From: Boothiomyces macroporosus
Taxonomy: Eukaryota > Chytridiomycota > Chytridiomycetes > Rhizophydiales > Terramycetaceae
Reading direction: 5' to 3'
NCBI GenBank assembly: GCA_027604185.1
Contig: JADGKB010000016.1
Location: 62,001-126,000, forward strand
DNA length: 64,000 nt
The notes beneath the pieces are model-generated. The model had not been told where the DNA came from. It worked only from the letters and a program-made list of their open reading frames with translations, and did no database searches. The position numbers were made by a program, and so were the translations under genes. Positions 1 to 64,000 of this stretch are shown in pieces; within the stretch, counting starts at the first letter, position 1, and each line of letters starts with the position of its first letter.

Positions 1-3000
1 TGAGAGGTAGCTTTGATAAAAGTCTGGAGCTCCATGCTTCGAGGACGAGGTGATTTCAAAAAATTTGAAACATCAGCCTCTATTATCGCACGCAAAACAT
101 CTTCGCTTTCCAAGCAGTGTCTTAGAATCATAACCACAAGAGATTGATGTGCCGGAAAGCTAGCAAACTTTTCATTCTTCAGGAGAGCAGAAATGCCATT
201 TGACTGAACAAAAAGTTGGGAAAATTCAGTATTCCTAGTTAATCGAACCAATAACCGCAATACGGAATGAAGCAAATCGGAGTCAGTTGATTCGAAATTA
301 ATGATTCTGATTAGTTGTATTAATAGCGTTTCTCGTTCTGCCCTTGTAAATTCACGCACAGAATTCCCTGAATTACTTTCCGAACTATCTGCAGGTTCAT
401 CCACAAGCGAAATCACAGACTCTAAGAATAGCAGAAAGGGTGTATACCAATCTCTTTGATGCTGGCAATTTTCAATGAGAGTAAAGTATTCTGACACCTT
501 CAAATCGATCGAGTATATAATATCTTTTTGGAAAGAATTTTCAGAAGACAGCAATGTAACCAACCTAAAATATGTTGAGAGATTGGCGTTCAAATCTGCA
601 TCGTCCTGTTTCTGAACCAATTTAGCCTTTACTTCAGAGATCTTCTTTCCTACGCTATCGGCAATCTTTTTCATATTATCTTTCGCAATTAGACACAACA
701 AGTCCTTTATAATATAAATGTGAATACTGTCAATGTGTATCAATATTTCTATACATCGAAGTTGAATTTTTGCTTTAGCTTCATCTCTCAGCTTATTCAG
801 GGCCTCTTTTTCAGCGTTTGAGTCTGATTCAGATTCCTCATTGTCCCTATCTATTGTGTCATCCAGCATCAACTCTTCAGATGGAATTTCTGAAGTAGCG
901 TTTTGAGGGTTATCAGCGATTGCATGGTTTGTCAAATCAGGATCTATTGAAATCGCTGGCTGAATATTGATCGCTGATTGTTGGTTTTGCTGAACAGGTT
1001 GAATAGGAGGTACATTATCAGGTGTGGCTGTTGAATTTTCGGGATTAGGTGGTGCTGGGTTAGTGGCAGGATTAGTATTTGGTGTCGTCTGTGCGATTGC
1101 CACTACTTCAGGATGGTTTATCAAGTAATCAGCAGCTCGAGCGACATTGTTGCCACATCTTCTGAGTGCTACTTCGGCAGCACCACGAGGAAAGCCCATA
1201 TCGACGAGAAGAGCAATTTTACTTTCGTCGGGAACAATCGCAGCGGGGTTAATGTGTCTTACGAGCAGGGTTTCTCCTAAAAACGGAATGCGAGCGCTCG
1301 TTGAAAATATGGTGGCTGCTTCACTCGGAACTTCGCCTTCTGCAGCCATAATCTGCGTCACAATTTGAATAACCAATTGAATACAACTGTTCGGCAACTT
1401 TACAAAGTCCTCTTTTTCCCAAATATCTAAAATTTCGGTCAAAACTTTTCCACGAATATGAACCAAGAAGGAATGAGGGTTGAAATATTCGCTGGATTTT
1501 TTTTCCTTCGTACGTCCTGCCATAATACTTGTATGTGAGGAATCATGAAGCATTTTGTGGTTAGTAGCCGTGTTTAAAATGGAAAGGATTGCTTCCACTG
1601 GCTTGGGCAGCTTTGTTGGATCGCCTGAAAAACTTAAATATTTTCGGAGTATGGAAAATAATGACTCTATTCCACCCATCTTTTCAAAAGATACGAGCTG
1701 AGCGGTATTCAGGAATGGAGTAGTTTTTTCATCGCAAAGCAACCCTTTAGTTTCTGCTAAAATAGTATTGTAATACGTAATTTCTTTTCCCTCTGACTCC
1801 AAATTTGGATTTTCAAGATTTTTCAAGAGGAGTTTGGATATGTCATCCACTATATCTTGAATGTGTTTCCGGTTTTCAGCATCTGAAACTTTTCTGGTAC
1901 AGATGATCTTTAGAATTCCTTTAAACACTCCCAGAATATCTTTCGGGATCTCTAGCAGCAAATGTAGGAAATATTCAGCGTTTCTAGAAGACAGCTTTTC
2001 TTCAAATGACAATTTGTTAAACACATCCAACATATTATCAGGGTCGGCTATCCAATGTTCAGGTATTTTTTCTCTAAAGTAAAAGCTTTCCAAGCTGCAA
2101 GATCTACATTAAAATTCACTCACCTTCCTAATTTTCCAAACATTTCAATGAGCTTAGAGCCCATCGGAGAGGTGAATGTAGCAATTATTGAATTAATTGC
2201 CTTGCTATGTGAAAGAGCATGGGAACAAAATAAATCTGTAAGCAGCCTGATATAGCACTTTAGCCCTACCAAATTGTGAAAAAGTTGCGATCCTTCAGAA
2301 ATTTTTTCAGGTTCTAGCAATTACATATTAAACTTACCAAGTGCATCTATATACGGAAATACATAGGACGAATCGCTGGTGTGGTTTAGGAATACAGAAA
2401 TATTACCAAAAAGCCTGTGAACTTCTTCCGCTACTAGATTGGAAGTCTCTTGCAAATTGACCTCCAAGATAACCCGTACAATATAAGAGAGAGGCGCTGA
2501 GGATGGTGATGTCCCAAAGTCATGTGGTATCGCTTTAAGTGTAAAGAACCTGATGAGAAGCTGCAATCCGTTAAATTTAAGAAAATCTTTGCAATGAGAA
2601 ACATTTTGGAATAAGCCTTCAAGGAACTATTGTAAATAATACAGTTACCCTGCAAGATACATCAATCAGCTGGGACATTCTACTTTCACCTTTTTCATGC
2701 TTAATATCCATACCATTTGGACAAAGTTGAGACAATTCAGTCCCTTCGTTAATGTCAACTGAGATGGTCTCTCCAATGTTAATAACCTTTTCCAACATTT
2801 CGATGATTGCAGACATTACCATATCTTTGGTAGTTGGATGGTGCCGTATAAACTCGTCTATTGAGTTGCCAACAAGATGTGGAACATCGTTATCTAAAAG
2901 AGTTTTTAAGTGATCTTCCTTTGTCAAAACAGAGAGGAAATTGCTCATTGGGTTGGCGGAGGTAAATGCCTGCAAGCCAGGAGCATTCAAGCAAATTGCA

Positions 3001-4913
3001 CCAAATGCATTTGGAAAAGCCGAGATGACCTGTGATTAAATAATATTTACCTCTGCTGAAACAGGTAACTCCTGATTGGCAGCATTTAAAAATGCAGAGA
3101 TAACTTGGTTTTCCTGAAGAATGGAAAGGGAAGTAGGCTCATTGTGAATAAAAGTCGACATAATGTTGACAGCTAGCATGTTAAATATTTGCATTACCTA
3201 GTCCGAAAACACCAATACTTCCAAAAAGTTTTGAATTTTCAAAAATTATCAACAGCGATTTTGGCAAACTACTATCAATCAAATTTCTCATTCCGTCCGC
3301 AGTACCAGAACTTTGCATCATGTGTAGCACTAATTTCATAATTGCACGTAGAAGTGGCATTCTGGCTAGCAACTCGCGGTATTTAACAGACGCACCAGGA
3401 TCTATAGAGCTGTAATTTAATTCAGAATCTGAAAATTTTTCCTTAATTCGTAAGCAAGTATCTATTTCCAACTGAATTCGGGTAACTAGAGCCTGCAAGC
3501 CATTCGCTCCTGTGAAAACGTTCAATGCGGGAGGGAATCCGTAAAGTATGTTATCCAGCATGTTGCAACACTTTGCTATAATTTTTAAATGAGTTTCCAA
3601 AGTGTTGTTGAATGAAGATATCAGCAAAGGAATAATTCCAGCAGATATAATCATATTTCCTCCAACCTGCGTTCCAAGAATAAATGTAAGAAATGAAAAT
3701 AATCCTTCCACAAATTCAGTTGAACCTTCCACGTTAGCTTTAGATATACCCAAAGTATTACTTTCAATGGCATTATTGAGTTCCACCATCAAAAAACCGT
3801 GATTTGCAGAGGCATTCATCACTGACAATACTTCATTCAATTTACCACGATAGTGAGCTAAATTGTCCAAGAGTGTTAAGCAACAAAATCTAGCATCTTG
3901 TCCTAGATTGGTATTATTAGCAAGATTTTGCGCTACTTGAGATATCAAGTCGCTTTCAAACAAGAAAATCTTGTTGGTAGCAACCTCTTCAGAGTACAAA
4001 TTCGATAGTACAGCCAAAGACAACATTCGAATGCAATACAGCTTTATCCTTTTTTCTGGATCTGATAAAAATGAACACAGTCGAATTTTCCATAGCAGTT
4101 CAAATGCTCTGTCATCTTCAATCTGATAATCGGCTTTTACTTTTTGAAACTGCTCAAACATTATTTCAGTTTTTGGTTCAGTGGGTTGCAACGGTACTGT
4201 AACTAATGAATCTTGCTTCAAATGTGATTTTGAGTCATCAAAGGGGTCTTGTTCCATTTCAATTTTATCTTCGTCTTTGGGAATTTCTAAATCTGTTGCA
4301 GTTCGATAGTATTGATAGTTTATCATTTCTACTTGAATAGAATTACTAGACAATATTTCATTCACGTCAAGCCCCACGTTCCAACGACCCGCTAATACCT
4401 GATATTTAGATTGACCATTCGTAAAATTCGTTCTGAGCGATCTTTGGGAAGGGATGCGTTGGGCAGGTTTGACTAAAAACCTCAGCAGTTCATACACCAC
4501 TTCATATTCAACTAGGCACAGCAAATTATGCAAATGCTACCATTAAATAACTATTACTTCGTAGCTATTATACAGATTTCTGTTAGTGGCATTGTCCCAA
4601 AGGGTTTTTGTAAGATTCAAAACCGAAAGAAGCAAATCCCTGTCGTTTTCTTCCAGCGGCATCTTTTGATGAGGTAGCTCGTATTTAGTGACTATTCGTT
4701 CAAGAATAGAATCAACACGATTGAGAACTGAAATCCAGTGAAACAGGTCGGTTTTTGGCCAAACCCAATTTCCGAGATTTTGAATTACTTGGATTAGCTG
4801 TTGTTCGTCCACGGTTTGCAATTGCAGTATGATCTGCTCCAGAGTTTTTGGCTGCGGTTAATTTTTCATCTTACCGGTGGAGCTGACCTTTTCAATGTTT
4901 TTGTGATTTGCAT
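1..4913 (-). CDS. TOM1: HUWE1/TOM1-type HECT E3 ubiquitin ligase, N-terminal part (cut by window start)
   Basis: N-terminal ~1,580 residues of a giant ubiquitin ligase; the catalytic HECT domain would lie beyond position 1. Seen: the N-terminus opens MQITKTLKRSAPP (ATG at 4913), then a DUF908-like region and a DUF913-like region containing MPLLRAIMKLVLHMMQSSGT and a NIMSTFIHNEPTSL segment. A UBA domain with an MGFP loop lies at about 1110-1250, followed by a Pro/Asn/Gln-rich and then acidic linker. Seven introns restore the frame: 4852-4874, 4537-4557, 3173-3197, 3030-3050, 2627-2648, 2314-2337 and 2104-2123 (20-25 nt). Known for the family: polyubiquitinates unassembled ribosomal proteins, histones and other nuclear clients. 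The start codon is 29 bp from that of the divergent TCF25 gene. Identity is firm; only the C-terminus is unseen. Confidence 0.92.
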
Positions 4914-4942
4914 TTGTGATCAAAAAACTTGCAAAAAATTTC
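4914..4942. promoter_or_regulatory. 29-bp shared 5' region between divergent start codons
   Basis: Only 29 AT-rich bases separate the ATG of the TOM1-like gene (4913, -) from the ATG of TCF25 (4943, +). Both starts are supported by family-like N-termini and by in-frame splicing. Promoter elements must lie inside these bases or overlap coding sequence. No TATA box is visible. Confidence 0.6.
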
Positions 4943-6653
4943 ATGAGGTCTTTCAGGAAGCTGAACAAGAATGAACTCCAACAGGAAGAGAGTGAAGAGG
5001 AAATCGTGTATACAGAAAAGAAAATAAATTTATTTGAGTTGGTGATTAGATACTAATTGAAGCTTGACGACGACACTGTGCACAATGAAGAGCCAAATGA
5101 AATCCCTCAAGCAGAGGAATCCAATCCCGCCCCTAGAAAATCAAGAAAGAAAAAAAAGTCAAAGAAACCCTCAACTCCTGTTGAGGAAGATATCGATTCG
5201 ATAATTAATGAAATCAACGAAAAATATGGAAAGGTAGAGTCAGTTCAGCAGCAGAAAGATTTTGCAAACATCTGGAAATTGGACATCAGGAATTTGGATT
5301 TCAACTCGGAAATGAAAAGAAAGTTTGGAAGTGCTGTTGAAGCAAAGAAAACGGGAAGGAAAAAGTATATCGTGGCTCCAAAATTAAGCTGGCCAAAGGA
5401 TACTTCTCTAGTTAACATGGAATTGATAGGTACGTTTATTACTCATCAGAACGCGATCCATTGACGGATGTTAAACAGTTTACCTTGATACATTCCAGGG
5501 ATTATCAATCCTTGCAATTTCAGTTCTACAACGCTATTGAAACTCATGATCCTAATGCGATATTTTACATCTTGGAACAGTATCCATACCACTTCTCTGC
5601 TTTGTTACAGATGAGCGAAGTTTGCAAACAAAATGGGGATATAGATACTGCTTTTGAATATGTTGAAAAATGTGTCTATGCCTTTGAAAAATCCCTTGGC
5701 AGCTCGTTTAAATTGGATGGAAAAGCTAGATTAAATTATGACAGAGTTGAAAATCGTCCAGTTTACTTTGCACTATTCAAATATATACAATTTTTGTCCC
5801 GAAAAGGTACAATTATGTAACAGTAGGGTGTTGGAAGACTGCATTCGAAATACTGAAATTTCTCTTTAGTTTGGAACCTGCAAGTGATCCTGTCTGCTGT
5901 TCACTTCTGTTTGACTTCTTTGCAATCAAAAGTGAAAACTTCCAATACTATATTGACTATTTTGAACAGCTTAAAGATGAGTTTGATCTGGAATATTTAC
6001 CAAATAGCTGTTTTGGTGTAGCAGTCTGTGAATGGGAAACTAGTAAAGTAATACAAGTATAATTCATCTAGGATAAAGAAAAAAGTACGCAACTATTGAA
6101 ATTGGCCATTACGAAATTTCCATCTGTGGTGAGGGCAATCTATGAAAAATTAGAGATCTATGATCCAATAATGCAAGACGATTTCTTTGGGGAAGTTTCT
6201 AATCCATATTTACGATTCCTGATTACTTTACATGTAGAAAATATGTACTTTACTTGGAAAGTTCCTGAACTTCAGAATTGGTTAAAAACCACCGCCCAAA
6301 AAGTATTTGAGGTAACCGTAACTAAATTTTAGGATTATAAAAACTCCCGATTGAGCTGCACTGATGAGCTATCTTCATTGAAAGATTACTATGATAGTAG
6401 AAATGCTCTACCCTTAAACTGTCAAAGAATAGTCATTCTATCGGACGCATTAAACCTTATTCCATTCATACCAAAAGGAGCAATGGATAATTTACTAGCG
6501 TTTGACCCATTCCCACCAGAGTCCGCTATCAATGGACCATATGAATCAATTTACTTATCAAACGCAAAATCAAATTCTTCAGCATCTATTATCGAACAGT
6601 TAGGTGGATGGTTTGGTAGAATCGGAAACTCATTATTTGGTCAAGATGAGTGA
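4943..6653 (+). CDS. TCF25: TCF25/RQC1-like ribosome quality control protein
   Basis: 534-residue protein of the TCF25 (yeast Rqc1) family, which works with the Listerin ligase in the ribosome quality-control complex that clears stalled nascent chains. Seen: N-terminus MRSFRKLNKNELQQEE followed by an acidic/lysine-rich low-complexity stretch (residues ~45-75). The conserved helical core follows, with HSRDYQSLQFQFYNAIETHD, LEQYPYHFSALLQMSEVCK and GCWKTAFEILKFLFSLEP. Five introns: 5042-5062, 5430-5449, one after 5809 (20 nt), one near 6038-6061 (24 nt, or 15 nt if a nearer donor is used; both keep frame) and one near 6312 (21 nt, with a TAACTAA branch-like motif). The TGA stop abuts AATAAA at 6653-6658. 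Divergent from TOM1, convergent with the acyl-CoA synthetase. Confidence 0.9.
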
Positions 6654-6688
6654 ATAAAGTGTTCCTAATTGTAGACATAAGCTTTATT
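6653..6688. terminator. Convergent poly(A) signals of TCF25 and acyl-CoA synthetase
   Basis: AATAAA at 6653-6658 on + begins in the TGA stop of TCF25. On the minus strand AATAAA at 6683-6688 contains the TAA stop of the synthetase. The two 3' ends are about 30 bp apart. Confidence 0.6.
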
Positions 6689-8855
6689 CCTTGATTTGCT
6701 TGTACATATTGTCAATTTCGCTTTGGTACTTAATTTTTGCTTCGTGCCTTTTCAATTTAAAGGTTGGGGTTAAGAGACCGTTTTCGACCGTGAATGGATT
6801 TTCTTCAAAGTGAATAGCTTTTACATTTTCAAATCCTTTCAATCCTCCTTCTTTACCAACTTGTCCCAAAAGCTTCACAAATAAATCTTTGGTCTTGGAA
6901 TTGCCAAGAATTTCAGAAGTAGTACCAGTTAAACCTTGCCCATTGGCCCATTTGGTAAATTGAGGGACATCAGGAACTAATGTTAGGGATATTTGTCACC
7001 AATGATTGCAACTAATGATGATTTTAGTGAATCACCATATACAAATGCTTGGGCAATAGTCTCATGCTTTTGATACAAAATTTCAATCCTACAGGTTAAT
7101 GTGATTTTTACTTTTCTGGAGCAATATATTCCCCTTGTGCGAGTTTGAAAATGTTTTTGACTCGATCGATAATGTGCAATCTACCTCTTTCGTCCCAATA
7201 GCCAATATCACCAGTGTAACACCATCCATCTTTGGAAAGAGTTTCAGCTAATTTAAACTCCGTTTACCTGTTTTCGATGGCTCTTTATAATAGCCTTTGA
7301 AGACGTTATTTCCTTTGACACAAATTTCACCTCTTGGGTACGGTTTGTCTTTTGAAGAGTAATTCATACTTGGGACATCTCTAAGTTTCACCATACATTG
7401 CGGCATTGGAATTCCAATATGGCCAGATGAAATATCTTTCATGATTGTCTACGGTTAATCAAATTAAACATACGGTACATGTTCCTGCTGTGGTTTCAGT
7501 TTGACCATAGCCTTCAATGAGTTGAATTGAAAAACAAATTTTCAAAAAGTCAGTGACTTCAGCAGAAATTGGCGCTGCACCTGTAATCATACATCGTACT
7601 CGCCCACCTAGTTTTTCTCTTACTTTTCCAAATACTACATAATCCCACACAGAATGTCCAACATACCCTGACTGCAACCAGTATTTTTTTGCTTCGTATG
7701 CGTAGTTAAATACTGAAGCTGATAATCCTCCGGCTTCCTTAACACCAGCCATAACTTTATCGTAGATTCGATTGAACAACCGAGGAACAGACACAAAAAT
7801 AGTTGGTTTTAATTCAGCAACATCTTCGAGGAGCTTCAGTGTATCTCCTTGATAAAAACCAACGCTTGCACCTACATATATGATGTATGCTTGCACTACT
7901 CGCTCAAATATGTGGGCCAAAGGCAGATAAGAAATGTGCACATCTGAGGAATTGAAGTTATACAGTTCTTGATTTTTTGCCATATGAAGGGCACCAGTGA
8001 CAAATGACAGGAGATTCCCGTGTGAAATTACCACACCCTTTGGCAAACCAGTTGTACCAGAGGTAAAACAAATTGTAGCAATTGTATCAGCATTCGTAAC
8101 AACTCTGTCTTTCACATTTCTTGAACCTTCGGTTTCAAGCTCTTCCAGTTTCACAATTTCTACTCCCCCTTTTTTGAATTTCTTGATTTTGTCGGTAATC
8201 TTATTATCCATAAGCACAATTGTTTTTAAAGTTGGCAATTTGTCAATCATTTGCAAGAGAAATTCGGCCTTATCAGAAGTTGCCGCAACAATTGGAATTT
8301 CACATAGACCAATAATGTGGTTGACTGCTTCGTCACCAAGAGTGTCATATAATGGAACATTGATGTAGCTATACATATAGCAGGCTTGCTCAATTAAAAT
8401 CCATTCAATTCGATTGATGCTGAAGATCCCAATTTTGGCATCCTTCTTAAATCCACGATTAACAAGCGCAGAACTATTTTTAGAGTTGTTTACCCCAAGT
8501 TTCTCACTCTTGCATATACTTGATTGTAGGTTTGCCATTCGTATGGGCCAAATCCGTTTTCTTGGGGAATGCGCGCTCCAAGATAGTTTCTTTCCGCTGC
8601 TTATTAAAATTAAATACCGGATATTTGCACACCACGAAGAAAGTTGTCATGCAGATTAGAGATTCCTGGTGGTAGATTGATATCCTCAAGGTTTTTTCCA
8701 TAACAGGAGATTGAGCGTCTTGGCTATATTTAATTTTCAATAACCTTTCCTTCACCTTCAATATCATCTTCATCTACTTCATAAGTGTACTGGTAATTTG
8801 CTTGTGCAGTCAAAGGAGCTTCTGCCACTGATTTTCTGGATCTATTGCCACTCAT
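6684..8855 (-). CDS. Long-chain acyl-CoA synthetase (AMP-forming)
   Basis: 672-residue ACSL/FAA-type enzyme: activates long-chain fatty acids with ATP and CoA for lipid synthesis or beta-oxidation. Seen: AMP-binding P-loop motif [12 protein letters not shown], then [36 protein letters not shown], the hinge/linker-type segment [18 protein letters not shown], and C-terminal [17 protein letters not shown] typical of ACSL. Eight exons with seven introns of 20-25 nt; splicing rebuilds SLVAIIVPDVPQF and [14 protein letters not shown], as expected for the family. The ATG at 8855 gives a polar N-terminus ([14 protein letters not shown]) without a clear transmembrane anchor. The TAA stop sits inside an AATAAA signal. 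It could serve the peroxisomal oxidase at 39.9 kb, but that link is inference. Confidence 0.93.
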
Positions 8856-9174
8856 CGAGGGAGAAAATCAACAAAAAAGAAACAAAGGGAATGCAAAGAA
8901 CAATGGCATTTAGAACAATAAGAATATATTAGCTGTTTGATCTGCCTGAATATCAAAGTACCTACATATGCTCTACATCCAATTTGAATATTGAGAAATT
9001 CCACTAAAAATGGTTTTATAATATTTATCGCGCGGAGTGTATAATAGTTCTTGCATATGCGAATCCAAAAAATTAGCTGATTAGGCACTCACTTCTGCCA
9101 ATTTATAATATGAAATTTCACGAATATTAGCTTTCGCAGTTCAGACTAAAATCACTTAAAAATATGTATGAAAA

Positions 9175-9197
9175 TTTACACACCTAGAGTGTGTAAA
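9175..9197. repeat. Perfect 9-bp inverted repeat with 5-nt loop
   Basis: TTTACACAC at 9175-9183 and GTGTGTAAA at 9189-9197 flank a CTAGA loop. Function unknown: protein-binding palindrome, hairpin or mobile-element end are possible. Confidence 0.6.
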
Positions 9198-9239
9198 GTG
9201 AAAGTTAGTCATTTTTGTGTCAACAGATGGTTTATATAA

Positions 9240-9449
9240 ATGAATACTAAATTGGAAACTATATTTTGCCGGAAATATAATCACTTGTTATCTGAATATC
9301 TCAACGAACTTCTCAATTTATATATTCATTCGAAAAGATTTATTGTGGAAAATGGAGATGGCTTACGAGATTATTTAATTCAAAGACCGTGGTTCCAAGG
9401 TCAGTCAAATGATTCTTTGTATATGTACTACACGAATTACTTCCACTAG
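9240..9449 (+). CDS. Hypothetical 69-residue open frame
   Basis: Opens with ATG and encodes MNTKLETIFCRKYNHLL and, later, LRDYLIQRPWFQG; no family recognised. The composition looks protein-like (aromatic and charged residues spaced, no low complexity), but there is no clear promoter: the TTTATATAA stretch touches the ATG. It lies just before a decayed retroelement and may be part of old mobile DNA. Confidence 0.2.
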   Translation: MNTKLETIFCRKYNHLLSEYLNELLNLYIHSKRFIVENGDGLRDYLIQRPWFQGQSNDSLYMYYTNYFH

Positions 9450-9841
9450 CTTAAAGTATTTTATTGAGCATACAGGTATTTATTGACATATATGTGATGG
9501 TTAAATTTACATCAGGCTAGGTGTACATGCTTGGAAAGTGATAATACAGTGATATTTCAACTGTGATAATTATTGTTGGTCACTGTTATGGCAATAACTG
9601 ATCATTTGGAATCCAACTCTGAATTTCTTTCATAACTCAAGAATGTGGACTGAAGTAACTGCACCAGTTTAATACTATATGCTAATATGTGTATATGATT
9701 TACCTGTAATTTTCATCTAGCAATATTGTATCATTGTGGTATTAAATCTTTGAGGTTAGACATATACTGCTCGACTTTAAGGTATTTGACTAGTAATTTC
9801 TAAATCCGCGTAACAGATTATACCGATATCTAATTGAAATA

Positions 9842-9923
9842 TGTTGTTCTAACAAGTCATATCAGCCACACATGATTGTCGTGTTTGATCATCTCCTAAT
9901 AAATTTTAATCTTCAAATTTAAC
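9842..9923 (+). repeat. Left LTR-like direct repeat
   Basis: 82 bp, near-identical to 10701-10781 and ending 10 bp before the ATG of the Gag-like frame. Confidence 0.6.
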
Positions 9924-9932
9924 TATCCTAAT

Positions 9933-10823
9933 ATGAGTTTACAGAGGCGAGAAGAAGAATTCGGATCCACCGATTTTTATTCAGCCAAAAGGGATCTCAA
10001 GGCTGTAAAAATGGATGGTATTGACCTCACTTCCTTTTGGAAAGAATACAACACGAAGTATGCGCATCTTTTGGCTTGTGGTGGAATGATGTCCTATGCT
10101 GACCAACTTGAAACAGTATTGGAAAATGTCCATCAGCGCTTTTACCGGGATGTTATCATTTCTACGCGCAAGTCAATCGGCAATCTCCAGTCTGAAAAGA
10201 TCAACAGATCTCACTTCACAACCTTAAGGTCAAATTTGCTGGAACATTACAATGTCACTCCAATTGTAGAACGTCAAGAATTTCAACGGAAGGCGCTGGC
10301 ACATTCAGCCAATGGAAACAATTCTCCTAAAATGATGTGCGACCACTGCAGGAAATACAACCGCTATCGAATTATGCGTACGCATACCACTGACCGTTGT
10401 CGAATTGGTGATCAGTTTACTTGGAATAGAAATTCAAAAGTTGCAGATTTCAATAAAGGAACTGAACAATATTCCAATTTTTCTTCCTCATTTCATGATT
10501 CTGGTTCAACCCCTAAGAGCTTCTTCAAAGATAAGCCCGATCAATGTGTCGATTCTACAGGTTTTGTCTCTACTGCCAACAATGGCAAAGCTCAAATTGT
10601 TGGTACTGGCTCAGTTACATTTGGAAAAATGACCTTGGATGATGTCGCTTATGTGCCTACTTTTGCTAAGAATTTGGTCTCAGGAATACAAATAGTTGAA
10701 TGTTGTCCTAACAAGTCATATCAGCCACACATGATTGACGTGTTTTATTATCTTAATAAAATTTTAATCTTCAAATTTAACTTATCAATGACATATTATT
10801 TTGAGTCAGTGGTAGAGAGTTAG
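9933..10823 (+). pseudogene. Copia Gag and truncated protease-like frame
   Basis: 296-codon open frame. Residues ~1-120 resemble a copia Gag helical region. A zinc-knuckle-like Cys/His cluster follows at ~135-155 (CDHC, then H and C spaced HTTDRC, with an enlarged middle spacing). From ~205 comes a retropepsin-region pattern: the usual D-S-G-A is DSTG, followed by GTGSVTFGKMTLDDVAYVP and TFAKNLVSG, as in copia protease/pre-integrase segments. The frame then runs straight through the right-hand repeat (from 10701), so the last ~40 residues are not native. Gag plus protease without polymerase means it cannot be autonomous. Confidence 0.6.
10701..10787 (+). repeat. Right LTR-like direct repeat
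   Basis: Copy of 9842-9923; begins TGTTGTCC and may end at the CA of 10786-10787. Confidence 0.55.
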
Positions 10824-11092
10824 AAGACCCAAATTGTCCTCATTTCATGGTTCATCATCTTTCGTTCAGCCTCATAAACGATATTCCAATGTTATGGAAT
10901 GCTAGTGATAAATGATGACTCGAATTCATAAAAGTTCAGCTGAACTTATTAGTTCGTGTTATAGGCGAACAATATGATCTGCCTACTTGTTTAAGAATTA
11001 TTACTAGCTCCGATTTATTCAAAATGATTTGTGATTTAATGTTTTTAGAAAGTGGCATCTTCAGCTACAACATTTTTTCCACAAAATATTTC

Positions 11093-11687
11093 ATGACTTG
11101 GATTTTCGGGTATGGGTCGTTGATATGGAAAGCAGATTTTCCATATGAAAGGAAAATTGCGGGATATATCACCGGCTATGTTCGTAGATTTTGGCAAGGG
11201 TCCACAGTATTTGATTATTAATTAGGATCACAGGGGTACAGAAGAATCTCCAGGAAGGGTTGTTACGTTGATCAAATACGAAGAATGGCAGTCAAAGTAC
11301 TCTGAAATTGACGCAACTATAACTGACGACAAAGTATATGGTTGCTTATATAAAATCGCGGATGAAAGCAAGCAGGCAGTGTTTGACCATTTAGATTATA
11401 GAGAAAAGGGAGGGTACGAAATGCAAACAGTTAAGGTGTACACCAATGAAGGTGTGATAGAATCCTATCTTTATATCGCGGATTACCACAATGACAATTA
11501 TCTTGGTCCAAGCGATTTGGATTCGATGGCAAAGCAAATCGGTTTCACAGTTGGTCCCAGCGGAAATAATTCTGATTATTTACTGAATTTGTGTAAAGCC
11601 CTAAGGGAAATTGGAGCCGAAGAAGATTTACACTTGATGGAGTTGGAGAAGCGTGTGGTGCAACTCTTGAATCCGAGCAGCGCATGA
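11093..11687 (+). CDS. ChaC-like gamma-glutamylcyclotransferase (glutathione-degrading)
   Basis: 191-residue ChaC/CHAC2-type enzyme that splits glutathione into 5-oxoproline and Cys-Gly in the cytosol. Seen: the N-terminal substrate-loop signature [12 protein letters not shown] at residues 4-15, then [19 protein letters not shown] formed across a 19-nt intron (about 11203-11221). YGCLYKI, the acidic [11 protein letters not shown] (candidate catalytic Glu in YREKGGY) and [14 protein letters not shown] follow. ATG at 11093 is chosen because homology begins at residue 3; an upstream in-frame ATG at 11024 adds unrelated sequence. Stop followed by AATAAA (11690s). Convergent with the DUF2039 gene, about 36 bp away. 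Confidence 0.93.
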
Positions 11688-11723
11688 CAATAAACAAGGA
11701 ATGTAGTATTAATTTATTAAAAG

Positions 11724-12260
11724 CTACTCTTCAACATCGTCATCTTCGTTCTCCGGTTCATCGTCAAAAAAGTCATCATCAGAGTACTCTGCGCTTGCAT
11801 TTCCTAAAATCTTGTTTGCACCGTCATCATCGCCCCGTTCAATCTTTCTCCTGTAGCTTCTCTTTTGCCTTTCATTTAAGAGTGAGATTTTGTATTCCAA
11901 TTCTTGTTCTTCTTTCACAATTTCTTCCTTCTTTTTATCCATATGAACTGCAATGTCCCCTTCATGGCATTTAGCGCATTTCTGTTTCTCTGTAGAACAA
12001 GGTTGACATAATACATGGTATGCACAGTAGATTCGCTTTTGCTGACAAGAGAGGCAGGTTTTTGGTTGAGTTAAAGGTTTATATTTTCCCATTCTTTGTT
12101 TCCATTCTATGATATCTTTACACCGCTGACACACTCCCTGGATTGGAGTCGCAGCAATCTTCATTGCAACAGGAGAAAACTTGTTTGGAACGAATGCGAA
12201 TGAGTTTTTGTGCTTTTGGCCCTGCTTCTTTTGTCCTGCTTTCCCTTTAGCTGTGCTCAT
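11724..12260 (-). CDS. DUF2039 / C9orf85-like Cys-rich protein
   Basis: 178-residue, single-exon protein of the C9orf85 (DUF2039) family, whose function is unknown. Seen: N-terminus MSTAKGKAGQKKQGQKHKN, the family-typical NSFAFVPNKFS, then Cys pairs CQRC, CLSC, CAYHVLC/CQPC and CAKC that could bind zinc (residues ~45-105). A basic/acidic coiled segment and a very acidic tail (DDDFFDDEPENEDDD) follow. The start at 12260 is preferred over 12287 because the upstream residues are hydrophobic noise and homology starts at KGKAGQK. Confidence 0.85.
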   Translation of the reverse strand: MSTAKGKAGQKKQGQKHKNSFAFVPNKFSPVAMKIAATPIQGVCQRCKDIIEWKQRMGKYKPLTQPKTCLSCQQKRIYCAYHVLCQPCSTEKQKCAKCHEGDIAVHMDKKKEEIVKEEQELEYKISLLNERQKRSYRRKIERGDDDGANKILGNASAEYSDDDFFDDEPENEDDDVEE

Positions 12261-12325
12261 AAAGTAAAAAAAAATAAAAAATGCCAAGCCACCCTTAAAG
12301 TTTCATACAATCACACACAGTGAGC

Positions 12326-12488
12326 ATGAGCACTATGTTTAGGTCCGCTCTTCTGCATAATTTGAAGCAAAGTGGAACAACCGGTTTTTCCGTACTTTCA
12401 AAGAACCAAGTAAAAGTCATCCGATTAGTATTACAGTAGGTATCGAGTGCATGATTTATTCCATGTACAACAGGTATCGCGTGCATGA
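12326..12488 (+). CDS. Possible 47-residue small protein with a 19-nt intron
   Basis: An ATG at 12326 opens MFRSALLHNLKQS-type sequence (after MST) resembling a mitochondrial presequence. Unspliced it stops at 37 codons. Removing a candidate 19-nt GT-AG intron (12410-12428) extends it through SKNQYYSRYRVHDLF to a stop at 12486-12488, inside a tandem 34-bp duplication. It has its own space between the divergent DUF2039 and SCFD2 genes. No family recognised; it could equally be 5' UTR of SCFD2. Confidence 0.25.
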
Positions 12489-12505
12489 TTTATTCCATGT
12501 AACAC
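12438..12505. repeat. Tandem duplication, two 34-bp units
   Basis: Copies at 12438-12471 and 12472-12505 share AGGTATCG(A/C)GTGCATG, ATTTATTCCATGTA and differ at very few bases, mostly at the right end. They lie 30 bp before the SCFD2 start codon. Confidence 0.85.
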
Positions 12506-12534
12506 TACGAATATTCTTTTCCAATTTCAGAGGC

Positions 12535-14155
12535 ATGAATCTTGATTTTGAAAGCAGTAAAATTTATGTGGATGAAAAATCACTGCAGATCCTAAAATAC
12601 ACCAAATATAAGGCAATTCTGGTGAATGCCTTACCGTTAAATCAGTTGAGAAGCAGCGAAAATCTTATTTTATTCATTTCCAGTCATCTGTCCTCGGTTT
12701 CCAAAGAATTGCTTGAACTGCGGACCAAAAGACTATCGATTATCACATTCATATCTGAATATTCGCATTTGAATACACTTGATGAATCACTCACGGGAAG
12801 ATGGAATGTTGAAACTGATACATATTTTGAAGGTTTCTGATTTAATTGACTTAGGTGCTTTCTATCTCAATTAGCGGTCAAGACAGCATTGTCAAAGACA
12901 AACGAATATGTTGATATACATTACTTTAGCCCGGCTATTTGGTTTTCAAAGAACTCGTTTGTGTTGAATTCAAATGTGTTTCCAATTTTCAATGAGATTG
13001 ATGTACATGTGGAGCTTAGTGATTTGTTGGACTTTATGAACATAAAGGAGGTAAGCCAAGATTAATTCTTGGTAACTATGCATAAACACAGGTAAACGAT
13101 TTCTCTAATAAGACTGTCTATTATTTAGGGACCACTAGCGAAAGAATAGCAAAGTCGCTTGTAAATTATTCCGCTGATTGCAAAAGGATGAGCAGCGATA
13201 AGCAAATGGCACTCGTTTTGATTGACAGGGTACGTGATGGTTGAACTAGACAGTTGATTTAGATTTAAGATCTGATAATCTTCTTGATTTGATTCATGAT
13301 ATATTCCCTAGAAAAGATATCCAGGTTCAAGTGCCATGCGAATTGCTACTTTCAAAGTATGATGAAGATGCAGATGCGGTATTTACTACTTGCCACGGAA
13401 TGGACCAGCATACCATGTTCATAATCGATTCATTATTGAATGTAGATGATGAGTTTGAATTCGTTCAGTAAGTGCCTTTAATTTAGAAATCAACTACAGG
13501 AATTCTTGTTCAACATCGGCGAACAAGAATACAAGGACTTGGAGTGTTTAGTTGACCATGAACCATTCTTGGTGCTATTGGCAGCAATAATTGATGCTAA
13601 AAAGAACCAAAATTTAGAACTAAAGAGATTAGATGATATACTAACGACTGATTCGTACATGTACCAATTAATTGATTTACTGAAATCTAAAAGATTCAAG
13701 ATACGGTAACTAATATTGATACTAGCGATTTGCTTCTGCTGACTATGCGAATGTACAATATCTCAAAGGAAGAAATCGATCCCTACTTGGAAGAGACTTT
13801 GAAAAAGGAATTTGTGGTACAAATGACTGCAGATCCACAAAAGAGAAAGGCAACATTCATGTGGATACAAAAAGTATTCCAGCAATTTCATAAAATACGT
13901 TCCAATTTCACAAAACGCGACATTATCAAAGGATTGTTTGAACAATCTCTGTTCAAATGCGCTAGTAGCTCTTGGATCAAGCGGAATGTTTTTGACTTTC
14001 AAAAGATCATGGTGTTTTATGTTGGTGGATATAGACACAATGAAGTGAAGATACTTACGAGCAAAGGGAGAGAATATGGACACGAACTGATAATCGGTGG
14101 CAGCGGACTAGTAGCAAACGATACGCTAATGCAACAGATTCTAAAGAGCAAATAA
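12535..14155 (+). CDS. Sec1/Munc18-family protein, SCFD2-like
   Basis: 492-residue SM-family protein, best matched to SCFD2 (STXBP1L1), a divergent Sec1-like trafficking protein. Seen: MALVLIDRTVDLDLRSDNLL (the LIDR..D motif with SCFD2-type DNL), SDLLLLTMRMYNISKEEID, and a C-terminal VFYVGGYRHNEVKILTSKG corresponding to the VGG..EV segment of SCFD2. Five introns; three are 19-20 nt, but the first two are 42 nt (12833-12874) and 41 nt (13051-13091), about twice the local norm. All five together give an open frame. Shorter than animal SCFD2 (~680 aa). Overlap with other SM proteins is possible, but Sly1, Vps33, Vps45 and Sec1 signatures fit less well. Confidence 0.75.
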
Positions 14156-14204
14156 AGGCAGTTTTTTTTAATTTTGCTTGCAGGAATTTTCTGGAATTTT
14201 TTAC

Positions 14205-15334
14205 ATGACTGTCAATCAGAGGTGCTATTTCGATGTGTCCATTGGGGGCGAACCTACCGGAAGAATTGTTTTTGAATTGTTTCCTGATGTCCCAAAGACC
14301 GTAAAGAACTTTGTTGAACTATGCAAGGGGGTTGAAGGGGAACAGGTTTTGGGATACAAAGGATCTACCTTTCACCGCATCATAAAGGGGTTCATGATTC
14401 AAGGTGGTGACTTTACCAATCACAACGGAACTGGAGGAGTTTCAATTTATGGGGAAAAGGTAAGATGCGCTAACCAAAGTTTGAAGACGAGAATTTTATT
14501 CATATTCATGATCGCCCGGGTTTATTGTCCATGGCAAATGCTGGACCAAACACTAACGGATCCCAATTCTTTATTACTACTGTTCCAACCCCACACCTTG
14601 ACGGCAAACACGTAGTATTTGGAAAAGTACTGAAAGGGATGAACGTTGTCCGTGCATTAGAAAACACCGAGAAAGGTGCCAACGATAAACCTATATTGGA
14701 ATGCAAGATTGTAGAGTGTGGTGAGCTGCTCCCAGGCCAAGATGATGGAATTGTTGAAGATGGGGACAAATATCCAGATTACGTTGAAGATAACGAGAAG
14801 AGACCCGATGATCATCCTGATGATTATCTTCAATATGCCGACGAAATTAAGGCTTATGGTTCGGAATTGTTGAAAGATGCGTTGAAAACGAATGATTTGA
14901 AAACTTTTCAAAAGGCTAGGTCCAAGTTCCTGAAATCCATTCGATACCTGGAATCTGTTGACCCTATTCCATATGAAAATGAAGAGTTGTCCCAGGAGTA
15001 TAAGCAGAAATATTACGACATCAAGTTGTCCAGCTTGTCAAATATCACTCTGGCATCCTTAAAGCTTGCAGATTATGCAGATGTCATTAAAAAAGCAGAG
15101 CGAATATTTGAAATAATCAATTTGATTGAAGGCAAGTTCAAAGTTTCCCTTGATGTAACCAAAATCAACTACAGACTAGGTTTCAGTTTGTACAAGGGCG
15201 GTGATTTAGAAAAAGCCCTAGAAGCTCTGAAAGGAGAAGACAAGACCATCGTTGGATTGCGGGATCAAATTTCAGCAGCCATGAAGATCAAACAGCAAAA
15301 AGAAAAGAAAATGTACCAGAAAATGTTTGAATAA
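14205..15334 (+). CDS. Cyclophilin-40-type peptidyl-prolyl isomerase with TPR domain
   Basis: 369-residue CyP40/Cpr6-Cpr7-like HSP90 co-chaperone. Seen: cyclophilin domain at residues 1-175 with [24 protein letters not shown] and [11 protein letters not shown]; the cyclosporin-contact Trp is His here, as is usual in CyP40. After an acidic linker, a C-terminal TPR-like helical region (~200-369) includes [16 protein letters not shown] and [20 protein letters not shown]. It ends in a basic [18 protein letters not shown] tail. One 20-nt intron (GTAAGATGCGCTAACCAAAG) near 14459 joins YGEK to FEDENF. The stop lies in AATAAA (15330-15335), and the convergent 7TM gene stops 6 bp away. Confidence 0.93.
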
Positions 15335-15340
15335 ATCATT

Positions 15341-16221
15341 CTATTTACTCTCTAGTACCAGCGTATGGTTGATACGGTCCATGTCTTTCTGTAGAATTTC
15401 TTTTGAAAACTTTAGTTTGCGAATTTCCAGAAAAGTTTTCGCAAAGCTGACAATGTGAAATGAGAGCTGAGTCGCTCCAATCACTCTAAGACACTTGCTT
15501 GTTTGCAGCGTGTTTGTGTCTGTAACAGGTATCATTGCACCCCAAATGTAAAAGATCAAGCCAATTATATCCAACACCCCAGATGTAATAAGGGATAAAA
15601 TCAGCATCACGATATTCTTGCTGAACTGTTCGCGATCATTGAGGGATCTCTTCTTTAGGGAAACATCGCGGTACACTAGATATGCAATGAAACATCCATT
15701 GAAATTATCAAATAAAGCAATCAATACCAGCCATATGCTTACACCCACGGCATAATACTAGATTAAATTCCATGATATACCTCCTTGACGCCTTCTGTTG
15801 GCAATAATTCTAAAATATAACCTCCTGTGCACGTTGCAAGATGAACAAATACTACCGCCACCTGAAAGTATAGCACATGAGTTCCCGTGAGATCTGTCAG
15901 CACTGTAAATAATTTAAGAAGCTCCAAATGTTGAAGAATGCAAAGTAGAGTCAAAAGCAAGCCCAGATTGCGCGCAATAAAGTTTGACACTGGACTTGAA
16001 TAAAAATAATTGGAGATCGTCGATGCAACGAGCCAAGCTAGCTGTAGCAAACTAATCCGTGTAAGATTCACTGTGAAGAGTTGGTGTTTTAAGCTGCCTC
16101 TGGTCAAGAAAATTGAAAACGCTATTGTACACAAAAACGCAATTACTACTATTCCAAAAGAGATATAGTGTAGTGGTTGATCAAAAGTAGGGGCTTGGTA
16201 GAGATCTGCGGTTTGACTCAT
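15341..16221 (-). CDS. Divergent member of the local 7TM receptor-like family (member A)
   Basis: 285 residues with seven predicted hydrophobic segments and a short N-terminus. Family landmarks are present but degenerate: LLKLFTVLTDLT for V[FY][SA]VLN, FDNFNGCFIAYLVY for YDNxQAxYLTYLV, and LDIIGLIFY for FDWxGIxxY. The segment after TM7 is EIRKLKFSKE. Unlike all canonical members it has an intron (23 nt, near 15749-15771), whose removal joins GVKE to YYAVGVSIW. Function unknown; GPCR-like topology is inference. Convergent with cyclophilin-40 and 83 bp downstream of the LMBRD2 homologue. Confidence 0.7.
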
Positions 16222-16304
16222 CCAGAGAAAACCGTGGATCGGCCTTCATGAAGGCTAAAAATGTGGGAAACCAATCAATTGTAAAATATATTATTTCAAA
16301 CTTA

Positions 16305-18399
16305 CTATCCAAGCAAGCTTTGATACCCGTTCTTGTTTTGCTTATTGCCAAATACTCTGTTGGAGCGCGGTGGAGCACTTTCTGGGACAGAGCTGCTTAT
16401 ATTGGACTTTGTAGCATTATTGGCTGGAACAGCTCTAGATGTACTTGAGTCAACATCGACTCCTCTTTCCCTATATCTCGCCAGCAACTCTGCTGTATTT
16501 CTGGCTCGCGGAAGGTCAGCTAGTCTGCCAGACCGGTCCTCTCTCTGAAGTCGGCGCAGTTCTGCCGTGCGTGCTTTGTGAGTTAGTAATTACCTAGTTC
16601 CAATATCTGCCGTCCATCTTCAACATCAGTTGCGTTTTCCTTGATAGTCTCATAAAAGTAGTTGTTAATGTTACACATTCGAAGAATTTTACCATGCAAA
16701 TTCAGAGCAAAGATTATACAAACGAATAATATCAGAAACGCTACCCAATCGTTGTAACCTTCTCCAAATAGTGGAGTGAGATTAACTGCTGGTCCGAGGT
16801 ACTAGATTAATAAAGAGTACCTGAATGAAAACAGGAGATTGGCTGTAATCAACCATTGTAGAATTTGGAACCTTAGTTCCTTGAGCTAAATCACCCATAT
16901 TCAAGAAATTATAGCAAAGCGGGAATGTCAACTTGCACAAATAGGCTCCAACAAAAAGCAGAGACACTTCATCTGTGTGGTGGTTCTGTACCATCTGGTA
17001 AAAATCAAAAATTTTGATTTTCAGTAAAGTGGAATAAGTACAGGTACACATGTAACAGATAAACAGAACCGATAGTAGCTATGTGGTTAATTACAAACTA
17101 CTTCAATAGTAAAGTAAGATTTGTTGCCTGGATCTAGAAACAAAGCTGGAATAGAAAGCCTGACACTTGAAGAAAACTGGAAAGTTGACTCTGACCACAA
17201 AATCAAAAGCGTTCCAACTAAACAAACAACACTCAGTGCTTTTTGCATTACTGGCTGTATCCAAACGTACCACCACCAAGCGGCTTTCAACTTTAGAATT
17301 TTATGCTGGTCATCTTTCACATGGAAGAATGGGGACTCAAACACTTGATTCTTGTTGTTGAAATTGGCTATTATATCTTGATAAAAGAATGCCTTTTCTT
17401 CAAGTATCTTTAACCTACTAGATAATTAAATCCTTTTTACGCTTGCTCTCGAACATGAAGGAAATTTGCTCTTGATATTCTAGCTTTGAGAGAAATCAAA
17501 TCAGCTTCGCTAAATTTATCTTGAGCGTGTTCTACAGGTCCATTCCTTTCAGTTAGAGCTAAGGGGCACTATGTAAACCAATAAATACCATTTCCAAAAT
17601 GCGATCAAGTTTTGGTCTCAAAGGATCGTCATTTGTGATCTTGGTTGATGCAGCTCCGAGTATCTTGGTTATTCAGAAGTTACCCTTGCTACTTCGTACA
17701 CTTCGGCTTCGGCATCAACGCATGATTCTTTCAACTGAGGCGCTTCATTCTCGAGCGATCTCAACTTCCACTGCACACTTGAAGAAACCCATAATCCTCT
17801 TGGAATTTCTACCAATCCAAAACTCATGAACAGAGTCAACAATACTAGACCATATGCATTAGAAGCCGGAATCGCCAAGTCCAGTAAAGAGTTTCTACGT
17901 TATGCATACAGTTACACTGGCACATTTAAGCCAAATATTGCATATAGTAAAAACCCAATAGAGGGCACTCCAATTGCAGTATAGAATATAATATTTTCCA
18001 TAATTCCATCATACAATCTCTTCTTGAATGTAAATCCACCAGATCTAATATATCCCTGCATAACTGGAACAATAAACATCTGTATATTGAATGTAATCCA
18101 GTAAACCACTTGCCAGAATCCGTACAAGAACTCCTCTGATAATTGCGCAAGCGGCTCTTCGCAGGTTTCCGGAGTATCTGAATTTGTTATGCAGTACCTG
18201 TATTCGGTCTAGGTTAATGGTTGCCTACCGACGCCAAATCCAAGGGCAGCATCACAATAATTGTGAATGGGAAAAAGTAGGATACAAAGCAAGTGATTTG
18301 AACAAACCATGGGAATTTGTTTCGATCTCCGTAGTAATTTAATACCGCCATCGTAATGAGAGCAATTGCTATTAGCAAAAGTGTGATTATGACCGACAT
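16305..18399 (-). CDS. LMBRD2: LMBR1 domain-containing protein 2 homologue (LMBRD2)
   Basis: 642-residue multi-pass membrane protein of the LMBR1-like family. Seen: the first TMs start MSVIITLLLIAIALITMAVL (ATG 18399), then FVSYFFPFTIIVMLPLDLAS, FWQVVYWITF and QGYIRSGGFTFKKRL. IPASNAYGLVLL with FGLVEIPRGLW, VWSESTFQF, SYFTIE and DEVSLLFVGAYLCKLTFPLC follow, in the order of human LMBRD2. The C-terminal cytosolic tail is polar. Eight introns of 19-23 nt; after removal the frame is open to 16305. In animals LMBRD2 has been linked to beta-2-adrenoceptor signalling. Its place between 7TM genes is notable, but any functional link is inference. Confidence 0.88.
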
Positions 18400-18443
18400 G
18401 AAAAAGGGTGGAAAATAAACGTGAAAAAAGTTAAATATTAGAA

Positions 18444-19242
18444 CTACTTTGAAAGCGCGAGCCGATTACGGACTTGCCAGATCACATCTCTTCGATCTTT
18501 CTTTGAAGGAATTACTACGTAAAACAAGAATTACCGTAATCTGACGGCTTGTTGATCTTTCTGGGCTTCTTTTCCTCTATTACCACCGCAGCCATGCCTC
18601 CCCATCTGCCCACGCTCCCTACACTAGATTTATTCATCCGCTTTAGGAAGCCATCCTTATTCCACTCTGATTGGTGCTGGTGAAACCTTGCTACTGGATC
18701 GTGTCTTTTTTGCCTTGATGGCGGAGGCACTCGAATAACTATATTGAAAAAGCAATTACATCCGGTGGATTTAGAATCTCTAGAAAAGTTGTCTATTCTC
18801 TCACTGATAGAATCCTGCTTTAGATATACAGTACATAGTCGTATATTGACGACACGGAAGAGAACCCAGACACTGGAGAGGAGCAATTTGAAACTAAATC
18901 CCTTTGTTTGATTGCGGTTTTCCTAAATCCTTCCAAATCCAAACTGGAGAATTGCTGATCCAGCTCTTCCCAAGCATGTTTGGGTTTCTTTTGCCTATCT
19001 GGTTTTTGGTGCTTTATAATCTTTTGCTTTGACTTGGAAACGATTTCTGTGTCTTGCTGTCTGTTGAATTCAAGTTCCTTTCTGTATAGAATTTTCAGCT
19101 CCTGGACAAAGTCTGACAATACGCTGTCTGGAAGAGCATCTGGCTCATAACCCATTTCTACTAGGTGCCCTCTAACTACATCTTCCGTAATCATTTCTTC
19201 AATGTCTTCACTTGGTGATTCACTCATGTCCACGCTCAACAT
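18444..19242 (-). CDS. HYLS1: HYLS1-like centriole/cilium assembly protein
   Basis: About 245-252 residues. Seen: N-terminal helix EDVVRGHLVEMGYEPDALPD followed by VLSDFVQELKILYRKE, like the HYLS1 box. The middle is lysine-rich. The C-terminal conserved block has HDPVARFHQHQSEWNKDGFL and, after a 20-nt intron, YVIPSKKDRRDVIWQVRNRL. Introns: one 20-nt after YDY, a possible 21-nt in-frame intron (removal gives TGFIRVPPPS; retention adds seven odd residues) and one 20-nt near the C-terminus. Known role: HYLS1 binds the centriole wall and is needed for ciliogenesis and transition-fibre/gate function, not for centriole duplication. It fits with the axonemal dynein at 44-56 kb. The stop is only 44 bp from the LMBRD2 start. 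Confidence 0.78.
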
Positions 19243-19266
19243 TTAAAAATGGGAAAAATTAAAGGT

Positions 19267-20136
19267 TTATTTTTTGATTTGGACAGTATCAAGGTCCCAG
19301 ATGCTTTCTGGATTCTTTAATCTCAAGTCAGCAACCACTCTCTTTGAACAGAAGGTTTCAGGGATTTTGGTCTGATCTGCAAATGTAAGTTCCTTCAACA
19401 CATAAATTACGTACAGCATGAAATTAGAATGATAACCGGCATGGACTTCACATAGGATAATCATGTAGTTGAATTCTTGCATTGAACTTGCCAAATATAT
19501 CGCGTAAATATACAGGAATATGGATATCCAATCAAACACACAAAGAGCACATATTATTAGAACCATCCGCTTTAGGGCCTGGAATATTACTCCAAGTTCT
19601 TGGTTGCTCTGTTTGGTTTTCAGTTTGGCGAAATAAATCAAATAGGTGAGGTACATTGCTTGTAGATTATCATAGCCCACTGCCACCATTATCAATGCAA
19701 ATGGCCCAAGTGAAGAGTAGTGCCCAATCCACTCGGGCAGGCTGTTATCGCTAATGAAAAACGAAGTGTAATTTGAGAATGTTAGAATGATGTATACCAA
19801 TACTGTTATCCATTTTGCAACCTTGATTTTGTGATCCGTTATTTCTGGATTTAAAACCGCATAGACTTTTAAAATATCCAAATTCAGAAATATCCAGATT
19901 AGGAGAGTGAAATGCACCAACACGATTGATATTCTTCCCAATAGATAGTTTTCGTCAAATATAAACACGAGGTTGATAATTGACCTGCTCCCATTGAGCA
20001 AAATTAATGTCAGAATCATTTTGCTAAATACTTTTGAAGTTCCATACCCTTTCAAAACGATAACCAGCGCATATATACTGGTAATCAACAGGATACAAAC
20101 TTCTACTATTGTAAAATACTTTAGAGTCTCTAACAT
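19267..20136 (-). CDS. 7TM receptor-like protein, local family member B
   Basis: 289 residues, no intron, no signal peptide, seven hydrophobic segments. Family motifs: VYAVLNPEITDHKI (91-104), YDNLQAMYLTYLIY (155-168), FDWISIFLY (201-209), and TM7 start LCEVHAGYH (228-236), followed by VLKELTFAD (246-254). The cytosolic tail carries basic residues. The stop TAA lies inside an AATAAA signal. Fourth gene in order of a same-strand block (15.3-23.5 kb) and the copy nearest HYLS1. Function unrecognised. Confidence 0.8.
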   Translation of the reverse strand: MLETLKYFTIVEVCILLITSIYALVIVLKGYGTSKVFSKMILTLILLNGSRSIINLVFIFDENYLLGRISIVLVHFTLLIWIFLNLDILKVYAVLNPEITDHKIKVAKWITVLVYIILTFSNYTSFFISDNSLPEWIGHYSSLGPFALIMVAVGYDNLQAMYLTYLIYFAKLKTKQSNQELGVIFQALKRMVLIICALCVFDWISIFLYIYAIYLASSMQEFNYMIILCEVHAGYHSNFMLYVIYVLKELTFADQTKIPETFCSKRVVADLRLKNPESIWDLDTVQIKK

Positions 20137-20248
20137 TTGGAAACCCTTTGAAGCGATTGTCTTTTTTCACAATGACAGGTGATTGTCTGGCAGACCAATT
20201 CTGGCGAACCAGTCCCCAAATTTCAATTATAAAAAAAGATATTCGTGT

Positions 20249-21082
20249 TTATTGCGATGGTAATGCCTTGGTTGTATCACCTTTTCTAATTGGCTTTGCT
20301 TTAGGTGTCAACTTTGTATCTGAAAAAGTGAAATTCTTTAATTCTTTGATTACAAATATCATTATACACGGGTGAATGGAGGTATTCAATTCACTAATCT
20401 GTGCCAAAGCGAGCGTATCCAGTGATGCGAGGGAAGCATAATTTGCCAAGAGATAGCAATAGATGCCTATTCCAAACCAGTCAAACACAAGAATAAAGAT
20501 ATTGGTAAATAACATTCGCTTAAATGCTTTCATAGTCTCCTTTGTTAATTTGCCTTTTGCTTTCGCTTTCTTGTTCCAAAACACTAAAAGCGTCAAGTAG
20601 AGTGCTTGGCAGTTGTCATAGAATACAATCAAAACAACCAAAAGCAACGAACTTGCTCCTAGAAAATTATTGATGAGTGGTGGGATCTGCTTTCCATAAA
20701 ATATCCGTAAATTGTTGGGAAGTTCAAGAATGAACATGAATACAAAAATCACTATCCGGAATATCTTTATCCTACGTTTTGTGATATTTTCATTCAGTAC
20801 AGAGAATACTTGAAGAATTTCCGTGTTCAGAAACAAGATTCCTATTGCGACTAAATTCGTGAGTACAGTCCCCAGTCGTGTAAGAAAGTAGTGTGTAAAA
20901 ATAAACCAATTCACTGCCGTAATAATTGCTTGTAGTATATTGAGTCCCATTATGATTAAGATTGCCTTACAAAATACACGAGCAATGAAATGAGATTTTG
21001 ACAGCACCGAATATATTCCGAATACTGATAAGCCAAACGTAAGGATTATTTCTACTATTACTACAACAACCAAGGGCTCCAT
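20249..21082 (-). CDS. 7TM receptor-like protein, local family member C
   Basis: 277 residues, intronless. TM1 starts almost at the N-terminus (MEPLVVVVIVEIILTFGLSV). Landmarks: VFSVLNENITKRRI, YDNCQALYLTLLVFW, FDWFGIGIY, ELNTSIH in TM7 and IKELKNFTFSD after it. The Lys/Thr-rich tail RKGDTTKALPSQ resembles the tail of member D, and C, D and E are clearly the closest trio, consistent with tandem duplication. The stop codon overlaps AATAAA. Confidence 0.82.
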   Translation of the reverse strand: MEPLVVVVIVEIILTFGLSVFGIYSVLSKSHFIARVFCKAILIIMGLNILQAIITAVNWFIFTHYFLTRLGTVLTNLVAIGILFLNTEILQVFSVLNENITKRRIKIFRIVIFVFMFILELPNNLRIFYGKQIPPLINNFLGASSLLLVVLIVFYDNCQALYLTLLVFWNKKAKAKGKLTKETMKAFKRMLFTNIFILVFDWFGIGIYCYLLANYASLASLDTLALAQISELNTSIHPCIMIFVIKELKNFTFSDTKLTPKAKPIRKGDTTKALPSQ

Positions 21083-21280
21083 TATATTGATTTTAAAAAG
21101 GAAAAATTAGCACAATGAGTATGAGGTAATTCAAACCTTGATATTCCAATGTAAACCGCCTTTTCCTATAGCGCGCCAGTGCCGAATTTAGTCAAGTTTG
21201 TAATTATTACTTTAAGCGAATACTTTGCCGCACTCAATCTGTAAGATGGCTGGAAATCAAAGAGATTGCTGTCCTTTATT

Positions 21281-22111
21281 CTAACTAGTAACCTTTGTGA
21301 TTTCCTCCTTTCTAATTGGCGTACGCGGTAGCATCTTGTGGTCTGCAAAGGTAAAATTCTTTAGCGCCCTTAGCACAAAAATATTGATGCACGTATGAAT
21401 AGACGTGTTCAATTCACATATTTGGATTACATATTCCGCTGTTGACGTTAACGTATGGGCGTTAAAGGATAGAATGGTGACCCAAACAAACAAAATCACC
21501 CCAAACCAATCGAATAATAGAACAATGATATTGGTCATTAGCATCTCTTTGAAAGACCGCAAGGTTTTCCCATCCATTTTACCGTTTGCCTTTGAGCGCT
21601 TGCTCCAAAATACCAAATACGTAAGATAAAATGCCTGAAAGTTGTCATATGTTACCACTATGATAATCATTAGCATTGAAGCAAGGCCCTCTAACCCTGA
21701 AATTATATCCGGCTCGGTTGTACTAAAGAATATGGCAATATTATTCGGCAGTTGTGCAATAAACGCAAAGGCAATCATAGCTATCCGGAAAATGATGATC
21801 TTTCGTTTTGTTAGTTTTTCATTTAAAACAGAGAATACTTGCAATATCTGCGTGTTGAGATAAATGATTCCAATGACCAACATGTTATTGAATATTATCC
21901 CTATTCTAGAAAGAATGTAATTGTTGTAGATATAGCAATTGAAAACCACTGATACAACCTGCAAAATATTGATGATCATAATGACAGTTATGGAATTGCT
22001 AAAGATTGTGGGTATTGTTCCTTTCCGTAACAGCACTAGATACAATCCAAAGATGGAAAGACTGAATATAAATATCAATTGAACTAGAATAATGTACTGC
22101 AAGTCAATCAT
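21281..22111 (-). CDS. 7TM receptor-like protein, local family member D
   Basis: 276 residues, intronless, closest to member C (shared VFSVLNE(K/N)(L/I)TKRK, FDWFGV, tails RKEEITKVTS and RKGDTTKALPS). Other landmarks: YDNFQAFYLTYLVFW, ICELNTSIH and LRALKNFTFAD. About 200 bp separate it from C, with no other gene between. Confidence 0.82.
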   Translation of the reverse strand: MIDLQYIILVQLIFIFSLSIFGLYLVLLRKGTIPTIFSNSITVIMIINILQVVSVVFNCYIYNNYILSRIGIIFNNMLVIGIIYLNTQILQVFSVLNEKLTKRKIIIFRIAMIAFAFIAQLPNNIAIFFSTTEPDIISGLEGLASMLMIIIVVTYDNFQAFYLTYLVFWSKRSKANGKMDGKTLRSFKEMLMTNIIVLLFDWFGVILFVWVTILSFNAHTLTSTAEYVIQICELNTSIHTCINIFVLRALKNFTFADHKMLPRTPIRKEEITKVTS

Positions 22112-22629
22112 CTAGACGTGAAAATGATGTGTTGACCAAAAAAGAAACGTCATTGTGTTATTGTGACGGGGAAATTATAGACAACATTACATTAGGGATT
22201 ATACCCGCCACTGAGTTGTTAGGGCATTCCATCTCTGTTGCCAGAAGCAGCTGGGATTGGGTGCTCCAGGGAGTTGTAGGCAATCAAAAGACGCGACGTC
22301 AAATATTTTACATTGAAGATATCAAGAGAATTATTCTAGTAGCCGACTATAAAAAAGGTATATAAATATGAAAATATGTCTGGTACCTTACCAAGTAGAC
22401 TTGTCCGACTGGCAAAAAGGACACCCCTACTTTCGTCATTCCAAAGGCAAACCCCTACCAGATCCACAAATAGAAGCTAATTCAAAGGCAAATTAAATGA
22501 TTCCCTTCGGCAATAGTTACGAAGGTGTCTACCAGTTGTGGCATTGACAGTTTTAGATAGTGGACCCAGGAGAAACCGTGGATATACCATCATTGAAAGA
22601 TCGCAAATTGCCATTGCCGCTTTATTGGG
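22112..22629. other. 518-bp intergenic stretch between 7TM members D and E
   Basis: Serves as 5' flank of member D and 3' flank of member E (AATAAA on the minus strand lies shortly after the E stop). It has no recognised gene. A 42-codon ATG frame at 22368-22496 (MKICLVPYQVDLSDW...) directly follows a TATATAA stretch, but nothing else supports it. Confidence 0.5.
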
Positions 22630-23496
22630 TTAATAAATATCCGCATTTGGTGATAGAGGCTCCCTGCTTTTGTTTAGTGAAATTCCTGACGCTGATGTTG
22701 AAGCATCAGATATTGTAAAGTTTTTCAACGCTCGAATTACGAACAACATGATACAAGCGTGAATACCAGCATTCAGCTCACATATTTGAATCCCAATGAT
22801 TGCAGCTGTTGTGTAGTTATTTGGCGCAAACGCGGTCAGGTACAAGTACAAGTAGTATGAGACGGCCAGCCAGTCAAACACCAAAACAGCAATATTAGTT
22901 AGCATTACTTTGGTAAATGAAGCCCGTACTTCTTTATCTAACTTTCTTTTTGCCTTCAAGTTTTCAGGATCCCTATTCTTTGTCCACAAAATCAAACTGG
23001 TCAAGTAGATTGCTTGAGCGTTATCGTATGTGATAATCAAAAGCACCATGAAGAGAGCCCCAACTCCATTTAATTTGCTGATCGCTGAAGGCACATTTCC
23101 GACCATGATCAGGGAGATGATATCGCAAATATCTGCGACAAACACCAATGAGAACATTACTACTCTAAAAATGTTGACCTTTTTGGGAGTGATATTTTCA
23201 TTCAATACGGAAAATATCTGCAGGAATTGGGTGTTCACCCAAAGAATCCCAATTGCGACCAAATCACCTAGAATAATCCCAATTCTACCCACCACGATGC
23301 TGTCCAACACACCAAAATTCAATGCTGTTAGGATAACCAATACAATGTTTGTTGACAGCATGAATATCATTGGGATTTTGAATTGGCTTTGCACTGGATT
23401 AGTCTTGATGGAATAGAGTCCAAAGCTGGAAACCACCAGTATGAAGGCCAATTGCATGATCAATATCGCAGATAAAATCCATACCTCTGTATCCAT
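22630..23496 (-). CDS. 7TM receptor-like protein, local family member E
   Basis: 288 residues, intronless. Landmarks: IFSVLNENITPKKV, YDNAQAIYLTSLILW, FDWLAVSYYLY (the Gly after FDW is replaced by Leu-Ala), ICELNAGIH and IRALKNFTISD. ICL3 is longer and very basic (KNRDPENLKAKRKLDKEVR), and the tail is Ser-rich. A symmetric TATA element lies 25 bp upstream of its ATG (23521-23534). Confidence 0.82.
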   Translation of the reverse strand: MDTEVWILSAILIMQLAFILVVSSFGLYSIKTNPVQSQFKIPMIFMLSTNIVLVILTALNFGVLDSIVVGRIGIILGDLVAIGILWVNTQFLQIFSVLNENITPKKVNIFRVVMFSLVFVADICDIISLIMVGNVPSAISKLNGVGALFMVLLIITYDNAQAIYLTSLILWTKNRDPENLKAKRKLDKEVRASFTKVMLTNIAVLVFDWLAVSYYLYLYLTAFAPNNYTTAAIIGIQICELNAGIHACIMLFVIRALKNFTISDASTSASGISLNKSREPLSPNADIY

Positions 23497-23520
23497 TCTA
23501 GGGTAAAGACGGGATGTGAT

Positions 23521-23534
23521 CGGTTATATAACCG
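23521..23534. promoter_or_regulatory. Palindromic TATA element between 7TM-E and TRS120
   Basis: CGGTTATATAACCG is a perfect 14-bp palindrome, 25 bp upstream of the 7TM-E ATG (minus) and ~175 bp upstream of the TRS120 ATG (plus). It reads as TATA in both directions, so it could serve either gene. Confidence 0.45.
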
Positions 23535-23707
23535 TGGTGGGTTCACGTGGAACCAGGTTGGTTACTGATAGACTTGGTCATTGTTCTTTTGTAAGCAACA
23601 TTGTGTTTGCATGCGAGTGAATATTGAGAATATTGATTAGGCAATACCAATATAGACTGGCTTGTTGGATCGCGCTTTTGAAAACTAAAAATCTCACAAT
23701 CGACCAA

Positions 23708-26700
23708 ATGAAGCCCACTCCACTACTACAGGGATGCCGGGTTAAAGTAATTGTCGTTCCAATCTACCCGCAAACTGTGGAATCGTTCAATCGATATTTC
23801 AATATCATATCAGGAATTTCGTGTGTTGCACTTGGCGAACTAACCGTTCCTGATGCTAGGCAATCAGTTTCTGGAAAGTTTAACGACCAACTATTTCATG
23901 ATGGTTCCCTATTTTACGAATTTGTACAGTCTTACAACAGGGACCTTGGTCCACTTGAGGATATAGAGCTGGGCAGACAAATATTCGGGGTTATTGGAGT
24001 AATGAACTGCGGACAGATTCCCAATCTAGCGGAAGGATACAGGCAATTCCAGCAAATCACCCAGCGGGTATTTCATATTAATTCTAGTATCCAAATTCAA
24101 TGGTTCATCGATGTTTTGCTTTCGAGCCAAAGGAGGATCAACTGGATGACACCAAGGGAATAATTATGATTCCAAATGTCGGAGATATATCGTTTTATTT
24201 ACAAACTATGATCAACGATCTTACTACAGATTTACTCACAGGATTCAGCTCACTAGCGAATCAACTCGAGAAAAGGTCCGTTATTCAGATGCCGCTGCTA
24301 ATTTCACAAACTTTCCAGCAGGAAGTAGAATCGCCTGCTGCTATGAGCCCTGTAGCCTCTCCAGTAGTGGTAAAAATGATGGATTCAAGCGGAAATTTGT
24401 TGAATGCGGAATCACAGCTAAGTCAGTATAGTCAGCCATCAAGCATTTCATTTGTTTCATCAATACTGAATCCTGATAAAACTAAAAAAAGGACTCCTGC
24501 GCGATCCCAAAAGTTGCTCGCAGATTTATACCTAATGGTTGGTCGATTAGACTTGGCAACTGCCAGGTAATTTGCATTTAATTTAGTTACCTAGCATCTA
24601 TTGAAGGCGCAAAGGTTAATGGAGATTATCAATGGCAGGCTTCTGCTATGGAAGGATTAATGGCGACACAAATATTAGGGTTTTTAGCTGAACACAAAGT
24701 ATTTTTCATTAATGTAGGGTGCGTTGAATTCCTTGATTACCTCAGAAGAATTAGTTGAATTAGCCTATAGGAACGAAAACGTTAATGGGTTTGTTGTAGA
24801 CCTCCCTGAAAAATTTAGAGATATCATTCAACTGTATGACAAAGCATTGCCTTATGGAACCATAGGTTATTATCCACTATTACAAATATTTGCCTCTCTT
24901 AAAATAGCTGAATTTTTGGCTGTTGCACACAAGTTGGAGTATGTAGGACAATTCTTGAATGGCGCAGGCATTGGATGGTTTTCAGAATCAAAGAGTTTAG
25001 GGGCGGAAATTGCAGCGAGGATCACCACTGCTCCAGGTTTGCCACAATTAACATCTCAAACCAGTTCGTTGATTCTTCAGCCAGGACAGTCCCAAACGGA
25101 AAAGGCAATCTTACAGAACGGTTTGGGAGCCACTAAAACCGACGTTTTAAGCTGGATTAATAGAGCTTGGGCTTGTGGTGCGGAATATCTGTCTTTAAAA
25201 GATCAAATTCTTAGTTTGACAGAAATGTCTGCAATCTGCTCAATTATAAAAGCCAACAGAAAGCACGCGTTTTACTTGAGAATGCTTGCATTGATATCTC
25301 ATGAATTCAAGATAAAAAGTGGCACTAGCAATACATCTAGAAAGCAGAAAAAGAGTGGTCCTGTAGCCTGTTTAGAAATTGTTGCAAGAATTCTAGGTAA
25401 TTATCAAGACTCTGATAATGATGATGAGATTTGGCTGGAAGAATTTGGACCAGAGCCTGATATTACCTCTTCCAGACATTCGACTACCCATTTAATTCAA
25501 AATCCATTCAACAAGCCCTCATTTGGACTTCGATTTGGATGGATACAATTGCGAATTGGTAACTACAAAGAGGCGATTGCGATTGCAGAGTCAGAACAGG
25601 ATCATGTGAATACAATTTTGCTGACTGCACAGCTATTAAGAAAACTTTTCAAATCTTTGACAGCCAAAGACAAACAGCATTATTCCGATTTACTACAAAA
25701 GGTGGTGATGTTCCACAAAAAGCAATCTTCGTCCAGCAAGTTTAATAACAGTTCTCTTTTTTCAATGATAAAGGGAGGTCATGGTATTGTTTTGGGGATT
25801 CCACTGGTAAGGAAGCTGGAAATCGTCCACCCATCACCGCAGTACACCTTAACTAAGCATCAACCCAAAATGTCAGAGGGAAAGAAGGAAACTTTTCTTT
25901 ATAGCCCATTCGCCAAGAAGGAAAAAGGAAAAAAGGAACTGTTTGTACAGCTTTTTTAACCACTAGTTTTCTACTAATGAAGTCATAAACATTGACGTTA
26001 CATTGGCCAATCCTTACCTATTTGATATTGATGTTCAGATGATGGGACTGCAGTAAGTTGCATTAATCTAGTTCAACCGACGTCAACTTTAAACCAATGA
26101 CAATCTCTACCTTGATACCTGCTGAAACAAAGGCTCATGTTGTTCGGTTATGCTGCATTCCTTCTGAAGCTGGAAAGCTAGATATCACTGGGATTGATGT
26201 TAAGATGCTTGGCGGTTGCATTGAAGAAACACTACACCCACTACAACAGTTCTTGGCTGACACTAAAAAGTACACGAAAGACGGTAAATTGAAAAAACAA
26301 AGAGAACAAGAACGGTTCGGCAAGAAAGAGTTGTCCTTTGTGTCAAAGAGCCAAAAAAAGGAAGCACAAGAAAAGTAGACTCATTCTGACTTAGAATTGC
26401 TCCTTGGACCCTATCCATCGATGTTATCCAGCCCCAGCCTGCACTCGAACTATTAGAAACGAGTTTAGGTTCTCACCAAGCAATCACACTTTACGAAGGA
26501 GAAAGGTAGTCGGTATTTAAATAGATCTTCTTTATCATTCACCATTCGGAATATTGGGACAACCACAATTGATTATATTTACATGAACTTTCAAGATCAT
26601 ACGCTACCTTCGGGATTGGATGAAAATTCAGACACAGTGTATGAAACAGAGGTATATCAAAAAAACATTAGGGCATTTTATCCATTGAATGAACCCCAAG

Positions 26701-28025
26701 TACCTTTCGTTACTGATCCATTCCCTATTGGAAGTATGATTTCCCATATGACAAAAGTTGGTCACTCTGAACCAGTTAGGTTAAAAATTTTGATTGCTCC
26801 TGGTGAACAACACACTATTCACTTGGGCGTATTTGGAAAGAAAGATTGGTAAGTTTTCATTGATCATAGCACTGGAGGAACAATAAGATTGAGCTATGGC
26901 TCAATAGGCGAGGATCAAAAAGAAGTATTCTTTACTAGAGAACTAGTAATACCATTCCTTTTAACCGTCGTGGACGCCCTACAATTCCGCAATGCAGATA
27001 TCCTATACTATACCAATTCCTCCAACAATGAACCAGTTGATGCATTACTAACTCCAAATGACAGGTCAATCAGTGTAGAAGAAATGATGATGAACCCCAG
27101 ACTTTCCACCAGTGTCGAAGCTGATGGCGATACCAACTCGTTCCTGTTGACGTTTGACATCCGAAATGAGTGGGATGAGCCCTTTAAAGTTACATTTGAC
27201 ATTTTTGAGAGTGAAGAGGATACCACACCAAAAAGCTCTTCCACCACAATCTTGCATGCTAACGTAACTAAAAGAATCATATTACCTGTGTCTCGATTAT
27301 TGTTACCTAGGGAGCATATCCAAAAACCAATACCAACCCCACCAGGAAAGCAGTTCGTGGTAGGACAAGCGACCAGAGTCCCTGAAGGTTTACGTAGAGC
27401 CCTATTTTGGTACAGAGAAGCAATAATTGGCGGGTTGTCTTGCAGAGGAAGAGTAGTAATTCGCTGGGCATGTGTAATGTTTTATTTTTAATTTTAGTCA
27501 AAGAGGAGAAGTGGTATACTGACTTTCCGCAATTTTGAGCTAACACCAAGAATGCTACACATTGTAAAATCAAGTACGGTGAATATAGATGTGAAGCTTT
27601 CTTCGGCCGACCAATTAGAGCAGACTGGGCCATTAGAATACCGTTGCAGCAAACACTCTATGGTAAACTCTACTTGGACAATATCTAATTATCAAGAAAC
27701 GCCTTGTCGATTGATTTTCAGATTACTTCCAATTCAAGAGACTCACACTGGTGAACCAGTGATGGAGTCAGGCCAGATAATCACGGTTGGGTCTCTCAAT
27801 AGAGTCTTACCTACGATTAGCCCCCAAGGTTCCTTTTCGTTTGGTATTCCGTTAATCTTCCCGTCAGTATGCAACCTAAAAATCTTGGCTCAAGTAGAGT
27901 ATATACATGAAAAGAAGGAAGTGGTAAAGAAAAGCAAGTATGAAGAAGCAGAATTAATCTTGGATGAAATAGAGACTCTAAACTGGCTCAAACCAAGACT
28001 GTCCATGTCAGTCGTTGAATTCTAA
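23708..28025 (+). CDS. TRS120: TRAPP II subunit TRS120 / TRAPPC9
   Basis: 1,377-residue TRS120/TRAPPC9 homologue, a subunit of the TRAPPII complex that activates Rab GTPases at the trans-Golgi. Seen: N-terminal CRVKVIVVPIYPQTVESFNR, a middle helical region with DLYLMVGRLDLATASYLASI and VNGDYQWQASAMEGLMATQI, and C-terminal beta-sandwich repeats such as SFTIRNIGTTTIDY. Nine introns of 19-24 nt restore the frame; one rebuilds RYPNSMVHRCFAFEPK. A 20-nt example (GTAATTTGCATTTAATTTAG) lies near 24568. The start at 23708 is preferred since homology begins within ten residues; an in-frame ATG at 23624 would add 28 residues. Convergent with 7TM-F, stops 9 bp apart. Confidence 0.9.
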
Positions 28026-28034
28026 TATACTGTT

Positions 28035-28907
28035 TTATTCCCGTTCAATGATATTTGTTTTAGCGCTTTGAGTAAGTGACTTTGTGTGCTTTTGTTTTTC
28101 GTCTTTCAGTCGCTTGAGCCCAGCTGAAGTTTTCTGGATTTCCAGCTCTTCCTCTTGATTTACAAAAGTGAATTTTTTTAGTTCGTTTATGACATAAATA
28201 AGCAAATTCGCATGCGTTCCAGCTGTCACGTCACATATCATTATAAGCTTAATGTAGGTACTTTCAAACGGCGTTACATTAGTCACTGTATATCCATATA
28301 GAATTAGACCAATCCAGTCAAACAAAGAAACAAAAATGATTATCAAGCACATTTTCCGCAAGTAATCCATCCCGCGTTTTGAAATCCCTTGCTGTTTGTT
28401 TTTAGAGTACACCAAGTAAGTCAGATACACTGCTTGGGAGTTGTCATACACAACCCCGAAACCGGCCCAAATAAGAGGGCCATAGATTATACCGTAATAG
28501 AACCAGACAGGAATATATGTCATAAACACGCATATCAAATTGGCACTGCAGGTAATGAAATAAACCGAAATGATTACTATCCTCCATATATACAGTTTTT
28601 TAGGAGTAAGATTTTTGTCCAATACGGAATAAACTTGCAATACCTGAACATTCAGTAATAATATTGCAAGGATAGTGAGGTGAGCGAGGATGGATGAGAT
28701 TGACAGGTATATTTGGCCGTAGGCGAATATGATGTACAGGTCCAGAAAGGCCTGAACCTGGTTTAGAATGAGCGGAAATAAACTAAGTTTGCTGAATATC
28801 TTTGATGTCGCTCTACCCACCACTAATCTACCGAGATAGAAGGCACTGAAAACCAATAGAAACCCAATGTAGAGACAAGTGAAAATCGTGAGCGAATCGA
28901 CAATCAT
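28035..28907 (-). CDS. 7TM receptor-like protein, local family member F
   Basis: 290 residues, intronless. Landmarks: VYSVLDKNLTPKKL, YDNSQAVYLTYLVY, FDWIGLILYGY, ICDVTAGTH and INELKKFTFVN. The cytosolic tail is long and Lys/Ser/Thr-rich (about 40 residues), a possible phosphorylation region. The stop overlaps GAATAAAAC. It is divergent from Nse3, start codons 79 bp apart. Confidence 0.82.
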   Translation of the reverse strand: MIVDSLTIFTCLYIGFLLVFSAFYLGRLVVGRATSKIFSKLSLFPLILNQVQAFLDLYIIFAYGQIYLSISSILAHLTILAILLLNVQVLQVYSVLDKNLTPKKLYIWRIVIISVYFITCSANLICVFMTYIPVWFYYGIIYGPLIWAGFGVVYDNSQAVYLTYLVYSKNKQQGISKRGMDYLRKMCLIIIFVSLFDWIGLILYGYTVTNVTPFESTYIKLIMICDVTAGTHANLLIYVINELKKFTFVNQEEELEIQKTSAGLKRLKDEKQKHTKSLTQSAKTNIIERE

Positions 28908-28986
28908 CTTTGTTGAAAATAATGACGATTTTTCCTTTACAAGAAATGACTGGATGCCAAGCAGTTCGGACTTTTTCCCAATCTAA

Positions 28987-29781
28987 ATGCCAAGAGAGGA
29001 CGAAGACGAACGGTCTGACAATGAAGGAATCGAGAACCAGAAACGATATGAATCGTCGCTTAAATATTTTCAGACACTTGAAACATCAGAGCAGGACCGT
29101 TTGGTAAAAAACCTGGTGCGGTTGGCGATTTACACAGAGAACAAGCGAATTCCACTGACGAGGGACGAAATAACAAAAAAAGTGTTGCAGGATAAGAGCA
29201 AAGCATTCTTGGTAGTATTCCAAAGGGCCCAAGCTCGCTTAAAAGACATTTTTGGTGTTGAAATGGTTCAAATTGCTTCAAGGGAAAAAAAGAAACAATC
29301 ACAAACCAAAATATCAAAGTCTTATATTCTGCGGTCAGTGTTGCGAAGCAAAGAAAGAGTGGAATTCATCGATTGGAATGAAGAGGAAACGGAAAGGATG
29401 AACCTGTTGTTTATTATTCTCTGCTTAATCTTTGGACATGGAAGATCAATGCCCCACAGTAAAGTTTTGCTAATCTTGATACCTTGCATACATTTATGAT
29501 GAAGTTTGGAGTGGATATCGACGGGCATTCAGATATATTTGGTAGTATGCCTGAGATTATTGCATACTATGTGAAGCACATGTATTTAGACAAGTTTAAA
29601 GAGCAAGGCGATGACGAATTTACATATACTTGGGGTCCAAGGGCAAAAGCGCTGTTTCCGGAAAAGAATCTAATGAAATTAATGGCACAGGTAAAACCTG
29701 CTAATATAGATGTATCCGGATATGGACGAAAACAAGACAAAGGTTCTGATGCGTGGAATCAAAATGGCAGCTGAAGAATAA
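28987..29781 (+). CDS. NSE3: SMC5/6 complex subunit Nse3 (MAGE family)
   Basis: About 251 residues with a MAGE homology domain; Nse3 with Nse1 and Nse4 forms the kite/ubiquitin-ligase module of the SMC5/6 genome-stability complex. Seen: acidic N-terminus (MPREDEDERSDNEG), LVKNLVRLAIYTENKRIPLT, a VFQRAQARLKDIFGVEM helix, LLFIILCLIFGHG, and the C-terminal winged helix with YVKHMYLDKFK and YTWGPRAKALFP. The last intron is normal (19 nt, in GCACAG|GTAAAACC...ATAG) and leads to a tail MYPDMDENK. The first junction is odd: frame needs removal of a 20-nt (or 23-nt) piece at about 29459-29478 that starts GT but has no AG at its end. A sequencing indel or unusual splice site are alternatives. Confidence 0.82.
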
Positions 29782-29791
29782 ACCGTTTATT
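29777..29791. terminator. Shared palindromic stop/poly(A) element of convergent Nse3 and 7TM-G
   Basis: AATAAACCGTTTATT is a palindrome apart from its centre. On + it holds the TAA stop of Nse3 (29779-29781); on - it holds the TAA stop of 7TM-G (29789-29787). The two coding regions are 5 bp apart, and both AATAAA signals overlap the stop codons. Confidence 0.65.
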
Positions 29792-30605
29792 TTTTACGAT
29801 GAAATAGTGTTGGCAAAGAGAACTTTTCAATCTTTTCTTCAAAGGCAAAGTCTTTTAATTTGGCCAAGACCAAAATGATAAAAGTAGAATGCAACCCGGC
29901 ATTGATTTCTAGTATCCCAAAGAAGAATGTGGTCAATTTATAGTTTTGGGTAATTATTGGCATGAACAGTGACGCTGCAAACGCACTTATCCCCACCCAA
30001 TCAAATATTATAATAGCAATATTGGTCATTACCATTGATTTCAGTGAATTTATCAATTTATCAGTAATCTTTCCGTGGTGTTTGGTTTTCTTGAAAGAAA
30101 ATACCAGCCATGTCAGCCAAATAGCTTGGATATTATCGTACGATATGGTAAAGATTGTAAATACCAACATACTAACGCTGTTATACTGCTGCATCCATTG
30201 AGGAAATGTTGGGCCATAGAATAATTTTAGAAATGGTGCTACTGCTAGAATCAAGAAGACTAGTACAATAGCCAGTTGTAAATTCTTTAAATATTTTCTA
30301 GAGATTTTCTCATTGAGGATTGAAAATACGGATAAGATCCTGACATTCAACATGGCAACCGCAAACATTAGTACAAATGTTATAAAGGCATTGACCCGCC
30401 CAATATAGTAATTGTACTGAATCGCCTGTGAAATTAAAAGGCTACTTTGAATTGAGTTGATTCCTAATATAGTGTACATTTGTCTATGAAATATTGCTGG
30501 TAGTAAGTTAGTGTAGTAGATAAAGATTGCGAATATTATGCAACTAATTAACAAAATGGAAGGGTAAATTATGCCCAGATATAACGTTAGCGTGTCCAGA
30601 TCCAT
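29787..30605 (-). CDS. 7TM receptor-like protein, local family member G
   Basis: 272 residues, intronless, shortest tail of the family. Landmarks: VFSILNEKISRKYL, YDNIQAIWLTWLVF, FDWVGISAF, EINAGLH (TM7 His kept, preceding Cys replaced) and LAKLKDFAFEE. Convergent with Nse3 through a shared palindromic stop element. Upstream lies a phosphoesterase relic. Confidence 0.8.
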   Translation of the reverse strand: MDLDTLTLYLGIIYPSILLISCIIFAIFIYYTNLLPAIFHRQMYTILGINSIQSSLLISQAIQYNYYIGRVNAFITFVLMFAVAMLNVRILSVFSILNEKISRKYLKNLQLAIVLVFLILAVAPFLKLFYGPTFPQWMQQYNSVSMLVFTIFTISYDNIQAIWLTWLVFSFKKTKHHGKITDKLINSLKSMVMTNIAIIIFDWVGISAFAASLFMPIITQNYKLTTFFFGILEINAGLHSTFIILVLAKLKDFAFEEKIEKFSLPTLFHRKK

Positions 30606-30739
30606 TTTCTATGTGATTTGTAAAAAAGGATGGTGACATCACTGAAGGATAATATTCTATCTTTAAAAAGATGGCCAATAAGGAAGAAGCTGAAGCGGTT
30701 TGTGTAGAAGCAATCTGCGTAGGATAGGATTCTGTAAAG

Positions 30740-30833
30740 CATGAGTGGGTCAAGTTTACGTTCGTACAAATGCAAACCGTCCCCAGTTTATAGTCTTTAT
30801 ACTATAGCACTTGCCAGGGTAAGATTCGTGGAA
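30740..30833 (-). pseudogene. Relic of a secreted phosphoesterase gene
   Basis: Reading the minus strand gives FHESYPGK-CYS, then after a frame change LHLYERKLDPLM. These match YQELYPG..NCYT and LHLYERKHNPFM of the intact phosphoesterase at 37583-38686, in the same order. Downstream, in another frame, a Ser/Thr/Ala-rich stretch (ASTQTASASSLLAIFL) recalls a GPI tail. Frameshifts and loss of both ends show it is dead. Confidence 0.55.
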
Positions 30834-30886
30834 TAAAGCCCAAATTTTTCAGTAGTGAACCTGAACAATAACCATTTATTGCAAAT

Positions 30887-31534
30887 TTACAGATGAGGGT
30901 AATAACCTTTTCCGTACGGAATGCCAGTTAATGGCACAGTTCTCCCTGCAACAACCTTTTTAGAAATGACAGCCTGATCTTGGGCTCTGGATTGTTCATC
31001 CCTGATTTCATCCATAAAGGTCTGGATACCACTTCTCTTATACTGTTCTTTGTAGTTTAGAAAAATGCTCTTTTCAAAATGAGGCCGCTTTGGCTTGATA
31101 TAATCGGTAGTGATATTGGTATGGTGGTCAAGGATAGTAGGTAAACCAGCAGAATTCTCCTTCTTTGGTTCTTTTGGAACAAGAATATACTTGTAGTCTC
31201 TTTCAGTGCTGGTGGATATTGGCAATCCGTCAACTTTTGGATTGACTTTGAGTTTGATTGGCGAAAGCAATCTATGTTAACCATAGTTACTTTTTTCTCC
31301 GGTATATCATATCCGTGTCTTCATATCCAAGATACCATAGATGATCGGTATAATCACGAATAGGAGGTTGCCGATCTTTGAGGATAAAGGTGTTGTCAAG
31401 AAAGGATGTGGAATGGGTAGTTTCAAATTTGTGCGACTATGTCAAATACAGCTTACATGGTCATAATCCCACAACCGAGTCAATTCTTGAGTTTTCCTTG
31501 CCTTACTTTTACCTACTGCTTCGCCAGGATGCAT
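30887..31534 (-). CDS. Unrecognised 202-residue basic protein
   Basis: Three exons; introns of 20 nt (GTAAGCTGTATTTGACATAG) and 19 nt join WDYDH to SHKFETTHST and YRRKK to LLSPIKLK. ATG at 31534 (MHPGEAVGKSKARKTQ). No cysteine, rich in Lys, Pro, Tyr and Asp, with segments DRQPPIRDYTDHLWYLGYED, KRPHFEKSIFLNYKEQYKRS and a C-terminal GIPYGKGYYPHL. No signal peptide, membrane segment or catalytic motif. I do not recognise the family. The composition recalls small axonemal microtubule-inner proteins, and the genome is flagellated, but this is a guess. Confidence 0.6.
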
Positions 31535-31800
31535 AAAGGGCAACTAAAAAATGACGTTGTATTTTTATCATTAATAATTGTCCGTCGGATATGATTGGAT
31601 GTATCGATATAGTCTTTCGATCATTGGAAATAGCACGAGCAAGTTCCGCATCAAATCTATAGCATCCCACAAATGATTTTCAGTGTCAACGCGTTACTAT
31701 CCGCATAAACTCACACAGCGGAAAATTTGACAGTCCAAAACACGATCCTTTGAACGGTAGATTCATTTGGAACTTTTTAAAAAGATACAAGTTTTAATTA

Positions 31801-32369
31801 TTACATTAAATAGCAACCCTTCTTGTCTTTTTTGTTTCGTTTCTTGTATCCCTCCAAGAATTTCAATTGCTTGGCATTAATCGCCCCTCTTCGCCTCTCT
31901 CTAATATATATAACTGCGTCCAATGGAGCCATCCCATTTTCAATCAATGCCAAAGCTACCAATGCTGGAGCTCTAAAATTAAATTGTAAACACCTGCCTA
32001 ACCCTGCAACACAATGCACCCCAATACAGGTGTCGTTGTTGTTTTTGAACTTTTCCTCAACTAAATCCAACCAATTGTTGCATACATTTGCCGGTGGTGC
32101 ATCGCCGTCTGGAAAGGACCAATCCTAGATCAATGAAAATGTACGTGGACAGCAATACCGGCCTTCTCCAGGATCTGTTTGTCATAAGTAGGCTCGCACA
32201 CTCTTACAACGTCTGTCACATTGTGATTGAGCATTTCTTTGGTATACAAATCCAAATTGGTTGCTGTGGGAGTATCGAATATTAGAAATTTCTGATTTTT
32301 ATATTGGACTAGCGATGGTTGATTTGGTAACTTTGGTGAACTAATTATTCCTGATTTTGTAGATTTCAT
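31801..32369 (-). CDS. PRL-type (PTP4A) prenylated protein tyrosine phosphatase
   Basis: 175-residue phosphatase of the regenerating-liver family; in animals PRLs bind CNNM Mg2+ transporters. Seen: the general-acid loop DWSFPDGDAPP, P-loop VHCVAGLGRAPALVALALIE with the CX5R signature, then a basic tail KKRNKKDKKG and CAAX box CYLM for prenylation. Three exons. A 20-nt intron restores AVHDWSFPD. A 21-nt intron, in frame and without a stop, interrupts the P-loop codon for Arg; if retained it would insert CLQFNF-type residues and destroy the active site, so splicing is required. PRLs are missing from many fungi, which fits an early-branching or non-dikaryan lineage (inference). Confidence 0.92.
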
Positions 32370-32442
32370 AGTATATTAATTCATAGAGTACTTTTCCACG
32401 GGTCCATTGTTAAATCAGCTGAGCAAGACAGCCTCAGCTTTG

Positions 32443-33316
32443 ATGCGACTGCTTATCAGTACAGCAAGATTTACTCGGACAAGCTGTAAGCGGCTCATAG
32501 GGCATCTGCATTTCTCTACCTCTGCATATCAGAAAAAACTTTCCATGTCGTATATTGGTCAGGAAATAGCACAAAAAATCGATCAGGAATTGATGAACCG
32601 CCAAACCACTGGGTATTCAATAGACCAAGTGATTCTGTTTCTAATTTAGTTGATGGAGCTGGCTGGGTTCAGTGTTGCGCAAGTCATTGCAAAACAATAC
32701 CCGAAAGCAAGGAGAGTACTGGTATTGGTGGGGTACAATATATCTAATCTAGTCCTGGAAATAATGGCGGAGATGCGCTTGTGGTACGCTTTACTGATAG
32801 CAGGCAGCAAGGCACCTGAAGTTTTTCGGGTATGAACCAGTGGTATACTACCCAAAGCAGCCATCCAAAGAGTTGTATCAATCGCTTGTATTGATTCTAA
32901 AGAGAATGCAAGTCAAGTTTATTGAAGAGTTGAATTTCAATGTTGATTTGATCTTGGATGGATTCTTTGGATTCAGCTTCAAGGGAGAAATTAGAGAGCC
33001 ATTCAAAACAGCGATTAAAGTACACTGCTATTTGACATAGAACGTGGTAGAAAGTAAAATCAAGGTGGTCTCGATCGATATTCCCTCAGGTTGGGATGTA
33101 GAGAAAGGTAATCTTTGTGTTTACAAAGGCGACATTCAAAATTGCGGTTTGAATCCAGACTGCCTCATTTCGCTCACTGTTCCAAAGAAATGTGCCGAAT
33201 CATATAGCGGTATTCATTACGTTGGAGGAAGATTCGTGCCAATTGAAGTTGCCAAACAATTTAACCTTTCAATTCCCGATTATCCAGGTACAGACCAATG
33301 TGTATTGCTCAAGTAA
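32443..33316 (+). CDS. NAD(P)H-hydrate epimerase
   Basis: 263-residue YjeF_N/NNRE enzyme: interconverts R- and S-NAD(P)HX so that the dehydratase can repair damaged cofactor. Seen: Arg/Ser-rich N-terminus (MRLLISTARFTRTSCKRL) typical of a mitochondrial presequence, [37 protein letters not shown], the nucleotide-binding loop DGFFGFSFKG and VVSIDIPSGWDVEKG. Four introns of 20-21 nt rebuild these motifs. The open frame extends upstream without ATG to 32407, so the ATG at 32443 is taken as start. Divergent from PRL with about 70 bp between starts. Confidence 0.92.
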
Positions 33317-33387
33317 TCCTGGCTTGGTTTCGTCTGCTGAATAAATCATTGTATCTATGTTGACTTTTCACCATTACATCACACTCA

Positions 33388-34902
33388 ATGAGTGAAACAG
33401 AACCACTACTGCTCGACGATGAGCTTAATTCAATAGACTATATAGAATCTCCACCTACACCGTTACCAATGTTGAAAATGTTGATGATTTGTATCGTTAC
33501 TTTTGTGGGTAAACAATACTAACTCAGAACCAGTTCAATTTGGAATTATCTTTCCGTTCGTCTATTTTATGGTCAGAGATTTCCATGTGTCAGATAATGA
33601 AAAGGAGATTGGATTCTATGTAGGACTACTGACGAGTTCTTTTTGCTTGGCTCAGTGTTTTAGCAGCTTGCCATGGGGAAGGATTAGCGATCGTGTGGGA
33701 AGAAAGCCCGTCCTATTAATCGGATTACTGGGAAATGCAATTACATGCACATTGTTTGGAATGAGCAAGTCTCTGTGGTTTGCAGTCGCGATGCGAGCAG
33801 CTTGCGGGTTTCTTAACGGTAATTTGCGGCTCAAAATAGGCAATGTTGGTGTAGTCAAGAGTATGTTGGGTGAAATTTCAAACAGCAGCAACAGAGGGAG
33901 AGCCTTTTCGTATTGGCAAGCTGCATTTGGAGCTGGGACCATTGTAGGGCCAATGCTTGGTAAGAGTGGTTAACCAAGGTGGATTATTATCTGATCCGAT
34001 CAAACAATTTCCATGGCTATTTAAAGATGCAACGCTGTTTAGGGAATATCCCTATTTGTTTCCTTGTCTTGTTAGCTCATTAATCAGCTTTGGTGGTGCT
34101 GTTCTGGGCCATTTCTATTTAGAAGAATCACTAAAACGACCTCAAATCCATAATCGCAACTCTGCAGAGACTATTGGAGAAGAAGAAGTTGTGTTGATTG
34201 AAAGTCAAGAAAACGAACATACAGTGCAAAAGACAGAACGAATAATGACAAAAGCAGTGCGCAAAAGTATACTATGCTATGCAACATGGTGTCTAATCAC
34301 AATCATATACGAAGAAACATACGCGCTGTTTGTAGCAGAGCCGTTAAGTGCAGGCGGATTACAGTTTACTTCCTTTGAAATCGGATTGGCACTTTCATTT
34401 ACCGGATTCGCCCAATTATTTGGACAATTATTGTTATATCCTTATTTGGAGCCGAAAATGAGCAAGGAAGGCATGTTTAGATTAGCAAGCCTCCTAATAT
34501 GCTTTTTCGCAATAGCTCTTCCTTTCTGTTCTAATTTTGCGCGCTATATTATCACAGGAGAATATTATACAGAAATTCAAAAGATCAACGTATATATCCT
34601 ATTGCAAATACTACTATTTGGAAAAACGATAGCATCGGTATTGGGTTATATTCCTGTAATGATTATGGTGAATGATTCTGCACCAAATGAGCAGTCGCTG
34701 GGAACAGTTCACGGTATCGGCCAAATTGCGGCCGCAGTTGCAAGGTAAGACTAAACTAAAAAGATCTATCGGACCTGCTACTGGAGGGACATTGTGGAGT
34801 TGGACAGTTTCAAACAGACTATCATTTCCATTTGATTACCATTTCACATTCATCTGTGTGGGAGTATTAGCACTTGGCGCTTACTTGGAAACTTTTCTCT
34901 AA
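33388..34902 (+). CDS. MFS transporter, ZIF/TetA-like (tandem copy 1)
   Basis: 478-residue major-facilitator transporter with 12 hydrophobic segments. Seen: acidic N-tail MSETEPLLLDDELN, TM1 with EPVQFGIIFPFVYFMV, loop 2-3 signature LPWGRISDRVGRKPVLLIG, then RAACGFLNGNVGVVKSMLGE and SLGTVHGIGQIAAAVAR near the end, as in plant ZIF1-like and fungal drug/H+ antiporters. Substrate unknown. Four introns (19-21 nt), one in frame and stopless (21 nt, near 33818-33838), which interrupts the LNG|NVG sequence. A very similar gene follows 91 bp downstream. Confidence 0.88.
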
Positions 34903-34993
34903 TAAAGAATAGCCAGTTAATCACATGCGGGGAGTCATTTAAAATTAAATGACGCATCTGATATCAAACGCGTGAAATATTTTTTTTAATTTG

Positions 34994-36448
34994 ATGGAAG
35001 ATATAGAGGAAAGCCATGATGAAACTACACCATTGATTAAATCTACACCTCTTCCTAGGCTTCAATTATTCATGATTTGTTTAATTACCTTTGTCGGTAG
35101 CTGATCATTTATTTTAGAACCCGTTCAATTTGGAATGATTTTTCCATTTGTATATTTTATGGTCCGGGACTTTGGAATAGCTAAAAATGAGACAGAAATT
35201 GGAAATTATGTTGGATTACTTACCAGCTCATTCTGCTTGGCGCAATTCCTTACTAGTCTTCCATGGGGATGGGCATCTGACAGATACGGAAGAAGACCAA
35301 TCTTATTAATTGGTTTACTTGGCAACACAATTACGTGCTTACTATTTGGGTTCAGTAAGACCTTTACTTTTGCGATCGTTGTCAGAGCATTCTGTGGGTT
35401 TTTGAATGGAAATTTGGGTGTCGTCAAGAGTATGCTGGGCGAACTTACTGATGAAACTAATAGAGGCAGAGCGTTTGCTATCTGGGAAGCTGCCTTTGGT
35501 CTAGGAACAATTGCAGGCCCAATGTTTGGTAAATGGAATTAATTCAGGTGGATTATTAGTAGATCCAGTAAAGCAATATCCTGGGATTTTTGGTAGCTTT
35601 CAGCTTTTTATTGACTATCCTTATTTGTTGCCTTGCGCCGCCAGCTCAGTGTTCAGCATAATTGGGACATTCATAGGATATATTTACTTGGAAGAGTCAG
35701 GAACAAACCCAAGGCTAAGATTAGAAGAATCTATTCAAACTCTGGAGGGAGATGGTGCAGCATTGATAGAGCAGGAGCTCCCTCTAAGTAAAATTTTAAC
35801 ACAGCCAGTATGTATGAGTATCGCAGGATACGCAACCTGGGCATTGATTACAATTATATACGAAGAAGTGTATGCATTGTTTGTTGCTGAACCGCTGGCT
35901 CATGGAGGTCTAGAGTTTACTTCTTTTGAAATAGGAATGGAACTATCCCTAACAGGATTTTCCCAAGTATTTAGTTTACTAGTAATCTATCCACTGTTGG
36001 AAAAGAGATGGTCCAAGATTCAAATGTTCAAATACTCTTGTATCATGATTGCAGTATTTTCAGCCGCGCTTCCATACTGCTCAGACTATGCACGGGCTAT
36101 TGTAGACGGGTACTATACACCCAATCAAAAGATTTTAATTTTCGTTCTACTACAATTGATTTTGATTGGAAAGACGGTTTCTGCTGTATTGGGTTACATT
36201 CCAATTATGGTGTTGGTCAATGATTCTGCCCCAAATAGCAGGAGTTTGGGAACGGTACATGGCTTGGCTCAGGTTGCAGCAGCATTTACTAGGTAACAAC
36301 AGTTTAAAATAGAACTGTCGGACCATGGTCGGGAGGTGCATTATGGAGTTGGTCTCTTTTGAACCCTTTCCCTTTTGACTACCATTTTACGTTCTTTGCG
36401 CTGGTAGGGTTATCTGCTGTTGCTTATGCGGAAGCATTTTTCATATAA
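34994..36448 (+). CDS. MFS transporter, ZIF/TetA-like (tandem copy 2)
   Basis: 464 residues, a clear tandem duplicate of the preceding gene: same order of EPVQFGMIFPFVYFMV, LPWGWASDRYGRRPILLIG, GFLNGNLGVVKSMLGEL, EVYALFVAEPLAHGGLEFTS and SLGTVHGLAQVAAAFTR. Three introns (21, 19, 20 nt), at positions matching copy 1 except that copy 1's intron after LNG is absent here. This shows intron loss or gain after duplication. ATG at 34994 (MEDIEESHDETTPLIK). Confidence 0.88.
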
Positions 36449-36593
36449 AACCTTTAATTCGTTTTTGATCTTGGGATCCTTTGACTGGCATCTTGACCAT
36501 TCTTTGTTCCAAAGATTCTGGCTTGTCGAGCCCAATCCTTTCAGTTTCGTCCTTTGAGTGCGGCACTTCTGCCCAGCCACAGTTTGTGTAAAT

Positions 36594-36603
36594 CATATAA
36601 AAA
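36594..36603 (+). promoter_or_regulatory. TATA box of DOMON-like gene
   Basis: CATATAAAAA lies 23-32 bp upstream of the ATG at 36626. Its spacing implies a very short 5' UTR. Confidence 0.5.
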
Positions 36604-36625
36604 GAGATGGAAAAATAAGGATCCA

Positions 36626-37216
36626 ATGAAGTTTGTCGCTCTCTCTGCAATCGCTGCTGTTGTCTCTGCTGATAGTTTCTGCGATGGTCAAAGGTTTTGT
36701 GTTTATGGAACTGGAACTTCATCTAGCGTTACAATTACTGTGCACGCTGCTGCCAGTGGTTGGGCTGGTGTAGGTATTGGTACTGAAATGACCAACTCAC
36801 AATTATTTGTAGGATGGCAGAATTCAACCAAAGGATACACTCTCATTAGTGCTAAAGCACCATCCCAGGTTCAACCAACTGTTGACTCACCTTTGAAACT
36901 TACTCAAGTTCCATTAGCAGTTCCTGCCCCATCTTGGGCAAAGCTAGCCTATTCTTTCTCTACTAGCGTATCGGGTATTTCCCAGTCCACCAATATCATT
37001 TGGGCGTACTCTAACTCTCCACCGAGCTCAAACATAGATTCTCCAAAGGCGCAATTTGCTCAACATCAAGCTACTGGAACCACAAGTGGAGTGAATCTAT
37101 TGACTACTGGTTCTACATCAGCAACTCCAGCTGCATCCACTACAACCTCTGGAAGCGAAGGGTTGATTGCAGGCAGCGTAGCTTTGGCCAATATTTTGTA
37201 TGCCTTTGTACTTTAA
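36626..37216 (+). CDS. Secreted GPI-anchored DOMON-like protein
   Basis: 196 residues, single exon. Seen: signal peptide MKFVALSAIAAVVSA (cleavage about residue 15-16), a domain starting DSFCDGQRFCVYGTG with VTITVHAAASGWAGVGIGTE and LFVGWQNSTKGYTLISAKAP, which fits a DOMON/cytochrome-domain beta-sandwich (binds heme or sugar in relatives). A Ser/Thr-rich linker (TTGSTSATPAASTTTSGS) and a C-terminal hydrophobic GPI signal follow. Likely on the cell or cyst surface. The stop is followed at once by ATAAA (TAAATAAA). The function in this organism is unknown. Confidence 0.75.
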   Translation: MKFVALSAIAAVVSADSFCDGQRFCVYGTGTSSSVTITVHAAASGWAGVGIGTEMTNSQLFVGWQNSTKGYTLISAKAPSQVQPTVDSPLKLTQVPLAVPAPSWAKLAYSFSTSVSGISQSTNIIWAYSNSPPSSNIDSPKAQFAQHQATGTTSGVNLLTTGSTSATPAASTTTSGSEGLIAGSVALANILYAFVL

Positions 37217-37257
37217 ATAAACTCGAATTATAATCTGGCACCCATATTACAATCGGT

Positions 37258-37446
37258 TCATGCAAAAGGATGGGCGATTCCATGCATGTTTGAGTAATAT
37301 CGTCCTTTTTGTAAAAGGGATTTCATGTAGGGCTGTTTGAGAGCTACTGCTGTGTCTGTATTTTCAAATATTATTTGGAAAAATCTCTTGAATCTAGGTT
37401 CAGCATTCGCAAGTGCAAGGAGAATGGCAGCTATGAGGTAATTCAT
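37258..37446 (-). pseudogene. Truncated copy of the secreted phosphoesterase (N-terminal 62 codons)
   Basis: MNYLIAAILLALANAEPRFK then RFFQIIFENTD, KQPYMKSLL and SNMHGIAHPFA align end to end with residues 1-61 of the intact gene at 37583-38686 (LANAEPRFKRFFQII, NMHGVTHP). It then stops in frame where the parent continues SQPNYIAM. The signal peptide is intact, so a short secreted peptide could still be made. Partial tandem duplication is the simplest origin. Confidence 0.8.
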
Positions 37447-37582
37447 AGTGAGCCTTCAATTTCATTGAAACTAAATACCACGCTGTCCCACAGCCACATA
37501 AAACACCACACACATGTACAGATGACTGTAATCTTCAAACCATCAAGGCTTGGACAAATACAACGTGCAAATAATGATTTAT

Positions 37583-38686
37583 TTAAAGAGCAAGGACAAA
37601 GGCAGCGACAGCCAAGACAGAGAAAGAGGAAGCCATTGCGGAAGAGTAAATTGGCTTGGATCCATAAGCGGTGGTAGTGGCAGCATTGTATCCAGTTGGC
37701 TTTGGAGCATCAGTTCCATAACCTTTAGTCTTTGGAGCATCAGTGGTGGTGCAAGGAGCTGAGGTGGATGGAGTGCTTGGCTTGCTTGGGTTACCCAAGT
37801 CAAAGGCAACAGCGTAGGTGTCGTTACGGCCAAGTGGTTTAAGTCCCCATTCCTTGTTCAACAATGCAAGTTGAGAGTAGTGGTCGTATCTAGTGTCGTC
37901 TTTGGAACCCTTTTCAACACCAGCACCAATAGCAATAGTGTAGATGTGGTTGATGTTGTTTGGATCTGGGACAACATCGACGTTGGATTCATCAAAAGTG
38001 AGCAAGAACAGAGTGTCTTTGAAGAATGGGTTGTTGATGTACTTTGGAATGAAGGTAGAGAGCCATTGGTCAGCGACAGCGATTCTGTGGGCTTGGTTTT
38101 CTGGAGACTTGTAGTCGAATGCTTTAGAGTAGTTGGCACCGTGTCCATCGTTGATTTGGTCAGGAGCGTACAAAACGTAGTCTGCGACTTTTCCAGCGGC
38201 AATGTCTTTGTCAAGCTCGTTGGCGTTCTTGATGTTGTCGCAACGAGAAGTTTCGTGGATGGAAGTGAAAGACATGAATGGGTTGTGCTTGCGTTCGTAC
38301 AAGTGCAAATCTCCGTCTATCATTTCAGCTGCGGTGTAGCAGTTACCAGCAGATCCTGGATATAGTTCTTGGTAGGAGGCCCAAGTCTTTCCAGCGGCTT
38401 CCAAAGTGTCGGCAATGCAGCTGGCGGTGATATTCACAAAATAATCACCGTTTACTCCCATAGTATCACCGGCAATCATAGCGATGTAGTTTGGTTGGGA
38501 AGGATGGGTAACTCCGTGCATGTTGGTGAACAAACGACCTTGGGCTGCAAGAGTTGGCATAAAGGTTTGTTTCATGGCAACTTCAAAGTCAGTGTTTTCC
38601 ATGATGATTTGGAAGAATCTCTTGAATCTTGGTTCAGCATTAGCCAAAGCGACTAGGGTTGCGACGGTAGCAAGTGAGAATTGCAT
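37583..38686 (-). CDS. Secreted GPI-anchored phosphoesterase / acid phosphatase-like
   Basis: 367 residues, single exon, of the fungal acid phosphatase/phospholipase C-like phosphoesterase family (PF04185 type). Seen: signal peptide MQFSLATVATLVALANA, the metal/active-site region FQIIMENTDFEVAMKQ, NMHGVTHPSQPNYIAMIAGD, QELYPGSAGNCYTAAEM, APDQINDGHGAN and LFLLTFDESNVDVVPDP. A Pro/Thr/Lys repeat-like linker (KTKGYGTDAPKPTGYN) and a hydrophobic GPI tail follow. GC content is higher and codon use more biased than in neighbours, suggesting high expression. Two broken relatives are nearby. Probably a surface or secreted phosphatase. Confidence 0.85.
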   Translation of the reverse strand: MQFSLATVATLVALANAEPRFKRFFQIIMENTDFEVAMKQTFMPTLAAQGRLFTNMHGVTHPSQPNYIAMIAGDTMGVNGDYFVNITASCIADTLEAAGKTWASYQELYPGSAGNCYTAAEMIDGDLHLYERKHNPFMSFTSIHETSRCDNIKNANELDKDIAAGKVADYVLYAPDQINDGHGANYSKAFDYKSPENQAHRIAVADQWLSTFIPKYINNPFFKDTLFLLTFDESNVDVVPDPNNINHIYTIAIGAGVEKGSKDDTRYDHYSQLALLNKEWGLKPLGRNDTYAVAFDLGNPSKPSTPSTSAPCTTTDAPKTKGYGTDAPKPTGYNAATTTAYGSKPIYSSAMASSFSVLAVAAFVLAL

Positions 38687-38722
38687 TTGTATCTATGTAA
38701 AGATTTTTCTTTGGGTGTCCCA

Positions 38723-38732
38723 ATTTATATCT
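38723..38732 (-). promoter_or_regulatory. TATA box of phosphoesterase gene
   Basis: Minus-strand GATATAAATT lies about 40 bp upstream of the ATG at 38686. Confidence 0.45.
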
Positions 38733-39921
38733 CGAGTTTCACCAACGTGGGTCCCATGCCTGGCCTAATTTGGAATGAACGTTTCCTTTGTACAACATGA
38801 AGAGCAGTAGATAAATACAGCTCTGTATGAATTTACAGTGAAATAAGAAGCTTTACAGACCTCATTATATCCCGCATGCGTTCCTTTAACTTTCTTTGCA
38901 CAAAATGAATCTGGACAGCTCGCTGCGGGGCTTTCTGCAAAACGTTTTGGTTACAGACTTTTTCCATTTTCAATTAGCCGTCAATGGATAACGTGGTACT
39001 CTGCGGCTCCTTCAGATATTTGACTGACTTCACAGAAATTCGCTCACCAAGTCAGTTCAACCCGGAAGGATGAAAACACAACCGTAAATCTATTCCGGAC
39101 TTTTATTCCCGCAATGTATTTGAATTCTAAGAAGCACAGCCTTTTGGTCCCACAACAAGGAACACCCGAATGGGCACTACCAAAATATACTTGGGTGCAG
39201 GAAATTCAATACTACTAGTTTATGGTTGAATCAATCCTGCTTCCACCAGCAATTTCACTAGTGTCAAATCCCGCATTTCCGGAGAATCAATTTCTGTATC
39301 TCTATTACCCGCATCTTGTCCAGAGTACTTTATCTATGAAGTTGTTAGATAAAAGCGTTAGATCCTAATTTATTGAATTTGGCCCATTTAAGAAGTTTAA
39401 AAGAGCGCAACAACGATTCCAGCACGTAAACCGAATCAAGTTGAAGCGATTGCGGTATTAATCATTACTTTCATTGGTCGGAGCAGCAGTTTGTTTGGCA
39501 TCATTTGCAGTGTCGCATTGAGGTTTTAACAACTACAACATGAGTGTATTGAAATTGAGCATTTCCGTATGCAGTAGTTCCATTTGGGATGTTGGTGGTA
39601 CACTACCATTTCCAATAGATCATAATCATAGAGGAGCTGAATCAAGTATGCTGTAAGAAAGGATCACTACATGAAACACGACCAGATTGTGCACAATCAA
39701 GACGCGACCATAGTCAAGCTGTTTGTACACACTTCTTTCCCAATGAGGAATAATATGCTCGCGTTCACATGTCCAGGTTTAATATATCAACCATTTCCTC
39801 AGTGCGTAAGATCTCTGGGAACACATGAAGGCTATGCAGTTTTCAAGTCGCGAACTGAAAATGCAAATAGCCTAAAAATGTATCACATGAAATGGAGTGT
39901 GAAAGTTCTTTCAAATTAAAA
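38733..39921. other. 1.2-kb stretch without recognised genes
   Basis: Holds the upstream regions of the phosphoesterase (minus) and acyl-CoA oxidase (plus). Several short open frames occur (for example 39671-39919), but none has a recognisable domain. A faint resemblance to the first exon of the MFS genes near 39430-39520 (ITFIG then FGII) is too weak to call. Together with 8.9-11.1 kb this is the emptiest part of the window. Confidence 0.5.
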
Positions 39922-41843
39922 ATGTTTGAGCCAGTGAATTTGAACAAGCATTTGGAACCGGATAACAGAGAAAAGCGACAACGATTCAAGGAGTTTCTCA
40001 AAGATCCGATATTCGTCCCTAGATACGACGCTTCGCTCAGGTACGAGAGAGAGATTGCACTTGAGCGATTGAAAAGAGTCGCTGATGCAGGTTGGTTCGT
40101 TTCTGACCCAGGTTTCATTTCTGTTTTTGATTTTGAAAAGAATCCGTTAAATATCTTTGCTGGTACTTGTTATTAATGCAGCGCATGAAGTGTGTGGTAA
40201 CGTTGAAGGTTCTTTTACCACAAAGATGACTGTTCAATTCAATTTGTTTGGTGGGACAGTTATAAAGTTGGGTTCTGAAAGACACCGAAAGATTCTTGAA
40301 CAGATCGATTCGCTTGACGCTGTTGGCTGCTTTGGTTTGACTGAATTGGGCTATGGAAACAACGTACTATGATTTAATAGTAGGCAGTTGAAATGGAGAC
40401 CACTGCTGTTTGGGATGGAAACACCAGAGAATGGATCATCAACACTCCGACAGTATTGGCCCAGAAATACTGGATTACAAATGGAGCTGTTCATGCCAAA
40501 TGGGTTTGTGTCTTTGGTACTTTGTTGTTGATTTTAGCGCAAACCACAGTGAATGGAAAGGATGAAGGCATCCATGTATTCTTGGTTCGAATCCGAAATG
40601 AAAACATGACTGTTTGCCAAGGGGTGCAAGTAGATGAGATGGGATATAAGCTTGGGTGTAACGGTGTTGACAACGCTAAACTAACTTTTACAAATGTCAG
40701 GATTCCTGCTGAAAATATCTTGAACAAATACGCAGATATTGACGAGAACGGAGTCTTGAAATGTTCCATCAAGAGTAGAAGAGCAAGATTCCTTGTCGTT
40801 GCTGATCAGCTGCTTGCAGGAAGATTGTGTATCGCAGCCATGTCTATTGGAGGCACTAAAAAGTGTTTGAATATTGCTTTCAGGTATGCTGCGTCAAGAT
40901 TGACTGTTGGGCCTACTGGTAAAAGCGATACTCCTATTTTGAACTATCAACTGCAGCAAAATGCTCTCATTCCACTACTTGCCAGAACAATCGCACTTAA
41001 TTTTGGATTCTGCTATATTAAGCAATATTGGTAGGTAATTTTAACATTAGGGCAACCCATACTGAAGAACAGCATTCCGAGATTGTTAGATTGTGCTGTG
41101 TAATCAAGCCGTTAATAACCTGGAATTTTGAAAGAGTTGCATCAATTTCAAGAGAAAGATGCGGGGGTCAAGGATATCTCGCCTGTAATGAATTAGGACC
41201 TGCCATTGGTTTCTCTCACGCAGGGATAACTGCTGAAGGAGACAATTCTGTTTTGATGCAAAAAGTTGCCAAAGAATTACTTGCAGATCTCAACATGGGT
41301 AAGATTTCTTATCCAGATATTGAACAGAAACAGTATGATCCATCTTCCTTTGAATCTTTGGTAGAATTGATGAAGTTGAAGGAAAACCTATTGATCAATG
41401 ACTTGAACACTGTATTGGGAGAAAAAATGGCTCAAGGAAAGCATTTGTTTGATGTATGGATGTATCAAGAAAGCGATTTGATCCAAGCTACATCCAAAGC
41501 TTACGGCGAGCGAGTGTGTGTTGAACAGATGCTAATTTCAATCAATGCAGAATCTGACATTCCTACCAAGCAAGTTATCCAAAGAATTTGCCACCTATTC
41601 ATGCTTGATTCGATCCGCAAAGATTTGCCATTCTTTTTGGTAAGAAAGATCTTTACTCCTGAAAATGGAAAGTTGTTGATTGAAATGTATTTGGAAAGCA
41701 TTAGAGGGTTTATGCCTTATGTACCGGATACTTTGAAAGCATTAGATATCAAAGAACATTTGATGTTTGCTCCAATCGCTCATGATTGGGCTGAATTCAA
41801 CAAATCGGATAACCGGGGCGAAACAATTAAATCTAGGCTCTGA
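39922..41843 (+). CDS. Peroxisomal acyl-CoA oxidase
   Basis: 613-residue FAD-dependent acyl-CoA oxidase: first step of peroxisomal beta-oxidation, producing trans-2-enoyl-CoA and H2O2. Seen: [20 protein letters not shown] (substrate/FAD-binding region formed across a 20-nt intron), [51 protein letters not shown] and the C-terminal oxidase domain. It ends in -KSRL, a type-1 peroxisomal targeting signal. Four introns (19, 20, 21, 20 nt); the 21-nt one is in frame and stopless (VFG|...|AQTT). It probably works downstream of an acyl-CoA synthetase such as that at 6.7-8.9 kb. Confidence 0.95.
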
Positions 41844-42177
41844 ATTTGAATATATCTCTGATTTCAACCGCTGTCTTTTCTATTGAATTCAAATAATATT
41901 ATGACCAATTGAGTTGGTCCTACATCACTTAATACTTTGAACTAGGAAAGTACACCCTAGTGTCTATGGTTGGGCCCGAGCATGTTTGATTTCATTACCA
42001 CAACCGAAAATCTAACCACACTGTGATGGCTACAGGAAACATATAAAATACAAGTGGACGATTTCAGACAAAAGTCCCTTGATAATGAGGTCCATAATCT
42101 AGCAGCTTGATAACGGTAAACGCAGTAGCATTTCGCATTGTTCTTTCATTAAAAGACGTCAGCTGTATCTTTTTTCA
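41844..42177. other. 334-bp intergenic stretch
   Basis: Contains a CATATAAAATAC element (about 42,040) ~130 bp before 7TM-H and no open frame of interest. Confidence 0.4.
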
Positions 42178-43020
42178 ATGACTGTGTTTAATGTTATGGC
42201 TCATATAACTAACGGAATGCTGCTGTTCATAAGCATAGTAGCCCTGGTACTTGTTATTAGGGGATTGAAATATGGCCAAGTCTTGGAAAAGTTCTTTTTA
42301 ATGCTCCTGTCATTGAACATCATTATCAGCGCACTAAATATCGTGTGGATGGATATCCATTACAGTTCATATCTAATCAAATTCATAGCTACATTGACAT
42401 ACCTATCGGGAATGGGGATATTCTTGTTGAATATCGAAATACTGGCGGTATTTGCAGTATTAAATGATAAAATTACACCAACAAAGATCAAATACGCAAG
42501 AATATTCTTGATAGTATATTACTTTCTTACAAATTTTGGCCTGATTGCTGCGCTGTTTTGGATTGGCACTTCGCCAAATTATTTACAGCCTTTTATCACA
42601 CTTGGCGGGTATTTGTTTCTGGTATCTGGAGTGATTTATGATAACGTACAGACATTTTACCTTACATACTTAATACAAAGCAAAAAGAAACTGAAAGGGA
42701 GAGGTCATCTATCCGCGAAATCAGAGGCTGCATTACGGAAAATGTTTCTCGTTTGCGTGTCCTTTACTATCTTTGACTGGGTAGGCGTGGGCTTGTACAC
42801 TTTTATAACTACAGAGCGGTTTGCAGCAAGTTTCGATTCCGATTATCAATCCATCAAAGTCATTTGTCAGTTTATTCAAGGCACTCATGCCACAGGGATG
42901 ATTTTGAGCTTACACAAGCTGTCAGACCTTGTATTTGCTGACCGAAAAGTCAAAATAGTGAAACCAAGTGAGGACTATGCAGTAACAGAAATACAAGCGG
43001 AAAAGGTTTTTGTTAAATAA
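42178..43020 (+). CDS. 7TM receptor-like protein, local family member H
   Basis: 280 residues, intronless, the only canonical member on the plus strand. Landmarks: VFAVLNDKITPTKI, YDNVQTFYLTYLIQ (Ala of QA is Thr), FDWVGVGLY, ICQFIQGTH and LHKLSDLVFAD. ICL3 is basic (KKKLKGRGHLSAKSEAALRK). Convergent with member I, stops 39 bp apart. Confidence 0.8.
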   Translation: MTVFNVMAHITNGMLLFISIVALVLVIRGLKYGQVLEKFFLMLLSLNIIISALNIVWMDIHYSSYLIKFIATLTYLSGMGIFLLNIEILAVFAVLNDKITPTKIKYARIFLIVYYFLTNFGLIAALFWIGTSPNYLQPFITLGGYLFLVSGVIYDNVQTFYLTYLIQSKKKLKGRGHLSAKSEAALRKMFLVCVSFTIFDWVGVGLYTFITTERFAASFDSDYQSIKVICQFIQGTHATGMILSLHKLSDLVFADRKVKIVKPSEDYAVTEIQAEKVFVK

Positions 43021-43059
43021 CATCCAACTGCTAATAATACATTATCAATTTTATTGCCT

Positions 43060-43932
43060 TTACTCAGACGACCTCTTGATTTTCTGTGTTTTTTTACTAC
43101 TGAATGGAAAGCCAAGGCCGCTGCTCGCCCTCTTTAGAGTCGTTGGTTTCTTGTTGCAGAAAGCAAGAAACTTTAGCTTTTGAAATACTATAATCATCCC
43201 GCATAGATGTAAGCCAACTATGGATTGGCAAATAAGCAGGATTCCATAGTATATTCTGTTATCTGTTACGAAAAACAGCTGGTATACCAGAAAAATAGCA
43301 GCTAGCCAATCGAATAAACAAACTGATGAATTGATGATGAGTAGATTGATATATGCCTGTGATGCTACGATCTTTGATTGGTCATTCTTGTACTTGTATA
43401 CCAAAAGTGTTAGGTAAATTGCTTGCATATTGTCGTACAGCACTCCAGTAACTACCCAAAGTGTCGGGCCATAGTTACAATATTGGCGAAGAGCGTGCGG
43501 GATTGGTTGGGTGAATATCGATACAGTTTGGCCGCCAGTCCATAATAGATACCAAACTACAAAGAAACCTTGCAGGTAAAAGATTCTCTTCTTTGTTATC
43601 CATTCATTCAATACCGCAAATACTTTGAGAACTTCAATATCAAGAAAGAGTATTCCCAATTCGATTAGGAGAGTGAGCGCGGAAGCAATTCTTGTGAAAT
43701 AGTATGCCCCATTCAGGTATCCAAATATCACATTAATTACCTGCAGTATGAGGTTTAAAAGCAGAAGGAATAACAATCTTTTCTTGAAAAACATATTGGA
43801 TTGATCGCCATTAAAGATTCGTGATACGACCATCATACTGCATAATATGCATAACGATTGAAATGCCGCTACTGCATACCCTATCCAAAAATCAAACCCT
43901 ACCGAGGGTAAGTTTTGCGCTGATAGTGACAT
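43060..43932 (-). CDS. 7TM receptor-like protein, local family member I
   Basis: 290 residues, intronless. Landmarks: VFAVLNEWITKKRI, YDNMQAIYLTLLVYKYK, FDWLAAIFL, ICQSIVGLH and FQKLKFLAFCN, then a basic Ser-rich tail (KKTQKIKRSSE). The start MSLSAQNLPSVGF at 43932 is chosen: an upstream in-frame ATG (43992) would overlap the stop of the dynein gene at 43985. Confidence 0.8.
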   Translation of the reverse strand: MSLSAQNLPSVGFDFWIGYAVAAFQSLCILCSMMVVSRIFNGDQSNMFFKKRLLFLLLLNLILQVINVIFGYLNGAYYFTRIASALTLLIELGILFLDIEVLKVFAVLNEWITKKRIFYLQGFFVVWYLLWTGGQTVSIFTQPIPHALRQYCNYGPTLWVVTGVLYDNMQAIYLTLLVYKYKNDQSKIVASQAYINLLIINSSVCLFDWLAAIFLVYQLFFVTDNRIYYGILLICQSIVGLHLCGMIIVFQKLKFLAFCNKKPTTLKRASSGLGFPFSSKKTQKIKRSSE

Positions 43933-43984
43933 GAAGTGAAAAATTGACGTAACTTTGATAGGAATAGTGTTTTTATTAAGTTCA

Positions 43985-46900
43985 TTAATCATCTAATTGT
44001 AGTCTAGGTTTAGTAATACACTTACAATGAAGCCACTCCTCTCATAACCCAAAACTTTTCTGGCTTATCAGTTGGTAACCTGATTGGAATAACAAAGTTG
44101 GTCGAGTGCCCAGTTGTGGATAGCACCCCTCTTCTAGCACTTGTTTTGTAAATAGGACATCTATACGTTCCTTCGCTTCTGATTTCTGCCAGCAGGATTG
44201 GCTTGAACCAAATAATAGGTAAAGCGTCGTACAGAATCTTGGGGAGAGAGTCAGCTAGTAGGCCTTTCTCAGTGTTCCATTTTGCTCCTTCCAAGAAAAG
44301 TCCATTGACATAAACACCGTTCTCAGGAGACACATCAGATGAAGTAATCGTCAACACTTCGAAATTAACACCTAGCTCATCGATAGGAATAGTATTCTTT
44401 CTTGCATAGTTTTGGAGCATAGCTGCGGGTTAAATATAACGATACCTGTGATGAATGACTGTGTAAAAAAGAAACCTGACATCCAGAATACTTTTGGGCT
44501 GCCATTATCAAACCAACTTTGGAAGAATGCTAATCTTTGAACTAGATCTGATATATAACCACCCAAAGGTTTTAACGACGGATAAGACTTACTTGCCCAC
44601 ATTGCAGGAACTCTTCCAACCAGCATGCTTTTACACACTTCTTCCAATTCAGCTGAAAGAACGACTAAGCCTTTAATTGCCTTTTGCACATTTTGTAAAC
44701 TGGTGAGTATAACTTGGATCAACCTGTTGAATCTGATCATCTCTTGAATCAAAACTGTGTTCATACTTTCGTCATAGTTGACTGGATATTTTTTCATAGC
44801 AGCTTCAATGCTAAATGGCTTCGCGATTCGAGATAGAATGTCACTTGAAACTTCAATTAATATTTCATCGTTGGTCTTTCCGCTTCCTCCCGATGAGCCA
44901 GACTTTTCCAGAGTTTTTATTACCGATTCGAAAAGCTGGCGAGTCTCTGAAAGCTGTCGTGCAATATCTCCATTGTCATGAATTCCAAATATCTCTGGAC
45001 TTTGATTCAGCGGCAAGTTTTTAATGTATTCCAAATACTGTTCATACTTTCCTTTTGGTGGTGCATAGTAAATGCCGGAAGAAGAAAATTTGTAATTTGG
45101 ATCTTCAACAATTGCAGGACAGTAAAAGTTGGTCAAAAGGCACATTAAGGTACGTCTATCTTGATCATCTGTAACCCTTCCTCCGTAATTACATTCTCCC
45201 GTTAGATAAACTAATGCTTTAAACGGTATTTCTTGATATTCGTCTAAAAACATTTGCAGCTGTCTCATACTGATTCTTAAATCTGATTCATTAAATTCAT
45301 AAGGGATGTTCCATCCTAATGGACCAAAGTTCCTCCTTTCCTGCACAATGGCATGAAAAGTGCAAAGTCCGAATAAAAGCTTCTCCCATTCTGCTGCCTT
45401 CTTGCATCCGTTGAAAAATTTCTCGTCAGAGATCGGATCACTTAGGTAACTCTTTAGAATATTCGCTTTTATCCCCTTTGGCGGTTCATTGGTCATCTTT
45501 ACACCATTTTGAAGGATTGAAGAAGGAAAGTTGGAACTTGGATAACTGGTTAACCACAATCTAAAGTCCCTGTGGGTTGTTGTACTGCTGCTATTATCAT
45601 CGATTATTTTTTCTAAAGTTGATAGCCAACTAACTGCCAAATGACAGTTTTGCAGGACTATCCAAGTTCCTTCCTTTTGAGCTTGTTTGATCATACTGGC
45701 TGCAATTGGTCCTTGTCCTTGGCCTAAAGAAATAGATTGACATTTGTTGCCTTGGAATCCTTTGTCGTCCGCAAATTTCAGTAATCTAATGTTAAGAGTA
45801 CGTTACTGTGCCATTGGGTCCACCCCAGGAGATAGAATGAAAATCAATGGACTCTTGCTACTAGAATCTTCGAAACTACCACTCAAGTCAAAAGTAGGAG
45901 GTTCGATAAACTTGTGGCCCAATTTAATCTTCACAAAGGTTTGAACCGCAGGGATAATCTTTTCATTTCGCAGCGATCGAATTACTAATAGTTTTTGGAA
46001 GTCGTTCAGGTTTGCCCATCTTCCAGGGAACGGCTTATCATTCAATTCTGGTGTTTCCAGTAAGTTTCTCCAATCAGCCACTCTAAATTCATCAATAAAT
46101 CCCTTGAAAGATGGCAAATTGGATAATTTTGCTAGTTCCGACCAAGACTTTTCTGATATTAAGGTTGGCTCTGGGTTTGGAACAGAAGTTGCGCTGAAAC
46201 CAATGCCTCCAGTGGTCAAGTGATTGAATTCCGAATCGTCAAGCTCGCCATGATTTTTCAATATTGTGGTGCATAACAAGAACGAGAACAGCAGCTTGTC
46301 CTTCTCAAACAGAGATCTACAAACGTTGCAATATAACGAGTAAGTAAAGAAGGACTCCAAATTTTTTAGTCTTCTTTTCAAGTTGCTGGATTTGGTCGAT
46401 AAGTTTATCGAATTGTTAAACAAGTCGATAAACCATGTAAGAGAGTATTGGTACATTGGATCTATGTTTGCCAAATCAGCAATGCAGAAAAAGAGCACGG
46501 AAGAATGATTCGCAATTGGTCTGTATGATTCACGCGTCTCGTCGATTTTCTTTTCTGTTTCTTCAGCTATTTTTTGCTTTTCAAACAATTCCACAGAAAT
46601 GACTTTGGAAGATGACAAAATCTCGATAGCAGTTTCATTTTCAAGAATATTTCCGTCTGCTGACAATATTTGAAGAATTTGGTCCTCGATTTCTTTTAAC
46701 TTTCTCTTGTTTTCTGCACTTTGTAATATTAACTGCGTTTTCTCTTCCTCCAACTCTGGTCGTTCCCGTGCCACCACATTACCCAAAAGCTGGTCTTCCA
46801 AACCTTCAGTAGTAATCATAAAGTTCAGCAGCGAAATTTTGACACTCGTTTCAGGAAGATAGTGAGGATTTCGAAGTTTTGTGGTAATGTACAGCCTGAA

Positions 46901-49900
46901 GCTTTCAGCATACTCTATTACTGAATCCCCTAATCGGATACAAGTTGCTCCGCCAGATTTGAATGTGTTTTTCTGCAAAACAGAGTCTAAAATTGGGTCC
47001 AATTCTTCCTTGATGTTTTCAAGCAACACTGGCAATCCAAATGTAATGGCGTTTTCCAAGTTACGTACAAAATCAGCATCTGTCAATTTAATAATGACCA
47101 ATTTATGATCCTTTTCCATATTCTTTACCCATTTGTTTGCTTGCCCTTGTGGATCGATCATTAGTGGCCATCGTCTGGCATTTGAGACTATAATTCCGTT
47201 ATCAATTGAGAAGTTATCTGTTGGTAGTCCAGCTATAGCCCAGTCCCTTATTTTAATAGGGTCACCAAGAACTTTTGAAAAAACTAATGGCTTTGTGCAA
47301 GGCACATTGTATTCCTCAAGTTTTTCTACCCAGTTGTTGATACACTCTTGTCTGTATAACTTGGTGAAAGCACCCAAGTAAGCTATGATACCAGCAGAGA
47401 TTAATACATCCCCAGTCAAATTGTGGAGTGTTCCGTCCAACTGCTCCACTACTTCTGTCCATCTTTGTTTCTCTCCTCCCAATCCTGCAAGTAGCTTCAA
47501 AGCTCTATCCAACTGCTCACTGCAGGACTTTACTTCCTTTTCTAGTCGATCTTTCTTATCTGCAAGTTGTTGCAGATTGTCATTGAGAGCCTGTAATCTA
47601 TCAACCACTTCTTTCAAAAGTGCTCGTTTCTCATTCAGTACGACCATTGTTGCGGCAAGCTCCGTTTCAGCCTTTGCTAATTCTGCTTGCTTTGGCGCTA
47701 CTACTTTGATAACCCGATCATATGCTTCCATTGCAAGAACCCAACTACACAACCCTTCGGCAGCAGATGACGCGTTCTTTACCTTTTCTGGTTTGAACTC
47801 TGGGTTGGGCATGTATACATCTCTAATCTTCTTAATAATAGCCGGAGCTATATTGTCCTTGTCGTATGTTTTCAAGACACTCAGGAAACCTGGGTCTCCC
47901 AAAAGTTTTTGGGATGGCTTCCAATAATCCTGAATCATTTTACCCGACCCAGTTGGATCTGGAATTTTGTCAGGCTTAATGTCTTTCATTACGCAAATGG
48001 ATTCCATGACTAACTTTACTCCAGCAGGTGGATTCTTCATACTTTTCACCAAGTCTATATCTGTTTTTTTCAATGTATCCAGGGCATTAAGTGCAGCATT
48101 TAATAATGGAATTGCCTCTGCCAAGTCATTTTCGCATTCCTTTTTCATTGCCTCGGATTGGGCAGCTTTGCTTGCAGCCACTGCTTCATCTGCAGAAACC
48201 GTTTTTCTAGTTGCTTCGACATCAACAGATTCTTTTTCAATTTTTACCAACATTGCTACAGTTTCTTCACTAGTTTTCTTTAGCTGTGGTTGCAGGTTGG
48301 TCAAATCAATCTGCATCTGAGATATTTGGTTTGCTGCGAACTGCAGTTTTTCCAAACCTCCAGAGTATCTTTTCCTGATAGTCAAGATTTTTTCTTTTTG
48401 ATTGAACAGCAGCTGTTTGTATGCTTGCAGCAGCTCGAGGTAACTGGTAGGAGTAACATAATTGTTTCTGGATAATGCAGCCAAGAATTTTGCAGACATT
48501 TTGATTGTATACTGGTGAAAGTGTTGACAAATATTGACTACTGCGCTTTGCAAGTTTGGCTCAATGTCCATATCACTGAAAAACTGCTTTGCGACAGCTT
48601 GGAGCGCATCATCTGGCCATGCTTGGAACCAATCAATAGTGCAACAATTTACGATGCTGGAGAACATTCGAAGTCTTGACCTAAAAGCTCCACCAATTGG
48701 CGACATGCAAAGTACAATATGAAGATTTTTCTTGACTCTTTCGATAAAGAAGTTGTATATTGCCATCGGGCTTCCATCTCCTTCCTTGCCTTCTTCCAGG
48801 GCTTGAGGGCCAAGTTTTTCAACAATGACTTGTCTTTCATCAAGTGTAAATAAGTTTGGAACATCCCCAGAATTCAAAAGACCGTTTACGTCTTCAATGA
48901 AAGATTCCTCTTTGATTTTCGTATCAGGGAATAGGAACACAGTCTTATTGTTATCCCTGCCAGCCATCAAAAGTAATTTTTTCAGATCTTCCCTCCATTC
49001 TGTCTTTGAATATTGTTTGGAAATTTCAATTTGGAATATTTCGTACTTTGCTATAAATGTCGATAGGAGGGTCAAGCTCTGTCTACCACTGCCCCCAACT
49101 CCGACCAAAAGAGCATTTCCACCTGGAAGTTTAAGAATACGGCATATCTTTGAAATATGTTCAATAGCAAACCTGAATAGTACAAGATTAAGCTTGGATT
49201 TTTTCACTTGATTGTACTCTGCAAGTTGAGACTTGCACATTTCTGTAATCTCGTCATAATTATTGAGCTCTTGATAAAAGTTCTCCTTTCCTGGTACTTT
49301 TGGCGCAACAAAATCTCCAAACATGATGTTTCTCATATCCTCTTCCTGAATAACCTTTCCATTTTCATCCGCACCAGTAGCAACTTTTTCAAATACCTTG
49401 TTTGGATCTACTTGGAAGAGATTCTTGATTTCTGTTTTGATAAATTCAAAAATCGCTCTTCTGTCTTCATCTTCAATCAATCGATCGTAATACACTCTGT
49501 TGACTTCATGAGACCATAGTCGTATTATTTCATCTTTTGCACTGAATGCTGCTGGGTGAGACAAAACAATTCCTTGTATTACCCGTGAGAAATCCCTCAA
49601 ATTGAATGTGTAATGGGTCTTTGCTGGGGAAGGTAGTAGATTCTCTACTGCCCACTGATAAACGTGCATTGTTGCGGTGACAATTTGAGTGCCCATTAAT
49701 CTAATCTCCTCTTCAAATTCAAATCGCTCAAAGTGCCACTTTACCACAGCATTGAAGATTGTTAGCATGGTATTTTCATCAAAAGAATTTATGACAATCT
49801 GATTGAAGTGTCTTTGGAATCTAGGAGTGATGAAATTCCTACCCCCACCAGGTGGCCCCATAGCAGATATTAATTGAATATCTATGAGATCGATCTTTGA

Positions 49901-52900
49901 GGTATCTTTTCTGTCGTACCAATTTCCATGATCGCAGAACTGTCTAAATAATTCAATTGGAGGCTGGGCACCATACTGCTCTTTTGCAGGCATATTTAAA
50001 TCGTCTATGAAAATGATAAACTTTTTGCCAAGAGGTGCTCCAAAAACACCTTTTCTTCTCTTGTCTAGTTTTGCCATTACCAAGTCTTGGATTTGGTTGG
50101 CGCTTGTTTGAGCCGAAAAGTTTATAAACATTGGAATGTAGATATTTTTAGGTATGCCCGTTAGCAGCTTTGTAGATATGTATTTTGACTTTCCTGTACC
50201 AGTAGGACCAACAAGGAGAAGAGGAACATCATTTCTAATCATAATGTCCATTAAATAGGTATATCTCGCAGTGTCCTTGGTTGATATCAAAATATCATTA
50301 AAGTCAGCTTCTGGAGAAATTGTGGCAGGTGTAATTGTGTCGGTCCAGAGCCTCCATTCGTCAATAAGCTCCTTGGTATTATATATGTAATCATATACCA
50401 AATGTTCCGTTGGTAATGGTGTTAAAAATGCAGGCTCCATCTTTGCAATTTTGTTTCTAACAAAAGAGTCGAACTTTGACTGACCAACAGAATCCAAGCT
50501 CCCACCAATCGACCAAGTCATGCAGAAAACAAACCAGGATTGTAATCTTTGGGGAAGTTGGAAATCTGAATCATTTGTTTCCATGGCGTTTTTGCTGATT
50601 AGTTCAAAGTGCGAGTTCAACAGTCTAATCAGTGAATTTACGAGTCCGATTTCAGAAGTTGGTGCCAACTCTTTGCATTCCATTCGGACAAAGTAAAGTG
50701 CTTCTGGAACAAAATAATCAAACAGCCCTTCTATTGAATTCTTTGCGTTCTGAGATAAATAAGTAATAGTATTAAACCAAGACAATAATAATGGCTTCCA
50801 TCCTAATCGTTGCGGCTCCATATAAACCATACCGCATCTACTGACAGTGGCCGGTGAAGCTACAGCTAAATCCATTACTTCAAACATCAAGCTCATTGTA
50901 TTTGATAATTGAATAATTTCTCCACTCATTAAACACAATTTTTTGTTGTCGTCAAGCACAGTATTCATGTTTTCAATCCAAATTGCATCAACAGGACCAT
51001 CAAAGACCACCCATTTTCTATCTGGACTGATGCTGCTGGCAAAATTTCTGAAACTGGTAGCTAAAACACCATCTGTCCACTCGTGGGATACTGGATCAAA
51101 TTGCCCGTATAATTGGCCCATTGTGATTGATTTGGGATTCAATACTTTGTACTGCACCTTTAGCCACTCTGTTTCACTTCCTTCCGGTTGATTAGACCCA
51201 ATTTCAGTCAGCGCATCCGCCAATACTTTGTATGCACTTGTTTTCCCAGAAAAAGGCTCTCCAACAAGCATATACCCGTGTCTCACCAACATCATTTCGT
51301 AGAGCTGGATTGTTTTTTCCACAAAAGCTGGCACCATTTGCAAGTTTAGCTTTTCGCAAGCCTTTTCAATTCCAGCTTCCAAGATTGCATAATCTGGTTT
51401 TGGCAGTACCACTCCTGGGAAAAGATCACTGGTGATTCCTTTGAAAAGAGAAATATCTTGAGACAAGAATTTTGGCAAATTGACATCAATAATTGAGCGC
51501 AGGACCAGGATCTGTTCATCTTCGTCTGGATACTTTAACTTTAGATTTCCTGCTGCTGTTAAAACACTCTTGACTGCTCTCATTCCGTAATCATAATGAT
51601 CTTGACTGGATAATTGCTCTGAACAGAGCCGATACGTTGCAGTAATTTTTCTTGCTAGATTTCTAGCCCCGATAAATCCGCACGAATACAAGGTAATTTC
51701 CGAAATAAGAGTGTAATCGGGAACCATCATAGCAACCGTTCTAAATAATGCTTTCAGATTGTCTGGCAATTCCGATCTTCCAGCGTAGCCAGGATTCATA
51801 GTAATAAACACCGCGCATTGGGGGTTCAATCGCAGTTGTGTTCCTTCGAATGAAAATTCTTTAACGCCCATAGCGACAGCTCTTTGAATGGTCAAAACTT
51901 GCTGGGCGACCACCGAAAGTACTTCAAGGTCGATTCTATTAAACTCATCAAAACAGGCCCAAGCGCCTGAAGAAGCCAGTCCTTTGAAGAACTTGCCCAT
52001 GGCCAAATAATCCAGTCCATCCGAGCAATTAAATACTACACATTGCTTTGCCAACGCTTTCGCCAAATCTTTTGTGGTTTCAGTTTTTCCAGTTCCTAAA
52101 TTTAAACTTTAGCTACCTGCTGGTCCTTCTGGTGCACCTCCAAGATTGAGATGCAAAGCACCAATGAGTGTTCTGTAACATCGATCAGTCAAAGGTGTTA
52201 TGACCAATCTAGCAGAATTACCCAAGTATTCATATCCGTATTTCTTGTGAGCATTAATCATTCGCACTATTACATTTCCGTCTTCCCAGTAATATCTCAA
52301 CTGAGACAGCCAAGAAAAATCATTCAACTCCTTTACTTGATCATTGATCAAGTTGTTGACCACATCTCTTGCATGTACATCTATTACCACAAGAGCACCC
52401 AGTGTGTATCTTGCCATTTTCGGGAGCTCACCTCTAACCAATTTGATGATTTCATTCAATTCATCGTTTGACTTTGCTAGATATGCCTCCATTGCCTGTT
52501 TCCCCTCCATGATTGCCTTTTCTAATCCAAGGGTCCAAAATATCTGACTGACTGCGATAACAACCTGACCTGGCCACTCTAATACGAATTTTTCCCTTGG
52601 ATTTTGTGTAAATGCGGTATACGCCAATTGTACGGTATGTTGAACACTGCGGATCATCATGCTTTCGACACCGCACAACCACTTTTCCACCGAGCCCTTT
52701 GCTTCAACTGTAGACACTTTTTCCACAAGGGGCAGCCTTTCCTTTTCAGAAGAGAATAAACTAACTATATCCAGGTTTTTATCAAATTCCAATGTAGCTA
52801 CCCCTTCAAAGCACTTTTTCAAATGAGGTTGAACTCTTGTTGGATCCTTTGTTTCGCTAAGAATTTCAAGCATTTCATCATTAGACAGGAAAAAGAATCT

Positions 52901-55900
52901 TGGGAAATATAATCTCTTGATCTCCAAATAAGAATTCAAGCCTTTGAGAATTTCTTCTAGGAAAACGGTGCTTTTCTGGAGATCTTCCAACAAGTTTGGA
53001 ATATCAGTGACTACCATGATGTGTCTGTCTTTGTTAATAGTCTAAATTAAATTGCAAATACCGTCATCATTTTTCTCCATCCAGAATCCACCATTTTGAA
53101 CTTTTTGCCCTCCTCGGGCATTTGATTCATGATGTCTTCGCTTGAAAAGATTGGTTCTAAATATAGCCAAGTTGCTTGAACTTTAAGCCATTCGTCAAAT
53201 ATTTCTTGAGAAAGAATGAGTTTTCTCTCCCACTCTTTAATTTGCTGCTCGAAAGGTTTGATATATGGCGAACTGCGCATACTCTGTGTTTTAACGATTT
53301 GATCGTCCAAAAGTTGTTGTGCATCATCTAGTCCAGCAAGGACAAATGTTCCCGATTCGCGATATGGCAATAAGATCAACTCTATTGGCTCCCATTCGTG
53401 TTGCATCTTTGTCAGGTTCTTTTCCAACGTATATTCTTTCGATGCAGCGTCACTACACTCTTGGAAAAGTGGAAGGAATGGTTCCAGGTTCAACTTTAGC
53501 ATTTTGCGTAAACTTGACTGGCTATCTGGTCGAATCTCAAATTTGGCGATTTCGCTCATCTTATCCCAGTGTCTTTCACGCATACCTGGATTACAGAGCA
53601 CCTGCATCAGAGGAATGTTGACAACAAACTCGTCCATTTTTTCCTTAATTCCGTTTGCAATTTTTTCTGAAGCTGGGGCATCAGAAATTGTACCCATAAC
53701 GCGATGCAAATCTCTTTTGATGGTATCAAGCTCTCCCTCGATTTGTTCGGCATCCAGCTCCAATAAGCTTCCATCCATCCAACGTTTATACCCTTTCTGA
53801 AAGTTAACTGCAGTGGTAAACAAAGCTTGAAATGGTTCTAAAGTGGCAAGAATTTTCTTTCTTTGAGGATAAGACGTAATTGGCCACCCAAACAGGGCTT
53901 CTTCCTTGTTGAATCCAGCAACAGTTTCCTGGGCAGTTTGAAGTTGTTTGGCCAAATTCTGTGCCTTTTTTACATAAAATGGCATTTCATCCAAATCTCC
54001 AACTTCGTGTAATTCATCGACCTGAGTTTTTAATTCTTCAAGCTCTTGCTCGAATTTGACTCTTCTTTCTTTTAGCAGATTCTCTGATTTTGATTTTGCA
54101 GATGTAATAATTTGATGATGGTGATCTAGAATAGGGGTTATCTTTTGTGGCCAAGTAAAAGTTATTGTATTCAGCTCCATGTGCTCGGCGGAAAGTGTTG
54201 TTAAACTGAATATACTCAATATTTGGTTTCTGGATTCATCCAAACATTGAAGTAGATCTGGTAATTCTACATTAATTATTTGCTCCATATATTCCATTTG
54301 CTCTGCCATTTCTTTGAAGCCATCGGGAATTCTGAGGGCTTTCTCTTGAATGACTTCGTACCTTTGGCAAATCTTTCGTTGATTAGTAATATTGTCATCG
54401 ATAATCTTTTGGATGAACCGCGATGAAATTTGGTTGATTCTATTGATAAAAACCCTATGCAATTCTGTGGTATTGATTTCTAGTAATACAAGTTCTTCTT
54501 TTTGTGGGAATTTGAGCAATTGTGTAATTAAGGCTTTGAATTGCTGTATTTCCTATTATAAAGTGAGTCTTACCATTAAGGTCTCTTCAAAGGTATGGGG
54601 CTCTTCAAAATAAGCTGCAACAGCTGTATCCAAGTGAGGAGAAAAAAGTTCGCAGTAGTAGTCATATCTATCAGTGAATTCTTTTGCAATCGCAAAGCTA
54701 TTTTTTGCGTATGATTTCAAAAATTCTACAGCGTCTTTGGAAATTTTTGGATCAAGTTCAACCGGAACAGAGGGCGAATCCCCCAATAAAATAGAAATAC
54801 TATCCGTAGCTTCGGAACTAAAGTCTCTTTGATCGAGTCCCGCAGTTTTGATTAGGTTGGCTTCTTTTTCAATAATCGGTTTTGATGACGGACTGAACAA
54901 AACTGATTCAAAAGCCGGTAGTGAATCCAAGGTTGATAGTAGAAACCTAATACTATCTGTCAATACTTCATCTATCTCTTCCAGCGGGGGATCAAATTCA
55001 ATCTTGTTGGTAGAAGTGTTAATTTCAAGTCGAACATTGAATCTAGGAGATTTTTGTTCTTTTGTTAGCCCATCCAAAACAACAGTTGCTTCATCATACG
55101 ACTTTAAATGCAGTTTGAACAAGTTTAGATAATCATCAAGTGATCGCTTGATAATCCCAATAAATTGATTGTGCAGAGAGGTTTGAAGCGATTTGAAGAA
55201 TGCACCTGGAGGTCTATCTACAGGAACGTTCTTTTTCTTAACAAAAAGCTTTGCAATGCATATGCGAGTAATATGAGACATCCAACTAACGTCAAGAATA
55301 ATTACCCATTCCAAACCGCGTTTCTGCACTTTTCTGTTTGCAAGAGCAATAGACTTCGGAACGAAGATACTCTATAAGGATCCCTTTGATTTCTAATTGC
55401 ATTGGTTTCAATTAATTGAAGGTTTGAAAACTTGAATCCGAGGGACAAGATTTCATGGTGAATTGGGTGAGTGATGAACAAATTATGTTCAAGGTAAATC
55501 TTGCTTTCGATATATTGCTGTTTCCATGCTTTGAATATACTGAAATCAAACTTTTCGACTTTCTTTTCCTTTCTATACTTAATTATTAAAGTACTTTTCG
55601 CCCGTTTTTGAAGGCCTCTTTAGGATATAATCAACCGATGATTGCCTACTTGATTCAATGAATTCGTCATTCACTTCATCCAAAAGTTGTTGGATTTTTT
55701 CTGGAAAGTGATTTTGGAGCTTCATTGGAATAAAAGCCAGGATATGGTCAATCCACGAATCATCCAAGTCAGCAACACCGCAAGTTTGAATGGTGTCGTT
55801 AAAGTAAGAGTAAAAGGCTTCTATTATTGCATCATCTCCAACATTCACTGGCTGTGAATTTATCAGCCTATTCAAAAGCTGATGCGTTCTTGGATCTGGA

Positions 55901-56524
55901 GCAAAACTTTGGGGCAAGTTGGTCAATAGCAATGTTGCATATTCATCTAGATTATCGTTCAATCACCTTTCTGAGCTGCCGCTTCACTGTTTTGTTGGTC
56001 GCTATAATCAAGAAACAATTACATTAAAAAATCAACTAATCGCTCTCTAAAATTCGTCTTCTTTTTTACTTCAGTAATCTCGCTGCGATTTTCCACTTTC
56101 TCTTCCACTTGCATTTTCAACTTGAGCAGCTTTTGTTTTTGAATGGATTCTTGTGGTGAATAATTCTTTGCGTTATCCAGTCTCATCCACTGCTCATCGA
56201 TTATATGAGAATGGTGCGTGTATTTCTTTGGTGGTGGTGGGTTTACTTTGATGCGTTCATACAAAGCTGGTGGCATCACCGTCTTGTTTTTCCTAGCACG
56301 TTGCGATGCTTTTACCAGTTCTTTATTAGCGGATATTCACCTTGTAATGTCATGGTATTTTTATATCCCTTAGATAGGCTGTTTTCCAAGTCTACATCTG
56401 TGGGTACATAGTCTGCGATACCCAACTTTTTTGGTGTAGTTGCAAACCTTTTTTCAGCTGTACTAGACCGTTTTTCTTCCATTGCTGGTTTATCATTGAT
56501 TGGTGCCAATGCTGGCTGCTGCAT
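43985..56524 (-). CDS. Axonemal inner-arm dynein heavy chain (DNAH3/7/12 type)
   Basis: 4,102-residue motor of the flagellar axoneme. Eleven introns of 20-23 nt; after removal the frame is open throughout. Seen in order: Pro-rich N-terminus ([13 protein letters not shown]), tail with [20 protein letters not shown], linker, AAA1 P-loop [17 protein letters not shown] (~residue 1,420) with [19 protein letters not shown] and [11 protein letters not shown]2 [14 protein letters not shown]3 [12 protein letters not shown] with FIDDLNMP, and AAA4 [11 protein letters not shown]. The stalk coiled coil follows around [19 protein letters not shown] with the microtubule-binding tip near MESICVMKD, then AAA5/6. 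It ends [31 protein letters not shown]. Length and C-terminus fit the monomeric inner-arm DNAH3/7/12 clade. The last 22-nt intron is needed to add LQLDD. Confidence 0.95.
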
Positions 56525-56723
56525 TGGTTTTTTTACTTTGAAAGATTAAGACGTGATGTCACTCAGGACGTGTTGGATTTCCCACACACTCTGATTAATT
56601 AAATGGTTCATAGCTTACAGTATATCAGCCGACGACTATGATGTGAAAGGTCTCAAGTTATACACGCTTTCATTTAACGCGCTAATTGTTTGGACACCAA
56701 ATTTGAAGCAAATATTTATTATT

Positions 56724-57818
56724 TTACAGAATGCTTGCCAATGATTGTTTTTGTTGATTAGTGAGATTAGGAAGAATAACATTCACGACCACACGCAAGT
56801 CTCCTTTTGAGCCTGGCATCTTGGAAATAGGCATGCCCTCTCCTTTGACCACGATTTCACTTCCAGGTTGGCACATACTATTTTGGCCACCACTGACAGT
56901 AATTGTTCTGCCATCAAGTTGGGTAATCTGCTTGGTAAATCCATTGTAAGCTTGTAGTAAAGTAATGTTAACTGTTGTTAGTAGATCATTGTCTTGTCTC
57001 TTGAAAGTAGGGTGTTCCTTTTCTTCAATCACAAATTCAAGATCCGTAGGGCCTTCAGGAGTTTCGTCTCCTTCACCAGCAAACTTGATCTTTGTGCCAG
57101 CTTTCCAGCCAGGTTTGAGATTGATTGTCAAGATCTTTTCTGCTTGAGAAAACTGTCCATTTTCAATGACTTTACGGGTAACTTTTAGTCTTTTTTCGCC
57201 TCCAGTGTACAGATCGTTTAGTGAAACTGGGAATGGTCGTTGAACTACGGGATTCTCTTGTCTTCTAATGTGAGGCCCTTCATCATACCTTTTGCGAGAT
57301 CCAGACATTCCACTGGTATTTGAAAACCCTCTTGGCATGCCTCCCATTCCTGGCATACCTCCACCCATTCCTGGCATTCCGCCAAACGATGCGAATCCAC
57401 CAGGGATTCCTCCAAAGCCACCCATATCATCATCGTCGCCGCCTGCTCCTCCAAATGCAGAGAAGAAAGTCTTGAAGATATCTTCAGGGTTTGAAGGACG
57501 GAATCCACCGCCAGATGAGCTAAAGCTAAATGTACCGCCTGGGAATCCTCCAGCAGGGAAACCACCTCCAGGGCCTCCTGGGCCGCCAGCACCTTTTAGC
57601 CCTTCTTCACCAAACTGATCATATACTGCCCTCTTATTCTTGTCGGATAGCACTTCATATGCTTCACTGATCTCTTTGAATTTCTTGTCTGCCATTTCCT
57701 TGTTGTCAGGATTTCTGTCTGGATGCCATTTCAAAGCTAGTTTACGATAGGCTTTCTTTAGCGCGTCCTCGTCGACGGTTTTTGGAACATCTAGAATTTT
57801 GTAATAATCTTTTCCCAT
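56724..57818 (-). CDS. SIS1: Type II J-domain co-chaperone (Sis1/DNAJB1-like)
   Basis: 364 residues, single exon. Seen: J domain 1-70 ([23 protein letters not shown] in KWHPDRNPD), Gly/Phe-rich region ~75-175 with repeats [17 protein letters not shown], then two beta-barrel substrate-binding domains ([30 protein letters not shown] segment [15 protein letters not shown]) and the dimerisation tail. It stimulates Hsp70 ATPase and delivers unfolded clients. The stop is followed by AATAATAAA within 10 nt. Higher GC and Gly-codon bias indicate strong expression. No consensus heat-shock element could be called with confidence upstream. Confidence 0.95.
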
Positions 57819-58489
57819 TGATTTGAATTAAAAGAGTCTGTTGGAGCTTGCGTTCAATTTATTTGAGTTGGAAAGTCTCTAGAATCGCATGGAAAAATAT
57901 AGTGCCAAGCCACAAAAATTACTCACAGTGAGTAACTTCGAATTAAAGTCCGTAAGAATGAACCAGATGTTGCTCAGGTGATTGCATAATATATGATATC
58001 ATCATTGCTAGTCATTCAGATATTCTGCGATGATGGGATTGCATCCATCTTCCCAAGATACTAAAAGAGCATATTATGCGGGCTATTCTCACAACAATCT
58101 GCAATTCAAGTCAACTGAATGGTACGATAAAGATTGGTTTGGTTTGACTTTAAGATCTTGCAAAAAATAGCATAGCGGATATTGTCCACCAGCCGATAAA
58201 TTTAGATCCGTCTTGAGTTGAAAGTGCCATCCGGTTCGTATTGATGTGTCTAGTTTATTTTGAGCCAAATTTTATCCATGATGGTGTTTACCAACAAGAC
58301 ACGTCCACAATAACCCACAAATATCATATAGTGACCGCGTTTGCCGGTCGCCATAATCTTACACCGTTCATTTGATACAGCAGCACCGAGTGCCGCTGTA
58401 TTGTTTCATTTTTAGATTGTACTGTACTATTTTGGTTTTGCCATACGAACCCACGAAAATTTTCGTAATTTTTAACCCTCTCAAAATAA
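57819..58489. other. 671-bp intergenic region upstream of DnaJ and of the 58.5-kb gene
   Basis: Divergent 5' regions of two genes. It contains a 46-codon ATG frame at 58030-58170 (MMGLHPSSQDTKRAYYAGYS... ending LRSCKK) of protein-like composition but no known family, and no clear TATA box. Confidence 0.4.
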
Positions 58490-59888
58490 ATGGATTCTAG
58501 CGATGAAAGAGATTCTGATCAAGAAACTGTTGATTCCTCAGTTGATAACAGTATTAGAAGGTCAAGTAGATTCAGAAAGAAACTCAGAGTAGATGTTCAG
58601 CAGCCGGTAACACCTAAACTGCCAGAGCCAAGGATTCTTGGGGTTCAGTCTTGTTTGGAAAAATACCAGTTTGTTTATAAGCTTACTACCGGGTTTAGTA
58701 TCGGTGATATCTGCTGGACCTGGGACTCTACGCAAGAGCTGTGGCCTTGCCTGGTGGTTGCCAAAAGAAAGCTAGCCACTACCTCTGCTGTATCCAGCCC
58801 AGCAGTTCCAAAAACCCAGCTAGTTGAAAGCAAAAACATTTCTGAAGAACCTAAACCTAGCAGTGACAAAGTTAAAATGGAAAATGGAGATCCTGTTAAG
58901 CAAGAGCAAGACCTTCAGGTTGAAGTGAATATAAAAGCGTAAACGCCAGCTTAATTATAGAGAAGAGAAGGAACTAAACGACCCTGAAAAATCAATACTA
59001 GAAAGTCATGCGACAATGTTTGAAAAAGACAAGGAGCTCGAGGGTTACTCGCTACTCCTCAACAAGCGAATTTCAGCATATTACCAAGATAGATACGAAT
59101 ATTATGTTCAACTACTTCCTTTATCAACCATTGAAACGGACTTGGAGGCAGAGTGGCCCTCCACCACAACTGACATGATATTGAAACAAGATTCAAACTT
59201 GGCACCTCTGTATTACTCTTCCGCACCGTATTGCGATGATGTACCTAGATATAATAGAGCTCTTATTCAGTCCATAAGCATTAGATCTTCATGGGCGGTT
59301 CCGTGTCCCAAAATTGAAATTTATCCAGTGCCAGACTTTCAAGAAATAGTTACACCTCCAAACCATACAATTCCAGTTGTTTTGTCAAATAGCAAAGTAA
59401 CAGGAAATTACCAAGGAGCAAAGTTGACCCAGAATGTGATAGAGCCTCAGGTGGCTGCGAAATTGAAAGGATCTGTTGTGGACTTGACTAGCGACTTGCT
59501 TACGCAGGGTATATCACACTGGAAGTCGAAAGGATCTATAAAATACACATCCAACAGTGACAAACCAAGCGCGAAGCCGCAAACGCCATTTCCTATATCA
59601 AAAGAGTACCAATATTGCAGATTAGGTTCAGAAATAATCAAGATTAATGATACAGTTATATTGACGAATAATTTACCGATGCAGGTCAAGAGAATCAAGC
59701 AGCAAGACGATTTGCTGATTTTTGATGGAGTGCTAATCTCTACTAGCACAAAATCCGTGACTGTTGATTACAGAATGGTCAAGTGTAGATATAATGTGGT
59801 GTTTTTGGGGGGCGAAAGTCTGGTTTCTGGACAGGTGTGGTGGGATGGTAGTACTATTGTGAAGGTACATCGTAAAGTATACGCCTAA
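58490..59888 (+). CDS. Unrecognised protein, possibly chromatin-associated (PWWP/Clr2-like features)
   Basis: 458 residues, two exons split by a 22-nt intron near 58939 (NIKA to EEKELNDP). N-terminus is acidic/Ser-rich, then basic SIRRSSRFRKKLRV (possible nuclear signal). FSIGDICWTWDSTQELWPCL resembles the GD-W-WP pattern of PWWP or Clr2-type domains. A Lys/Glu-rich disordered region, a helical segment with NKRISAYYQDRYEYYVQLLP and a C-terminal beta-rich domain (YCRLGSEIIKINDTVILTNN; LGGESLVSGQVWW) like BAH/Clr2 folds follow. I cannot assign a family with confidence; a heterochromatin or chromatin-reader role is inference. Confidence 0.65.
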
Positions 59889-59961
59889 ACCTAATAAATA
59901 TATATTTAATATATTCGAGCTTTTCATAATAGAGTTTTGTATTATCAGAGAGAAGTACCGG

Positions 59962-60039
59962 TAGGGACTTTATACAGAAAGTAGAGACTCTATTCGGGAG
60001 TAGGGACTTTATACAGAAAGTAGAGACTCTATTCGGGAG
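59962..60039. repeat. Perfect tandem duplication of a 39-bp unit, itself two ~20-bp half-units
   Basis: Copies at 59962-60000 and 60001-60039 are identical. Within each, TAGGGACTTTATACAGAAAG and TAGAGACTCTATTCGGGAG are related, so the array is four ~20-bp steps. It lies between the 58.5-kb gene and cofilin, about 170 bp before the cofilin ATG. Confidence 0.9.
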
Positions 60040-60206
60040 CTGTTGGTCGCAATCTCTTTAATATCAACAAAGCTCAGTTACTAGCGCTTCATCTGTTTTA
60101 CGCGGGTAATTCTTTCCACTACTTCGGATGAGCCAGAATTACTACCCCTTTCCTACGCCACTCGTGAAACAAAAGGCAGCAGCAATCTTGCTTTTTCAAA
60201 ACAAAA

Positions 60207-60735
60207 ATGGTACGCATTTGCTAATTCAAGTCCAGCGGAGTAGGAGTTTCAAACCAAGTGCTACAAACTTATGAAGATATGAAATTGGGTAGAAAGTATG
60301 CATACATTGTCTTTGCAATTCAAAATTCTACTGAAATCATTGTTGAGAAAACAATGACTACTGAAGAGGCTTCCAAATTATCTACGCCGGAAGTTTACGA
60401 ATCGTTCAAATCATCTATTCCAAAAGATGAAGCTCGTTACGGTGTGTTTGACCTTGAATACGACTTGGGCCAGAATGGAGTTCGTTCCAAATTGATTTTC
60501 ATTGTTTGGTAATTGGCACTAACGCAGGAACCCAAGCGAAGGTAAAATCAGAAGCAAAATGATTTACGCTTCTAGCAAAAAGGCTCTTAGGGATCGTAAT
60601 TATGTTTTGATTGTAGGTCTGGATGGAATTCACCAAGAAGTTCAATGCAATGATTTGGATGAATTGGCATTCGAATCAGTGTTTGAAGTTGTAGCACCAA
60701 AAGGCGCTACTTTTAAAACCGCTAAAGAAGAATAA
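60207..60735 (+). CDS. COF1: Cofilin / ADF actin-severing protein
   Basis: 162 residues. Binds and severs ADP-actin filaments. Seen: MSSGVGVSNQVLQTYEDMKL with the regulatory N-terminal Ser after a 21-nt intron that directly follows the ATG (60210-60230), an intron position well known in fungal cofilins. Also YAYIVFAIQN, KDEARYGVFDLEYD, and a second, 19-nt intron restoring FIVWNPSEGKIRSKMIYASS followed by KKAL, the actin-binding long helix. The C-terminus is somewhat longer than the usual ~143 residues. The stop overlaps AATAAA. Confidence 0.95.
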
Positions 60736-61204
60736 ATCAGTTTTATCGCAAGAATTATCTATTCTCTCTTTGATATTCTGTATGGTAATCCGTTAGCCTA
60801 GTTCAAAGTAATCCAGCGCCACTAAAGCTACTTTACAAAGTAGAATTGATTGAACTGGCTTTTATCTACTATATGGGATGAACTGCACCTAAAATATTAG
60901 GTTGTAACAGTCCGAACCATTTTATTCACAATACTTGAAATCATATATGCGGCTGACTACATTCGCGTCCCTGAGTCTGAAATTCAGTGTTGTTCAAATT
61001 AGGATATGGTGGTACAATATTATCACGGGAAATATTTGGCACACTGAAAAAGACAGTTGCGAGTATGGTGAAGAGCATTGATTCGAGGAAACGATCCGCC
61101 TACTGCTACATGATCACTGTCCAATGAAAAGGATTTGCTTGTAAAGCAAAGTTGAAACTGTCCAAAAATGTAAGGTCCCGAAATAGAATTTTTTAAAATT
61201 TCCA
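60736..61204. other. 469-bp intergenic stretch before the 61.2-kb receptor
   Basis: AT-rich, no recognised gene or repeat. No obvious TATA box near the 61205 ATG. Confidence 0.4.
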
Positions 61205-62755
61205 ATGCAAACTGCAATCAGCTCATTTGTTCCTCCAGTGTTTCAAATCGGATGGTTAAACAGTTCCTATTGCTCAAGTGCACCTTCAGTAATGTACAAT
61301 TACACTGGGATATCCACAGAGCTATATAACAGCACTATATTTGAAACTACGACTTTAACTTCCTGCGGAAACAACTATTTTTCTATGCAAAGTGGGTGCT
61401 GCCTGTCTACACTTGATGACAGCTTCTCTTATGCTTCGATGGTGCTGAGACGGCTGTTACCTGGTGTAAACTTCCCAATGGTGGCTGTTGGTGCCCATTA
61501 CTGCCATTTACAACACTATTCTAAAGGATCATTATGGGATATTAGTGATATTTGGTACTTGAACGATGGATCTTGCATTGATTCCCATTTTCAATGTATG
61601 CCAAATGGTCAATTTACCTTTTATTCTAATGGAGGTTGCAAAGGTGAAAACCAAAGCGTACAGTTGGGTTCAGTGACTAATATGACTATTGGAGGCATTG
61701 GGAATGTCAATGCTGAATTCGTAAAGATCAATACTGGTGTAGAAACCTACCGATGGACGGCCTTCATTCCTGCAGCATACTTGGTGTATCGATACCATGT
61801 GCCAATGGAAATTATTGCTGCCATTTCATATGCATGCGGATGGATACTCTCTATTTTCGTATTGGGATACTTTGTTTACAGACACGTTAATACCAAATCC
61901 ATGTATATGCTGATACTTGCGGTTTCACAGCTACTTTGGATTATATGGGAAGTAATGGATTTTTCGTACTACAATATTGTATTTCCCGACAGTAACGTCT
62001 ACTATGCACAGATATATGGTGAAATTGAAGCTTGCATCTTTAATCTGGCTACACTAACTACAGTCCTTAATACCTGCAATCTAATCCTTACCTTTAATCA
62101 AATTACATCCAAATGGAAGGTGTACGGGCTTTATTTTTCTGTAATTCTTTTGCATATAGGGCTGTCTGGAGGAAAGTTTGACACTTATGATGCTTCTATT
62201 CAAGGTGCCGGCAATCCATATGCGTCATGGATGCAAATAGCCCCACTTTGGATCTTACTAATGATAATAATCAACACTGTACCTGCCTTTATGATTACTA
62301 TTAGATTGCTAAAGAATTCAGAGTACCTGCATGAAATTTCAACTTTGACAGCCATATGCAAAGTCTTTAAAAACAATTCAATATTCGCGATTCTAGTTAT
62401 TCTTCAAGTAATCAACTCTATCGGCTATATTATATGTACCTGCATACAAAATTATACAGAAATATTGGGATCAGATAGAAACTTTTTGGGATTGAATGGA
62501 ATAATTGCACTGCTATTCGCAATCCACTCGGCAATCAACTGCCTTTTCATTGAACATATTCGAGTATTCCTCAAGCTAAAAACCAAGTTTTCTTCTTACA
62601 AAAACTTGCAACAGTCAATTGTAATCGTGCCAAATGCCCCAACTGAACCTTTGAGTGACGAAATTCCATTCCGCACCAGAAAGCGGTTGTCAACCATTGA
62701 AGAAGTTTGTGTATTCGAAGAAGGAGCGGTGGATGGATTGCCCCAATTATTTTAA
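61205..62755 (+). CDS. 7TM receptor-like protein with Cys-rich extracellular domain
   Basis: 516 residues, intronless. Residues 1-~190 form an ectodomain with about 12 cysteines and several NxS/T sites (NSSYC, NYTG, NSTIF, NQSVQ, NMTI). Seven hydrophobic segments follow: MEIIAAISYACGWILSIFVL, MLILAVSQLLWIIW, IFNLATLTTVLNTCNLIL, VYGLYFSVILLHIGL, IAPLWILLMIIINTVPAFMI, ILVILQVINSIGYIIC and GIIALLFAIHSAINCLF. A ~75-residue Ser/Thr/Pro-containing cytosolic tail ends the protein. It lacks the YDNxQA and FDW motifs of the local 7TM family, so it is a separate family. No clear signal peptide. Receptor function is inferred from topology alone. Confidence 0.75.
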   Translation: MQTAISSFVPPVFQIGWLNSSYCSSAPSVMYNYTGISTELYNSTIFETTTLTSCGNNYFSMQSGCCLSTLDDSFSYASMVLRRLLPGVNFPMVAVGAHYCHLQHYSKGSLWDISDIWYLNDGSCIDSHFQCMPNGQFTFYSNGGCKGENQSVQLGSVTNMTIGGIGNVNAEFVKINTGVETYRWTAFIPAAYLVYRYHVPMEIIAAISYACGWILSIFVLGYFVYRHVNTKSMYMLILAVSQLLWIIWEVMDFSYYNIVFPDSNVYYAQIYGEIEACIFNLATLTTVLNTCNLILTFNQITSKWKVYGLYFSVILLHIGLSGGKFDTYDASIQGAGNPYASWMQIAPLWILLMIIINTVPAFMITIRLLKNSEYLHEISTLTAICKVFKNNSIFAILVILQVINSIGYIICTCIQNYTEILGSDRNFLGLNGIIALLFAIHSAINCLFIEHIRVFLKLKTKFSSYKNLQQSIVIVPNAPTEPLSDEIPFRTRKRLSTIEEVCVFEEGAVDGLPQLF

Positions 62756-62807
62756 AATACACTTTTCTCATTTTTCTTTTTTTTCAAAAATAAAACATAT
62801 TTCTAGA

Positions 62808-64000
62808 ATGAAAAAGTTTACCTTTGCATTCAAACGGAAGCCAAAGCCAAGGAAAAATCTAAAGCTTTTCGAACCGCAATTCAAAGCGGATGAATTCAAT
62901 TTTGATGTGGATATCAAGGACAAGGTGAATTTATCCCCTCCAATCAAACCCATTAAAATCACCAATAATATTATACCGCAACCAGTAAAGAAAATTGAAG
63001 TGATTGAAAAGAAATCCGAAGCGGTAGATTGGACAGACTTTTTAAACCAAAAAAGCACAGTAGAATCAGATGCGACTAGGAATCTCAAACAAGCTCTACA
63101 GTCGAATGCGCTTTCATTCACTTATATTACGCTGTTTTTGCAGGATAATCAAGACCAGCTGATGCATTTCTCTACAACAGAGTTGCTGGATATATATAGT
63201 TTTTACAAGAAATCAAAGTCGCTAAAGCTGCAGGAATATCACATATTCCTCAAAGAATTTTGTTGGAAAGGAGATGTAAAAGGCTCACTGATGGTTTACG
63301 CGGATATCAAAAAGAGCGGGATTGATCCAGATCATTTTGTATATACATGCCTATATTATTTGTACCGCAACGAGCCAAAACAGTTGAATTTGCTTCATTC
63401 GTTTCAGATGAAACACTGGCGGAAATTAAATCAACAGAAATTAGACAGTACAAAGCCAGATACTGTCGTTTCCAATAAATCCATATGCAGCTTGCTTAAT
63501 GGGCTCCTGAGAAGGAATAAACCAGAGAATATAGATAATATTTATTCAAACTATGTGGAAACTGGAATACATTTTAGTACAGACACAAATTTGGCTTTTC
63601 TGGAAGGATTCAAGAATCAAAAAGATAAAGTAATGATAGAAAAGATTCATTTTCAATTTACAAAGCAGTCCAAAGTACTAGAGATGAAGACTTTTGAAGG
63701 CTTGATGGCAGCACACTATGAAATTGGTAATAATCGGGCAGTTACTCGACTGTATGATGACTATCAACAAATATACCAACCAAGGCTAATTGCAGTCAAG
63801 TACTACGTTAAAGCTTGCACCGAGCTGGAACTATTCCATTTTGTTACTACTGTTTCCAACAAGTTGCTGCAAGAACGCCGATTATTAGATTTTGATACTT
63901 ATGTTGCACTCTTGGAGTCATTTGAAGCATCTGGCAATGCAAATTTACTCACTAAATGGATTAAAGTAGTTAAAGAGCATCTCGGTTCTGATAATCCAAT
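62808..64000 (+). CDS. PPR-like helical repeat protein (cut by window end)
   Basis: About 397 residues visible, no stop before the window end and no intron. N-terminus MKKFTFAFKRKPKPRKNLKL is basic and could be a mitochondrial presequence. Helical repeats follow, with PPR-like units such as KGDVKGSLMVYADIKKSGID with PDHFVYTCLYYLY, and VVSNKSICSLLNGLLRRNKP, and SFEASGNANLLTKWIKVVKE. A role in mitochondrial RNA handling is likely for the family. Starts 53 bp after the receptor stop. Confidence 0.7.
   Translation, partial: MKKFTFAFKRKPKPRKNLKLFEPQFKADEFNFDVDIKDKVNLSPPIKPIKITNNIIPQPVKKIEVIEKKSEAVDWTDFLNQKSTVESDATRNLKQALQSNALSFTYITLFLQDNQDQLMHFSTTELLDIYSFYKKSKSLKLQEYHIFLKEFCWKGDVKGSLMVYADIKKSGIDPDHFVYTCLYYLYRNEPKQLNLLHSFQMKHWRKLNQQKLDSTKPDTVVSNKSICSLLNGLLRRNKPENIDNIYSNYVETGIHFSTDTNLAFLEGFKNQKDKVMIEKIHFQFTKQSKVLEMKTFEGLMAAHYEIGNNRAVTRLYDDYQQIYQPRLIAVKYYVKACTELELFHFVTTVSNKLLQERRLLDFDTYVALLESFEASGNANLLTKWIKVVKEHLGSDNP

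Follow-up and report, generated by a model that had tools for sequence, protein, structure and literature searches.

Introns of about 20 nucleotides with a positioned branch motif in the chytrid Boothiomyces macroporosus

A size of about 20 nt lies far under the usual minimum for spliceosomal introns. Introns measure 15-16 nt in the heterotrich ciliate Stentor coeruleus, where they occur in 18% of genes (PMC9505925), 16-17 nt in mikrocytids, with 224 of them in Mikrocytos mackini (PMC10245619), and 23 to ~25 nt in the type B class of Trichomonas vaginalis, which comprises 24 introns in an intron-poor genome (PMC12316389). Nucleomorphs and some ciliates were the only known cases named in the sequence-only reading of the DNA analyzed here, a list that proved too narrow and has to be extended to the heterotrich, mikrocytid and trichomonad examples. 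A generalization has also been put forward that intron-rich lineages with short introns show weak splice and branch consensus and no branch-site signature (PMC2483917). For chytrids, titles and abstract openings among the matches listed in the open-access literature yielded no description of introns near 20 nt.

The same reading had put the number of introns at about 81, in 20 genes, and their length, with two exceptions, at 19-25 nt, in what it took for a flagellated fungus-like genome; the host is a true chytrid, Boothiomyces macroporosus (Chytridiomycota, Rhizophydiales), and the observation of ultra-short introns holds. In the window, that is, the whole 64-kb stretch analyzed, a trained gene model placed 85 introns. 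Of these, 79 measure 17-26 nt and are spread over 19 genes; single introns of 41 nt (13051-13091) and 42 nt (27456-27497) also occur, and the remaining four, joins of 104-175 nt, were judged false. The genes are listed below, except for that of the long-chain acyl-CoA synthetase (ACSL), which is considered separately. All names ending in "-like", apart from that of the membrane-like protein, are presumptive, as is the axonemal type of the dynein.

1..4913, minus: HUWE1/UPL-like gene (DUF908/DUF913), partial at window edge; 7 short introns, 4852-4874, 4537-4557, 3173-3197, 3030-3050, 2627-2648, 2314-2337, 2104-2123
4943..6653, plus: TCF25-like gene; introns 5042-5062, 5430-5449, 5807-5826, 6048-6071, 6312-6332
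11207..11225, plus: 19-nt intron of a ChaC-like gene (the model's upstream 116-nt join, 10819-10934, was judged false)
12782..14155, plus: Sec1/Munc18-like gene; introns 12855-12874, 13051-13091 (41 nt), 13230-13249, 13468-13486, 13706-13725
14205..15334, plus: cyclophilin gene; intron 14460-14479
15341..16221, minus: membrane-like protein gene; intron 15758-15780
16305..19242, minus: LMBR1-like gene; short introns 18815-18834, 18739-18759, 18515-18534, 18444-18469, 18209-18228, 17895-17915, 17664-17683, 17569-17588, 17418-17440, 16802-16820 (two further joins, 104 and 107 nt, are doubtful)
23708..28025, plus: TRAPPC9/Trs120 gene; introns 24068-24087, 24567-24586, 24699-24717, 25945-25966, 26053-26071, 26375-26394, 26506-26524, 26849-26869, 27456-27497 (42 nt)
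29496..29781, plus: small gene; intron 29691-29709
30887..31534, minus: gene; introns 31437-31456, 31272-31290
31801..32369, minus: protein-tyrosine-phosphatase-like gene (PRL type); introns 32125-32144, 31973-31993
32545..33316, plus: NAD(P)H-hydrate epimerase (NAXE) gene; 5 short introns, 32629..32649 (21 nt), 32733..32752 (20), 32784..32803 (20), 33020..33040 (21), 33108..33128 (21), each gapless in 7/7 chosen homologues
33388..34748, plus: MFS transporter-like gene; introns 33509-33527, 33819-33839, 33960-33978
34994..36448, plus: MFS transporter-like paralogue; introns 35097-35117, 35529-35547, 36293-36312
39922..41843, plus: acyl-CoA oxidase gene; introns 40163-40181, 40364-40383, 40517-40537, 41031-41050
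43985..56524, minus: dynein heavy chain gene; introns 56321-56340, 56002-56022, 55947-55966, 55573-55594, 55286-55305, 54553-54573, 53042-53061, 52096-52116, 45786-45806, 44423-44445, 44004-44025
58490..59888, plus: gene; intron 58939-58960
60207..60735, plus: cofilin gene; introns 60210-60230 (directly after the ATG), 60509-60527, 60596-60616

The description of these introns as genome-wide was borne out on a sample of 264 kb, consisting of the window and 10-kb pieces of 20 other contigs, which behaved as the window did. The dominant class is narrow: 328 of the 349 model introns measure 17-26 nt, with a mode at 20, and eight fall at 27-60 nt, a minority lying at 37-57 nt. Of 144 models, 101 contain one or more predicted introns of any length, and short introns number ~1.5 for each kb of predicted coding sequence. 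Final lengths divisible by three, which had been noted for the complete multi-exon genes, are indeed found in 82 of 82 such models, but carry no evidential weight because model construction forces them. Nothing clear emerged on stop-codon selection in introns of 3n length (in-frame stop in 60 of 89, versus 55 of 97 and 93 of 142 at the other lengths), and detection bias would mimic any such enrichment.

The trained model partly imposes the consensus that it reports; three counts are independent of this. Given only GT...AG as a signal and no preferred length between 12 and 300 nt, a model put 34 of 76 introns in the 19-23 nt range, and in the consensus-free rerun, 105 of 197 GT-AG introns fell at 18-23 nt. 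Eleven other dinucleotide pairs gave 14-44 segments of 18-23 nt each in that rerun, the 44 of TA-GA being a one-base-shifted image of GTA...AGA. Likelihood gain proved useless as a test of splice dinucleotides, given that AT-rich pairs (AA-TT, for example) score as high as GT-AG, which by this measure alone stands outside the best 12 of 256 pairs; therefore, the length-specific count of segments was used, and here GT-AG ranks at the top of the 256 pairs for frame-joining segments of 18-23 nt (35, versus 18 for the runner-up). The third count dispenses with gene models altogether: GTA...YTRAYN(1-2)YAG pairs with a total length of 19-22 number 178 versus 24 expected (51, 74, 41 and 12 at 19, 20, 21 and 22 nt, whereas lengths of 30-70 nt average 6.0 each), with no excess at any length of 25-60 nt.

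The branch motif that had been noticed a few bases from the AG stands at a nearly fixed distance, 13-14 nt lying upstream of the branch A and 5-6 nt downstream of it. When the first AG is taken, 179 cases fall in the four cells of loop 13-14 by tail 5-6, versus ~18 expected, and the 13-nt spacing forms a sharp lower edge. YTRAY lies near the 3' end in 75 of the 105 consensus-free introns of 18-23 nt, versus 10 of the 76 whose length is not 17-26 nt; in the model set, it is found in 231 of 328 short introns, while shuffling gave a mean of 38.7 and a maximum of 55.

Further evidence comes from protein homology. The alignment of spliced actin with a solved actin is gap-free over 375 residues, a span that includes the junctions left by introns of 19 and 21 nt, and junctions 2 and 3 of cofilin are likewise supported. 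For NAXE, MCM7 and ACSL, compared with 6-7 hand-chosen homologues per gene, 17 of 19 junctions show no gap within 5 residues in five or more homologues, one of the 17 being a 43-nt tandem. The two that fail are MCM7 residue 58, where the protein is one residue shorter than its homologues, and ACSL 106.7, on account of an insertion in the Terramyces row. Of the four acyl-CoA oxidase junctions, two sit on or close to one-residue gaps. Relatives' proteins were also scanned for retained introns, leaving out two MCM7 rows of more than 1000 residues: 31 insertions of 5-10 residues were found in 358 sequences, of which two, one each in Terramyces and Kappamyces ACSL, fit a strict intron pattern, and an insertion in Globomyces MCM7 does not. 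This line of evidence is weak, except for the Terramyces insertion at the orthologous site. From frame and homology, we infer that the short segments are removed from mRNA.

The ACSL gene (6684..8855, minus strand, 7 short introns) permits a comparison with the annotation deposited by others, since the B. macroporosus protein HK103_001936 maps to it letter for letter. Five of the seven introns predicted here are used in the deposited model:

8724..8744, minus: 21 nt, in deposited model too; flanks gapless in 6/6 chosen homologues
8597..8617, minus: 21 nt, in deposited model too
8474..8493, minus: 20 nt, in deposited model too
7449..7473, minus: 25 nt, in deposited model too
7248..7267, minus: 20 nt, in deposited model too
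7089..7111, minus: 23 nt, enclosed by a 208-nt intron in the deposited model
6977..6999, minus: 23 nt, only its 3' end common to the deposited model

Terramyces ACSL carries 8 extra residues exactly at the site of intron 8474..8493, which is compatible with a retained 24-nt intron.

The splicing machinery looks ordinary as far as its genes tell. The U1 gene (a match 0.7 bit under the Rfam cut-off) has the 5' end ATACTTACCTG, read directly and containing the canonical pairing stretch, and U2, found twice, has its canonical pairing stretch GTAGTA, also read directly. U6, with ACAGAGA, and U4 were found, and SF1, U2AF-large and Cwc25, the latter with an MGGGDLN stretch, are encoded. The Rfam model of U5 gave no match, which is no proof of absence, and a search for U2AF-small in six stretches, covering 8 of 17 zinc-finger matches, gave a negative result that proves nothing. 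U2AF-large keeps an RKLNYWD stretch, presumably where the human protein binds its partner, and therefore the absence of U2AF-small is not claimed.

Could the segments be artefacts of gene finding or assembly, that is, frameshift errors or chance frame-restoring GT...AG pairs? About half of the GT-AG introns obtained without consensus lie outside the short range and are probably spurious (42 of 76 outside 19-23 nt; 92 of 197 outside 18-23 nt), and many dinucleotide pairs yield similar likelihood gains. However, a spacing peak over a flat background, obtained without a gene model, gapless homology across introns as in actin, and the presence of the same introns in the deposited ACSL model have in the main already refuted this explanation, which we regard as scarcely credible. 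Only slightly less improbable is the notion that the short segments are only ends or parts of longer, true introns. The deposited 208-nt ACSL intron, which swallows two short ones, and the minority of 37-57 nt speak for it, but this 208-nt intron removes 54 residues present in four other homologues shown, and the motif pairs lack any excess at 25-60 nt.

A size so far below the usual spliceosomal minimum might also suggest a non-spliceosomal route, either cleavage and ligation of the tRNA or Hac1 type or DNA elimination. The GT-AG ends, the positioned YTRAY and the U1, U2, U4, U6, SF1 and Cwc25 genes make this very unlikely. These features, together with U2AF-large, support the earlier reading of the segments as ultra-short spliceosomal introns. 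Almost certainly, they are U2-type (major-class) introns reduced nearly to the smallest workable size and excised by intron definition. In the cell, U1 would recognize GTA(A/T)(T)T, and SF1, then U2, would recognize (C/T)T(A/G)A(C/T), the A of which, at intron position 14 or 15, would form the lariat; the 13-nt edge would then probably mark the tightest lariat loop compatible with this spliceosome. The 3' splice site would be the first AG, usually ending 5-6 nt past the branch A. This interval leaves no room for a polypyrimidine tract, so that the 3' splice site would probably be chosen by distance from the branch and not by a U2AF-bound tract.

A separate observation concerns candidate introns that would abut with zero-length exons: 19+19+19 nt in a METTL2/6-like gene and 21+22 nt in MCM7. 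Two of the eight introns of 27-60 nt split exactly into short units, and for each, none of 20000 shuffles was as good. At the middle threshold, three zero-gap unit pairs were found, where 0.17 would be expected for each gap value. The pair at strand coordinate 7687 on the minus strand of L025 was discarded, as its second unit reads as coding in a presumed DEAH-helicase-like gene. A looser scan of 47 loci and the window gave 23 candidate pairs with gaps of 0-3 nt; a further zero-gap pair (L040) overlaps coding sequence predicted by the present gene model. L025:9063-9155 possibly holds four units separated by 3-nt exons. Tentatively, and with somewhat less than even confidence, we suggest that the spliceosome tolerates zero-length exons, such abutting introns of 19-22 nt (possibly including L025:9063-9155) being removed successively by recursive splicing through putative inner sites, each round with a lariat loop of 14-15 nt set by a rigid ruler from branch to 5' splice site. 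In the ratchet points of animal recursive splicing, a 3' splice site likewise directly abuts a 5' splice site, but these subdivide very long introns, while in the chytrid whole introns of 19-22 nt would abut.

Compared with the described systems, Stentor (PMC9505925) shares a fixed geometry, mostly GT-AG ends, a 5-nt tail past the branch A and the presence of snRNAs. It differs in that the branch A occupies position 10 (or 11) and not 14-15, it has no strong branch consensus, its Cwc25 lacks the glycine plug, where the chytrid has MGGGDLN, and 18% of its genes bear introns, versus 101 of 144 chytrid models with predicted introns of any length. The introns of a nucleomorph have a near-identical length range and high density, but their 5' splice sites are described as restricted to GT(A) with no branch signature (PMC10245619, PMC2483917), and the nucleomorph is a relic endosymbiont nucleus, whereas the chytrid introns belong to a fungal nuclear genome. 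Those of mikrocytids are ultra-short, uniform and conserved in sequence, but few, and served by the reduced spliceosome of a parasite (PMC10245619); Trichomonas type B introns are short with a branch motif, but number 24 in an unrelated, intron-poor lineage (PMC12316389).

Ultra-short introns, discussed in the literature covered here for ciliates, a nucleomorph, mikrocytids, dicyemids and trichomonads, are thus placed in a chytrid fungus. The weak consensus expected of intron-rich short-intron lineages is not what was found: the branch motif is strong and positioned, and runs against the no-branch-signature generalization (PMC2483917). Gene models of B. macroporosus and related genomes may be wrong where pipelines favor longer introns; the deposited ACSL model shows such an error, and the NAXE comparison points the same way, its 120 best matches including no protein named for Boothiomyces or Terramyces. 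Introns of ~20 nt with seemingly ordinary machinery would offer a natural test of minimum intron size, and a chytrid with a normal-looking spliceosome would allow the lariat's physical minimum (13 nt ahead of the branch A) to be examined beside fungal spliceosome structures.

The ultra-short introns of Boothiomyces macroporosus (Chytridiomycota, Rhizophydiales, Terramycetaceae) were analyzed with a gene finder of our own, in which introns were modelled explicitly and the coding model was derived from long open reading frames. The 264 kb examined comprised the window (contig C16, positions 62001-126000) and 20 further contigs, each contributing a 10-kb stretch. When all intron lengths from 12 to 300 nt were weighted equally and GT...AG was the sole signal, 34 of the 76 introns called in this sample fell at 19–23 nt. 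Once the short-intron signals had been learned, the number rose to 349, of which 328 were of 17–26 nt, with 69, 128, 83, 25 and 12 introns at 19, 20, 21, 22 and 23 nt, respectively. In the window itself, the trained model placed 79 short introns in 19 genes, together with one of 41 nt and one of 42 nt, in close agreement with the sequence-only reading, which had counted about 81 introns in 20 genes; four longer joins were judged to look false. The density amounts to 328 short introns per 220 kb of predicted coding sequence and, by extrapolation, the genome total would be near 19,000.

The possibility that such segments arise by chance was addressed by running the prior-free model on all 256 donor/acceptor dinucleotide pairs. 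GT-AG gave the highest number of 18–23 nt segments (35, the next pair giving 18), and lay outside the best 12 pairs when these were ranked by likelihood gain. In a consensus-free rerun allowing lengths of 12–60 nt, 105 of the 197 GT-AG segments were of 18–23 nt, and 11 other pairs yielded 14–44 segments of this size each, the maximum corresponding to TA-GA, which is the image of GTA...AGA shifted by one base. The cleanest test required no gene model: pairs of the form GTA...YTRAYN(1-2)YAG were counted according to total length, resulting in 51, 74, 41 and 12 pairs at 19, 20, 21 and 22 nt, and only 2 to 11 at each of the remaining lengths between 14 and 60 (mean of 6.0 at 30–70). Length 18 is at background level (5 pairs), and 19 nt therefore represents a sharp lower edge. 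Between 18 and 23 nt, the observed/expected ratio was 5.12 for the GTA donor, and 0.99, 0.84, 0.60, 1.48 and 2.29 for the decoy donors ATG, TGA, GAT, TAG and AGT, the last two possibly being raised because both can overlap real sites. Reversing or scrambling the acceptor motif gave ratios of 1.07 and 1.25, respectively. The ultra-short introns are real and well above chance, and their splicing is predicted.

The consensus-free calls also defined the signals at both ends. The donor carries A at +3 (87%), A at +4 (62%) and T at +6 (54%), and the 3' end is marked by T at -9 (68%), A at -7 (79%) and T at -3 (67%). G occupies +5 in only 12% of these donors (12–18% in the 264-kb sample), despite the canonical 5' end of U1, and the commonest donor in that sample is GTAATT (43 of 328). 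When the motif pairs were sorted by the position of the branch A, with the first AG used as the intron end, the four cells combining a loop of 13 or 14 with a tail of 5 or 6 contained 54, 47, 44 and 34 cases, compared with 4–5 expected in each; this places the branch A at nucleotide 14 or 15, with 5 or 6 nt behind it. In 11 of the 238 model introns with YTRAY, the branch is followed by another AG upstream of the intron end.

After removal of its 19- and 21-nt introns, actin aligned residue for residue with a solved actin along 375 positions. Cofilin was gapless around junctions 2 and 3, junction 1 lying at residue 1, beyond the alignment. For NAXE, MCM7 and ACSL, compared with 7, 6 and 6 homologues chosen from the 120 listed for each, 17 of the 19 junctions had no gap within five residues in five or more of the chosen homologues. 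The two failures were MCM7 residue 58, with one residue fewer than in the homologues, and ACSL residue 106.7, where an insertion is present only in the Terramyces row. In acyl-CoA oxidase, a one-residue gap lies close to junction 1 and another coincides with junction 3, with none at the other two. The 8-residue insertion of the Terramyces ACSL protein P0243 coincides with the position of an intron in the window ACSL gene and fits a retained 24-nt intron; a 9-residue insertion in the Globomyces MCM7 (P0123), considered as another retained intron, failed the strict intron pattern. MCM7 is 91% identical to that of Terramyces sp. JEL0728 over 81% of its length.

The window encodes, letter for letter, all 618 residues of the deposited B. 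macroporosus ACSL protein HK103_001936, whose model shares introns of 21, 21, 20, 25 and 20 nt with ours; hence, the ultra-short introns are partly in public annotation already. The deposited model then has a single 208-nt intron and lacks 54 residues found in the four other homologues shown. For NAXE, with five short introns, no protein named Boothiomyces or Terramyces appeared among the best 120 matches, some of them nameless, which suggests, without proving it, that its model is absent or broken in the deposited annotation.

Two of the eight introns of 27–60 nt divide exactly into abutting units, with putative zero-length exons between them:

L016 (a stretch elsewhere in the genome) 8632-8688, minus strand, 57-nt intron (19+19+19) in a METTL2/6-like methyltransferase gene
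L018 (another such stretch) 89-131, plus strand, 43-nt intron (21+22) in the MCM7 gene

Among 20,000 shuffles of each, an exact split occurred in 1 (57 nt) and 291 (43 nt), and none split as well as the real intron. The MCM7 site is gapless in five of six homologues, the sixth lacking that end. The alignment of the METTL gene to the solved METTL6 starts downstream of the 57-nt junction, so that the predicted removal of this intron is based on the reading frame and a known motif. Two further arrangements were observed. Four intron-like units, 20–22 nt long and separated by ATG, lie at L025 9063-9155 (plus); the frame is kept when all four are removed, leaving a run of Asp codons, and also in the gene finder's reading, which removes three and keeps the second as coding. 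At the start of the Isy1 gene (L043 1259-1299, plus), two 20-nt intron-like units flank a single A, the alternative reading being one 22-nt intron. Among 217 internal exons flanked by short introns, 11 are below 60 nt, fewer than the approximately 29 expected from an exponential, a shortage that may derive from detection or selection.

Regarding the splicing machinery, the U1 5' start is ATACTTACCTG, U2 contains GTAGTA, U4 is encoded, and U6 contains ACAGAGA, read on the reverse strand. SF1 and U2AF-large are encoded, and their own gene models hold introns of 19–24 nt. U5 gave no match with the Rfam model and U2AF-small was not found among the candidates read, although absence is not claimed for either. 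Cwc25 carries MGGGDLN, whose Met we take, by homology, to be the start, the automatic model beginning 43 residues upstream. This glycine plug is present here, in contrast to Stentor, which is reported to lack it (PMC9505925). Matches of equal score, for Cwc25 and others, occur in pairs (contig positions C49:3542 and C100:5137; C36:45043 and 87227; C20:74242 and 119309), which may reflect duplicated regions or haplotypes in the assembly.

The window also contains a Copia-like retroelement fragment (9903-10820, Pol_BBD match) and, amid intron-rich genes, a family of membrane-like, mostly intronless proteins of about 270–310 residues, with no Pfam match in the six stretches scanned:

19267-23496, membrane-like family
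28035-28907, membrane-like family
29787-30605, membrane-like family
42178-43020, membrane-like family
43060-43932, membrane-like family

With 15.2 Mb in 216 contigs, the genome is compact: PMC8371127 gives 24–72 Mb for five other zoosporic fungi, and 10.5–11.2 Mb for two sanchytrids. Ultra-short introns are described for Stentor (15–16 nt, PMC9505925), mikrocytids (16–17 nt) and the Bigelowiella nucleomorph (18–21 nt; both PMC10245619), Trichomonas type B (23 to about 25 nt, PMC12316389) and Paramecium (about 25 nt, PMC2483917). Irimia and Roy, in the last of these, describe intron-rich short-intron lineages as having no branch motif, whereas that of B. macroporosus is strong and positioned. 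What sets the present case apart from these ultra-short introns is the chytrid fungus as host, their density and the strong, positioned branch motif.
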